This document shows, piece by piece, positions 1 to 43,581 of a DNA stretch of 43,581 nt. The stretch's first letter is position 1; each line of letters opens with the position of its first letter. The translations under genes were made by a program, and so were the position numbers. Under the pieces are notes generated by a model. The model was not told the DNA's origin and ran no database searches. It saw only the letters and a program-made list of their open reading frames with translations. The DNA comes from Bacteroidales bacterium (lineage in GTDB: Bacteria; Bacteroidota; Bacteroidia; Bacteroidales; P3), in assembly GCA_017940465.1 (NCBI GenBank), contig JAGAYN010000055.1, positions 1 through 43,581 on the forward strand. The letters run 5' to 3'.

Positions 1-539
1 CCGATGACGGGGTCGAGCTTGCCGGCCTGGGCCAGCTGGTTGAGGTTCTTGGCGTACTTGCCGAGGGCGTTCATGGTCTGCTCCTGGTTCTGGCTGGTCA
101 CCTTGCTGCCCTTGCGGAGGTCGGCGATGGCGGCGAGGAGGGCTTTCTCGCTGACGCCGGCATCCTTGAGAGTCTGGCTGATGCGGTCGCGGCCTGTGAG
201 GAGACCGAGGAGGAGGTGCTCGACGGAGACGAACTCGTCGTTCATCTTCTGTGCGCGCTGCGAGGCGTAGACAAGGGCCTGGTTGGCGTCGTTGGAGAGG
301 TAGACCTGGCCGCCGCTGACGCGGGGCAGGGTGGCGAGGATGTCGTCCACCTGCTGGGTGAGGCGGGGCACATTGACCTCCATCTTCTTGAGCAGATAGG
401 GCGTCACATTCTCGTCCTCGGAGAGGAGACCTTTCATCAGGTGGGCCGTCTCGATGGAGGGGTGCTGCTGGCCGAGGGCTATCTCCTGCGCCTTCTGCAC
501 GGCCTCCTGTGCTTTGATGGTGAAATTGTTGAGATTCAT
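1..539 (-). CDS. clpB: ATP-dependent chaperone ClpB, N-terminal part (runs off the window edge)
   Basis: Only the first 179 residues are in the window. ClpB is a hexameric AAA+ disaggregase that rescues aggregated proteins with the DnaK system in the cytoplasm. The visible protein starts MNLNNFTIKAQEAVQ and contains the two helical Clp_N repeats (about residues 5-145; HPSIETAHLMKGLL and EFVSVEHLLLGLL are the repeat signatures). It then enters the linker to the first ATPase domain, ending at LDPVIG just before the Walker A region. The ATG at 539 is the natural family start. ClpA and ClpC are less likely because of the start sequence and the VYLSNDANQAL segment. No clear Bacteroidota -7 box is seen directly upstream. 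Confidence 0.93.
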   Translation of the reverse strand, partial: MNLNNFTIKAQEAVQKAQEIALGQQHPSIETAHLMKGLLSEDENVTPYLLKKMEVNVPRLTQQVDDILATLPRVSGGQVYLSNDANQALVYASQRAQKMNDEFVSVEHLLLGLLTGRDRISQTLKDAGVSEKALLAAIADLRKGSKVTSQNQEQTMNALGKYAKNLNQLAQAGKLDPVI

Positions 540-610
540 ATTCTTTGGTATCTTTATTATTTGCAATACGTTTATGCCCAGCCATTAACACAAAGCATAC
601 CAAAGCCATG

Positions 611-635
611 GGGACTGCCAAAATGGCAGTCCCCG
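611..635. terminator. 11-bp perfect hairpin between the C69 dipeptidase and clpB
   Basis: The arms GGGGACTGCCA (611-621) and TGGCAGTCCCC (625-635) pair perfectly around an AAA loop. It lies 72 bases past the stop of the minus-strand dipeptidase gene and 72 bases upstream of clpB. There is no strong T-run on either side, so it could be a terminator, an mRNA 3' stabiliser or a regulatory hairpin. The rest of 540-706 shows no gene. Confidence 0.5.
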
Positions 636-706
636 GTGTCAGCGTTGCCTTTACGGGGAGGCTGCCCTGCGCAGGCCTCTTCCCGGCCGGGCTACGAAAG
701 GGAGGC

Positions 707-2416
707 TTATCTCTCGCGCCGCTCGATGACTTCCTTCAGACGGTAGCGGTCGCCGGTGGCGGCGGGGATGGCGTCGAGGAAGGGCTGACTGTAGCCAGGG
801 GTGTCGTGCCCCCAGCGGAGGAAGTTGCCCTGCTCGTCCTCGCGCTTGACGACCTGGTCGTTGTATTTCACAATGAGGTACCTGGCCAGGCGATCCCAAC
901 GCTGCATCATGCGGTCGGCATAGGCGATGGACTTCCGGTTGAGGTACTGATGGCGTTCGCCGGGCGTGAGGTCCTTGATGGCGGCGAGGACGCTGTCCTG
1001 GTCGGCGAAGTAGTAGTCCTCCAGCTCGCGCTGGGCCCGGCGCAGGTCGCCAATCATCATGGAGTAGCGCGGGTAGACCATGTTGGCCACCCAGTTGTTC
1101 ATCCAGAAGGCGGACTGGAAAGAGAACTCGGCGCGGAGGTTGTTCTCCGGGCGGAAGGGGTCGGGCACCTGGGTCAGGCAGCAGTAGAGGGGGACGTAGG
1201 CCACCATGTCGGCGTCGTCGCAGTTGAACCAGGTGACGCCACCCACGTCGTCCGGCAGCCAGCGGCGCATCTGGCAGGTCATGGTGAAGCCGCTCTGCTG
1301 GGTGGCGATGGGGCGCTCGCGGAAGAGGTCGGTGCCGTCGGAGGTCCTGACGTGCATCGGCAGCGGACGGACGGGCATCCCCCACGGGCCGGCGGTCATG
1401 TCGACGGTCATGTCGAGCGGTGTGCCCTCGAAGTGGTCGCGCATGTCGGCCTGCAAGTTACGCAGGGAGAGCGGCTTGTCGGGCTTCACCCATAGGGGGA
1501 GGGCGTCGCACTTGTCGAACTCGCCGTTGATGTAGGGCAGGTACTGCGCCATGTCGCCCCGGTGGTGGTTGAAGAAGCTCCACACGCGGGCGTCGGCGTA
1601 GCGCACGTTCTCGAAGTCGATGGGGCAGTAGGCGTCGCGGAAGGAGAACTCCTCGTCGCGGCCACTGAAGAAGCCCTTCTCGCGGGCGAAGGCGATGACG
1701 TCGGCGGCATAGACGCATTCCACCTCGGGACGCATGATGCGGTCGAGGTGCTTGCTGCTGATACTCTTTCCACCTTCCACTTTCCGCTTTCCACTCTTTT
1801 CCATAGGGAAAGTCCGTATGCGGCTCAGGTTGGCGTGGGCCGAGATGCAGTCGTCCGGTATGCGCAGGGCGACCCAGACGGCCCCTTTGCGCCCGGGTCC
1901 CTTGCCGACCATCTCCATGACCCAGGCCTCGTCGGGGTCGCAGATGGAGAAACTCTCGCCGCTGCTGTTATAGCCATAGCGTTCAACGAGTTCCGCCATG
2001 CAGCGGATGGCCTCGCGCGCCGAGGAGGTGCGCTGCAGGGCGAGGCGGATGAGGCTGAAGTAGTCGAGCAGGCCGTCGCGGTTCTGCAGTTCGAGGCGCC
2101 CGTCGAAGGTGCTCTCGACGATGGTCAGTTGCCGCTCGTTCATGAAGCCGACCACGCCCAGGGTGTACTCCACCTGCTCAACATACTGTCCCTCATGCAC
2201 GGGTCCCCAGCCGCGGATGGCGACAGGCTCGCCCGGCGTGTGGCGCCCGGCGGGGCTGTGGTAGAGCGAGCCGGCGAAGCCGAAGCCGTCGCAGTTGTAG
2301 GTGCACATCACGCTCCCGTCCACGGAAGCCTTCTTGCCCACAATCAGGTTGGTGCAAGCCGCCGTGCGACCCGCGAAGGCCACCACGGCCAGCAAAAGTA
2401 TCAATGTTTTTCTCAT
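707..2416 (-). CDS. C69-family dipeptidase, exported
   Basis: A 569-residue peptidase of family C69 (PepD/acid-ceramidase-like Ntn hydrolases) that removes dipeptides. The start at 2416 gives a signal peptide (MRKTLILLLAVVAFAGRTAA) directly followed by Cys21 in the ACTNLIVGKKASVDGS context; in this family the exposed N-terminal Cys is the nucleophile. Further family segments are WGPVHEGQYVEQVEYTLGVVGF and DEAWVMEMVGKGPGRKGAVWVA. The open frame extends upstream to 2590, but that extension crosses the promoter and precedes the signal peptide, so it is rejected. Odd point: about residues 206-216 (EKSGKRKVEGG) are encoded by a 7-bp tandem repeat, probably a surface-loop insertion. It is monocistronic, with a -7 box 27 bases upstream. 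Probable role: periplasmic peptide breakdown. Confidence 0.9.
   Translation of the reverse strand: MRKTLILLLAVVAFAGRTAACTNLIVGKKASVDGSVMCTYNCDGFGFAGSLYHSPAGRHTPGEPVAIRGWGPVHEGQYVEQVEYTLGVVGFMNERQLTIVESTFDGRLELQNRDGLLDYFSLIRLALQRTSSAREAIRCMAELVERYGYNSSGESFSICDPDEAWVMEMVGKGPGRKGAVWVALRIPDDCISAHANLSRIRTFPMEKSGKRKVEGGKSISSKHLDRIMRPEVECVYAADVIAFAREKGFFSGRDEEFSFRDAYCPIDFENVRYADARVWSFFNHHRGDMAQYLPYINGEFDKCDALPLWVKPDKPLSLRNLQADMRDHFEGTPLDMTVDMTAGPWGMPVRPLPMHVRTSDGTDLFRERPIATQQSGFTMTCQMRRWLPDDVGGVTWFNCDDADMVAYVPLYCCLTQVPDPFRPENNLRAEFSFQSAFWMNNWVANMVYPRYSMMIGDLRRAQRELEDYYFADQDSVLAAIKDLTPGERHQYLNRKSIAYADRMMQRWDRLARYLIVKYNDQVVKREDEQGNFLRWGHDTPGYSQPFLDAIPAATGDRYRLKEVIERRER
1768..1795. repeat. 7-bp tandem repeat (4 units) inside the C69 dipeptidase gene
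   Basis: Four units TTCCACC, TTCCACT, TTCCGCT and TTCCACT (plus-strand sense) lie in the coding sequence. The protein stays open, giving a Lys/Gly/Glu-rich loop. Since 7 is not a multiple of 3, unit gain or loss would shift the frame unless three units change together. Confidence 0.85.
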
Positions 2417-2442
2417 CGTCGTTTGGGTATGAAAATGGAGTG

Positions 2443-2450
2443 CAAAGATA
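2443..2450 (-). promoter_or_regulatory. -7 element TATCTTTG for the C69 dipeptidase
   Basis: Read on the minus strand this is TATCTTTG followed by C, matching the Bacteroidota primary sigma consensus TAnnTTTG. It is 27 bases upstream of the ATG at 2416, giving a leader of roughly 20 bases. No good TTTG box is found 19-21 bases upstream. The rest of 2417-2725 holds an 11-bp repeat and the terminator of the next gene, but no gene. Confidence 0.65.
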
Positions 2451-2622
2451 CGAAATAATCCCCAAACGGCGCCTCCCGATGCGAAAAATCGCGCAACACA
2501 CTCGCAATCAACCCCGTACAACCTTTTTGACAAACCCAGCGTTTTTTTGCTCGAAAACCGCTGGAAAGGGCCAAAACCGCCCGTTGGCAACAGGCTGATT
2601 TCCAGCCTCGTATAGGCACCCT

Positions 2623-2655
2623 CTTCTTCCTTGCTTCTTCCTTGCTTCTTCCTAA
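2623..2655. repeat. 11-bp tandem repeat, 3 units (CTTCTTCCTTG)
   Basis: Units start at 2623, 2634 and 2645; the third ends AA instead of TG. It is intergenic. Immediately before it, GTATAGGCACCCT resembles the tail of the dispersed element at 28699-28780. Confidence 0.8.
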
Positions 2656-2675
2656 CTAAAGCCTCGGAAGGGAAA

Positions 2676-2702
2676 CAAAAAGGCGGACACCGCTGCCCGC
2701 CT
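2676..2702 (-). terminator. Rho-independent terminator of the small lipoprotein gene
   Basis: On the minus strand AGGCGG (2702-2697) pairs with CCGCCT (2686-2681) and is followed by TTTTTGTTT. It lies 23 bases past the lipoprotein stop codon. Confidence 0.75.
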
Positions 2703-2725
2703 TGCTATCATATCATAGTGTTGGT

Positions 2726-3124
2726 TCACTTCACTCGCTCGTAGTCGTCGTCACTCACTAAATCCGTGTAAGTATTTGTTACTGGATCGTAATCGCCCTC
2801 ATTCTTCACGACCACGTGGATTGTCATGTGTGAATCGGTGAGATGAGTAATAGTACGAACACACCAATCATTTTCATCATCGGTGAAGTTGCCGTTAGCG
2901 TCCTTGTAGTACATCAGCAAACGGTCTCCGTCAACCTTGTACTTTGCCACACGAGCACCGTCGAAGTAAACATAACCGTCTTTCGTGAACTCTGTGATTT
3001 CTGTCGTGCCAGCTTCTTTCCATTTGCCTACAATGAGGTCCTCGTTGTCTTTGGAGCAGGAAGTCGCCAGCCCCATTGCCGCGACGCAAAAGAGCATCGC
3101 AAATGCTTTCAGCATATTCTTCAT
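2726..3124 (-). CDS. Small lipocalin-like lipoprotein
   Basis: A 132-residue exported lipoprotein of unknown role. The signal peptide MKNMLKAFAMLFCVAAMGLA ends in the lipobox LATSC with Cys23 as the lipidated residue, followed by SKDNEDLIVGKWKEAG. The I-V-G-K-W motif, followed by alternating hydrophobic strands (GYVYFDGARVAKYKV, DRLLMYYKD, MTIHVVV), is typical of Bacteroidales lipocalin-like proteins. They are thought to be small beta-barrels on the membrane surface; no ligand is known. The gene stands alone, with a good terminator downstream. A possible promoter lies far upstream at 3397-3404, which would place a large imperfect hairpin in the leader. Export is confident; the fold is an inference. 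Confidence 0.8.
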   Translation of the reverse strand: MKNMLKAFAMLFCVAAMGLATSCSKDNEDLIVGKWKEAGTTEITEFTKDGYVYFDGARVAKYKVDGDRLLMYYKDANGNFTDDENDWCVRTITHLTDSHMTIHVVVKNEGDYDPVTNTYTDLVSDDDYERVK

Positions 3125-3206
3125 TTTTTTTGTTGCGCAGATATGCCGCTGCGTCCCCCGGCTCTAATGCTCTTCCGCGCCCGTCGAGCAAACAAGTTTA
3201 TTACAA

Positions 3207-3371
3207 GAAGCGTGGCGCTGCATACCACTTCTCCTAGTGGAGGCCGTGAGAATTGCCCTGAAATGAAGATATGGAAACAGTCCACGCAAATACACGCGAA
3301 CCGTCATACCATCCTTGCATTTCATAGAAATTTCTCACGTTTCCACTAGCAAGACGAAGATATAACGCTTC
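3207..3371. repeat. 165-bp imperfect inverted repeat (long hairpin), intergenic
   Basis: Paired blocks share one centre at about 3291.5: GAAGCGT 3207-3213 with 3365-3371 (offset by a few bases), CTAGTGGA 3234-3241 with 3342-3349, CGTGAGAA 3245-3252 with 3332-3339, TGAAATG 3259-3265 with 3318-3324, ATGG 3271-3274 with 3309-3312, and CGC with GCG at the tip. No convincing protein is encoded on either strand between 3125 and 3517. It could be a structured leader of the lipoprotein gene, a small RNA, or a MITE-like remnant. Confidence 0.7.
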
Positions 3372-3394
3372 GACGATTTCCTTCCGAAATCGGC

Positions 3395-3453
3395 TGCAAA
3401 AATACGACAATTATTTCAATTGGCGGAATTTATTTTCTCCACCACGCAAAAAA
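3395..3453. repeat. 59-bp direct repeat, left copy, flanking the toxin-antitoxin pair
   Basis: It matches 4229-4287 at 56 of 59 positions, in the same orientation. On the minus strand it contains the -7 element TATTTTTG (3397-3404), so it may be a duplicated promoter. The only gene downstream in that direction is the lipoprotein at 3124. Confidence 0.9.
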
Positions 3454-3486
3454 CAACAATCCCCCGCCGGAAATCCCGGCAGGGGC
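3446..3486 (-). terminator. Terminator of the toxin-antitoxin operon
   Basis: On the minus strand CCCCTGCCGG pairs with CCGGCGGGG around GATTT (one T bulged) and is followed by ATTGTTGTTTTTTG. It lies 33 bases past the toxin stop codon, and its T-rich tail runs into the left 59-bp repeat. Confidence 0.75.
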
Positions 3487-3517
3487 AACCTTGAAAACGT
3501 GGGCCAAACCCTCAATG

Positions 3518-3931
3518 CTATTTGCGGCTCTCGGCCACGAACTCGGCAGGGGTCATGACCAGCGGGCCGAGGCCCTCGAAGCCCTGCTTGTCGCGTGTTA
3601 TTATCACGTCCGGCAGGCTCGGCAGCGCGGAGAAATACTGGACGGCGTCCTCGAAATCCTTTGCATTCTTGCTATTGGCTTCCACGACAGTGTTTCTGTC
3701 GATGGCCGTTACAGCAAAATCCTGGCACAGCCAGTCGACTGTCTCCGTAATCTGATGTTTAGAGAAAACCTTCCGCAGAATGTATGCGCAATTGACGATG
3801 GTCAGACTTGAGACCATGCCTTTATGAATTCTGCGCTCAAACATCTCAAACAAAATGTCTGCATCCTTACAGAAAGGCTCACGCTTGCACAGGTAGTCAA
3901 GGATGACATTGGTATCGAGGAACAGCTTCAT
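3518..3931 (-). CDS. PIN-domain toxin (VapC-like ribonuclease)
   Basis: A 137-residue PIN nuclease, the toxin half of a type II toxin-antitoxin module. PIN toxins cut specific RNAs, often tRNA or rRNA. The acidic pocket is recognisable: Asp6 in FLDTNVILDYL, Asp92 and Asp95 in KDFEDAVQYFSA, and Asp114 in IITRDKQGF. The start MKLFLDTN at 3931 is chosen over the ATG at 3949 because it begins at the PIN fold and overlaps the antitoxin stop by four bases (ATGA), a coupling normal for such pairs. The last residues, GPLVMTPAEFVAESRK, match the usual end of Bacteroidales PIN proteins. RNA target unknown. Confidence 0.88.
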   Translation of the reverse strand: MKLFLDTNVILDYLCKREPFCKDADILFEMFERRIHKGMVSSLTIVNCAYILRKVFSKHQITETVDWLCQDFAVTAIDRNTVVEANSKNAKDFEDAVQYFSALPSLPDVIITRDKQGFEGLGPLVMTPAEFVAESRK

Positions 3932-4206
3932 TTCGCGCGCTCCTCCCACATCAGTTCGAGTTCCTTGTCGATGTCAAAACCTTCGGGAACAGGTCCCAAG
4001 ACCCTGGCCAAAACTGCCTCCGACGGTTTGAAATCGTCGTCGATATGGGGAAAGACCAGCTTCTTTGCCGCCGGCGGTTCCTCCATCTTGGTGTTTTGCA
4101 CCAGTTTGTCGGCCAGCCATTGGCTGTCCGAGGGCGAGAGGGAGAGTCCCTGCAGGTAGTGCCAGAGGTCGGCAATCGAGCCGTTGTATGTCGCCGTGTT
4201 CATCAT
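3928..4206 (-). CDS. Putative antitoxin of the PIN module
   Basis: A 92-residue protein directly before and overlapping the PIN toxin. It begins MMNTATYNGSIADLWHYLQGLSLSPSDSQWLADKL and ends in an acidic tail (EGFDIDKELELMWEERAK) suited to wrapping a toxin. The family is not certain. The first half has the predicted helices of small Bacteroidota antitoxins, but I see no clear ribbon-helix-helix or AbrB signature. Translation may begin at 4206 or at the next codon (4203). The promoter -7 box TATTTTTG lies in the right 59-bp repeat 25-32 bases upstream, so autoregulation there is plausible. The antitoxin role rests on position, overlap and composition. Confidence 0.75.
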   Translation of the reverse strand: MMNTATYNGSIADLWHYLQGLSLSPSDSQWLADKLVQNTKMEEPPAAKKLVFPHIDDDFKPSEAVLARVLGPVPEGFDIDKELELMWEERAK

Positions 4207-4228
4207 CGTGTTGTCATTTTATTCCAGT

Positions 4229-4287
4229 TGCAAAAATACGACATTTATTTCAATTGGCGAAATTTATTTTCTCCACCACACAAAAAA
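4229..4287. repeat. 59-bp direct repeat, right copy, with the toxin-antitoxin promoter
   Basis: The partner of 3395-3453 (three mismatches). On the minus strand it reads TATTTTTG at 4231-4238, fitting TAnnTTTG, 25 bases from the antitoxin ATG. It also holds the small palindrome ATTTC-AATTGGC-GAAAT, a candidate operator, which is disrupted by one change in the left copy. The remainder of 4288-4482 has no gene I can support. Confidence 0.88.
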
Positions 4288-4482
4288 GTCGTACCTGTGC
4301 CGGCCTATGGAATGAGTGTTCGGTAGCAGACATTGCCATGAAACTTGTCCATCAGCGCCACATCAACGTTGTTGAAAAACCTGGTGCTCATTAATATCCT
4401 GCGTTGTGGCGTGGCTCTTCGTCGAAGGCGACAGGCTGATGTGTTTTCACTCTGGCTTACTGCCAAGTGGCGGGGGCAGGGG

Positions 4483-4725
4483 TTATTTCTTCCTGATGAG
4501 GGAGACGAGCCAGAGGAGGATGGCGGCGCCGATGACTGCGGTGACGAGTTGGCCAACGATTCCGCCCCAATAGATGCCAAGCCACCCGAGGACATTGCCG
4601 CCGATGAAGCCGCCGACGATACCTATAAGTAGATTGACCCAGAAGCCGAAGCCCGCGCCTTTCATGAGTTTGCCCGCCAGGTAGCCTGCTAGGGCGCCGA
4701 TGAGGATGCTGATGATGATTCCCAT
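4483..4725 (-). CDS. GlsB/YeaQ/YmgE-family small membrane protein
   Basis: An 80-residue inner-membrane protein of the transglycosylase-associated family (PF04226). It is nearly all hydrophobic, with three membrane helices. The Gly-rich signature GALAGYLAGKLMKG, LLIGIVGGFIGGNVLGWLG and a final AAILLWLVSLIRKK fit the family from end to end. Members are linked to general stress responses, but the molecular role is unknown despite the family name. It lies 68 bases downstream of the MBL lipoprotein on the same strand and may be co-transcribed with it. Confidence 0.9.
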   Translation of the reverse strand: MGIIISILIGALAGYLAGKLMKGAGFGFWVNLLIGIVGGFIGGNVLGWLGIYWGGIVGQLVTAVIGAAILLWLVSLIRKK

Positions 4726-4793
4726 AATTGTGTTGTTTTTTTTTATTTGGATTTAACTGTATGTCGTGTGGAGTAGAGGGAGAATTATTCGTG

Positions 4794-5657
4794 CTATTGG
4801 AGGTCGATGAAGTGGTCGTAGCAGTGGGCGCCGCAGAGGTACTGTCCGCTTTCGCGAAGACGCCGGTAGGTCTGCTTGCGGACGGCGCGGGCCTGGTTGT
4901 GGTCGGCGTCATAGTGCGAGCAGAAGTCGGGATGGCTGAGCTGGAGGTCCTGCGCGTGGAGCAGGTCGCCTACAATGAGGCAATTGCCTACCTCGTAGAG
5001 TGTGTGGCCTGGGGTATGTCCGTAGGCTTGCCGGGTCTGCACCAAGCCATTGAAGAGGGCGGTGTCGGCGGCGAAGGTCTGCACACGGCCATCGTAGGCC
5101 GCCAGTACCTGCTGCCAGCGCGCATCGTCGGCCCACGCCGCACACTCGCGTCGGTCGAGGTGGAGGGTGGCGTTGGGGAAGACGGCCTTGCCCTCGTGCA
5201 CCAAGCCCCCGATGTGGTCGAAATGGAGATGGGTGAGGCAGATGTCGCCGATGGCGTCAGGCGTCAAGCCCATTGTCTTCAGCTTCGCCACCAGCGTTCC
5301 CCCGGCCTGCTGGCCGAGGCCGGCATCGAAAAGGACGATGCGCCCCTCGTTCTGCGCCACGAAGACGTTGAAAGCCGAGCGGAAGCCCCCTTGGTCGGCG
5401 GCGATGGAATCCAGCAGGCGGTCGTCGTAGCCGCGGAAGAGGTCGGTGGCCTGCATTCCCTCGCGGTCGGTGATGCCATAGAGGGTAAGCCCCTCGGCGG
5501 CAGCACAGCGGCTGATGCCGTCGGCCACGCTGGCAACGGCATCACCAGTCCCGGGTTCCATATCACGGTTGTTTCCGATGCCGCAGGCAGCCAGCGCCAA
5601 GGCCAGGAAGGCCACTGTCATATAACGATGTCTCATCTCAAATATTCTCTTATACAT
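4794..5657 (-). CDS. MBL-fold metallohydrolase lipoprotein
   Basis: A 287-residue metallo-beta-lactamase-fold hydrolase anchored as a lipoprotein. The start MYKRIFEMRHRY at 5657 is chosen because its A-T-G overlaps the galE stop by one base (TAATG); an internal Met8 is a possible alternative. The lipobox is ALAAC with Cys25. The metal site is clear: T-H-L-H-F-D-H (His143, His145, Asp147, His148), then His in HTPGHT, Asp in LIVGDLLH and His in LCGAHCYDH. The layout resembles lactonases and related hydrolases that act on small esters. The substrate cannot be read from the sequence. It is coupled to galE, although no functional link is obvious. Confidence 0.88.
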   Translation of the reverse strand: MYKRIFEMRHRYMTVAFLALALAACGIGNNRDMEPGTGDAVASVADGISRCAAAEGLTLYGITDREGMQATDLFRGYDDRLLDSIAADQGGFRSAFNVFVAQNEGRIVLFDAGLGQQAGGTLVAKLKTMGLTPDAIGDICLTHLHFDHIGGLVHEGKAVFPNATLHLDRRECAAWADDARWQQVLAAYDGRVQTFAADTALFNGLVQTRQAYGHTPGHTLYEVGNCLIVGDLLHAQDLQLSHPDFCSHYDADHNQARAVRKQTYRRLRESGQYLCGAHCYDHFIDLQ

Positions 5658-6670
5658 TAATATCCCTCGGGGTTCCGGCGCTGCCAGTTCCAACTGTCGC
5701 GGACCATGTCGTCGATGCCATAGCGGGCTTCCCATCCGAGTTCGGCCTTGGCCTTGGCGGGGTCGCAGTAGCAGGTGGCGACGTCGCCGGCGCGGCGGGG
5801 CTTGATGCTGTAGGGCACATCGACGCCGTTGGTGCGGACAAAGGCGTTCACCATGTCGAGCACCGAGTAGCCGTGGCCGGTACCTATATTATATATACCG
5901 ATGCCGCAGCGGCGGCTGATGGCCTGCAGGGCGCAGACGTGGGCGGCGGCGAGGTCGCAGACGTGGATGTAGTCGCGCACGCCGGTGCCGTCGGGCGTGG
6001 GATAGTCGTTGCCGAAGACACCCAGTTCCTTGCGCTTGCCGACGGCCACCTGCGTGATGTAGGGCATGAGGTTGTTGGGGATTCCGTTGGGGTTCTCCCC
6101 TATGCGTCCGCTGGGGTGCGCGCCGACGGGATTGAAGTAGCGCAGCAGGACGACGTTCCACTCCGGGTCGGCCTTCTGGATGTCCACCAGCACCTGCTCG
6201 AGCATGCTCTTGGTCCAGCCGTAAGGATTGGTGCACTGGCCCTTGGGGCAACGCTCGGTGATGGGAATCTCGGCAGGGTCGCCGTAGACGGTGGCGCTGG
6301 AGGAGAAGATGATGTTCTTGCAGCCGTGGCGGCGCATCACGTCGACGAGCGTCAGTGTGCCGCCGATATTGTTCTCATAGTATTCCCAAGGCTTCTCGAC
6401 ACTCTCGCCGACGGCCTTGAGGCCGGCAAAGTGGATGCTAGCGTCGAACTTGTGCTCCGCAAAGACGCGTTCCAGCCCCTCGCGGTCGCGGATGTCGACC
6501 TTGTAGAACGGTATCTCGGGCACCCCGATGATTTCCGCCACGCGGCGCAGCGCCTCGGGATTGGAGTTGGAGAGGTTGTCCACCACCACGGCGGTGTGGC
6601 CCGCCGCGTAGAGCTCTATCAATGTGTGGGAGCCGATAAATCCAGCTCCGCCTGTAACAAGTATATTCAT
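5657..6670 (-). CDS. galE: UDP-glucose 4-epimerase
   Basis: A 337-residue short-chain dehydrogenase-like epimerase that interconverts UDP-glucose and UDP-galactose in the cytoplasm, for galactose use and glycan precursors. The NAD-binding motif GGAGFIG is at residues 7-13, the catalytic Ser at about 124-125 (FSSSATVYG), and Tyr150 and Lys154 form YxxxK in NPYGWTKS. The later segments YFNPVGAHPSGRIGE and RDYIHVCDLA are GalE hallmarks. The length equals that of typical bacterial GalE. It is the first gene of a pair with the MBL lipoprotein and lies 90 bases downstream of the tRNA-Ala gene. Confidence 0.96.
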   Translation of the reverse strand: MNILVTGGAGFIGSHTLIELYAAGHTAVVVDNLSNSNPEALRRVAEIIGVPEIPFYKVDIRDREGLERVFAEHKFDASIHFAGLKAVGESVEKPWEYYENNIGGTLTLVDVMRRHGCKNIIFSSSATVYGDPAEIPITERCPKGQCTNPYGWTKSMLEQVLVDIQKADPEWNVVLLRYFNPVGAHPSGRIGENPNGIPNNLMPYITQVAVGKRKELGVFGNDYPTPDGTGVRDYIHVCDLAAAHVCALQAISRRCGIGIYNIGTGHGYSVLDMVNAFVRTNGVDVPYSIKPRRAGDVATCYCDPAKAKAELGWEARYGIDDMVRDSWNWQRRNPEGY

Positions 6671-6724
6671 TCCCTATGAACGGCGAGCCGTATGGTTTAT
6701 TGTGTGGAGGCGGAATTTTTATAC

Positions 6725-6756
6725 AACAGAAACGCCTGACAACACGTTGCCAGGCG
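6725..6756 (-). terminator. Probable terminator of the tRNA-Ala gene
   Basis: On the minus strand CGCCTG (6756-6751) and CAGGCG (6738-6733) pair, extended by CAAC/GTTG after one mismatch. TTTCTGTTG follows. It starts 5 bases after the tRNA 3' end. Confidence 0.6.
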
Positions 6757-6760
6757 GAGG

Positions 6761-6833
6761 TGGAGTATACGGGAGTCGAACCCGTTACCTTTTGATTGCG
6801 AACCAAATGCTCTACCAAATGAGCTAATACCCC
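6761..6833 (-). tRNA. tRNA-Ala, anticodon CGC
   Basis: A full 73-base cloverleaf on the minus strand: acceptor GGGGTAT/ATACTCC, D arm GCTC/GAGC with GG in the loop, anticodon stem TTTGG/TCAAA with loop TTCGCAA (anticodon CGC), variable AGGTA, and T arm ACGGG/CCCGT with loop TTCGACT. The acceptor has the G3-U70 wobble pair that marks alanine tRNAs, and the discriminator base is A. The 3' CCA is not encoded (CCT follows), so it must be added by the nucleotidyltransferase. It reads the codon GCG. Confidence 0.95.
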
Positions 6834-6880
6834 TTGTTTCTGTCACTTGCGCCATGTACTGACGGCTGCAAATGCGAGTG

Positions 6881-6888
6881 CAAAGATA
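6881..6888 (-). promoter_or_regulatory. -7 element TATCTTTG of the tRNA-Ala gene
   Basis: On the minus strand TATCTTTG lies 48 bases before the tRNA 5' end, followed by an A/T-poor leader. The upstream -33 region is weak. The rest of 6834-6972 shows no gene. Confidence 0.6.
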
Positions 6889-6972
6889 CGCACATTTTCC
6901 CGACTGGGAGCAGCTTTTTTCTTAATAATGTTTAATTTCCATGCTATCAGCCTGGTTACCAACGCCAAGAGC

Positions 6973-7476
6973 CTACCCCTTCAGATACTCTTTCGAGTAC
7001 TCCACATAATGGGCTGCGTTGTCGGTTTGTCCTGGGCGCGTGGGCTTGATATACTTGGCCGGCACCCCGCCCCATATCTCGCGTGGCGGTATCTTGGTGC
7101 CCTGAAGCACCAGCGCGCCGGCGGCCACCACAGCCCCCTCACCCACCTCACAGTCGTCCAGCAACGTAGCCCCCATGCCGATGAGAGCACCGTCGCGGAC
7201 AGTGCAGGCGTGGACTATGGCGTTGTGGCCTATGGTGACGTCGTCGCCGATATACACAGGGCCTACCTCGTGCGTAACATGTATGCAGGCGCCGTCCTGC
7301 ACGTTGGTGCGGCTGCCGATGGTGATTGGTGCCACATCGCCACGCACGACGGCGTTGAACCACACCGAACATTCGTCACCCAGCGTCACATCGCCCACCA
7401 GTGTGGCATTCTCGCTGAAGTAGCATTCCCTGCCCCAGCGGGGCGTTTTCCCTTTGTAAGATTTAATGAGTGCCAT
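6973..7476 (-). CDS. Gamma-class carbonic anhydrase family protein
   Basis: A 167-residue left-handed beta-helix protein made of hexapeptide repeats (V-G-D-V-T-L-G-D, I-G-D-D-V-T-I-G-H and similar). It belongs to the gamma-carbonic-anhydrase/YrdA/PaaY group, which forms trimers and binds metal with three His residues. These are visible as the first His of IHVTHE and the two in GHNAIVHAC. Arg in VRGDVAPITIGSRTNVQDG is also conserved. It may hydrate CO2, but many close relatives are inactive or hydrolyse thioesters, so activity is uncertain. It follows the Fic gene by 38 bases on the same strand, suggesting joint transcription. Confidence 0.9.
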   Translation of the reverse strand: MALIKSYKGKTPRWGRECYFSENATLVGDVTLGDECSVWFNAVVRGDVAPITIGSRTNVQDGACIHVTHEVGPVYIGDDVTIGHNAIVHACTVRDGALIGMGATLLDDCEVGEGAVVAAGALVLQGTKIPPREIWGGVPAKYIKPTRPGQTDNAAHYVEYSKEYLKG

Positions 7477-7514
7477 TTCTTTAGATTTTGTATAAGTTTA
7501 TGATTTAAGTTCTA

Positions 7515-8597
7515 TTATTCCCCAACCGCCTCCCAGTGCCCACCCTTGTCGGGGCCCACGCGGCGGAGGCGTCCTTTGGCTTTCAGGTTGGACAGGTGCT
7601 TCTCCACAGCACGTGTGCTGATGCCGACCTCCCTCGCCATTAGTTCGGTGGTAATATCCGGGTTCTCCGATATGAGAGCCAGTATTTTCTCCGAACTCTT
7701 CTGCCGTTTCTCCGTACCTTTTGTCCTTTTCTCCGAGCCCACTTCCGTACCATATACCATGCATGGTTCGGAGACGACCATGGAATTGTCTTGCCAACGG
7801 ATGTGCAGGTAGCGGTTCTTCAGCTCGTTATCCTCACCCATGAGCAGGTTGCGGAAGAAGAGCTCCAGGTATTCGGTGGTGCGTCCCACCTCCTTGGGCA
7901 GATTTTGGTAGTTGGCACGTACCAGCGCGTTGCGGAAGTACCACGAATGGCGTTTGAAGGGCTCGTTGTCCACTTTGTACCCCATTTGCCGCAGGTATTT
8001 GATAGTGAAGACGGCCGTAGTGCGCGTGTTGCCTTCGCCGAAGGGATGTATCTGCCAGATGCCTGCCACAAACGAGCAGAGATGCCACACCACCTGCCCG
8101 AGCGGCAGTCCCTGATAGGAGAACATCTTCTCCTGCGCGAAGTCGTAGTCAAGCGTGGCGCCAATCATGTCGCACGGGCTGTAGAGCACCGTGTCGCCGT
8201 CGAGCACCCATTCCTTCTTGGTGATGTTGGTCTGGCGGTAGCGGCCGGCACGTGGCAATATATTCTCGAAGAGGCGTCGGTGTATGGAGGCCAACATGGC
8301 GGGCGAGAAGGTGAAGGTCTCCTCGGCCAGCAGGCGGGCGATGCGCGCCGCCACGCCGTCGGCCTCATCGGTGCCTTCCTGTTCGCGGCGGCCGGCTTCG
8401 GACTGGTAGTAGGAGGTGATGCGGCGGTCCACCTCGTCCATGCTGATGCGCTCCTCGATATGCTCCTGCGCGGTCTGCAGCAGGTAGCGCGAGGGCTTCA
8501 GGCCGTCCACCGCCTGCAGCCCTATGGCCACTTGCCAGTTCTCAGCGCGTTCCTTGCGTCCAGGTTCACCCTGAATGATATATTCTTCCAAGTCCAC
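7515..8597 (-). CDS. Fic-domain protein with C-terminal winged helix, GTG start
   Basis: A 360-residue Fic protein. Fic enzymes transfer AMP or other nucleotide parts to protein hydroxyls. The catalytic loop is IHPFGEGNTRTT with His184; the usual third Gly of GNGR is Thr here, a variant I recall as common in Bacteroidota, with the final Arg kept. The N-terminal part (MDLEEYIIQGEPGRKERAENWQ when started at GTG) looks like that of relatives. Residues about 305-357 (KILALISENPDITTELMAREVGISTRAVEKHLSNL) form a winged-helix DNA-binding domain, pointing to self-regulation. The ATG at 8687 is rejected because the promoter -7 box lies inside that extension. I could not identify the (S/T)xxxE(G/N) inhibitory helix. 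Targets unknown. Confidence 0.88.
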   Translation of the reverse strand: MDLEEYIIQGEPGRKERAENWQVAIGLQAVDGLKPSRYLLQTAQEHIEERISMDEVDRRITSYYQSEAGRREQEGTDEADGVAARIARLLAEETFTFSPAMLASIHRRLFENILPRAGRYRQTNITKKEWVLDGDTVLYSPCDMIGATLDYDFAQEKMFSYQGLPLGQVVWHLCSFVAGIWQIHPFGEGNTRTTAVFTIKYLRQMGYKVDNEPFKRHSWYFRNALVRANYQNLPKEVGRTTEYLELFFRNLLMGEDNELKNRYLHIRWQDNSMVVSEPCMVYGTEVGSEKRTKGTEKRQKSSEKILALISENPDITTELMAREVGISTRAVEKHLSNLKAKGRLRRVGPDKGGHWEAVGE

Positions 8598-8619
8598 GTC
8601 GGTATCCGAATTATTTTGC

Positions 8620-8650
8620 AAAGATACGATTTTTTCCCGACATGGCCAAA
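8620..8650 (-). promoter_or_regulatory. Bacteroidota promoter of the Fic gene
   Basis: On the minus strand TTTG (8650-8647), a 19-base spacer, then TATCTTTG (8627-8620) matches the full consensus. The predicted transcript start near 8614 leaves a leader of about 17 bases to the GTG at 8597. This promoter decides the Fic start. Confidence 0.85.
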
Positions 8651-8676
8651 TGTTTTTTTCCTTTGCAGCAAATAGA

Positions 8677-8708
8677 CGGGTCGGCATCGCTGTTGCGATA
8701 CCGACCCG
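8677..8708 (-). terminator. Hairpin after the exported-protein pair
   Basis: CGGGTCGGCATCGC (8677-8690) pairs with GCGATACCGACCCG (8695-8708) around TGTT, with one mismatch. It lies 33 bases past the minus-strand gene ending at 8742. The following T-run is poor, so termination strength is uncertain. Confidence 0.6.
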
Positions 8709-8741
8709 CGCTGTATGATGAAGAAAGTTCTTTGTGGTGGC

Positions 8742-9401
8742 TTATTTGCCGAAGACCATCTTGCCGAAGTTGTAGTAGGCCTGGGCTGACTTCTTGCTGG
8801 CGTGGTTGCCCATCTGTATGCCGCCGGTCTCCACCTCGCTGCCCACCTCGATCTTGGCGGGGAAGGTGAGGCGCTGCATGCCGTGACCAACCTTGGTGTC
8901 GTTGCCCTCGGCGTCGGCTTCGTACCAGCTGATATCCATCTGTCTGGGGTCGAACGACTTGGCCACCTTTGCGTCGGTTACGCGTATTTTGGCCTTCACA
9001 AAGAAGGTGCCCCTCTTGTCGATGTCGCTCACCTTCAGTTCCGTCACTTCATAGCCTGCATCGGCTGCCACCTCGAAGGGGATGTCGCGCCCGATGAGTG
9101 TGGCCTTGGCCTGCTCCACGCCGGCGGCGAGGTCGGCCGCGGCCTGCTCGCGCTTGGCCTTGGTCTTCTCCTTCAACTCGGTGTATTTCTTCACACCGCT
9201 CTCGGTCCACTCGGTGTTCTTGTCGGCCTCCTCCATCTCGGCCTTGAGGATGGAGTCCTGGTCGGCATACTGGCACTGCAGCGCCAGCACGTTGCCGAAG
9301 AGTTCGCTGTCGGGATACTTGTTCTTGCTTCCGCCATTGCCGCCGCACGAGGCAAGAACGACGACTGCTGCCGCCATGGCGGCCAATGATGTTTTGTTCA
9401 T
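8742..9401 (-). CDS. Lipoprotein of unknown function
   Basis: A 219-residue exported lipoprotein that I do not recognise. The signal peptide MNKTSLAAMAAAVVVLASCGGNGG has the lipobox LASC with Cys19. Residues about 35-95 (LQCQYADQDSILKAEMEEADKNTEW and KKYTELKEKTKAKREQAAADLAAGVEQ) are charged and helical, possibly a short coiled coil. The second half (FEVAADAGYEVTELKVSDIDKRGTFFVKAKIRVTD) looks like a beta-sandwich domain. It follows the gene ending at 9440 by 38 bases, and both are exported proteins behind one promoter, so a joint envelope role is likely. No enzyme motif is visible. Confidence 0.8.
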   Translation of the reverse strand: MNKTSLAAMAAAVVVLASCGGNGGSKNKYPDSELFGNVLALQCQYADQDSILKAEMEEADKNTEWTESGVKKYTELKEKTKAKREQAAADLAAGVEQAKATLIGRDIPFEVAADAGYEVTELKVSDIDKRGTFFVKAKIRVTDAKVAKSFDPRQMDISWYEADAEGNDTKVGHGMQRLTFPAKIEVGSEVETGGIQMGNHASKKSAQAYYNFGKMVFGK

Positions 9402-9439
9402 AATGTTTAGTATTTAAGGATTAATGTTATGTATCAATG

Positions 9440-10048
9440 TCATTGTGCACTCCACTCGATGGGGATGTTGCGGATGTTGATCACCTCGTGCGTGTCAATC
9501 GTGGTGGTCTTGAAACCGCCGGCGTAGTAGCCATAGCCGAGCGGCAGCAGTTCTATCGACGTCAAGTCCGTCGGTATGCCGTAGGCCACATACTGGTAGG
9601 TGTGGGGGATGCCTTTCTTGGTCTGTGCGTTTTCCGCGTCGGCGCGCCACAGGCCGTTCACCTTGTACTCCCTGCCCTTGGCATCGAGGCACTTGTCCCC
9701 GTTGAGGTCCACACTGCCGCAGTTGAAGCGTGCATCCTCGGTGGTGGTGACGGTAACGGTGATGAGCACCTGCCCCGAGGCGGGGTCGCCCACGGCGGTC
9801 ACCTCGCCCACCTTCACGTGCATCTTGAGCTCCATCGGCATGTTCACCATCAGCTCGTCGCTCATGTTGATGCCCGTCGTGGCCTCGCCCACCCTGCGGA
9901 CGAAGGAGCCGAACTTGGATTTCTTCTTTTCTTTCTTCTCTGTCTTTTGCTCCGGCTTGTCGCTCTGTGCGCTCGCAGGGACAGATCCCATGGCCATGAC
10001 GGCCACCAGGGCGACGGATGCCGCCCACTTCCAATTGTTGTGTTTCAT
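9440..10048 (-). CDS. Exported protein of unknown function
   Basis: A 202-residue protein that I do not recognise. A signal peptide (MKHNNWKWAASVALVAVMAMGSVPASAQ) with an A-x-A cleavage site is followed by a Lys-rich stretch (KPEQKTEKKEKKKSKFG). A likely beta-sandwich domain comes next: ELKMHVKVGEVTAVG, VLITVTVTTTEDARFNCGSVDLNGDKCLDAKGREYKVNG. It lacks a lipobox, so it is probably periplasmic or secreted. It is the first gene of a two-gene unit with the lipoprotein downstream. The leader between promoter and start is about 240 bases and carries a 14-base C tract and a small upstream ORF, so its expression may vary between cells. Confidence 0.78.
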   Translation of the reverse strand: MKHNNWKWAASVALVAVMAMGSVPASAQSDKPEQKTEKKEKKKSKFGSFVRRVGEATTGINMSDELMVNMPMELKMHVKVGEVTAVGDPASGQVLITVTVTTTEDARFNCGSVDLNGDKCLDAKGREYKVNGLWRADAENAQTKKGIPHTYQYVAYGIPTDLTSIELLPLGYGYYAGGFKTTTIDTHEVINIRNIPIEWSAQ

Positions 10049-10172
10049 TTTGTTTGTGTATTTAATAGATTAATAATAAGGGTTCTGCACAGGCAATACA
10101 CCAGCACCCCGACCGTACGGCCGAGGGCAGAGAGAGGGATATATGGAGAAAGGGAGAGTGCCCTGCGACTAC

Positions 10173-10256
10173 CTATGTCAGACCGACATACAGTCCAGCC
10201 ACACGGGGCGTATGCGCGCGGTGGGGGGGGGGGGGGATTATCAGCATGTTACGCAT
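10173..10256 (-). CDS. Possible 27-residue upstream ORF spanning the poly-C tract
   Basis: In the long leader of the exported-protein operon an ATG at 10256 opens MRNMLIIPPPPHRAH... and ends at a TAG at 10175-10173. The C tract encodes the Pro run, so any change in tract length shifts the frame of this peptide. A short palindrome (TATGTC/GACATA) covers its end. Whether it is translated is unknown; the position inside the leader is what makes it interesting. Confidence 0.35.
   Translation of the reverse strand: MRNMLIIPPPPHRAHTPRVAGLYVGLT
10223..10236. repeat. 14-base G homopolymer (C tract on the transcribed sense strand)
   Basis: Fourteen consecutive G on the plus strand, inside the leader of the minus-strand exported-protein operon. 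Tracts of this length are prone to slipped-strand mutation and are classic phase-variation switches. The rest of 10049-10366 holds the leader, a promoter and the glyA terminator. Confidence 0.9.
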
Positions 10257-10291
10257 ATACAGCTTACTTTCTCATAGTGTCTAAACCGCTG

Positions 10292-10323
10292 CAAAGGTAC
10301 GAAGAAAAAACGGACCGGCCAAA
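10292..10323 (-). promoter_or_regulatory. Promoter of the exported-protein operon
   Basis: On the minus strand TTTG (10323-10320), a 20-base spacer and TACCTTTG (10299-10292) fit the Bacteroidota consensus. The 3' arm and T-run of the glyA terminator lie within the spacer. Confidence 0.85.
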
Positions 10324-10345
10324 TATTTTTTTGCCAGTCCGTTTT
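10305..10345 (-). terminator. Rho-independent terminator of glyA
   Basis: On the minus strand AAAACGGACTGGC (10345-10333) pairs with GCCGGTCCGTTTT (10319-10307), including one U-G pair, around an A/T loop, and ends in six T. It lies 21 bases past the glyA stop. Confidence 0.9.
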
Positions 10346-10366
10346 GGAGGTTGCCGCTCTTCGGGT

Positions 10367-11647
10367 CTACCAGGCGAAGAGGGGGCGGTGCTGCATCATG
10401 TCGTTGACCTGGCCGGTGATGCGGGCGCAGACGGCCTCGTCGGTGGGGTTGCAGAGGACCTGGTCGATCATGTCGACGATGGTGCCCATCTCGTTCTCCT
10501 TGAGGCCACGGGTGGTGATGGCGGGGGTACCGACACGCAGACCGCTGGTCTTGAAGGCGCTGCGGCTGTCGAAGGGGACCATGTTCTTGTTCACCGTGAT
10601 GTCGGCGGCGACGAGGGCGTTCTCGGCCTCTTTGCCGGTCAGTTCGGGGAACTTGGTGCGGAGGTCGATGAGCATGAGGTGGTTGTCGGTACCGCCGGAG
10701 ATGACCTTGTAGCCCTTGGCGACGAAGGCTTCGCACATAGCCTTGGCGTTCTTCATCACCTGCTGGATGTACTGGTCGTAGCTGTCGGTGAGTGCCTCGC
10801 CGAAGGCGACGGCCTTGGCGGCGATGACGTGCTCGAGGGGGCCGCCCTGGGTGCCGGGGAAGACGGCGCTGTCGAGCAGGGCGCTCATTTTCTTGATTTC
10901 GCCCTTCGGGGTGGTCTTGCCCCAGGGGTTGTCGAAGTCTTCACCCATGAGGATCATGCCGCCGCGGGGACCGCGGAGGGTCTTGTGGGTGGTAGTGGTG
11001 ACGATGTGGCAGTACTTGACGGCGTTGTTGAGGTAGCCCTTGGCGATGAGGCCGGAGGGGTGGCTGATGTCGCCCAGGAGGATGGCTCCGACCTTGTCGG
11101 CCACCTGGCGCATGCGCTCCCAGTCCCAGTCGCGGCTGTAGGCGCTGCCGCCGCCGATGATGAGTTTGGGGCGGAACTCGAGGGCCTTCTTCTCCATGTC
11201 TTCATAGTCGACGGTGCCGGTCTCTTCCTTGACCTGGTAGCCGACCACCTTGTAGTTGATGCCGGAGAAGTTGACGGGGCTGCCGTGGGAGAGGTGTCCG
11301 CCGTGGTTGAGGTCCATGCCCATGAAGGTGTCGCCGCTGTTGAGGCAGGCCAGGAAGACGGCCATGTTGGCCTGTGCGCCGCTGTGGGGCTGCACGTTGG
11401 CCCAGCAGGCGCCGTAGAGCTGCTTGGCGCGCTCGATGGCGATGGTCTCGCTCTGGTCGACGACCTGGCAGCCGCCGTAGTAGCGCTTGCCGGGGTAGCC
11501 TTCGGCGTACTTGTTGGTCATGACGGAGCCCATGGCTTCCATCACCTGGTCGCTGACGAAGTTCTCGGAGGCAATCAGCTCGATGCCTTTGGTCTGGCGC
11601 TCACGCTCTTTGGCGATGAGGTCGAAAATCTGTGTATCTCTTTGCAT
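10367..11647 (-). CDS. glyA: Serine hydroxymethyltransferase
   Basis: A 426-residue PLP enzyme that converts serine and tetrahydrofolate to glycine and methylene-tetrahydrofolate, the main source of one-carbon units. The PLP lysine is Lys222 in [15 protein letters not shown], and Asp193 in [10 protein letters not shown] contacts the cofactor ring. Other family marks are [10 protein letters not shown] at residues 21-30, [13 protein letters not shown] at 48-59 and [15 protein letters not shown] at 84-98. The length is typical. It is monocistronic with its own terminator, and its -7 box lies about 42 bases upstream, back to back with the promoter of the next gene. It links functionally to the serC-serA pair at 33-35 kb. 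Confidence 0.97.
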
Positions 11648-11688
11648 TTCTGTATGTTATTTATTGTTTTTTCTTCTGTTTCGGCCTG

Positions 11689-11696
11689 CAAATATA
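11689..11696 (-). promoter_or_regulatory. -7 element TATATTTG of glyA
   Basis: On the minus strand TATATTTG, with a TTG about 22 bases upstream. It is divergent from the plus-strand promoter at 11729-11736, so the two -33 regions overlap. Confidence 0.65.
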
Positions 11697-11728
11697 CACA
11701 CTTTTTCCGATATGTGGACAATATTTTG

Positions 11729-11736
11729 TATTTTTG
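11729..11736 (+). promoter_or_regulatory. -7 element TATTTTTG of the beta-barrel protein gene
   Basis: TATTTTTG fits TAnnTTTG and ends only 8 bases before the ATG at 11745. The predicted transcript would start about 2-4 bases before the start codon, so the mRNA may be almost leaderless. Confidence 0.6.
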
Positions 11737-11744
11737 CAGCCGAA

Positions 11745-12980
11745 ATGAAAAGGAGCATAGTTCTGACAGTGTGCGCCATATCCCTGGCAACGAGTGCCTT
11801 GGGCCAGTATGTGCGCATCAACGACAAGGGGTCGAAAAGCGGGCTTTACTTCAATCTGGACCGCTTGTGGGCCTACAATATCTACGAGGCGTCGCGCTGG
11901 GGCGGCGGGCTGCGCTACGACCTCTGGCTGGGCGACCGCGGGGCGCTGCGCACGCTGTCGCTGGAGGGGTACGTGGGCTACGGCTACTCGGACCAGCGCC
12001 TGAAGTGGGGCCTGCAGGCCGACCTGCAGAGCCGCCTCAAGGGGCAGCCGCACCTGTTCGGCGGCTACTTCCGCGACCTGACGCACGATGCCTCGCGCCG
12101 CATCGACCGCTACAGCCTCTCGGCCCTGACGGCCAACTTCGACTTCATGGCGCGCCGCTTCAGCGAGACCGACCGTTTCTACTTCGGTCTGGGGGGCCTC
12201 CTCGGAGCCGCCACGGCGGTGGACGCCGAGGTGCGCTATTCGCGCGAGCGCCGCCTCTTCGACCAGAACCGCCTCTTCTACCCCGCCTCGCCCGAGGAGC
12301 GCGACGAGTTCCCGCTCTACCGCCTGCTGGAGTTCTCTCTGGCCGTGCGGCACAAGAGCGGCCTGCGGGGCGAGCTGACGGTGGGCGGCGGCCACAATGA
12401 CGCCTTCGGCACGCGAGACTACTTCGGCACCTACGGCCGCCTGCTGGTGCAGTGGGACACGACGCTCTACCGCAAGCACCTCTACCTCCACCCCTACGTG
12501 CAGGCCGGCGCCACCACGCGCGGCCTCCCCTACAGCCGCCACTTCGACCTGGGCGGCACCTCCGGCAGCCCGCTGCTCTTCTCGCGTGCGCTGGCCACGG
12601 CACAGGCCAACGAGTTCACGGCCAACCTCTTCGGCCTGCTCTCGGTCAAGGCGGGCTTCCGCACGCCGCTGTTCAAGCTGGACCTCGACTTCCTCTCGCT
12701 GGGGCTCTGCCCGCGCCCGTTCGTGGTGGCCGGGGCGGCCTGGGGGCGCCTGTGGGACGAGGACGAGGAGGGGCTGGTGTGGCACGACAACATCGAGATG
12801 CAGTCGCCCAGCCGCGGCATCGCCGAAGCCGGCGTGGGCATCGACGGCATCCTGCGCATCGGCGCCGTCGACTGGGGCGCGGCCCTGGTATGGCGACTGG
12901 TACCCCCGTCGGCACCCTACCGCCTGCGCAACAAGGAGGACAACCTGACGCTGCTCTTCACCGCCGTGCTCGTCCTCTGA
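11745..12980 (+). CDS. Outer-membrane beta-barrel protein, DUF5686-like
   Basis: A 411-residue predicted outer-membrane protein. The start at 11745 gives a signal peptide (MKRSIVLTVCAISLATSALGQ). The remainder alternates polar and hydrophobic residues in about 12-16 strand-like stretches, such as LRTLSLEGYVGYGYSDQRLKWGLQ, RFYFGLGGLLGAATA and HLYLHPYVQAGATTRG. The phrase GYVGYGYSDQRLKWG and the later FGGYFRDLTHD resemble the barrel end of DUF5686 proteins as I remember them, but the N-terminal carboxypeptidase-like domain of that family is absent. The protein ends NLTLLFTAVLVL; a terminal aromatic residue, usual for barrel assembly, is missing. Ligand or partner unknown. It lies divergently from glyA. 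Confidence 0.75.
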   Translation: MKRSIVLTVCAISLATSALGQYVRINDKGSKSGLYFNLDRLWAYNIYEASRWGGGLRYDLWLGDRGALRTLSLEGYVGYGYSDQRLKWGLQADLQSRLKGQPHLFGGYFRDLTHDASRRIDRYSLSALTANFDFMARRFSETDRFYFGLGGLLGAATAVDAEVRYSRERRLFDQNRLFYPASPEERDEFPLYRLLEFSLAVRHKSGLRGELTVGGGHNDAFGTRDYFGTYGRLLVQWDTTLYRKHLYLHPYVQAGATTRGLPYSRHFDLGGTSGSPLLFSRALATAQANEFTANLFGLLSVKAGFRTPLFKLDLDFLSLGLCPRPFVVAGAAWGRLWDEDEEGLVWHDNIEMQSPSRGIAEAGVGIDGILRIGAVDWGAALVWRLVPPSAPYRLRNKEDNLTLLFTAVLVL

Positions 12981-13001
12981 CGCCGCTCCCCGCCCTGCGG
13001 A

Positions 13002-13108
13002 AAGTCGGAGCCCACTCGGACCCCACTCGGAGCATGGTCGGAGAAAGTCGGAGTTGACTCGGACTTGACACGGAGTTGACACGGACTTGTCCCGGACCAT
13101 TGACAGAC
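13002..13108. repeat. Degenerate 11-bp tandem array, about 10 units (core CGGA)
   Basis: The CGGA core recurs at 13006, 13017, 13028, 13039, 13049, 13060, 13071, 13082 and 13093, with a degenerate tenth unit at 13104. All steps are 11 bp except one of 10. A typical unit is ACTCGGACTTG. It is intergenic, between the barrel gene and the thioredoxin gene. Confidence 0.9.
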
Positions 13109-13164
13109 CCTTCATAGAGCCACACCGCACAAACCCTCTGGGAGACAGCCACCTGCGACGCACC

Positions 13165-13219
13165 CTGACCCGACAGACGGCGGAACCTGACCCGATAATG
13201 ACCCGATAATGACCCGATA
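13165..13219. repeat. Second 11-bp tandem array, 5 units (ATGACCCGATA)
   Basis: Units begin at 13165, 13176, 13187, 13198 and 13209; the last two are identical and the second is degenerate. Nothing else is visible in 12981-13297 apart from the two arrays. Confidence 0.85.
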
Positions 13220-13297
13220 AACAACAAAACAAAAGCCTGCAGACAATAAAACACACCCCTTCACGTTAAGGGACCGACACGAACCTAACGCAACGAC

Positions 13298-14725
13298 ATG
13301 AAAGCGCCACTGCCACTGCTCCTGCTGCTCGGCCTCGCCCTCGGCGCGGCGGCGCAGCCCTACGCCATCACCTTCCGCCTGGAGGGTGCCACGGACAGCA
13401 TGCTCTACCTGGGCCGCCATTACCGCGACCAGGTGCAGCTGCTCGACAGCACGCGCCGCACCTCCAAGGGGAGCTACCTCTTCCAGGGGCGCCGCGCCTG
13501 GCCGCGGGGGGTCTACGCCCTCGTGGGGCAGGACCGCAAGACGGTGGTGGGCGACGTCGCCATCGACGGCAGCCAGCGCTTCACCCTCACGGCCGACGCC
13601 AAACTCACGCCCTCCACCGTCAAGGTGAAAGGCAGCCCGGCCAACAGCCGCATGTTCGCCTACCGCGCCGCCATGGAGACCGCCCGCGAGGAAAGCGAGG
13701 CCCTGCGCCAGCGCCGCAAGGACCCCGCCCTCAAAGCCCAGGCCGAAAAGGAGGAGGAAGCCTTCATCCGCCGCATGACCGAATACGACCGCACGGCCCG
13801 CCGGGAAGGCAGCGGGACGCTGTACTTCACCCTCCTCGACCTGCTCGACGACCCCGAGGTGCCGGACAGCGTGCAGAACAAACCCGTCTACTTCCGCGAC
13901 CACTTCTGGGACCGCCTCTTCCCCCCACAGGGCACGGGCCACAGCGCCGCCGTGAGCACCGACGAGCTGCGCTACAGCCACCAGTTCTACTCCCGGATGA
14001 ACTACTTCTTCTACGGCCTCCTCTACTACGCCCCGAGCGACACCATCTGCAAGGAAATCGACCGCCTGGCCGCCCGCATCGGCGACGACACGGCCCTGCT
14101 GCGCTACGTCTTCGACCACATCGAGCCGCGCTACTTCCGCTCCACGAAGAACATAGGCTGGGACGCCGTCTGGTGCCACCTGGCCTCGCAGTACTACCTC
14201 CAGGGACGCTGCCCCTGGGCCAGCGAGGGAACGCTGCACAACATGCGCTACAACTACGACCGCCTGAAGCAGAGCCTCATCGGCGCCCACGGGCAGGAAC
14301 TGTGGATGGCCGACACCAACCAGAGCGCCGACCCCAAGGACTGGGTCTCCAGCCACCGCTTCCCGACACGCTACGTCGTCCTCTGGTTCTGGGACCCCGA
14401 CTGCCACCACTGCCAGGAACAGAGCGCCGAACTGGCCGCCCTGTGCGACTCGCTCCGCTCGGCACCCGACCCGCGCCTGACCGTCTACGCCGTCGGCTAC
14501 GAGGAAAACGTCGACAAATGGAAGCGCTACCTGCGCGAGCACCACATGCCCTTCGTGAACGTGGGCGGCACCAACGTCAATATCGACTACCAGGAAGCCT
14601 ACAACGTGCACAGCGCCCCCACCATGATCATCCTCAACGAACGGCGCGACATCATCATGAACAAGACACTCCCGGTCAAGAACCTCATGCGCTTCCTGGA
14701 CGAATACGAGAGACAGCACCCATGA
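13298..14725 (+). CDS. Exported thioredoxin-fold protein (DUF4369/DUF5106 type)
   Basis: A 475-residue envelope protein. A signal peptide (MKAPLPLLLLLGLALGAAAQ) is followed by a DUF4369-like beta domain (about residues 22-115; DSMLYLGRHYRDQVQLLDSTRRTSKGSYLFQG). A long helical middle section with a Glu/Arg-rich stretch at about 125-165 comes next, then a TlpA/ResA-type thioredoxin domain at the end. The redox pair is Cys369 and Cys372 in WDPDCHHCQEQS, and the cis-Pro is in HSAPTMIIL. Such proteins reduce or rearrange disulfides in the periplasm. Its stop overlaps the mutL start by four bases (ATGA), so the two are translationally coupled despite unrelated functions. Confidence 0.88.
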   Translation: MKAPLPLLLLLGLALGAAAQPYAITFRLEGATDSMLYLGRHYRDQVQLLDSTRRTSKGSYLFQGRRAWPRGVYALVGQDRKTVVGDVAIDGSQRFTLTADAKLTPSTVKVKGSPANSRMFAYRAAMETAREESEALRQRRKDPALKAQAEKEEEAFIRRMTEYDRTARREGSGTLYFTLLDLLDDPEVPDSVQNKPVYFRDHFWDRLFPPQGTGHSAAVSTDELRYSHQFYSRMNYFFYGLLYYAPSDTICKEIDRLAARIGDDTALLRYVFDHIEPRYFRSTKNIGWDAVWCHLASQYYLQGRCPWASEGTLHNMRYNYDRLKQSLIGAHGQELWMADTNQSADPKDWVSSHRFPTRYVVLWFWDPDCHHCQEQSAELAALCDSLRSAPDPRLTVYAVGYEENVDKWKRYLREHHMPFVNVGGTNVNIDYQEAYNVHSAPTMIILNERRDIIMNKTLPVKNLMRFLDEYERQHP

Positions 14726-16500
14726 GCGACATCATCAACATACTGCCCGACAGCGTGGCCAACCAGATTGCGGCCGGCGAAGTGGTGGACCGCCCCGCCA
14801 GCGCGGTCAAGGAACTGCTCGAGAACGCCATGGACGCCGGCGCCACACGCATCGACCTCATCCTCAAGGACGCAGGACGCACCCTCATCCAGGTCATCGA
14901 CAACGGCTGCGGCATGAGCGACAAGGACGCACGCCTCTGCTTCGAGCGCCACGCCACCAGCAAGATACACCGCGCCGACGACCTCTTCGCCATCCGCACC
15001 ATGGGCTTCCGCGGCGAGGCGCTGGCCTCGATTGCAGCCATAGCCCAGGTCGAACTGCGCACACGCCTGCACGACGCCGAACTCGGCACACTCCTCACCA
15101 TCGAAGGCTCCACCATCACCGCACAGCAGCCCCAGGTATGCCCCCCGGGCACCTCCCTCGCCGTCAAGAACCTCTTCTTCAACGTCCCTGCCCGCCGCAA
15201 CTTCCTCAAGAAAGACAGCGTCGAACTCAGCCACATCGAGGAAATATTCCGCCGCATCACCCTTGTGCACTGCGACATAGGCTTCTCCCTCCAACACAAC
15301 GGCAAGACCCTCTACGACCTCAAGCCCGGCTCCATGCTCCAACGCATCGCACAGCTCTACGCCGACAACTACCGCCAACGCCTCCTCCCCGTGGAAGAAA
15401 GCACCGATATAATGCGCATCAAAGGCTTCGTGGGCAAACCCGAATACGCCCGCCGCACCCGCGGCGAGCAGTACCTCTTCGTCAACGGCCGCTTCATCAA
15501 GCATCCCGCCCTCAGCTCCGCCGTGGAACGCGCCTACGCCGACCTCCTCCCCGAACGCACCTACCCCTCCTACTTCATCAGCCTGCAGGTGGACCCTTCG
15601 CGCATCGACATCAACATCCACCCCAACAAGACCGAGGTGCGCTTCGTGGACGACAACGCCATCTACGCCATCCTCCGCTCCGCCGTCAAGAAAGGCCTCG
15701 GGCAATTCACCGTGGGAACAGAGCTGAGCTTCGACACACCGCCCGAATTCAACATCGGCCCCGCCCCCAAAGGCTACGTGCCGCAACCGCCGCGCATCAG
15801 CTACAACCCCGACTACAACCCCTTCCACGCCTCCGCCGCACAGGCCTCCCTCGACTTCCAGCGCCCCTCCTCCCAGCGCCCCTCCTCCCCCACCCTCCCC
15901 CCCCTGCCCCTCGACGAGGCCGCCGACCTGCCACCCACACCCGCGCCTGCCTCCACCTGCCTCCAGCTGCAGGGGCGCTACATAGCCACCTCGCTGGCCT
16001 CCGGACTGGCACTCATCGACCAGCAGCGCGCCCATGAACGCGTCCTCTACGACCGCCTCATGCGGAACCTCGAAGCCAAACAACCCCATTCGCAGACACT
16101 CCTCTTCCCCGTGGACTGCCACTTCTCCGCCGCCGATGCCGACCTGCTCACCGAACTGCTGCCCGACCTCCGCGAATGCGGCTTCGCCATCGACCCCCTC
16201 GGACAGTGCGCCTTCGTCGTCTCGGCCACACCCAACGACCTCAAAGAGAGCGACCTCCAGCCTTTCCTGGACCAGACGCTGGCCGACTACAAAGGCTCCA
16301 CCCTCCAGAAATTCAACAACCGCACCCATAGCCTCTGCGCCTCCCTGGCACGCCAGATGGCCATCCGCCACGGACGGATTCTCTCCCAAGACGAGATGCA
16401 GCAGCTCGTGGCCGACCTCTTCGCCTGCCCCATGGCCGACACCACACCCTCCGGCCGGCGCATCATCACCATCGTAAAACCCGAAGAACTCCTCAAATAA
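14722..16500 (+). CDS. mutL: DNA mismatch repair protein MutL
   Basis: A 592-residue MutL, the ATPase that links mismatch recognition by MutS to strand removal. The GHKL ATPase domain is intact: Glu34 in ELLENAMDAGA, IDNGCGM near residue 60, and TMGFRGEALASIA near 95. The transducer domain follows, with FFNVPARRNFLKK near 153-165 and HPNKTEVRF near 300. A Pro/Ser-rich linker contains a 15-bp duplication. The C-terminal motif is DQQRAHERVLYD (residues 433-444), where nicking MutLs have DQHA(x)2E(x)4E, and the later CPMADTTPSGRR differs from CPHGRP. Endonuclease activity is therefore unclear. The start overlaps the upstream stop. Confidence 0.96.
   Translation: MSDIINILPDSVANQIAAGEVVDRPASAVKELLENAMDAGATRIDLILKDAGRTLIQVIDNGCGMSDKDARLCFERHATSKIHRADDLFAIRTMGFRGEALASIAAIAQVELRTRLHDAELGTLLTIEGSTITAQQPQVCPPGTSLAVKNLFFNVPARRNFLKKDSVELSHIEEIFRRITLVHCDIGFSLQHNGKTLYDLKPGSMLQRIAQLYADNYRQRLLPVEESTDIMRIKGFVGKPEYARRTRGEQYLFVNGRFIKHPALSSAVERAYADLLPERTYPSYFISLQVDPSRIDINIHPNKTEVRFVDDNAIYAILRSAVKKGLGQFTVGTELSFDTPPEFNIGPAPKGYVPQPPRISYNPDYNPFHASAAQASLDFQRPSSQRPSSPTLPPLPLDEAADLPPTPAPASTCLQLQGRYIATSLASGLALIDQQRAHERVLYDRLMRNLEAKQPHSQTLLFPVDCHFSAADADLLTELLPDLRECGFAIDPLGQCAFVVSATPNDLKESDLQPFLDQTLADYKGSTLQKFNNRTHSLCASLARQMAIRHGRILSQDEMQQLVADLFACPMADTTPSGRRIITIVKPEELLK
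15859..15888. repeat. 15-bp tandem duplication in the mutL linker
   Basis: CAGCGCCCCTCCTCC occurs twice in direct succession, encoding two copies of Q-R-P-S-S after a Phe, followed by a C-rich stretch. It lies in the disordered linker and keeps the frame. Confidence 0.85.
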
Positions 16501-16534
16501 AACGATAAACCCTATAACCCCTAACCCATAACCC

Positions 16535-17146
16535 ATGGCCCAATACCAACCCCAAGGCTTCAGCCTCCTCCCGGCAGCCGTCAAACACCTGCTCATCATC
16601 AACGCCATCTGCTACGCCGCCTACCGCCTGCTACTCATGCAGCACATCCTCGACCTCAACTACCTCCTCGGCCTCTGGCACCCTGCCACCGGCGGCTTCC
16701 GTCCCTGGCAACCCCTCACCTACATGTTCATGCACGCCAACGTCTCCCACCTCTTCTTCAACATGTTCGCCCTCTGGATGTTCGGCAACACCATGGAAAA
16801 CCTCTGGGGCACGAAACGCTTCCTCATCTACTACCTCGCCTGCGGCCTCGGAGCAGGCCTCCTCTCGCTCTGCATCCCCGGCGCCACCCTCACCGTAGGC
16901 GCCTCCGGCGCCGTCTACGGCCTGCTGCTGGCCTTCGGAATGACCTTCCCCAACGAATACATCTACCTCTACTTCCTCATGCCAATCAAGGCCAAATGGT
17001 TCGTCATCGGCTACGCCGCCATCGAACTCATCCAAGGCGTCTTCTACTCCTACGACGGCGTGGCCCACTTCGCACACCTCGGCGGCATGCTCGTCGGCCT
17101 GCTCCTCATTCTCTGGTGGCGCAGGCGCCCATTCTTGAAAATATGA
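16535..17146 (+). CDS. Rhomboid-family intramembrane serine protease
   Basis: A 203-residue membrane protein with six predicted helices, the minimal rhomboid core. The catalytic dyad is Ser124 in VGASGAVYG and His181 in [13 protein letters not shown], and the oxyanion-side motif is [10 protein letters not shown] (His67, Asn76). Rhomboids cut transmembrane segments of other proteins; the substrate here is unknown. It sits 34 bases after mutL and 19 before valS on the same strand, so it is probably in their operon. The bases just before the ATG form a short 7-bp-like repeat (CTAACCC, ATAACCC), and the start codon lies directly at its end. Confidence 0.93.
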
Positions 17147-17165
17147 AACAAAACAACATACACCC

Positions 17166-19817
17166 ATGGAAATAGCATCGAAATACGACCCTCGCAGCGT
17201 CGAGGAGAAATGGTACCAGTTCTGGATTGACAAAAGACTCTTCCACTCCGAGCCCGACCAGCGTGTCCCCTACACCGTGGTCATCCCGCCCCCCAACGTC
17301 ACCGGCGTCCTCCACATGGGCCACATGCTCAACAACACCATCCAGGACGTCCTCGTCCGCCGTGCACGCATGCAGGGCAAGAACGCCTGCTGGGTGCCCG
17401 GCACCGACCACGCCTCCATCGCCACCGAGGCCAAGGTCGTCAAGATGCTCGCCGACAAAGGCATCGACAAGCGGTCGCTCAGTCGTGACGAATTCATGAA
17501 ACACGCCTGGGAATGGAAGGAGCAGTACGGCGGCATCATCCTCAAGCAGCTCCGCCGCCTCGGCGCCTCCTGCGACTGGGACCGCACCGCCTTCACCATG
17601 GACGAGGTGCGCTACGAAAGCGTCATCCGCGTCTTCGTCGACCTCTACAACAAAGGCCTCATCTACCGCGGCGTGCGCATGGTCAACTGGGATCCCCAGG
17701 CCCTCACTGCCGTCAGCGACGAAGAGGTCATCTATAAGGAAACACGCGGCAAACTGTTCTACCTGCGCTACCACGTCGAGGGCGAGGACAAATACATTGT
17801 GGTGGCCACCACCCGCCCCGAGACCATCATGGGCGACACCGCCGTCTGCGTCCATCCCGACGACGAGCGCTACCAGTGGCTTAAAGGGAAGCGGGTTATC
17901 GTCCCCGGCATAGGCCGCGCCGTCCCCGTCATCATGGACGAATACGTCGACCGCGAATTCGGCACCGGCGCCCTCAAGATCACCCCCGCCCACGACATCA
18001 ACGACTACAACCTCGGCATGAAATACGGCCTGGAGAGCATCGACATTTTTGCCGACAACGGCACCCTCAACGACAACGGCGGCAAGTACGTCGGCATGGA
18101 CCGCTTCGCCTGCCGCAAGCAGATCATCAAAGACCTCGAAGAGGCCGGCCTCGTCGAGAAGGTGGAAGACTACACCAACAAGGTAGGCCACAGCGAGCGC
18201 ACCGACGCCGTGATAGAGCCCAAACTCTCCGCCCAGTGGTTCATGCGCATGGACGGCATCGCCAAGAAAGCCCTCCAGGTTGTCGAGGACGACACCATCC
18301 GCTTCCACCCCGCCAAGTTCAAGAACACCTACCGCCACTGGCTCGAAAACATCAAGGACTGGTGCATCAGCCGCCAGCTCTGGTGGGGCCAGCGCATACC
18401 CGCCTGGTACCTCGACATCGACGGCCGCGTGGAAATCATCGTGGCCCTCAACGAGGAAGAGGCCAAAAAGACAGCCGCCGAGAAGTACAACTACACCGGC
18501 ACCCTGCGCCAGGACGAAGACGTGCTCGACACCTGGTTCTCCTCCTGGCTCTGGCCAATCTCACTCTTCGACGGCATCCGCAACCCAGGCAACCCCGAAA
18601 TCAAATACTACTACCCCACCGCCGACCTCATCACCGCACCCGACATCATCTTCTTCTGGGTCGCCCGCATGATCATGGCAGGCGAGGAGTACATGCACGA
18701 CATCCCCTTCCGCAACGTCTACTTCACCGGCATCGTGCGCGACAAACTCGGCCGCAAGATGTCCAAACAGCTCGGCAACAGCCCCGACCCCATCGAACTG
18801 ATTGAGAAATACGGCGCCGACGGCGTCCGCATGGGCATGCTCCTCACCGCCCCCGCCGGCAACGACCTCCCCTTCGACGAAGCCATCTGCGAGCAGGGAC
18901 GCAACTTCTCCAACAAACTCTGGAACGCCCTCCGCCTCGTCAGCGGCTGGCAGACCGGCGACATAGAGCAGAACGCGGAGAACGCCGTCAGCATACAGTG
19001 GATGGAACAGCGTATGGCACAGGTCCTCGAGGAAATCGAGCGCGACTTCGACCAGTACCGCCTCAGCGAAGCCCTCATGGCCGCCTACAAACTCGCATGG
19101 GACGACTTCTGCTCCTGCTACCTCGAAATCGTCAAGCCCGCCCACGGCACCCCCCTCGACCGCGAAACCTACCAGGCCACCCTCTCCATCTTCTCGCGCC
19201 TCATGCTCATCCTCCACCCCTTCATGCCCTTCGTCACCGAAGAAATCTGGCACACCCTCCAGACCATCGGCAAGACCGACCAGCAGGCCGACTTCCTCAA
19301 CGCCAACTACTCCATCATGAACCAACGCATGCCCGCCAGCGTCCTCTACGACCAGCGACTGCTCGACCAGTTCGACACCGCGCGCGAAATCATCGCCGGC
19401 GTGCGCAACATACGCAACACCCGCGGCCTCTCGCCCAAAGAACCCCTCGCCGTCCACATCCGCAACTCAGAACTCAGAGTGCAACACCTCGAGAGCATCA
19501 TCCGCAAGCTGGGCAACGTCAGCGAAATCACCCCCGTCGAAGAGGCCCCCGCCGGCGCCCTCCAGTTCATCGTCGGCACGGCCGAATGCTACGTCCCCAT
19601 GAGCCAGAATGTCGACAAGGGCGAGGAACTCAAGAAACTGCAGGACGACCTCAAATACCACGAAGGCTTCCTCCGCAGCGTCATCGCCAAACTCTCCAAC
19701 GAGAAATTCGTCTCCGGCGCCCCCGCCGCCGTCGTCGAAAAAGAACGCAACAAGCAGCGCGACGCCGAAACCAAAATCGCCGCCCTCAAGAAACAAATCG
19801 ACAACCTCGGCAGCTGA
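17166..19817 (+). CDS. valS: Valyl-tRNA synthetase
   Basis: An 883-residue class I synthetase that charges tRNA-Val. The HIGH motif is HMGHM at residues 50-54 (after PPPNVTGVL). The KMSKS motif is KMSKQ at 531-535, followed by [20 protein letters not shown]. The editing domain lies between them ([15 protein letters not shown]). The anticodon-binding region follows, then a C-terminal coiled-coil arm (about 805-880, rich in Lys, Glu and Leu), as usual for ValS. Two 7-bp repeats (AACTCAG) at 19464-19477 encode part of [12 protein letters not shown]. It is the last gene of the mutL-rhomboid-valS run, followed by a dispersed repeat and a terminator hairpin. Confidence 0.98.
19464..19484. repeat. 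7-bp tandem repeat inside valS
   Basis: AACTCAG occurs twice directly, then a degenerate third unit AGTGCAA. It falls in a poorly conserved stretch of the protein, and the reading frame is kept. Confidence 0.6.
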
Positions 19818-19825
19818 AAACGGAC

Positions 19826-19900
19826 CAATGGCCCATAAGCGGTCATATCGGTTCTCAGTCGAAGTAAATACCTAGGGGATACCTACAGGATACCTACAAG
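19826..19900 (+). repeat. Dispersed 3'-end element, copy 1 (after valS)
   Basis: The invariant 28-bp core is at 19844-19871 (begins CATATCGGTTCTCAGTC). A less conserved head (AATGGCCCATAAGCGG) precedes it and three 11-bp units of the type ATACCTACAGG follow (19868-19900). It begins 9 bases after the valS stop, in the same orientation as valS. Confidence 0.95.
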
Positions 19901-19918
19901 CCCCCTGGCGGGCAGAAA

Positions 19919-19948
19919 GAGCCTCCCGCCTCGGAGCGGGAGGCTTTA
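19919..19948 (+). terminator. Terminator after valS
   Basis: GCCTCCCGC (19921-19929) pairs with GCGGGAGGC (19936-19944) around CTCGGA, then TTTACG. The stem is strong and the T-run short. Confidence 0.75.
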
Positions 19949-19992
19949 CGCATTGAGGCCCACAGAGTTAGCCTATATGTGGAAAAATAATA

Positions 19993-20023
19993 TTGGGCGG
20001 CTGGAAATTTTTTGCTACTTTTG
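19993..20023 (+). promoter_or_regulatory. Promoter of the lipoprotein/DUF5723 genes
   Basis: TTG (19993-19995), a 20-base spacer and TACTTTTG (20016-20023) match the Bacteroidota consensus. The leader to the ATG at 20070 is about 40 bases. Confidence 0.8.
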
Positions 20024-20069
20024 CAGTGTAATAACAACCTGCCATACATACACAACAAATTGATTGACA

Positions 20070-21524
20070 ATGAAAAAAAGATTGAAAACACTCGCCCGCG
20101 CCCTCTGTGTCGCCATCGTCGCGGCAGGAGCGCTGAACGTCAGCTCCTGCATCAAAGAGGGCGACCTCGACATTTTCACACACCCGATTGACATGCAATT
20201 CAACTTCAGTCCGCACTATGGCTTCCCCATCGCCTACGGCGAACTCAACCTGAACGACATACTTACCCGGCTGGCAAAGAAAGACTCCACCGTGAACTCC
20301 TATATCGACACGAACAGCGACGTGCTCACCTTCGTGTTCAGCGGCGAGAAGACAGACTCCATCTTCCCCCTCTCCTTCCTCGGGGACGCCACCAACCCCA
20401 AGGCGGCAAACCATAAGCGGCGAGCGGAACACAAGACGCATCATTTAAAATACGGCAGCCACAAGGACACGCCGTGGTACTACGTAGACACCGTCTTCCA
20501 CGACACCGTCCCCATAGACCTCTTCGACCATGCCGTCATCAAGGAAAACGTGGTGGACAACGGAATCGAACTAACCAATGCGTGGCTCACCCTGTCGGTG
20601 AAAGCCAACGGCGAATATCTCAACCCCTCGTGGGATTCGTTGCTCAACCCCTACGTGCATGTGGTGTTCGACAGCGTGAGCGTGGTGGCCGTGGGGCATG
20701 GAAATGTCGATGACTCGGTCTCAAGCGGTGAAGTCGGCATCAACTCCGTGGTCATCAATGACATCACAAAAGACACCCTCTATTCATTCGAAAACATCGA
20801 CCTGGCCAAGCTCTTCAACGTATATCCGAAAGAGATTGTATACACCTACCGCCTGCGGTTGCAGATATCGCCGGACATTGTGTCGTCGGACATCGTGACA
20901 CGCCCGTTCAGGGAAGTGCTGGATACGCTCTCGCTGACGAAATTCTTCTATACCGCCAAGGCAAAGCTTACGCTTCCCATGAGCCTGAAAGTGCCGTCGC
21001 TCGACTATGCCTACTACCTGAATTGGAACGGCGGCAGCGGCCAATCGCTGGGCGAAATGCTGGACAGCATCGGCAAGTCGCTGGACGAAGGCCTCTCAAT
21101 CGGCTTGGACAACCTGTCGCTACAACTGAAATTCGACAACGGCATACCCCTCGGCTTCGGACTGAATGCCTGGTTCCTCGATGCCGACAGCACAGTACTC
21201 CACAAGCTGGTTCCCGACAGAAACTACATCGAAGCCGCACCGCTGCAAAACGGCACAGCCTCGGGTTCAACGCTTACCACCATCAACTTCAATGTGGACA
21301 GCCAGAGCCTGGACAAAGTCAAACAGGCGTCGATAATACAGCTGCTAATGCACCTCAACACGTCAGGAGGGCAGCATGCGGCAGTGAAGATTGACGACTT
21401 CCTGCGCATCAAGGCCTATATGCAGGTAAAGGTGAATATAAACGGAAAGATAGTGCTGCTGGAGGAGGGCTTCAAGATTCCCTTCATGCCAGACAGCCTC
21501 CTCAACAACTTGAACATGTTCTAA
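20070..21524 (+). CDS. Lipoprotein of unknown function preceding a DUF5723 protein
   Basis: A 484-residue exported lipoprotein that I do not recognise. ATG 20070 is preferred over the TTG six bases upstream. The signal peptide MKKRLKTLARALCVAIVAAGALNV ends in VSSC with Cys27. The body is rich in beta-strand-like segments and Asp/Asn turns (DVLTFVFSGEKTDSIF, YVHVVFDSVSVVAVGHGNVDDS, YTYRLRLQISPDIVSSD), suggesting repeated beta-sandwich domains at the cell surface. A His/Lys-rich stretch at about residues 115-133 (NHKRRAEHKTHHLKYGSHK) looks inserted. It is followed after 58 bases by the DUF5723 gene; the two probably share the promoter and act together in the outer membrane. Confidence 0.82.
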   Translation: MKKRLKTLARALCVAIVAAGALNVSSCIKEGDLDIFTHPIDMQFNFSPHYGFPIAYGELNLNDILTRLAKKDSTVNSYIDTNSDVLTFVFSGEKTDSIFPLSFLGDATNPKAANHKRRAEHKTHHLKYGSHKDTPWYYVDTVFHDTVPIDLFDHAVIKENVVDNGIELTNAWLTLSVKANGEYLNPSWDSLLNPYVHVVFDSVSVVAVGHGNVDDSVSSGEVGINSVVINDITKDTLYSFENIDLAKLFNVYPKEIVYTYRLRLQISPDIVSSDIVTRPFREVLDTLSLTKFFYTAKAKLTLPMSLKVPSLDYAYYLNWNGGSGQSLGEMLDSIGKSLDEGLSIGLDNLSLQLKFDNGIPLGFGLNAWFLDADSTVLHKLVPDRNYIEAAPLQNGTASGSTLTTINFNVDSQSLDKVKQASIIQLLMHLNTSGGQHAAVKIDDFLRIKAYMQVKVNINGKIVLLEEGFKIPFMPDSLLNNLNMF

Positions 21525-21582
21525 CCCACAACAATTGATACAACGGGCATTCCCCGTCTCCACCAACCCCCAAAGACACAAC

Positions 21583-23133
21583 ATGACAAAGAAACAACGA
21601 TACATACTTCCCCTGCTGGCAATGCTGCTGCTGGGGGCGCCGGCCAAGGCGCAGTACGACGAGACCAACAACCTCTTCTACCATGCCATCCGGACACCGC
21701 AGACAAACCTGCTCAACCCCGCCCTCTTCCCCGGGCGCAACAGTTTCTACCTGGCACTTCCCGGGATGGACCTGCAGTTTGGATCCCCCCTGGCCATCAA
21801 CGACCTGCTGCGCTACGACCCCGCCACGGAGCGGACCACCATATATGTGGATTCGTTACTGCAGAAGCTCTCGCAAGACAACAAGCTACGCCTCGGCTTC
21901 GACCTGCAGGTGCTGGGATTCGGATTGAAAATCAAACGCCTGTTCCTCGACGCCAACGTGCGGCTGCGGACATCGCTGAGCGTCGGTCTCCCCATCAGCC
22001 TTTTCAATGAACTCGTGGAGGGCAATATCGACAACAACGGGGAGACTCGCCAGATGAACTTCCTCAACGGCGACCTGCTCAACACACAGAGCTACCTGGA
22101 AACCTCGGTCGGTGCGGGCTGGAACTTCGAGCAGTGGAACCTGACTGCGGGCGTCCACGCCAAGATGCTCTCCGGCATCTGGAACATGCAGACCGACCGC
22201 ACCAGCATCTCCCTGAAGACCGCCCCCGACAAGGAAGAGATGACGGCAAGCATATACTATGAAATGCAGGGATCAGCCATAGTGCCCTACGACACAGCCA
22301 AGGGACTCATCATGGACAGCCTGACCGATGTGAACAACATCCTCCACAGCCTGCTCGGCAACAACGGCTTCGCCCTCGACCTCGGATTGAAGTACGAGCT
22401 GGGTCCGCTAACACTCTCGTTCTCCGTACTCGACCTCTCGCCCGGCATCCATTGGCGGAAGAACCCCTTCTCGCTCTCGCCCGTGACGGACACCGCATTG
22501 GTGCTGCATATCAAAGGCGCCGATGTGAACACCTTCATCGACAACGGAGACTTCACGACAGAAAACTTTGTAGACGAACTCAAAGACCGCCTGGACAGCC
22601 TCAAACTAACCTACCGCACGGGCGACAACCTGGACTACTGGTACTCGCTGCCCACCAAGATCAACGTCGGCGCCTCCCTCTCCCTCTCCACCATGCTCCG
22701 CGTCGGCCTGCTGTTCCACGGCCAGTTCGACCGCGGCCTCATCAGCAAGAGCAACCCCGTGGAAGGCTACACAGCCGCCTACACCAACACCTTCCGCTGG
22801 AACACCACCCTCTCGGCCTCCGTCAACCTCTTCAACTGGATTGAACTCATCGCGGGCACCTCCATCGTATACGACGGCAAACACATGGACCTCTTCAACC
22901 CCGGCGCAGGAATATCCATCGCGATCGGCACCTTCTTCCAAACATACCTCATCGGCGACTACACAAGCAACATCCGCCTCGTGGAAGCCAAAGCCTTCAA
23001 TGCGAAGTTCGGCGTCAACCTGCTCATCGGCAGGGGCGGCAAAAAAAAGAAAATCGTCAAGGAATACATCCCCGTCGAACCGCTGCCCGCGGTCGACAAT
23101 GACGGGGACAGACCCGCTATAGAGGAGGAATAG
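21583..23133 (+). CDS. DUF5723-family predicted outer-membrane protein
   Basis: A 516-residue exported protein. ATG 21583 is chosen because it starts a signal peptide (MTKKQRYILPLLAMLLLGAPAKAQ); an upstream frame to 21535 adds no plausible sequence. The opening of the mature part (NLFYHAIRTPQTNLLNPALFPGRNSFYLALPG) is the hallmark of DUF5723, a Bacteroidota family with a PorP/FadL-like barrel. Strand pairs such as YWYSLPTKINVGASLSLS and RVGLLFHGQFDRGL fit a barrel. The C-terminal tail is charged and probably disordered (GGKKKKIVKEYIPVEPLP...). Function unknown. The der gene starts 3 bases after its stop. Confidence 0.85.
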   Translation: MTKKQRYILPLLAMLLLGAPAKAQYDETNNLFYHAIRTPQTNLLNPALFPGRNSFYLALPGMDLQFGSPLAINDLLRYDPATERTTIYVDSLLQKLSQDNKLRLGFDLQVLGFGLKIKRLFLDANVRLRTSLSVGLPISLFNELVEGNIDNNGETRQMNFLNGDLLNTQSYLETSVGAGWNFEQWNLTAGVHAKMLSGIWNMQTDRTSISLKTAPDKEEMTASIYYEMQGSAIVPYDTAKGLIMDSLTDVNNILHSLLGNNGFALDLGLKYELGPLTLSFSVLDLSPGIHWRKNPFSLSPVTDTALVLHIKGADVNTFIDNGDFTTENFVDELKDRLDSLKLTYRTGDNLDYWYSLPTKINVGASLSLSTMLRVGLLFHGQFDRGLISKSNPVEGYTAAYTNTFRWNTTLSASVNLFNWIELIAGTSIVYDGKHMDLFNPGAGISIAIGTFFQTYLIGDYTSNIRLVEAKAFNAKFGVNLLIGRGGKKKKIVKEYIPVEPLPAVDNDGDRPAIEEE

Positions 23134-23136
23134 AAC

Positions 23137-24441
23137 ATGAACATAGTAGCCATCGTCGGCCGCCCCAATGTCGGCAAATCCACCCTCTTCAACCGCCTCA
23201 CACAGACACGCGACGCCATCGTCGACTCCGTCTCCGGCGTCACGCGCGACCGCCAGTACGGCCACTCCGACTGGAACGGCAAACACTTCTCCGTCATCGA
23301 CACCGGCGGATACGTCATGGGCGGCGACGACCAATTCGAACAGGAAATACGCCGGCAGGTCGCCCTCGCCATCGACGAGGCCGACACCATCCTCTTCCTC
23401 GTCGACGCCCGCGAGGGGCTCACCCCCATGGACCAGGACGTCGCCGACATGCTCCGCCGCCAGCCCAAAACCGTCCTCCTGGTCGTGAACAAAGTGGACA
23501 ACTCGGAGCAGATGAACGCCCTCCCCGAATTCTACGCCCTGGGACTGGGCGACCCCTACCCCATCGCCGGCATCACCGGCAGCGGCACCGGCGAACTGCT
23601 CGACGCCCTCGTGGCCGACTTCGCCGAGGGCGAGGAACAACCCCAGGACGGCCTGCCACGCATCGCCATCGTCGGCCGCCCCAACGTCGGCAAATCCTCG
23701 TTCATCAACATGATCACCGGCGAGCACCGCTCCGTGGTCACCCCCATCGCAGGCACCACGCGCGACTCCGTCTACAGCCGCTACAACCTCTTCGGCTTCG
23801 ACTTCAACTTCGTCGACACCGCCGGCCTCCGCCGCAAAGCCAAAGTCACCGAAAACCTCGAATTCTACTCCGTCCTCCGCTCCGTCCGCGCCATCGAAGT
23901 CTCCGACGTATGCATCCTCATGCTCGACGCCAGCCAGGGCCTCCAGCAGCAGGACCTCAACATCCTCTCCCTCATCCAGCGCAACAACAAAGGCATCGTC
24001 ATCGTCGTCAACAAATGGGACCTCATCGAAAAGGACCACAACACCCACCGCCAGTTCGAACAACTCATCCGCCAGCGCATCGCCCCCTTCGACGACGTCC
24101 CCATCGTCTTCACCTCCGTCATCAACAAACAGCGCATCTTCAAAGTGCTGGAGACCGCCCGCGCCGTCTACCAAGCACGCAGCCGCCGCATCCCTACCGC
24201 CGAACTCAACGAACGCCTCCTACCCATCGTCAAAGAGCAGAACCCACCGCCCGCCTACAAAGGCAAATGGATCAAAATCAAATACATCACCCAACTCCCC
24301 ACCCCCTACCCCCAGTTCGTCTTCTTCTGCAACCTGCCGCAGTACATCCGCGACCCCTACAAACGCTTCGTCGAAAACCGCCTGCGCGACATGTGGGACT
24401 TCCACGGCGTGCCCCTCACCGTCTACTTCCGCGCCAAATAG
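23137..24441 (+). CDS. der: Ribosome assembly GTPase Der (EngA)
   Basis: A 434-residue protein with two GTPase domains in tandem plus a KH-like C-terminal domain. Der is required for 50S ribosomal subunit maturation. The P-loops are GRPNVGKST at residues 8-16 and GRPNVGKSS at about 180-188. Each half has its DxxG (DTGGY; DTAGLRR) and NKxD motifs (NKVDN; NKWDL). The C-terminal section (about 345-434) has the usual ELNERLLP...[16 protein letters not shown] and [26 protein letters not shown]. It starts 3 bases after the DUF5723 stop and is 67 bases upstream of trxA, so it probably sits within a longer transcript. Confidence 0.97.
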
Positions 24442-24508
24442 TGGCACGCTTTTTGCAGCACACAACCGAAAAAACATAGCGACAAACCAACATAAAAACA
24501 CACAAACC

Positions 24509-24823
24509 ATGGAAATCAAAGTCACCGAACAAAACTTCGACGAGCTCCTCAAGAGCCCACAACCCCTCATGATCGACTTCGGAGCCACCTGGTGCGGCCC
24601 CTGCAAAGCCCTCGCACCACGCATCGAGGAACTCGCCTCCGAATATCAAGGCCGCGCCATCATCGGAGCCGCCGACGTCGACGAATGCCCCGAGCTCTCC
24701 GCCCGCTTCCGCATCCGCAACGTCCCCACCGTCCTCTTCTTCAAAGGCGGCGAGGCCGTGGACAAAAGCGTCGGACTCGTGGCCAAGGAGACCCTCGCCG
24801 AAAAACTCAACGCCCTCCTCTGA
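24509..24823 (+). CDS. trxA: Thioredoxin
   Basis: A 104-residue cytoplasmic thioredoxin, reducing disulfides in client proteins at the expense of thioredoxin reductase. The active site is W-C-G-P-C at residues 28-32 (FGATWCGPCKAL), and the cis-Pro is in NVPTVLFF. The length is that of a plain single-domain thioredoxin, with no signal peptide. It is separate from the envelope thioredoxin at 13.3-14.7 kb. The gene ends 37 bases before dispersed repeat copy 2, which carries its terminator. Confidence 0.96.
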   Translation: MEIKVTEQNFDELLKSPQPLMIDFGATWCGPCKALAPRIEELASEYQGRAIIGAADVDECPELSARFRIRNVPTVLFFKGGEAVDKSVGLVAKETLAEKLNALL

Positions 24824-24860
24824 TGGACAGGAAACCGATGTTTAAAAACCTTAAAAAGAG

Positions 24861-24936
24861 CAAATGGCTCATAACGGTTCATATCGGTTCTCAGTCGAAG
24901 TAAATACTTAGAGGATACCTACGGGATACCTATAGG
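24861..24936 (+). repeat. Dispersed 3'-end element, copy 2 (after trxA)
   Basis: The core is at 24880-24907, identical to the other copies. The head is AAATGGCTCATAACGGTT, and three 11-bp tail units occupy 24904-24936. Same orientation as trxA. The last unit forms the left arm of the terminator. Confidence 0.95.
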
Positions 24937-24962
24937 GTGGCAGCCCTATAGGTACCCTTTTT
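24927..24962 (+). terminator. Rho-independent terminator built on repeat copy 2
   Basis: TACCTATAGGG (24927-24937) pairs perfectly with CCCTATAGGTA (24944-24954) around TGGCAG, followed by CCC and five T. The left arm is the end of the dispersed element's third 11-bp unit. Confidence 0.88.
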
Positions 24963-24987
24963 GTTAAAATAAAGTTAAAAACAGCCC

Positions 24988-25917
24988 GTGGAACTCGACA
25001 GCCTATCCCGCTACCGCAACCTATCGCTCTTCGCCCGCCAGGTGGTGGAGGGATTCATCACGGGTCGGCACCGCAGCCCCTACCACGGCTTCTCGGCCGA
25101 ATTCTCGGACTACCGCCAGTACAACCCCGGCGAATCCACCCGCAACATCGACTACCGCCTCTACGGACGCACCGACCGCCTGTATGTCAAACAATTCGAG
25201 GAGGAAACCAACCTGCGCTGCCAACTGGTGATAGACCACAGCGCCTCCATGCTCTTCCCCACCGCGCAGCACGGAAATCCAGAAAAGCCCAACAAGCTGA
25301 CCTTCAGCGCCTACGCCTCGGCCGCACTGATAGAACTGCTCCACCGACAGCGCGACGCCTTCGGCCTCACCCTCGTCTCCTCGCAGATCGACAGCCACAC
25401 GCCCGCCCGCTCCTCCAGCCTCCACCAGAAACACCTGATGGCATTGCTGGACAGCCTCGTGCAACCGCCTAAAGACAGCCCCAAACAACCCTCCGGGACC
25501 GCACTGGCCGAGCCGCTGCACCTCATCGCAGAACAGATACACCGCCGCTCACTCGTCGCCCTCTTCACCGACGCCCTCGTCCGCGACAGCGAGCAGGAAC
25601 CCCTCCTCGACGCCCTGCGACACCTGCGGCACAATAAACACGAGGTGATACTCTTCCACACCTACCACGGCCCAAGCGAACTGGAACTGGACTACGACGC
25701 CCGGCCCCACCTCTTCATCGACCTCGAAAGCGGCCGACAACTCAAACTCACCCCCACCGAAATCGCCCAGACCTACCGCCGGCACATGCACCAAACCTTC
25801 GCCCTCCTCCAGCAGCGCGCCCTCCAGTACCGCATCGACTACCTGCCCGTCGACGTCAGCCTCGGGTTCCACCAAGTGCTGCAACCCTTCCTCTTGAAAA
25901 GAAATAAATCAAAATAA
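24988..25917 (+). CDS. DUF58-domain protein (vWA-like)
   Basis: A 309-residue protein of the DUF58 family, which carries a von Willebrand A-like domain and usually sits beside MoxR ATPases. It opens MELDSLSRYRNLSLFARQVVEGFITGRHRSPYHGFSAEFSDYRQYNPG, with the conserved RPYxxGDxxR-like segment seen as QYNPGESTRNIDYRLYGRTDRLYVK. The metal site D-x-S-x-S is Asp83, Ser85 and Ser87 in VIDHSASM. The GTG at 24988 is the only start that covers the whole family region; no ATG is near. No MoxR gene is in the window. The M20 dipeptidase gene follows after 9 bases, so they share an operon. Its role is uncertain. Confidence 0.9.
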   Translation: MELDSLSRYRNLSLFARQVVEGFITGRHRSPYHGFSAEFSDYRQYNPGESTRNIDYRLYGRTDRLYVKQFEEETNLRCQLVIDHSASMLFPTAQHGNPEKPNKLTFSAYASAALIELLHRQRDAFGLTLVSSQIDSHTPARSSSLHQKHLMALLDSLVQPPKDSPKQPSGTALAEPLHLIAEQIHRRSLVALFTDALVRDSEQEPLLDALRHLRHNKHEVILFHTYHGPSELELDYDARPHLFIDLESGRQLKLTPTEIAQTYRRHMHQTFALLQQRALQYRIDYLPVDVSLGFHQVLQPFLLKRNKSK

Positions 25918-25926
25918 CAGAAACAT

Positions 25927-27279
25927 ATGAAACAATACATCGAACAGAACCAGGACCGCTTCCTCGAAGAACTCTTCTCCCTCATCCGCATCCCCTCCAT
26001 CAGCTCCGAACAGGAACACAAGCCCGACATGGTGCGCTGCGCCGAACGCTGGAAAGAACTGCTGCTGGAAGCCGGCGTGGACCGCGCCGAAGTGATGCCC
26101 ACAGAGGGAAACCCCGTCGTGTATGCCGAAAAAACGATAGCCGCCGACAAGCCGACGGTGCTCGTCTATGGCCACTACGACGTCATGCCCGTGGAACCCC
26201 TCGCCCTCTGGCGCACCCAGCCCTTCGAACCCGTAGTCAAGGACGGCCGCATCTGGGCCCGCGGAGCCGACGACGACAAAGGCCAGTCCTTCATGCACGC
26301 CAAAGCATTCGAATACATGGTTCGCACCGCCACCCTCCCCTGCAACGTCAAGTTCATGCTCGAAGGCGAGGAGGAAATCGGCTCCGGCAGCCTCTACGGA
26401 TTCTGCGAGAAAAACAAGGAAATGCTCAAGGCCGACATCATACTCGTCTCCGACACCTCCATGATCGCCCCCGACGTACCCTCCATCACCTCCGGACTCC
26501 GCGGACTCTGCTACTGGGACGTCGAAGTCACCGGCCCCAACCACGACCTCCACTCCGGCCTCTTCGGCGGCGCAGTGGCCAACCCCATCAACGTGCTATG
26601 CCGCATGATCGCCGACCTCCACGACGCCAATGGCCACATCACCATCCCCGGATTCTACGACGACGTCCTCGTGCTCTCCTCCGAAGAACGCGCACTCATG
26701 GCACAGGCCCCCTTCGACGAAGCTGCCTACAAGCAGGAACTCGGCCTCCGCGCCCTCAAAGGCGAAGAAGGATTCTCCACCAAAGAACGCACCGGAATCC
26801 GCCCATGCCTCGACGTATGCGGCATCTGGGGCGGACACACCGGCGAAGGCTCCAAGACCGTCCTCCCCTCGAAAGCCTACGCAAAAATAAGCACACGCCT
26901 GGTCGCCAACCAGGACTTCGAGAAAATATCCAAACAGTTCAAAAACTATTTCGAAGCCGCCGCCCCCGAATACGTCACCGTCAAAGTAACCCCATCCCAC
27001 GGAGGCGCCGCCTACGTGGCTCCGCTTGAATTGAAAGCCTACAAAGCAGCCGAACGCGCCATGCAGGACACCTACCGCCGTCGACCCATACCCACCCGCA
27101 GCGGCGGCTCCATACCCATCATCGCAGGCTTCGAGAAAATCCTCGGAATCAAAAGCATCCTCATGGGATTCGGACTGGCTACCGACGACATCCACGCCCC
27201 CAACGAAAACTACCCGCTTGAGCAATTCCTCCGCGGCATAGAGACCATACCCCTATTCTACAAGTACTTCGCCGAATAA
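25927..27279 (+). CDS. M20-family dipeptidase
   Basis: A 450-residue zinc peptidase of the M20 (ArgE/DapE/carnosinase) family, cytoplasmic. Metal ligands and catalytic residues are visible: His83 and Asp85 in YGHYDVMP, Asp116/117 in RGADDDKGQ, Glu148-149 in LEGEEEIGSGS, Asp in LVSDTSM, and His near the end in LATDDIHAPNEN. The lid domain includes NHDLHSGLFGGAVANPINVL, typical of the dipeptidase branch closest to carnosinase. It probably cleaves imported dipeptides. It is flanked by DUF58 (9 bases upstream) and cardiolipin synthase (1 base downstream), a compact operon. Confidence 0.93.
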   Translation: MKQYIEQNQDRFLEELFSLIRIPSISSEQEHKPDMVRCAERWKELLLEAGVDRAEVMPTEGNPVVYAEKTIAADKPTVLVYGHYDVMPVEPLALWRTQPFEPVVKDGRIWARGADDDKGQSFMHAKAFEYMVRTATLPCNVKFMLEGEEEIGSGSLYGFCEKNKEMLKADIILVSDTSMIAPDVPSITSGLRGLCYWDVEVTGPNHDLHSGLFGGAVANPINVLCRMIADLHDANGHITIPGFYDDVLVLSSEERALMAQAPFDEAAYKQELGLRALKGEEGFSTKERTGIRPCLDVCGIWGGHTGEGSKTVLPSKAYAKISTRLVANQDFEKISKQFKNYFEAAAPEYVTVKVTPSHGGAAYVAPLELKAYKAAERAMQDTYRRRPIPTRSGGSIPIIAGFEKILGIKSILMGFGLATDDIHAPNENYPLEQFLRGIETIPLFYKYFAE

Positions 27280-27280
27280 C

Positions 27281-28705
27281 ATGGTCTTTGAAATCCTGCT
27301 TGCCCTCATCGTCGTGGGCGCCATCGTCATCGTGATAATGGAGAACCGCAAGCCCTACCTCTCCCTCTTCTGGGTCATGCTGCTCGCGGTGCTCCCCGGT
27401 ATCGGCGTCGTACTCTACCTCCTCCTTGGGAAAGACTACCGCAGCCGCCGCGTCATCAAAGCCGACGAACTGGCGCGACTGGACGCACTCCGCAACGAAG
27501 CCACCCGCAACGGCATCGTGCATGGCCACCCCTCCGAGAAATATGCCAAACTCGCCGCCATGATGCGCGGAGCCAACGACACACCACTCTTCAAAGGCAA
27601 CCAGGTGCGCATCTTCACCGACTTCACCCCCATGTTCCAGTCCATGCTGGACGACATCGCCGCTGCCAAAGAATTCGTCCACATACAATTCTACATCGTC
27701 GAGGACGACGAAGTAGGGCGCCAGCTGAGCTCCCTCCTCATCCGCAAGGCACAGCAGGGGGTGGACGTGAGGCTCATCTTCGACTCCTGGGCCAACCTCA
27801 CCGTCAAAGGCCGCTACTACGACCACATGCGCCAAGGAGGAGTCCAGGTGCAATCCTTCCAGAAACTGCTGCCCTCCATGCTCACCCGCGAAGTGAACTG
27901 CCGCACCCACCGCAAAATCGTAGTCATTGACGGACAGATTGGCTACACCGGAGGCATGAACATCGCCAAACGCTACCGCGACGGCATCAACCACGGCAAC
28001 TGGCGCGACACACACATCCGCCTGCAGGGACCCGCCGTCTCGCAACTCGAACTCTCCCTGCTCGCCGACTGGCGCTTCTGCACCAAGGAACTGCTGGCCG
28101 ACCGACGCTTCTTCCCACCATCCCACCTCCCCCACATGCCCGAAGGCTCCCCGGGGGCTATGGCCCAGATCATCACCTCCGGACCCATGGACGAATGGAA
28201 CACCGTCATGCAAGGCCTCGTGCAGGTCATAGCCCAAAGCCGCCGCTACCTCTACCTGCAGACCCCATACTTCATCCCCACCCAACCCATCCTCCTGGCC
28301 ATCCGCAACGCAGCCCTCGCAGGCGTGGACGTGCGCCTCATGATGCCCTCCACAGCCGACCGCGGCGCCGTCATGCTCTACGCCTCGCAGTCCTACTTCC
28401 GTGACCTGCTCCCCGCCGGAGTGAAAATCTATATGTACAACAAAGGCTACCTGCATGCCAAAACCATGGTCTGCGACGACGACTTCGTCACCATCGGCTC
28501 CACCAACATCGACCCACGAAGCCTGGAACAAAACTTCGAAGTGAACGCCTTCCTCTACGACAGCGAACTGGCCATACACCAACGCGACATCTTCCTGGAC
28601 GACCTGAAGGAGTGCACCCTGGTGGACCCCGGCGCCTGGGAACACCAGCCGGCATGGCACCGCTTCCGACAGTCCTTCTCCCGCCTCCTGACCCCCATCC
28701 TATAG
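27281..28705 (+). CDS. cls: Cardiolipin synthase
   Basis: A 474-residue membrane phospholipase-D-like enzyme that makes cardiolipin from two phosphatidylglycerols. Two N-terminal helices (about 1-20 and 28-48: FEILLALIVVGAIVIVIM and LFWVMLLAVLPGIGVVLYLLLG) precede two HKD motifs: His210-x-Lys212-x4-Asp217 in THRKIVVIDG, and His392-x-Lys394-x4-Asp399 in HAKTMVCDD. The tail GSTNIDPRSLEQNFEVN is family-typical. Odd point: the final codons and the TAG stop at 28703-28705 lie inside the last 11-bp unit of a dispersed repeat, so the repeat supplies the end of the protein. Last gene of the DUF58-M20-cls operon. Confidence 0.95.
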   Translation: MVFEILLALIVVGAIVIVIMENRKPYLSLFWVMLLAVLPGIGVVLYLLLGKDYRSRRVIKADELARLDALRNEATRNGIVHGHPSEKYAKLAAMMRGANDTPLFKGNQVRIFTDFTPMFQSMLDDIAAAKEFVHIQFYIVEDDEVGRQLSSLLIRKAQQGVDVRLIFDSWANLTVKGRYYDHMRQGGVQVQSFQKLLPSMLTREVNCRTHRKIVVIDGQIGYTGGMNIAKRYRDGINHGNWRDTHIRLQGPAVSQLELSLLADWRFCTKELLADRRFFPPSHLPHMPEGSPGAMAQIITSGPMDEWNTVMQGLVQVIAQSRRYLYLQTPYFIPTQPILLAIRNAALAGVDVRLMMPSTADRGAVMLYASQSYFRDLLPAGVKIYMYNKGYLHAKTMVCDDDFVTIGSTNIDPRSLEQNFEVNAFLYDSELAIHQRDIFLDDLKECTLVDPGAWEHQPAWHRFRQSFSRLLTPIL

Positions 28706-28780
28706 GCACCCTATAGGTATCCGGTAGGTATCCGGTAGGTATTTACTTCGACTGAGAACCGATATGAACGCTTATGGTCC
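28699..28780 (-). repeat. Dispersed 3'-end element, copy 3 (between convergent genes)
   Basis: On the minus strand the core is at 28766-28739. The head is ATTGGACCATAAGCGTT, and four 11-bp tail units run to 28699 (ATACCTACCGG twice, ATACCTATAGG, GTGCCTATAGG). The last unit overlaps the cls stop codon. Orientation follows the minus-strand GIN-barrel gene, whose terminator lies just before it. Confidence 0.95.
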
Positions 28781-28787
28781 AATAAAA

Positions 28788-28812
28788 AGATGGGTGCCGA
28801 CGGCACCCATCT
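28788..28812 (-). terminator. Terminator of the sigma/anti-sigma/barrel operon
   Basis: AGATGGGTGCC (28788-28798) pairs perfectly with GGCACCCATCT (28802-28812). On the minus strand it is followed by TTTTTATT. It may also stop cls transcription on the other strand, though there the T-run is missing. Confidence 0.9.
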
Positions 28813-28827
28813 TCAATACAATGAACA

Positions 28828-30108
28828 TCAGTCTATTGAGATAATTATGCCAAACTTCACCGGATAGAGTTCCTGCACGGAGGACTTCATGGTGCTCATG
28901 GTGGCCGTCTGGAAGTAGAGGCCGAAGCCGTTGCACGTGAGCGTGGCGCGGAGGTCCAGTTTGTAGGGATTGACAAACCTGTTCACGCTCTGGTCCTTAT
29001 GGAGTTCGCTGCGGCTGTCGGAGTCGTACTCTTGGTGTATGCCAGTGTGGCTGCCGCTCCAGTGGAGACCCGGCAAGGCGGCCAGGGTGAGTTGCCAGTC
29101 GTGCCAAAGGTCGATGCGCAGCGAAACCGGAAGCACCACATACCGCGTCAGCATCCGCGACGAACACTGCTCGTCAGTGCCCTCGGCAAAGGCGGCGGCA
29201 GAAGGGTCGAACATCACCTCGGGGACGTTGAACTTATACTTGTCCCAATCGAGGCCGATGCCGAGGTAAAGACCCGTGTGGCGCGTGCCGAGGAGGGGGT
29301 AGTTGACCGAGAGGTGGATGTGGTTGAACGAGGTGCGCACGTCGGCCGCACCGTCCACGCCGGAGAAGCCCTCGAACATCGACGAACCCCAGTTGTGGAA
29401 ACCCCAGGCGAAGTCAAGAGCCACGTCGCGGCGTTGCCAGAAGGAGCCATTCCCCTTTCCCGAGCCCTCCTCCTGTTCGCCGAGGGGAATCCCGTGCCTG
29501 TAGGGCGTTACGCTCCCGCTGTCGCAGAGGTTGAAGTCAATGCTCGACTGGTCCTCGACGTGCACCGTGCCATCGCCCGTCTGCGAAGCGTCGGCCTTGC
29601 AGGCGAGGTCGATCTTGGAGAAATCGCTGGAGGCGAAGTCGAAGCGCGAGCACGACATGACGGTTTCGGAACTGATGCGCGACCAGTCCTCGGCCTGCAG
29701 CGTGAGGCTGGCGGCATGCACCGTGTCGTCCAGCGTCCCGCGGAACTGCGCCGACGCGTGGTCCTCGGTGTGGACAGCGAAGCGGTCGCGCATACCGAAC
29801 GAGCCCTTGAAGACCAGCGACGCACGGTCCTCGGCCACAAACGCCATCGAATGCCCGGCGGGCAGCGTGATGCGCACGAAGGCGTTGCCATCGATTGTCA
29901 TGCGGTTGCCCCTGATGGTGGCCACCTGGCTGTTGTCCTCCGCGGTGAGTGTCAGGGCGAGGCCTTCAGTCACCGTGAGGCTTGCACGGTCTTCCACGCG
30001 AATCTCGCTGACGCTCTCCGGGATAGCCTGCTGGAAGGTCTGCCCCTGCAGGGCCACGGGAATCATGGCGGCGACGAAAGCCGCCAGGCGGGTGAATCTC
30101 TTTTTCAT
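28828..30108 (-). CDS. GIN-like head plus outer-membrane beta-barrel protein
   Basis: A 426-residue exported protein. The signal peptide is MKKRFTRLAAFVAAMIPVALQGQ. Residues about 30-200 are a repeating beta pattern (VEDRASLTVTEG, LTAEDNSQVATIRG, VAEDRASLVFKG, QAEDWSRISSE, VEDQSSIDFNL) like the GIN/DUF2807 right-handed helix domain, in which ED-x-S-S turns recur about every 25-30 residues. Residues about 235-426 resemble a small outer-membrane beta-barrel (VALDFAWGFHNWGSSMFEG, LYLGIGLDWDKYKF) and end KFGIIISID. It is the last gene of the ECF operon; its start overlaps the anti-sigma stop (ATGA). It is probably the main target or sensor of that system, an inference from position. Confidence 0.82.
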   Translation of the reverse strand: MKKRFTRLAAFVAAMIPVALQGQTFQQAIPESVSEIRVEDRASLTVTEGLALTLTAEDNSQVATIRGNRMTIDGNAFVRITLPAGHSMAFVAEDRASLVFKGSFGMRDRFAVHTEDHASAQFRGTLDDTVHAASLTLQAEDWSRISSETVMSCSRFDFASSDFSKIDLACKADASQTGDGTVHVEDQSSIDFNLCDSGSVTPYRHGIPLGEQEEGSGKGNGSFWQRRDVALDFAWGFHNWGSSMFEGFSGVDGAADVRTSFNHIHLSVNYPLLGTRHTGLYLGIGLDWDKYKFNVPEVMFDPSAAAFAEGTDEQCSSRMLTRYVVLPVSLRIDLWHDWQLTLAALPGLHWSGSHTGIHQEYDSDSRSELHKDQSVNRFVNPYKLDLRATLTCNGFGLYFQTATMSTMKSSVQELYPVKFGIIISID

Positions 30109-30956
30109 AATATAGGTTTTTTAAATTTGCTTGCTGCGTATGAAATGCCCTCGCGCAAGGGCTCCACGATGCGCACCTCGAGCCGACGGCTGTCGGGCAG
30201 CAGACGGCTCACCAGACGGCCGCCGGCAGACTGCGAGAGGGTCTCGTGGCCGGCCTCGCTGAGGGCCAGCAGGCGGTCGCCCCAGTCGGGTGCCTCGAAG
30301 GCGATGAGGGCGGTGGAGGCCTCGATGGATGGCTCCGCACCGGCTTTTTCGCTGACAGCGATAAGGCTGTTCACTGGGATTGCAGCCTCCGCGGCAGGGA
30401 CATCGGCCGCTGCCAGGGCGTCGCCGGGAGCCACGGGGCTGGAGGCGACAGAATCTGTAGACAGGATAGATCTCATAGCGGGGACAGAGGCGACAGCGTT
30501 TATAGACCGGATAGGGCTGGTGGCACCGGCGGCCCTGGCCACCCCTATGACATCCATCCCTTCCATCCCGTCTGTCTCCTCTCTACAATCCAGTCTGCCT
30601 CCCCCCTCTATCCCCTGCTCGCCACGTGCCAGCAGGGGCACCTCGGCGCTGTCCATTCGGGCTGTGCGCAGGGCGGGCAACATGAGCGCCGTCACCACCG
30701 CCGCCGCGGCAGCCCAGCGACCCAGCAGCGGCCAAAAGGTACGCACCGGAACCTCGGGCAGCGGCGCGGCAGCAAACCGCACGCTCTCGTCGCGCTCCAA
30801 GCGCGGCGCCTCCCGGTAGAGGGCCAGTTCCTCGACCGCATCGGGGTGGGCGGAAAGCCACTGCTCCACAGCGGCAATTTCCTCCGCGGAAACCAGTTCC
30901 CCCTCGGCATAGCGCAGGAGCCAGAGCTCATAGTTGGTATCATCTATCGTTGTCAT
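30105..30956 (-). CDS. Probable membrane anti-sigma factor
   Basis: A 283-residue protein directly after the ECF sigma gene, overlapping it by 17 bases. The N-terminal about 60 residues (MTTIDDTNYELWLLRYAEGELVSAEEIAAVEQWLSAHPDAVEELALY) are the small helical sigma-binding domain typical of Bacteroidota anti-sigma factors; no zinc HxxxCxxC motif is present. One membrane helix follows (about 81-96). The remaining, probably periplasmic, part is Ala/Ser-rich and of low complexity (APGDALAAADVPAAEAAIPVNSL). It likely holds the sigma factor until an envelope signal releases it. The role rests on gene order and domain layout. Confidence 0.82.
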   Translation of the reverse strand: MTTIDDTNYELWLLRYAEGELVSAEEIAAVEQWLSAHPDAVEELALYREAPRLERDESVRFAAAPLPEVPVRTFWPLLGRWAAAAAVVTALMLPALRTARMDSAEVPLLARGEQGIEGGGRLDCREETDGMEGMDVIGVARAAGATSPIRSINAVASVPAMRSILSTDSVASSPVAPGDALAAADVPAAEAAIPVNSLIAVSEKAGAEPSIEASTALIAFEAPDWGDRLLALSEAGHETLSQSAGGRLVSRLLPDSRRLEVRIVEPLREGISYAASKFKKPIL

Positions 30957-31440
30957 ATCCTAATGATTTCAGTTGTTTACGCATAGCCACGCGGGCGCGG
31001 AAGAGGTAGACCTGCACCTGCGAGTCGCTCAGTTCCAACGTCTCGGCGATCTCCCGGTAGGAGTATCCCTCCACGTCGCGCAGCTGCAGGATGGCGCGTT
31101 GCACCTCGGGCAGCACCCGCAGGCTGTGCTCGATGGCCTCGCGCAGGTCGAAGCCCTCGTCGGCCTCCTGTGTGCCGGGAAGGTTGGCGCGGATGGCATC
31201 GGCATGGCTGCGCTCCACCCTGGCATGCCGCAGCGAGTGCATCAGGGAGCGGTAGGTGGCACCGAGGATGTAGGGCTTGCCCTTGGCGCAGTCGACATGG
31301 CTGCAACGCTGCCAGAGCGAGGCCAGCGCCTCCTGCACGGCATCCTCGCAGTCGGGACGCGAGGGGCAGCAGCGGAGGGCGAAGCGAAGCGCGTCGTCGG
31401 CCCAGCGGGGGGAGTGGAGGGTGTATTCCTTGGCAGTCAT
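30940..31440 (-). CDS. ECF-type RNA polymerase sigma factor
   Basis: A 166-residue sigma-70 family factor with only regions 2 and 4. Region 2 covers about residues 10-75 (DDALRFALRCCPSRPDCEDAVQEALASLWQRC, then LGATYRSLMHSLRHARVER). Region 4 covers about 105-160 (LPEVQRAILQLRDVEGYSYREIAETLELSDSQVQVYLFRARVAMRKQL), the helix-turn-helix that reads the -35 box. It overlaps the anti-sigma gene, forming sigma/anti-sigma/effector. Such operons are usually autoregulated; a candidate site lies at 31452-31491. Regulon beyond this operon unknown. Confidence 0.93.
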   Translation of the reverse strand: MTAKEYTLHSPRWADDALRFALRCCPSRPDCEDAVQEALASLWQRCSHVDCAKGKPYILGATYRSLMHSLRHARVERSHADAIRANLPGTQEADEGFDLREAIEHSLRVLPEVQRAILQLRDVEGYSYREIAETLELSDSQVQVYLFRARVAMRKQLKSLGYDNDR

Positions 31441-31505
31441 CCGTCAGCGTTTTCACCCTATAGTTGCCCATCGGGGGCAGAATATTACACCCGAGGCGAA
31501 AAAAA

Positions 31506-32075
31506 TCAGAAAAAAAGGTGCTCCAGCAGAATCTTCACTCCGAGGGCGACGAGCACCACGCCGGCCACGACATTGGCCGTGCGCCCGGGGATGGGAGTGC
31601 GTCGGCGGCCCAGAGCGGAGCCCAGGAGCGAGACAACAAAGGTGGTGAGCGCGATGAGGAGCACAACCCAGAGGACCGTCCCCAGCGGATGCTGCAGGCC
31701 CAGGCCAATGCCGACAGCGAAGGCGTCGATGCTGGTGGCGACACCGAGGAGGAGGTAATTGAAAATCGGGAATCGGAAATTGAAGGTCTGGAGTGCCTCC
31801 TCCCTGTCGCGGATGCCGTCCAGGAGCATCTTGCCACCAACGAGGGCCAGGAGCGCGAAGGCAATCCAGTGGTCGACAGCCTCGATGAAGGCACGGGCTG
31901 CATCGCCGATGAGGGCACCCGCCAGAGGGAAGGCCCCCTGGCAGAGGGCGAAGACGAGGGCCATGAGCAGGCGCTGGCGGCGCAACAGGCAAAGGCGCAG
32001 GGCGGTGGCGGCCGAGACCACCAGCGTGTCCACACAGAGTGCCAATGCCAATAGGAACGCTTCCCAGAACACCAT
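31506..32075 (-). CDS. mntP: Manganese efflux pump MntP-like protein
   Basis: A 189-residue inner-membrane protein with six predicted helices, in the MntP/YebN family that exports Mn2+. The paired acidic motifs are LCVDTLVVSAATAL near residue 15 and LLGVATSIDAFAVGIGL near 115, each with a membrane-embedded Asp. Other conserved Gly-rich helices are ALCQGAFPLAGALIG and ALLALVGGKMLLDGI. The cytoplasmic loop FNFRFPIFNY is encoded by four 7-bp repeats, probably an expansion of a tolerant loop. It lies 8 bases after the ATP-grasp gene, at the end of the serC-serA run and 65 bases upstream of the sigma gene. Confidence 0.9.
   Translation of the reverse strand: MVFWEAFLLALALCVDTLVVSAATALRLCLLRRQRLLMALVFALCQGAFPLAGALIGDAARAFIEAVDHWIAFALLALVGGKMLLDGIRDREEALQTFNFRFPIFNYLLLGVATSIDAFAVGIGLGLQHPLGTVLWVVLLIALTTFVVSLLGSALGRRRTPIPGRTANVVAGVVLVALGVKILLEHLFF
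31754..31781. repeat. 7-bp tandem repeat (4 units) inside mntP
   Basis: Plus-strand units GGTAATT, GAAAATC, GGGAATC and GGAAATT; the coding strand reads AATTTCC, GATTCCC, GATTTTC and AATTACC. It has the same length (28 bp) and period as the array in the C69 dipeptidase gene. Confidence 0.75.
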
Positions 32076-32083
32076 ACCTCCCG

Positions 32084-32929
32084 CTAACTCCTTTCCTCCA
32101 CCTTACAGTGCGCCACCATGCCCATGGTGTGGCGCAGATTGATTTCGGCCACGCAGAGGCTTCCGTCGGCGCAGGCCATGAGGTCTACCCCGAGGGGGCC
32201 GGTATATCGTGGCGTGATGTTGGCGGCCAGCCATGCCTCCACCCTGCCCCGCATGGCTTCCAGCGCGGGGAATGCGGCGGCGATGCGGCTGTCCGGCCAG
32301 AGGATATTCTCCTTGTAGACGCCGCTTCCGGTGCGGAAGAGAGAGTATCCGATGAAGCGACTGCCCATGTATTCCAGGGCTAGATCGGCCACCACCTCGC
32401 GCCTCGGTTCGGCGATGACGCAACGCTGCGTGGTGACGGTCTTGGCAATCCAGTGGCGGTCAATCGCGGTCAGTGCGCCATGAATCCATCGCAGGCCACG
32501 GCCCGCACCGCTCCAAGGGGCCTTGAGCACCCAATGGGGCTGCCCCTGCAGGAGGGCCTCGGCCTCCTCGGGGCTATATATGGCGCGGCAGTCGGGCTGC
32601 AGCGGCAGGACAGTGGAGCGATGCTGCAACCGGCGGAGTTCCTCCAAGAAGGCATCCGACGGCAGGAGCCGCTGTGGAAGACCCGCCTTCAGAAGCTGGT
32701 GCTTGAGGGCAATGTTCCACCCCCACGGCACCACGGCGGTGCAGTCGCGCAGCATCTCCGCGGGCGGAAGGCTGTAGGCGGAGCAGCAGAGGGCCGCAGG
32801 ATAGAGCGTGCCCATGACCGCCTGGGCGTCGCGCAGGGCGAACTCGCGTGCCGAACGCGGCGGCAAATAATGAGCACGACCGCTGGCCAGGCAGAGGTCG
32901 TGCTCGGGATTGAAGATGCAAAGCTGCAT
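32084..32929 (-). CDS. ATP-grasp-like protein of unknown function
   Basis: A 281-residue cytoplasmic protein. It starts MQLCIFNPEHDLCLASG at 32929, two bases after the serA stop; the frame continues upstream only as a shadow of serA. Middle and end segments fit an ATP-grasp fold: WVLKAPWSGAGRGLRWI as the ATP-binding Lys and Gly-rich loop, IAEPRREVVADLALEYMG, and YTGPLGVDLMACADGSLCVAEINLRHTMGMV with the metal-binding Asp, Glu and Asn. Such enzymes join a carboxylate to an amine or thiol using ATP. Homologues next to serA/serC occur in other Bacteroidales as far as I recall, but the product is unknown. Confidence 0.8.
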   Translation of the reverse strand: MQLCIFNPEHDLCLASGRAHYLPPRSAREFALRDAQAVMGTLYPAALCCSAYSLPPAEMLRDCTAVVPWGWNIALKHQLLKAGLPQRLLPSDAFLEELRRLQHRSTVLPLQPDCRAIYSPEEAEALLQGQPHWVLKAPWSGAGRGLRWIHGALTAIDRHWIAKTVTTQRCVIAEPRREVVADLALEYMGSRFIGYSLFRTGSGVYKENILWPDSRIAAAFPALEAMRGRVEAWLAANITPRYTGPLGVDLMACADGSLCVAEINLRHTMGMVAHCKVEERS

Positions 32930-32931
32930 TC

Positions 32932-33852
32932 TTACTTGTTGACTTGGAACTTCTTGTTGCCGGTCTTGAAGAAGTCGGCAATCTGCTCGGCGGCGGCGAT
33001 GCCGGCGTTGATGTTGGCCTCTTCGGTCTGGGCACCCATCTTCTTGGGGGTAGCGAAGTAGCGGCCCTCGAAGGCGCGGAAGTCGGCATCGGCATCGGGC
33101 ATGATGTCGGTGATGTACTTCAGGTCGGTGCGCTCGGCCATGAGCTTGCAGAGGCCGGCCTCGTCGATGACCTCCTTGCGGGCGCTGTTCACCAGGATGC
33201 CGCCCTTGGGCATCTTGCCCACGAGGTCGTGGTTGATGCTCTGCTTGGTCTCGGCGGTGGCGGGGATGTGCAGCGAGACGATGTCGCACTGCTCGAAGAG
33301 GGCCTGCTGGTTGGCCACGGCCTTGGCCATGCCGCTCTGGTTGATCTGGTCGGCGGTGAGGAAAGCGTCGTAGGCATAGACATCCATGCCGAAGCCCTTG
33401 GCGATGCGGGCTACGTTGCGTCCCACGTTGCCGAAGGCGAGGATACCCAGCTTCTTGCCCATCAGCTCGGAACCGCTCTTGCCGTTGTAGAAGTTGCGGA
33501 CGGCATAGACGAGCATGCCCATGACCAGCTCGGCCACGGCGTTGGAGTTCTGGCCGGGGGTGTTCATGGCGACGATGCCGCGGGCGGTGCAGGCCTCGAG
33601 GTCGAGGTTGTCGTAGCCGGCGCCGGCGCGGACGACGATTTTGAGGTTCTTGGCGTGGTCGATGACCTCTTTGGTCACCTTGTCGCTGCGCACGATGAGG
33701 GCGTCGGCGTCGGCGACGGCGGCATAGAAGTCGTTCACGTCGGTATATTTCTCGAGGAGGGCGAACTGGTGGCCGTTCTCCTCGACCACTTTCTTGATTC
33801 CATCAACGGCCACCTTGGCGAAGGGTTTCTCCGTTGCTACGAGGATTTTCAT
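32932..33852 (-). CDS. serA: D-3-phosphoglycerate dehydrogenase, short form with Lys at the His position
   Basis: A 306-residue NAD-dependent dehydrogenase for the first step of serine synthesis. The substrate loop VRAGAGYDNLDLEACTARGIVAMNTPGQNSNAVAEL, the NAD fold KLGILAFGNVGRNVARIAKGFGMDVYAYD and the catalytic Arg in VNSARKEVID are present. Where E. coli SerA has the catalytic His (TPHIG), this one has TPKKMGAQTEEAN with Lys. The chain also stops before any ACT domain, so serine feedback is not expected. This matches the short Lys-type enzymes known from Bacteroidales and Entamoeba. It follows serC after a 121-base gap that holds an inverted repeat. Confidence 0.93.
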   Translation of the reverse strand: MKILVATEKPFAKVAVDGIKKVVEENGHQFALLEKYTDVNDFYAAVADADALIVRSDKVTKEVIDHAKNLKIVVRAGAGYDNLDLEACTARGIVAMNTPGQNSNAVAELVMGMLVYAVRNFYNGKSGSELMGKKLGILAFGNVGRNVARIAKGFGMDVYAYDAFLTADQINQSGMAKAVANQQALFEQCDIVSLHIPATAETKQSINHDLVGKMPKGGILVNSARKEVIDEAGLCKLMAERTDLKYITDIMPDADADFRAFEGRYFATPKKMGAQTEEANINAGIAAAEQIADFFKTGNKKFQVNK

Positions 33853-33903
33853 TTTTTTTCTTGTTTTTAAATATGGATTTCAATTACTTCATGAAGCCAC
33901 GGG

Positions 33904-33953
33904 CATCATTGACATCGTCGGCGATGAAGATTGCTTCGGGGATGTCAATGATG
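33904..33953. repeat. Intercistronic inverted repeat between serC and serA
   Basis: CATCATTGACATC (33904-33916) and GATGTCAATGATG (33941-33953) are perfect 13-bp reverse complements around a 24-base loop. The loop has its own small hairpin (GAAG-ATTG-CTTC). The sequence AAGATTGCTT also recurs directly at 33965. It could control serA expression relative to serC by mRNA processing or stabilisation. Confidence 0.8.
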
Positions 33954-33973
33954 TCCCTGGCGTCAAGATTGCT

Positions 33974-35074
33974 TTACTTGTTGGCTTTCTCGAAGTCCTG
34001 CATGCACTGGACGAGGGCCTCGACGGCCTCGATGGGGCAGGCATTGTAGAGGCTGGCGCGGAAGCCGCCGACCGAGCGGTGGCCCTTGATGCCGACCATG
34101 CCGCGTTCCTTGGCGAAGGCCATGAAGGCATCCTGCTTGTCCTCGCGGCCGGGGGCCATGACGAAGCAGTGGTTCATGATGGAGCGGTCCTCCTTCTCGG
34201 CGGTGCCGATGAACATGGAGTTGCGGTCGATCTCGTCGTAGAGCAGGTTGGACTTCTTGACGTTGATCTTGTTCATCTCGGTGAGGCCACCCAGTTCCTT
34301 GACCCACTTCAGGGTCTCGTACATCATGAAGATGTTGATCACCGGGGGAGTGTTGAACATGGAGATGTTCTTGTCCTCCTCGGCGGCGTGGGTGCGGTAG
34401 TCCACCATCGTGGGCAGGGGGTTCATGTACTGGCGGTCGGTGATCTTGCCGAGGATATCCTTACGGACGATGACGAAGGTAACACCGGCAGGGCCGACGT
34501 TCTTCTGGGCGCCGCCGTAGATGAGGCCGTACTTCTTCACGTCGACGGGACGGCTCATGATGTCGGAGCTCATGTCGGCTACCAGCATGACGGGGCAGTC
34601 CATGTCGTGCTTGATTTCGGTGCCGTAGATGGTGTTGTTGGTGGTGATGTGGAAGTAGTCGGCATCGGTGGGGATGGTGTAGCCCTTGGGGATGTAGCTG
34701 TAGGTCTTGTCCTCGCTGTTGGCCACGATGTCGACCTGGCCGAAGAGCTTGGCCTCTTTGGCGGCCTTCTTGGCCCAGACGCCGGTCTGGAGGTAGGCGG
34801 CCTTCTTGTTGAGCAAGTTGGCGGGCACGGCCATGAACTGGGTGCTGGCGCCGCCGCCGAGGAAGAGCACCTCGTATTCGGCGGGGATGCCGAGCAGGTC
34901 GCGCCACAGCTGGCGGGTATCGGCCATCAGTTTCTCCCAGCCGGGGGTGCGGTGGCTGATCTCGGCGATGCCGATACCGGTGTTGTCAAAGTCGTGGAGG
35001 GCCTTGATGGTGTTCTCGATGGCCTGCTTGGGCAGGACGCAGGGACCTGCGTTGAAATTATAGGCTGTTTTCAT
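33974..35074 (-). CDS. serC: Phosphoserine aminotransferase
   Basis: A 366-residue PLP aminotransferase for the second step of serine synthesis (3-phosphohydroxypyruvate to phosphoserine) and for pyridoxal phosphate synthesis. The PLP lysine is Lys191 in IYGGAQKNVGPAG. Start NFNAGPCVLPKQAIE, GGGASTQFMAVPANLL near 73-88 and HRSVGGFRASLYNA near the end are hallmark segments. It is the first gene of the serC-serA-ATP-grasp run, with a promoter about 70 bases upstream. A curious detail: reading past its TAA in frame gives an open stretch of 29 codons (DARDIIDIPEAIFIADD...) that covers the intercistronic inverted repeat. Confidence 0.97.
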   Translation of the reverse strand: MKTAYNFNAGPCVLPKQAIENTIKALHDFDNTGIGIAEISHRTPGWEKLMADTRQLWRDLLGIPAEYEVLFLGGGASTQFMAVPANLLNKKAAYLQTGVWAKKAAKEAKLFGQVDIVANSEDKTYSYIPKGYTIPTDADYFHITTNNTIYGTEIKHDMDCPVMLVADMSSDIMSRPVDVKKYGLIYGGAQKNVGPAGVTFVIVRKDILGKITDRQYMNPLPTMVDYRTHAAEEDKNISMFNTPPVINIFMMYETLKWVKELGGLTEMNKINVKKSNLLYDEIDRNSMFIGTAEKEDRSIMNHCFVMAPGREDKQDAFMAFAKERGMVGIKGHRSVGGFRASLYNACPIEAVEALVQCMQDFEKANK

Positions 35075-35143
35075 TTTGTTTTATTGTTTAAAAGGTTTAT
35101 TTTTAATTAATTATACAATAAATCCACTTCTCTTGTACGGCAA

Positions 35144-35173
35144 CAAAAATAGGAAAAAAAAACAATACGCAAA
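35144..35173 (-). promoter_or_regulatory. Promoter of the serC operon
   Basis: On the minus strand TTTG (35173-35170), an 18-base T-rich spacer and TATTTTTG (35151-35144). The leader to the ATG at 35074 is about 65 bases. No gene is seen in 35075-35491; the rest holds an 11-bp array and the tpiA upstream region. Confidence 0.65.
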
Positions 35174-35320
35174 AAAAAACTTCATCCTTGCGCCACTTTT
35201 CTTCTCCGAGACGTCCCGAGGGGGCCGCCCCCACCCCGGTGCGGCAGCGGCGCAGGGCCGCCGGAAGTCCGATGCAGGGACGCTTATTCCGTGTTCGTTC
35301 ACCGTAAGTTCTACGCTTTA

Positions 35321-35400
35321 AAAGCGGAGAAATAGCGGAGAAATACCGAAGAAATAGCGGAGAACTGTCGGAGAACTGACGGCCCGGGTCCGGAACTGCG
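35321..35400. repeat. 11-bp tandem array upstream of tpiA, 7 units (AGCGGAGAAAT)
   Basis: The core CGGAG or close variants recur at 35325, 35336, 35347, 35358, 35369, 35380 and 35391, every step exactly 11 bp. Units drift from AGCGGAGAAAT to GTCGGAGAACT. Confidence 0.9.
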
Positions 35401-35491
35401 GCGCGCCGGAGGGCATTTTTTTTCGGACCGATATACTATTCCGCTCCGTCGCGCGTTACATAGGGTATTTAACTTTAACACCTAAAAAACA

Positions 35492-36252
<761 letters not shown>

Positions 36253-36253
<1 letters not shown>

Positions 36254-37494
36254 TGTCCTACGAGCGCTTTCTCTCAGCCCGCATCCTGCCGCGCAAGGAT
36301 ACAGGCGGCGGCTTCTCGGGGCCGCTGTCGGTCATCGCCGTGGCAGGCATCGCGCTGGGCGTGGCGGTCATGGTGATGGCCGTCAGCATCCTGCGCGGCT
36401 TCCAGGGCGAGATAGCCTCCAAGGTGGCCGGCTTCGGCAGCCACATCACCATCGCCTCCTACACCAACGCGCCCGACTACCAGGACAGCCCCGTGCTGCT
36501 CGACAGCGCCCTGCTGGCGCGCATCGCCGCCATCCCCGGCGTGCGCCACGTGCAGCCCTCCGCCACCAAGGGCGGCATGGTGAAGACCGCCGACCAGATC
36601 CACGGCATACTCCTCCACGGCATCGCGCCGCAGACCGACACCGCCTTCCTCGCCTCCTGCCTCAAGGTGGGACGCATGCCGCAGGTGGCCGGCGGCGACG
36701 CCGCCGGCACCGAGGTGATGGTCTCGTCCGTGGTGGCCGCCAAACTGCGACTGACCGTGGGCGACAAGCTCCGCACCTACTTCTGGCACGACGGCGCCGC
36801 ACGCGCACGCGCCTTCACCATCTGCGGCATCTACAGCACCGACATGGCCGAACTGGACGATCACTACATCGTGGGCGACCTGCGCCAGGTGCAGCGCCTC
36901 AACGGATGGCCGGAAGTGGACGGCCAGCGGCCCGTGGGATGCTACGAAGTGCTGGTGGACGACTTCGGCCAACTGGACGCCACCGCCCGCCGCCTGCTGG
37001 AACAGCTGCCCTACGACCTCACCCTCCGCACCGTCAAGGAGGCCAACCCCGCCCTCTTCTCCTGGCTGGGCCTGCTGGACAGCAGCGTGGCCCTCCTGCT
37101 GGCACTGATGTGCGTGGTGAGCGCCGTCACCATCGTCTCCGCCCTGCTCATCATGATCTTCGAGAAGAGCGCCACCATAGGCATCCTCAAAACCCTCGGC
37201 GCCACCGACCGCTCTGTGCGCCGCATCTTCCTGCTGAAAGGACTGCGCCTGGTGGCCCTGGGCATCGTGGCGGGCGACCTCGCCGCCCTGGCCCTGGCCC
37301 TGGCCCAGCGCCAGTGGGGGCTGGTGCGGCTCGACCCCGAGAGCTACTCCATGAGCCTCATGCCCGTCGAACTCAACGGGGCCACCTTCCTCCTGGTCAG
37401 CCTCGGCGCCCTGGCCGCCTGCCTCCTGGCCCTGCTGCTGCCCCTGGCCGGCATCGCACGCATCACACCCGCCAAAACCATACGCACGGAATGA
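36253..37494 (+). CDS. LolC/LolE-type ABC transporter permease
   Basis: A 413-residue inner-membrane permease of the MacB/FtsX superfamily. An N-terminal helix (about 25-47: LSVIAVAGIALGVAVMVMAVSILRGF) is followed by a large periplasmic MacB-like domain (about 50-260). Three helices form the FtsX core (from about 273: VALLLALMCVVSAVTIVSALLIMIFEKSATIGILKTLGATDRSVRRIFL; then LVALGIVAGDLAALALALAQ; then FLLVSLGALAACLLALLLPLAGI). The layout matches LolC/E, which release lipoproteins from the inner membrane; many lipoproteins are encoded nearby. No ATPase gene is adjacent. It is coupled to tpiA and to the downstream kinase (ATGA overlap). Confidence 0.9.
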
Positions 37495-38972
37495 AGACAC
37501 AGGTGAAGATAACGCTGATGGCCCTGCTGCTGGCACTCTCGCTGGTGGCCCTGTGGCAGGTGCAGAAAGTGGCGCACGAGGTGCGCCTGGGCGAGGAGGC
37601 CAAGATACGCCTCTGGGCCAACGCCATCAGCCAGCGCAACCAGATGGCCGACGCCACGCGTGAATTCTTCGAACAGGCCACCCTCGACGAGCACCGCAAG
37701 CTGCGCCTCTACACCGACATCCTGCAGTCGTTCAACGACCCGGACCAGACTACCGACCTGCGCTTCAGCCTGGCATATATACATTATATAGTAGACTCCG
37801 CACACACCCCCATCATCATCACCACAGCCACCGACTCCCTCATCACCGTGCCGCAGGAGCTGGCCGGACAGAAACTGGAGGGCGACCTGCTGGCGGAGTA
37901 CTCGCACAACCCGCCCTTCCACTACCGCATCTGGGGCATGCCCATGGCGCTGTACTACAAAGAGTCGCAGTACTACACACAGCTGCGCCAGGTGCTGGAG
38001 GGCTACACGCGCTCGTTCCTGACCGACATCACGGCCAACTCGGTGCCGGTGCTGATTGTGGACAGCTCGCGCCGGCAACTGCTGGCCCTGGGCAACATCG
38101 ACTCCAGCGAGGTGGACACCCCCGCCAAGCTGCAGCGACGGCTGGAGGCCACGGAGCGGTCCAACACGCCCGTGCAAATCACGCTCCCCTCGGGAAACAG
38201 GGCCTACGTCTACTACGAGAAGTCGCCCCTGCTGCGCACCCTCCGCTGGGTGCCCACGCTCTACCTCTTCATCGCCCTGGTGCTCCTCATCACCGGCTAC
38301 CTCTTCTTCCGCACGGCACACACTATGGAGCAGAACCGCATCTGGGTGGGCCTGGCCAAGGAGACGGCACACCAGCTGGGCACACCCATCAGCTCGCTCT
38401 CGGGATGGCTGGAGTATCTGCGCGGAAAGGAGTTCACACCGCAGTACGCCACCGAGGTGGAGAAGGACCTGCGGCGGCTGGGCACCATCACCCAACGCTT
38501 CTCCAAGATAGGCTCGGTGCCCGAACTGCAGGACACCAACGTACGCGAGACCGTGGAGCAGGCCGTGCAGTACCTCGAGGGACGCACCTCCAGGAAGATA
38601 CACTACACCGTCTCCTTCCCCGACGACCAGCCCTTCATCGCCCCGCTGAACGGGCACCTCTTCGAGTGGGTCATCGAGAACCTCTGCCGCAACGCCGCCG
38701 ACGCCATGGACGGCGCAGGCACCATCACCATAGTGGGCTCGCAGGACACACGCCACATCTACCTCGACATCAGCGACACCGGACGCGGCATGAGCCCGTC
38801 GGTGCAGAAGCACATCTTCGACAGCGGCTTCACCACCAAGGCCCGCGGCTGGGGCCTGGGGCTCCCGCTGGCGCGGCGCATCATCAACCAGTACCACCGC
38901 GGACGGCTCTACCTCAAGTACTCCGTCCCCGGACAGGGCAGCTGTTTCCGCATCGTGCTGCGCAAAAAATAG
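37491..38972 (+). CDS. Membrane sensor histidine kinase
   Basis: A 493-residue histidine kinase. Two membrane helices (about 7-23 and 253-273) frame a periplasmic sensor region of about 225 residues, with no HAMP or PAS domain recognised. The dimerisation/phosphoacceptor segment is LAKETAHQLGTPISSLSGWLEYL with His294. The ATPase domain shows the N box (ENLCRNAADAM, near 396), DTGRGM, FDSGFTTK and GWGLGLPLARRI. This HQLGTP group is common in Bacteroidota. No response regulator is in the window, so it is an orphan here; the partner must be elsewhere. The start overlaps the permease stop by four bases. Confidence 0.93.
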   Translation: MKTQVKITLMALLLALSLVALWQVQKVAHEVRLGEEAKIRLWANAISQRNQMADATREFFEQATLDEHRKLRLYTDILQSFNDPDQTTDLRFSLAYIHYIVDSAHTPIIITTATDSLITVPQELAGQKLEGDLLAEYSHNPPFHYRIWGMPMALYYKESQYYTQLRQVLEGYTRSFLTDITANSVPVLIVDSSRRQLLALGNIDSSEVDTPAKLQRRLEATERSNTPVQITLPSGNRAYVYYEKSPLLRTLRWVPTLYLFIALVLLITGYLFFRTAHTMEQNRIWVGLAKETAHQLGTPISSLSGWLEYLRGKEFTPQYATEVEKDLRRLGTITQRFSKIGSVPELQDTNVRETVEQAVQYLEGRTSRKIHYTVSFPDDQPFIAPLNGHLFEWVIENLCRNAADAMDGAGTITIVGSQDTRHIYLDISDTGRGMSPSVQKHIFDSGFTTKARGWGLGLPLARRIINQYHRGRLYLKYSVPGQGSCFRIVLRKK

Positions 38973-39049
38973 CCCCACAGGGCATCCCACACAATAATTC
39001 ACCCCCACACATCGTTACACAACATCAGAACAACAACCAACACAACGCA

Positions 39050-40564
39050 ATGGCAAATCAAGACGACATCTTCAAAAAGGTAGTGGCTCACGCCAAAGAA
39101 TACGGCTTCATCTTCCCCAGTTCGGAGATCTACGACGGCCTCGCGGCGGTCTACGACTACGGCCAGCTCGGCGTCGAGCTGAAGAACAACATCAAGCAGT
39201 ACTGGTGGCGCTCCATGGTACAGATGCACGAGAACATAGTGGGTCTGGACAGCGCCATCTTCATGCACCCGCGCATCTGGAAGGCCAGCGGGCACGTGGA
39301 CGCCTTCAACGACCCCCTCATCGACAACAAGGACAGCAAGAAACGCTACCGTGCCGATGTCCTCATCGAGGACCACATCGGCAAAATCGAGGACAAAATC
39401 GACAAAGAGGTCGAGAAGGCGCGCAAACGCTTCGGCGACGCCTTCGACGAAGCCCAGTTCCGCTCCACCAACGCCCGCGTCCTGGAGCACCAGCAGAAGA
39501 TTGACGACATCCGCAACCGCTTCGCCGCCCTGATGAATGCGGGCGACCTGGACGGGCTCAAACAACTCATTCTCGACCTGGAGATTGTCTGCCCCGTCAG
39601 CGGCACGCGCAACTGGACCGATGTGCGCCAGTTCAATCTGATGTTCGCCACCAAGATGGGATCCGTCATCGACGACAGCGACACCCTCTACCTCCGCCCC
39701 GAGACGGCGCAGGGCATCTTCGTCAACTTCCTCAACGTGCAGAAGAGCGGCCGCATGAAGGTCCCCTTCGGCATCGCGCAGATTGGCAAAGCCTTCCGCA
39801 ACGAGATTGTGGCCCGCCAGTTCATATTCCGCATGAGGGAGTTCGAGCAGATGGAGATGCAGTTCTTCGTGCGGCCCGGCACCGAGCTGGAATGGTTCCG
39901 CTACTGGAAGGAGGAGCGCCTCAAATGGCACCTCGCCCTCGGCATCCCCGAGGAGTGCTACCGCTACCACGACCACGAGAAGCTGGCCCATTACGCCAAC
40001 GCCGCCACCGACATCGAATTCCGCTTCCCCTTCGGCTTCAAGGAGCTGGAGGGCATCCACAGCCGCACCGACTTCGACCTCTCGCGCCACAGCGAATTCA
40101 GCGGCAAGAAACTGCAGTATTTCGACAGTGAACTCAACGAGAGCTACACGCCCTACGTCATCGAGACCTCCATCGGCGTCGACCGCACCTTCCTGGCCGT
40201 CTTCAGCCATGCCCTGAAAGAGGAGGCGTTGGAGGATGGCAGCACGCGCACGGTGCTCTCGCTGCCCGCCCGCCTGGCGCCCTACAAGGCCGCCGTGCTC
40301 CCGCTGGTGAAGAAGGACGGCCTGCCCGAGAAGGCACGCGAGATCATGGACCTGCTCAAGCAGGACCTCATGGTGCAGTACGACGAGAAGGACGCCATCG
40401 GCCGCCGCTACCGCCGCCAGGACGCCATCGGCACCCCGTTCTGCATCACCGTGGACAGCGAAACCCTCGCCGACAACGCCGTCACCGTGCGCCACCGCGA
40501 CACCATGCAGCAGGAACGCGTCGCCATCGACCGGCTGCCGGCCTACCTCAAGGCACAGCTCTGA
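39050..40564 (+). CDS. glyS: Glycyl-tRNA synthetase (dimeric type)
   Basis: A 504-residue class II synthetase of the single-chain alpha2 type (also called glyQS) that charges tRNA-Gly. Typical segments: GFIFPSSEIYDGLAAVYDYGQLGVELKNNIK near the start, LRPETAQGIFVNF from residue 215, GIAQIGKAFRNEI (motif 2) and SIGVDRTFLAVF (motif 3). The anticodon-binding domain is at the end (RLAPYKAAVLPLVKKDG...). A helical insertion at about 100-165 (KIEDKIDKEVEKARKRFGDAFDEAQF) is usual in Bacteroidales. ATG 39050 is preceded by a short A/C-rich leader 77 bases after the kinase gene. Confidence 0.97.
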   Translation: MANQDDIFKKVVAHAKEYGFIFPSSEIYDGLAAVYDYGQLGVELKNNIKQYWWRSMVQMHENIVGLDSAIFMHPRIWKASGHVDAFNDPLIDNKDSKKRYRADVLIEDHIGKIEDKIDKEVEKARKRFGDAFDEAQFRSTNARVLEHQQKIDDIRNRFAALMNAGDLDGLKQLILDLEIVCPVSGTRNWTDVRQFNLMFATKMGSVIDDSDTLYLRPETAQGIFVNFLNVQKSGRMKVPFGIAQIGKAFRNEIVARQFIFRMREFEQMEMQFFVRPGTELEWFRYWKEERLKWHLALGIPEECYRYHDHEKLAHYANAATDIEFRFPFGFKELEGIHSRTDFDLSRHSEFSGKKLQYFDSELNESYTPYVIETSIGVDRTFLAVFSHALKEEALEDGSTRTVLSLPARLAPYKAAVLPLVKKDGLPEKAREIMDLLKQDLMVQYDEKDAIGRRYRRQDAIGTPFCITVDSETLADNAVTVRHRDTMQQERVAIDRLPAYLKAQL

Positions 40565-40566
40565 CT

Positions 40567-40595
40567 ATGAGGCGGTAAGTAAAAAAAAGCCTCAT
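40567..40595 (+). terminator. Weak hairpin after glyS
   Basis: ATGAGGC (40567-40573) pairs with GCCTCAT (40589-40595) around a 15-base A-rich loop. The T-run is poor, so termination is uncertain. Confidence 0.4.
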
Positions 40596-40610
40596 TTCGG
40601 AAAAAAGTTG

Positions 40611-40618
40611 TATCTTTG
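40611..40618 (+). promoter_or_regulatory. -7 element TATCTTTG for the WG-repeat/pyrC genes
   Basis: TATCTTTG followed by C lies 27 bases before the ATG at 40646, giving a short leader. A good TTTG box upstream is not apparent. Confidence 0.7.
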
Positions 40619-40645
40619 CACTTTGATTTGAAACACAAACCAGTG

Positions 40646-41998
40646 ATGAAACGCATCCCCATAATCCTCCTCACCGCGCTGCTCGCCCTGTGCGCGGCAC
40701 AGGCGCAGACGCCTGCGTACGAGAGTTCTACGCAGAAATTCGGCTACAAAGGCGACAACGGCGCATGGCGCATCAACCCCCAATTCCAGCGCGCCGGTGC
40801 CTTCGAGGGCGGCGCCCGCAAGTGGGCCGCCGTGAAGCTCGACGGCCGCTGGGGCATCATCGACATCGACGGCAACCTTGTGTGCCGCAACGTGTTCGAG
40901 GACAAGGAGGTGGCCCGCGAGGCGGCCCATGAATGGGAGATTATGAGCGAGCCTGGCAAGTGGATCTACCCCGCCCGCAACCCGGCCGACGGCCGCTGGG
41001 GATACGTGGACTACTACGGCCGCTGGCGGTTCCAGCCCGTCTACGAGGCCGCCAGCCAGCACCAGGGCAAGGACCCGAAGAGCTACGCCACCGTGAAGAA
41101 AGAGGGTCGCTGGGGCTGCATCGACGGGCGCGGAGTGCTGGTCATCAACAACATCTTCCTCCGCCAGGAGCATGCCGTCGAGGCCGGCCAGCAGTGGGCC
41201 ATCGGGCGCAACTACTACAAGTGGCGCATCGCCACCACCCACCCCCAGACCGGACTCTGGGGCTATGCCGACTACCTCGGCCGCTGGGCCGTGCAACCGC
41301 AGTACAGCGATGCCGCCCCCTTCGGCGACAACCACCTCTACGACTACGCGCAGGTCAAGCAGGAAGGCCGCTGGGGCAACATCGGGCGCGACGGCGAGGC
41401 CATCACCACCCCCATCTTCTTCTCGCGCGAAGAGGCGGCCTACGCCTTGCGCCAGTATGAGCATGGGCGCGCGCTGGAAGCCTGGCGCTTCCCCGTTAGC
41501 AACCCCGCCGACGGCAAGTGGGGCTGGGTGGACTGGAGCGGCGAATGGCGCATCCAGCCGCAGTTCGAGGCGGCCTCTCACTTCGCCAACGACACCGGCC
41601 TCTTCGCCACAGCGAAATACGACGGCTACTGGATGGTCATCGGCGACACGGGCGAGTTCCTCTCGCGCAACGTCTTCAACCTCAGCTCCGAGGCATGGAC
41701 GGCGGGCCACGAGTGGGACACCGACCAGGAGTTGGGCCATTGGCTCTACCCCATCATGGACCCCGGCACACAGGCGTGGGGCTACGTGGACTACATGGGC
41801 CAGTGGGTCATCAAGCCCACGCTGGAGGACGCCAAGCTCTTCACCTTCGTCTGGAACGACCGCGTGGCACCAGCCAAGATGGACGGCAAGTGGGGCTGCA
41901 TCGACCACACGGGGCAGTTCGTGGTGAAGAACATCTACAACACCTCCGCCGAGGCCGCCGTGGCCGGCCGCCGCTGGGCCGAGGGAAAGAAGTTCTGA
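40646..41998 (+). CDS. Exported WG-repeat protein
   Basis: A 450-residue protein with a signal peptide (MKRIPIILLTALLALCAAQAQ), started at ATG 40646 rather than the TTG inside the promoter. The body is built of about eleven WG (KWG) repeats, roughly 30-35 residues each: RWGIIDIDGNLV, RWGYVDYYGRWRFQP, RWGCIDGRGVLV, LWGYADYLGRWAVQP, RWGNIGRDGEAI, KWGWVDWSGEWRIQP, AWGYVDYMGQWVIKP and KWGCIDHTGQFVV. They probably form a beta-rich scaffold in the periplasm or on the surface. Two repeat types alternate, GYVDYxGxW and GCIDxxG, implying a paired duplication. Function unknown. pyrC starts three bases after its stop. Confidence 0.9.
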   Translation: MKRIPIILLTALLALCAAQAQTPAYESSTQKFGYKGDNGAWRINPQFQRAGAFEGGARKWAAVKLDGRWGIIDIDGNLVCRNVFEDKEVAREAAHEWEIMSEPGKWIYPARNPADGRWGYVDYYGRWRFQPVYEAASQHQGKDPKSYATVKKEGRWGCIDGRGVLVINNIFLRQEHAVEAGQQWAIGRNYYKWRIATTHPQTGLWGYADYLGRWAVQPQYSDAAPFGDNHLYDYAQVKQEGRWGNIGRDGEAITTPIFFSREEAAYALRQYEHGRALEAWRFPVSNPADGKWGWVDWSGEWRIQPQFEAASHFANDTGLFATAKYDGYWMVIGDTGEFLSRNVFNLSSEAWTAGHEWDTDQELGHWLYPIMDPGTQAWGYVDYMGQWVIKPTLEDAKLFTFVWNDRVAPAKMDGKWGCIDHTGQFVVKNIYNTSAEAAVAGRRWAEGKKF

Positions 41999-42001
41999 CG
42001 C

Positions 42002-43390
42002 ATGACAACCATTATCCGCAACGCCACCATCGTCAACGAAGGCCGCCTCTTCACCGGCTCCGTGACAATCGAGGGCGAGACCATTGCCCATATCTCCGAG
42101 AAGTCAGATTATTCTGATTACTCCGATTACTCCGATATTTCCGAAAAATCCGATACCGCCACCGTCATCGATGCCGAGGGGCTGCTGCTGCTGCCGGGCG
42201 TCATCGACACGCACGTGCACTTCCGCGACGGCGGCCGTAGCGAGAACCCCGCCGGCACCTTCCACAGCGAGAGCCGCGCCGCGCGGGCCGGCGGCGTAAC
42301 CTCCGTCATCGACATGCCCAACACCCAGCCCCAGACCACCACCCTCGAGGCTCTGGAGGCCAAGGAAGCCCTCGCCGCACGCGACAGCCTCGTCAACTAC
42401 GGCTTCATGCTCGGCGCCACCAACGACAATATCGACACCCTCCTCGCCATCCCCCCCACCCGTTACGCCGCCATCAAACTCTTCCTCGGCTCCTCCACCG
42501 GCAACATGCTGGTGAACGACCCGCAGCAGCTCGACCGCCTCTTCCAGCACTCCAGGAAACTCATCGTAGCCCACTGCGAAGCCGAGAACATCGTGCAGGC
42601 CAACCTGCACAACCTCAAACTCGAATACCAGGGCACCCCGGGCGAGACCGCCGCCCTGCACCCCAAGGTGCGCAACAACGAAGCCTGCTTCCTCGCCACC
42701 TACCACGCCATCGAACGCGCCCGCAAATACGGTACACGCCTGCACATCGCCCACCTCTCCACCGCCACCGAACTCTCCCTCCTCTCCAATTTCGACATCA
42801 CGGAAAAACACATCACCGCCGAGGTAACCCCCAACCACCTCTGTTTCGACGACCGCGACTACGCCGGGCTGGGCAACCTCATCAAGTGCAATCCCGCCAT
42901 CAAGACCAACGACGACCGCATCGCCCTATGGATGGGACTGGCCGACGACCTCATCGACACCATCGCCACCGACCACGCCCCACACCCCCTGGAAGCCAAG
43001 CAGCGCCCCTACTTCGACGCCCCGTCGGGCATCCCCTCCATACAGCACTCGCTGCAGAGCATGCTCGAAGAGGCATTCCACGACCAAGTGAAGGACGACC
43101 GCGAATGGCAGGAGATGTACCTCGCCATGGTGGTCAGCAAGATGTGCCACAATCCCGCCCTCCTCTTCGGCATCCAGCGGCGCGGCTTCATCCGGCAGGG
43201 CTACCAGGCCGACCTCGTGCTGGTACGCCCGGGCGTGGAAGAGACCGTCACACGCGAATCCCTGCTCTACAAATGCGGCTGGAGCCCCCTCGAAGGGCAG
43301 ACCTTCCACACACGCATCGAGCGCGTTTGGGTCAACGGCCACGACTCCCCCACCCCCACCGCAGCGCAGCCCCTGGCCTTCAGCCGCTGA
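42002..43390 (+). CDS. pyrC: Dihydroorotase
   Basis: A 462-residue amidohydrolase for pyrimidine synthesis (carbamoyl aspartate to dihydroorotate). Metal-site residues: His71 and His73 in DTHVHFRDGG, Lys158 in AIKLFLGSSTG (carbamylated in the family), His190 in IVAHCEAEN, His in LHIAHLST and Asp in IATDHAPH. Most type I enzymes have HVHFREPG; the Asp-Gly here is a change next to the active site. Residues about 32-52 are a repetitive insert (SEKSDYSDYSDYSD...) coded by seven 9-bp units in a tolerant strand-to-strand loop. Allantoinase or hydantoinase is possible but less likely. It follows the WG-repeat gene by three bases. Confidence 0.92.
   Translation: MTTIIRNATIVNEGRLFTGSVTIEGETIAHISEKSDYSDYSDYSDISEKSDTATVIDAEGLLLLPGVIDTHVHFRDGGRSENPAGTFHSESRAARAGGVTSVIDMPNTQPQTTTLEALEAKEALAARDSLVNYGFMLGATNDNIDTLLAIPPTRYAAIKLFLGSSTGNMLVNDPQQLDRLFQHSRKLIVAHCEAENIVQANLHNLKLEYQGTPGETAALHPKVRNNEACFLATYHAIERARKYGTRLHIAHLSTATELSLLSNFDITEKHITAEVTPNHLCFDDRDYAGLGNLIKCNPAIKTNDDRIALWMGLADDLIDTIATDHAPHPLEAKQRPYFDAPSGIPSIQHSLQSMLEEAFHDQVKDDREWQEMYLAMVVSKMCHNPALLFGIQRRGFIRQGYQADLVLVRPGVEETVTRESLLYKCGWSPLEGQTFHTRIERVWVNGHDSPTPTAAQPLAFSR
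42095..42157. repeat. 9-bp tandem repeat (7 units) inside pyrC
   Basis: Units TCCGAGAAG, TCAGATTAT, TCTGATTAC, TCCGATTAC, TCCGATATT, TCCGAAAAA and TCCGATACC. The period equals three codons (Ser-Asp-Tyr type), so unit number can change without a frameshift. It is A/T-richer than the surrounding gene. Confidence 0.9.
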
Positions 43391-43421
43391 CTTCCAGACA
43401 TCTACGAAAGAACCAAGCCCA

Positions 43422-43497
43422 CAAGTGGCTCATAACCGTTCATATCGGTTCTCAGTCGAAGTAAATACCTACAGGATACCTACCAAATACCTACCGG
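43422..43497 (+). repeat. Dispersed 3'-end element, copy 4 (after pyrC)
   Basis: The core is at 43441-43468, identical to the others. The head is AAGTGGCTCATAACCGTT, and three 11-bp units (ATACCTACAGG, ATACCTACCAA, ATACCTACCGG) occupy 43465-43497. Same orientation as pyrC, beginning 31 bases after its stop. Confidence 0.95.
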
Positions 43498-43519
43498 GTT
43501 CGGAGGGCCTCACCCCCCA

Positions 43520-43546
43520 GCCCCCTCTCCTTTCAAGAGAGGGGGC
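43520..43546. terminator. 10-bp perfect hairpin after pyrC
   Basis: GCCCCCTCTC (43520-43529) pairs with GAGAGGGGGC (43537-43546) around CTTTCAA. No T-run follows on the plus strand. It could be a terminator or another dispersed palindrome; the window ends 35 bases later with no gene visible. Confidence 0.5.
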
Positions 43547-43581
43547 GTGGAATGTGGAGTAGAGAAGGGGCGGGATTTTGA

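Follow-up and report, generated by a model that had tools for sequence, protein, structure and literature searches.

Intergenic arrays of 11-bp units with genome-specific spellings rarely lie within about 4 kb of one another in a genus of Bacteroidales

The genome to which the analysed stretch of 43,581 nucleotides (the window) belongs carries over a hundred intergenic copies of an element of ~88 bp, here called family A, that is laid out in a register of 11 bp. Other sampled genomes of the genus carry comparable elements in spellings of their own, and within a genome they hardly ever lie less than ~4 kb apart, even where two spellings occur side by side. Our preferred explanation, held at just short of an even chance, is a REP/BOX-like dispersed and copied DNA element whose putative protein-bound arrays would exclude each other within ~4 kb. 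Under this explanation, the arrays are best read as small non-coding elements that act as DNA rather than as RNA.

Results

The four copies that a first-pass annotation had reported in the window are all present (Table 1), whereas 100 shuffles gave an expectation of zero. TCATATCGGTTCTCAGTCGAAGTAAATAC (29 nt) is identical in all four, and each has the variable head and the 11-bp tail units (GATACCTAnnG) that had been described. The exact identity of a shared core, given as 28 bp, stands for these four copies, but the part conserved genome-wide is ~88 bp in 11-bp register. The upstream genes of three copies, named as valS, trxA and pyrC, score above cut-off against valine-tRNA ligase, thioredoxin and dihydroorotase models; the so-called GIN-barrel gene, the fourth neighbour, has no match in Pfam or NCBIfam at E≤0.001. 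Copy 3 is convergent with a cardiolipin synthase gene (27281-28705, +), the last bases of which it overlaps.

Table 1. Family A copies and other 11-bp arrays in the window
Feature	Position	Strand	Remarks
Copy 1, family A	19823..19910	+	3' of valS; core at 19856; ends from 11-bp register
Copy 2, family A	24859..24946	+	3' of thioredoxin gene; core at 24892
Copy 3, family A	28700..28787	-	3' of gene 28828-30108 (-)
Copy 4, family A	43420..43507	+	3' of dihydroorotase gene; core at 43453
3' extension common to other copies	43513..43581	+	contig end falls within
Other 11-bp array, CTTGCTTCTTC unit	2621..2654	.	intergenic
Other 11-bp array, CGGAGTTGACA unit	12998..13098	.	intergenic
Other 11-bp array, TGACCCGATAA unit	13185..13221	.	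intergenic
Other 11-bp array, AAATAGCGGAG unit	35320..35374	.	intergenic

Across the whole genome (2,237,693 bases, 56 contigs), CAGTCGAAGTAAATACCTA is found at 116 places with at most 3 mismatches, and its reversed control at none. With 116 places in 2.24 Mb, there are about a hundred copies in this genome and not the hundreds that had been extrapolated from the window. The 16-nt core, CAGTCGAAGTAAATAC, is exact at 112 places; the remaining four must therefore differ in the core. Our alignment comprises 111 copies, with one more placed at C27:92420 and the four inexact-core copies absent from it. Core positions 0 to 15 are invariant in 111/111 aligned copies; because these were found by searching near the core, the fair figure for core invariance is 112/116. 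The earlier observation that the core varies less than both flanks extends to the 111 copies, where the difference is large, with inexact cores being few (4/116), and no named repeat was found to match, in keeping with the annotation's failure to recognise the family.

In the 111 copies, conservation spans eight lengths of 11 bp (~88 bp), between positions of about -33 and +55 relative to the core; a head precedes the core, and 11-bp units make up the tail. The head comprises CATAAGCGTT and CATATCGGTT, two units spaced by 10 bp. In a few copies (e.g. L093, L116, L128), a palindromic head takes their place, but most heads are not palindromic. In the tail unit, the variable pair keeps a constant place and is mostly GG, CA, CC, TG, GA or TA; the number of units differs among copies, the longest tail observed being that of L080. 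Variable sites are nearly unlinked past ~22 bp. Period 11 was not seen in the flanks beyond the element, and the consensus of the 111 copies shows no terminal inverted repeats by inspection. One 3' extension is common to 11/111 copies, and a twelfth lies at the start of contig C26 (L108). The 75-nt upstream sequences of those 11 copies differ while the extension is shared, which argues that whole units were copied. Among the flank matches listed, there was no clear empty site.

By the genes predicted with our own hexamer-based caller, 110/111 cores are intergenic and one lies inside a predicted gene. The 111 cores comprise 42 aligned with co-directional neighbours, 12 antisense to co-directional neighbours, 27 in convergent and 18 in divergent gaps, and 11 near contig ends with one side undetermined. 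Placement at a gene's 3' end, which the first-pass annotation had taken to be invariable, is true of all four window copies but not genome-wide, where 76/110 copies lie behind a co-directional gene and 33/110 behind a gene pointing away: a 3'-end bias exists in this genome, but it is no rule. As read from the alignment, several copies directly follow a terminator-like hairpin and a T run. The gene families that recur near copies, among those named, encode secreted, LRR, FGE-sulfatase and Y1 proteins, with no mobile gene other than Y1.

The same bias towards co-directional genes, together with the ratio of 42 to 12 within co-directional gaps, would suit an RNA or a terminator at transcript 3' ends, a role that had been suggested for the element. 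We consider this very improbable: of 13 pairs predicted by RNAalifold from 30 copies, 0/13 show a compensatory change, and mutual information is limited to near or 11-bp-spaced positions and declines with distance, with no pairing pattern. A conserved RNA stem-loop thus has no support from covariation or mutual information. In Rfam, the window matches only a tRNA, with no match at E≤1 in 19700-20100, and the RNA element was rejected on these two grounds, covariation and Rfam. Moreover, several copies already have a terminator-like structure just 5' of them, and a family in another genome of the genus (family C of G142, below) is commonest in divergent gaps (24/56).

How far does the element extend beyond its own genome? 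No copy in the family A spelling was found in 36 genomes of the same genus or in 24 that represent other families of the order, and a set of 119 congeners likewise had 0 copies. At this spelling and in these genomes, it is not a general Bacteroidales element. A scan of a genome collection, which may omit near relatives, turned up a single exact match of 19 nt, in Anaerococcus, roughly the number that we estimate for chance. Viral contigs, phages and plasmids gave no match (one copy as query for the phage search, one for the plasmid search), and a phage or plasmid origin was rejected on this basis.

Other spellings are present in the genus. A looser pattern revealed a sister spelling, AGTCGAAGTATTCACCTA, with 120 matches in genome G004, 10 in G106 and 7 in G085, against counts of 0-4 elsewhere and up to 3 in controls; a core-plus-unit pattern of this spelling has 133 matches in G004. 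Genome G142 has its own spelling, CCGTACATGCACCGTACATG, with 423 unit matches, one match each in 4 other congeners and none in 115, as well as a second family, CATCTCTTACT, and both have 11-bp units. In both families of G142, B and C, a 5' module resembling CTGTAAnnCAG recurs at fixed offsets (19/28 and 16/52, with a background of 51/1538 windows). Period-11 arrays number 12 in 333 kb of 20 congeners versus 0 in 248 kb of 20 other families; in the congener pieces, other periods gave 5 arrays (period 10), 4 (period 12), 18 (period 7) and 7 each (periods 21, 22 and 24). Positions are not clearly conserved between the own genome and G142 (family C 8/12 vs 30/64; B 6/8 vs 32/68; B and C together 14/20 vs 24/56), in a comparison for which the own loci were chosen around elements.

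The spacing of the elements is clearest in G142, in 802 kb (contigs C1-C3 plus 100 kb of C4). Once hits within 200 bp are merged, families B and C together give 83 elements and 79 gaps, of which the smallest is 3901 bp. None of the 79 gaps is below 3.8 kb. When positions were drawn at random from intergenic gaps with a minimum length of 60, 150 or 200 bp, the mean number below 3.8 kb was 24.8, 20.1 and 18.8, and none of the 5000 runs for each minimum had fewer than 8. Family C alone is over-dispersed, with 0/52 gaps below 3 kb against a null of 9.1 (4.5 with gaps of at least 300 bp, P 0.0013). Not one B hit (0/30) has a C element within 3 kb; 50% of random gaps do, a figure that includes gaps holding C, so that the merged test is the fairer one. 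Family B alone (3/26 gaps below 3 kb vs 2.9 expected) tells little, because its three short gaps are hit pairs 79 bp apart within one inverted array.

The deficit recurs in two further genomes. In G004, 76 gaps from 100 places listed of 133 include 0 below 3 kb and 2 below 3.8 kb. Restricted to C1-C10, which hold 55 gaps, the null is 6.8 and 8.3 (P 0.001 and 0.004). One G004 pair 156 bp apart was merged before gaps were counted. The own genome has 2/72 gaps below 3 kb (868 and 2557 bp) against a null of 13.6, and 11 below 5 kb against 21.5. Both nulls use the gene layout of G142, and the counts lack 4 places in the own genome and 33 in G004, so that the number of short gaps could rise. Taken together, the family A copies of the window (19.9, 24.9, 28.7 and 43.5 kb) and its other arrays (2.6, 13.1 and 35.3 kb) follow one another at ~3.9 to 10 kb, a like spacing on which the first-pass annotation had not remarked; in 485 kb around other family A copies, there is one other array.

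Ordinary recent spread of a neutral repeat, spaced by chance, could account for near-identical copies in a single sampled genome. The spacing nulls contradict chance, if the assemblies are right, and variation is confined to fixed positions of the register; we regard such a spread as quite improbable. Genome-specific spellings, intergenic placement and even spacing would also be expected of kin-recognition or uptake signals, with a spelling per species and about one element per transferred fragment. One such signal, the DUS, is about 12 bp long. Neisseriaceae have such dialects, one per species and in many copies (PMC3630211); family A likewise has one spelling and many copies. Unlike DUS, which the same study puts at thousands of copies per genome (PMC3630211), the element has about 120 copies and is ~88 bp long, hence far rarer and far longer, and exclusion between two families would be unexpected of a signal of this type. 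We rate such a signal as improbable.

Orientation in the own genome agrees with the 4-fold-site GC skew of genes in 81/111 copies (contig-block permutation P 0.00015), and in divergent gaps with |R|>0.05, 13/13 copies follow the skew; the genes themselves divide 176 to 148 where |R|>0.05. Here, R is the 4-fold-site GC skew computed from fetched pieces, and the leading strand is putative. This polarity is absent in G142 (family C 23/56, family B 16/30), and the few G004 loci with |R|>0.1 are opposite (1/7 concordant), which is why we do not claim replichore polarity as general. Adjacent copies have the same orientation in 48/71 pairs of the own genome, 53/76 of G004 and 26/52 of G142 family C.

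Discussion

Which process could keep differently spelled arrays apart? In the explanation that we prefer, the 11-bp units, one per helical turn, would be binding sites of a dedicated putative protein, and a putative enzyme would insert copies of the elements between genes. Once bound, an element would block the arrival or persistence of another one nearby, comparable to the target immunity of some transposons. The protein-site pair may change fast, which would account for a different spelling in each genome. The observations that we count in favour are that, in 111 copies, conserved and variable positions keep an 11-bp register over ~88 bp; the exact core (112/116), the copying as a unit and the nearly unlinked variable sites; the spellings, with 0 family A copies in 119 congeners versus 133 sister-spelling matches in G004 and 423 units in G142; and the spacing nulls of G142, G004 and the own genome, the mutual exclusion of B and C, and their shared 5' module. 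Because that module lies at fixed offsets, one machinery could see both B and C, and since exclusion spans two families of different sequence, recombination between identical repeats is not the expected cause.

Several observations speak against this explanation. Decayed copies would be expected of a purely mobile family, and only 4/116 are without an exact core; pairs exist at 868 and 2557 bp in the own genome and at 156 bp in G004; the other arrays of the window are spelled unrelatedly, which would be hard for a single protein to read; and there is no clear empty site among the flank matches listed, with the inspected Y1 genes adjoining other repeats.

The main rival is that the arrays are chromosome-organising sites of the host: a nucleoid or topology protein would need a site every 4-15 kb, and selection would keep spacing and core at sites that are not mobile. 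Even spacing in three genomes, the near absence of inexact cores and the agreement of the own copies with GC skew, including those in divergent gaps, are what such sites would be expected to show. Less compatible are the lack of a common spelling among congeners, a skew polarity that is absent in G142 and opposite in the few G004 loci, positions that are not clearly conserved between the own genome and G142 (with own loci chosen around elements), and a GC phasing that is not enriched in the units. We consider an organising role rather unlikely, and cross-family exclusion combined with the shared 5' module leads us to prefer a copied element with distance-dependent exclusion.

How do the arrays compare with known dispersed repeats? 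REP/BIME elements, which go with a RAYT transposase, are extragenic, occur in many copies and differ in spelling between species. Family A likewise is extragenic and numerous and differs in spelling between genomes; unlike REP, most of its copies are not palindromic. The own genome has six Y1_Tnp genes, and element copies lie ~0.9-1.7 kb from 3/6 of them without adjoining them. Four (L209, L210, L212 and L213) are flanked by other repeats or palindromes, for which reason a RAYT/REP relationship was rejected for these four, L211 and L214 being outside this reading.

Like BOX, family A is intergenic (110/111 cores) and modular, with a variable number of tail units; BOX units are not known to be 11 bp long. 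BOX, RUP and SPRITE of Streptococcus pneumoniae are small dispersed repeats nearly confined to one species group, with BOX being modular and variable in its number of internal units, and over-representation between convergent genes and a leading-strand share near 61-63% are reported in the part of the study covered (PMC3049150). That part reports extensive secondary structure, unlike family A, for which none is supported, and its distribution data contain no minimum spacing or cross-family exclusion, again unlike the elements described here (PMC3049150). With the BrickBuilt MITE, family A shares intergenic placement and tandem units with head and tail, and it differs in its 11-bp units, in the absence of terminal inverted repeats by inspection and in its over 100 copies. 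The BrickBuilt host, Porphyromonas gingivalis, belongs to the Bacteroidales. BrickBuilt is described, in the part of its report covered, as intergenic, with tandem 23-nt units, leader and tail, small inverted-repeat ends and 19 copies in one strain (PMC4596501).

A near-helical period in intergenic repeats also recalls the E. coli gyrase motif, a central part with arms of period 10.75 bp, sites of which lie in intergenic BIME-2 repeats (PMC6379681); unlike its degenerate GC phasing, the sequence of family A is near invariant. Gyrase-type GC phasing was rejected, since a set of 24 units picked by hand showed no enrichment of it (P 0.26). The distance-dependent exclusion resembles target immunity in Mu and Tn7; the likeness lies in the spacing pattern, which is no proof of immunity, and neither a transposase nor a two-ended transposon came to light in the regions looked at here. 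As far as the covered parts of these sources go, BOX/RUP/SPRITE, BrickBuilt, DUS and the gyrase motif each share some features with the arrays and differ in unit length, copy number, structure or sequence logic. The partly covered literature yielded neither a shared spacing rule for such elements nor anything on 11-bp dispersed arrays in Bacteroidales.

Finally, we would like to place the arrays into a wider context. The usual view of small dispersed repeats is that of parasites inserting where no damage results. In G142, two differently spelled families avoid each other and themselves by ~4 kb; two more genomes of the genus, with other spellings, have a comparable shortage of close pairs. It is possible, though we would not yet call it probable, that arrays of 11-bp units form a lattice by which the genus marks its chromosome, with a sequence per species and several families per lattice, in which a distance-measuring mechanism keeps neighbours at least ~4 kb apart. 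We know of no counterpart for such a chromosome-organising or self-spacing lattice. If the spacing is real, it would mean that distance along the chromosome is measured, either during insertion or because the job of the sites needs spacing, and the fast change of spelling would be a natural experiment on how a protein co-evolves with more than a hundred sites.

Neighbouring genes and other repeats

One gene family recurs near the elements at seven loci (L066, L068, L074, L131, L149, L153 and L154), with Por_Secre_tail present in its L068 member; five of the seven members share similar 3' flanks, which end at or near an element. The window gene labelled GIN-barrel in the first-pass annotation matched none of the Pfam or NCBIfam families.

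The window also holds a pair of 59-nt repeats. In the congener G142, additional 11-bp arrays (TATATGCTTTC; GAGCGGAGTTA) are placed between its B and C elements, which belong to two 11-bp families of that genome. Period-7 repeats are likewise common in the pieces from 20 congeners (L215-L234), with 18 in 333 kb versus one in 248 kb from other families. At three loci, one each in G028, G072 and G137, an 11-bp array is followed by its own inverted copy, so that its 11-bp units may pair into a long hairpin. Within the source genome, short palindromic repeats (CGCCGTAGGCG; GCCTTCTTTCAGAAGGC) occur in several copies next to two Y1 transposase (RAYT-like) genes, and these genes and their palindromes apparently constitute separate REP-type systems.

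Positions of the features
Feature	Position	Remark
GIN-barrel-labelled gene	window 28828-30108 (-)	
59-nt repeat	window 3395-3453	95% identity within pair
59-nt repeat	window 4229-4287	
Y1 transposase gene L209	G000 (source genome):C10:24384	palindromic repeats alongside
Y1 transposase gene L210	C49:43548	palindromic repeats alongside
11-bp array, G142	C3:55014	
11-bp array, G142	C1:246130	2.2 kb to C element
11-bp array, G142	C1:230722	
Array plus inverted copy, G028	L221:7499	
Array plus inverted copy, G072	L225:297	
Array plus inverted copy, G137	L180:4257
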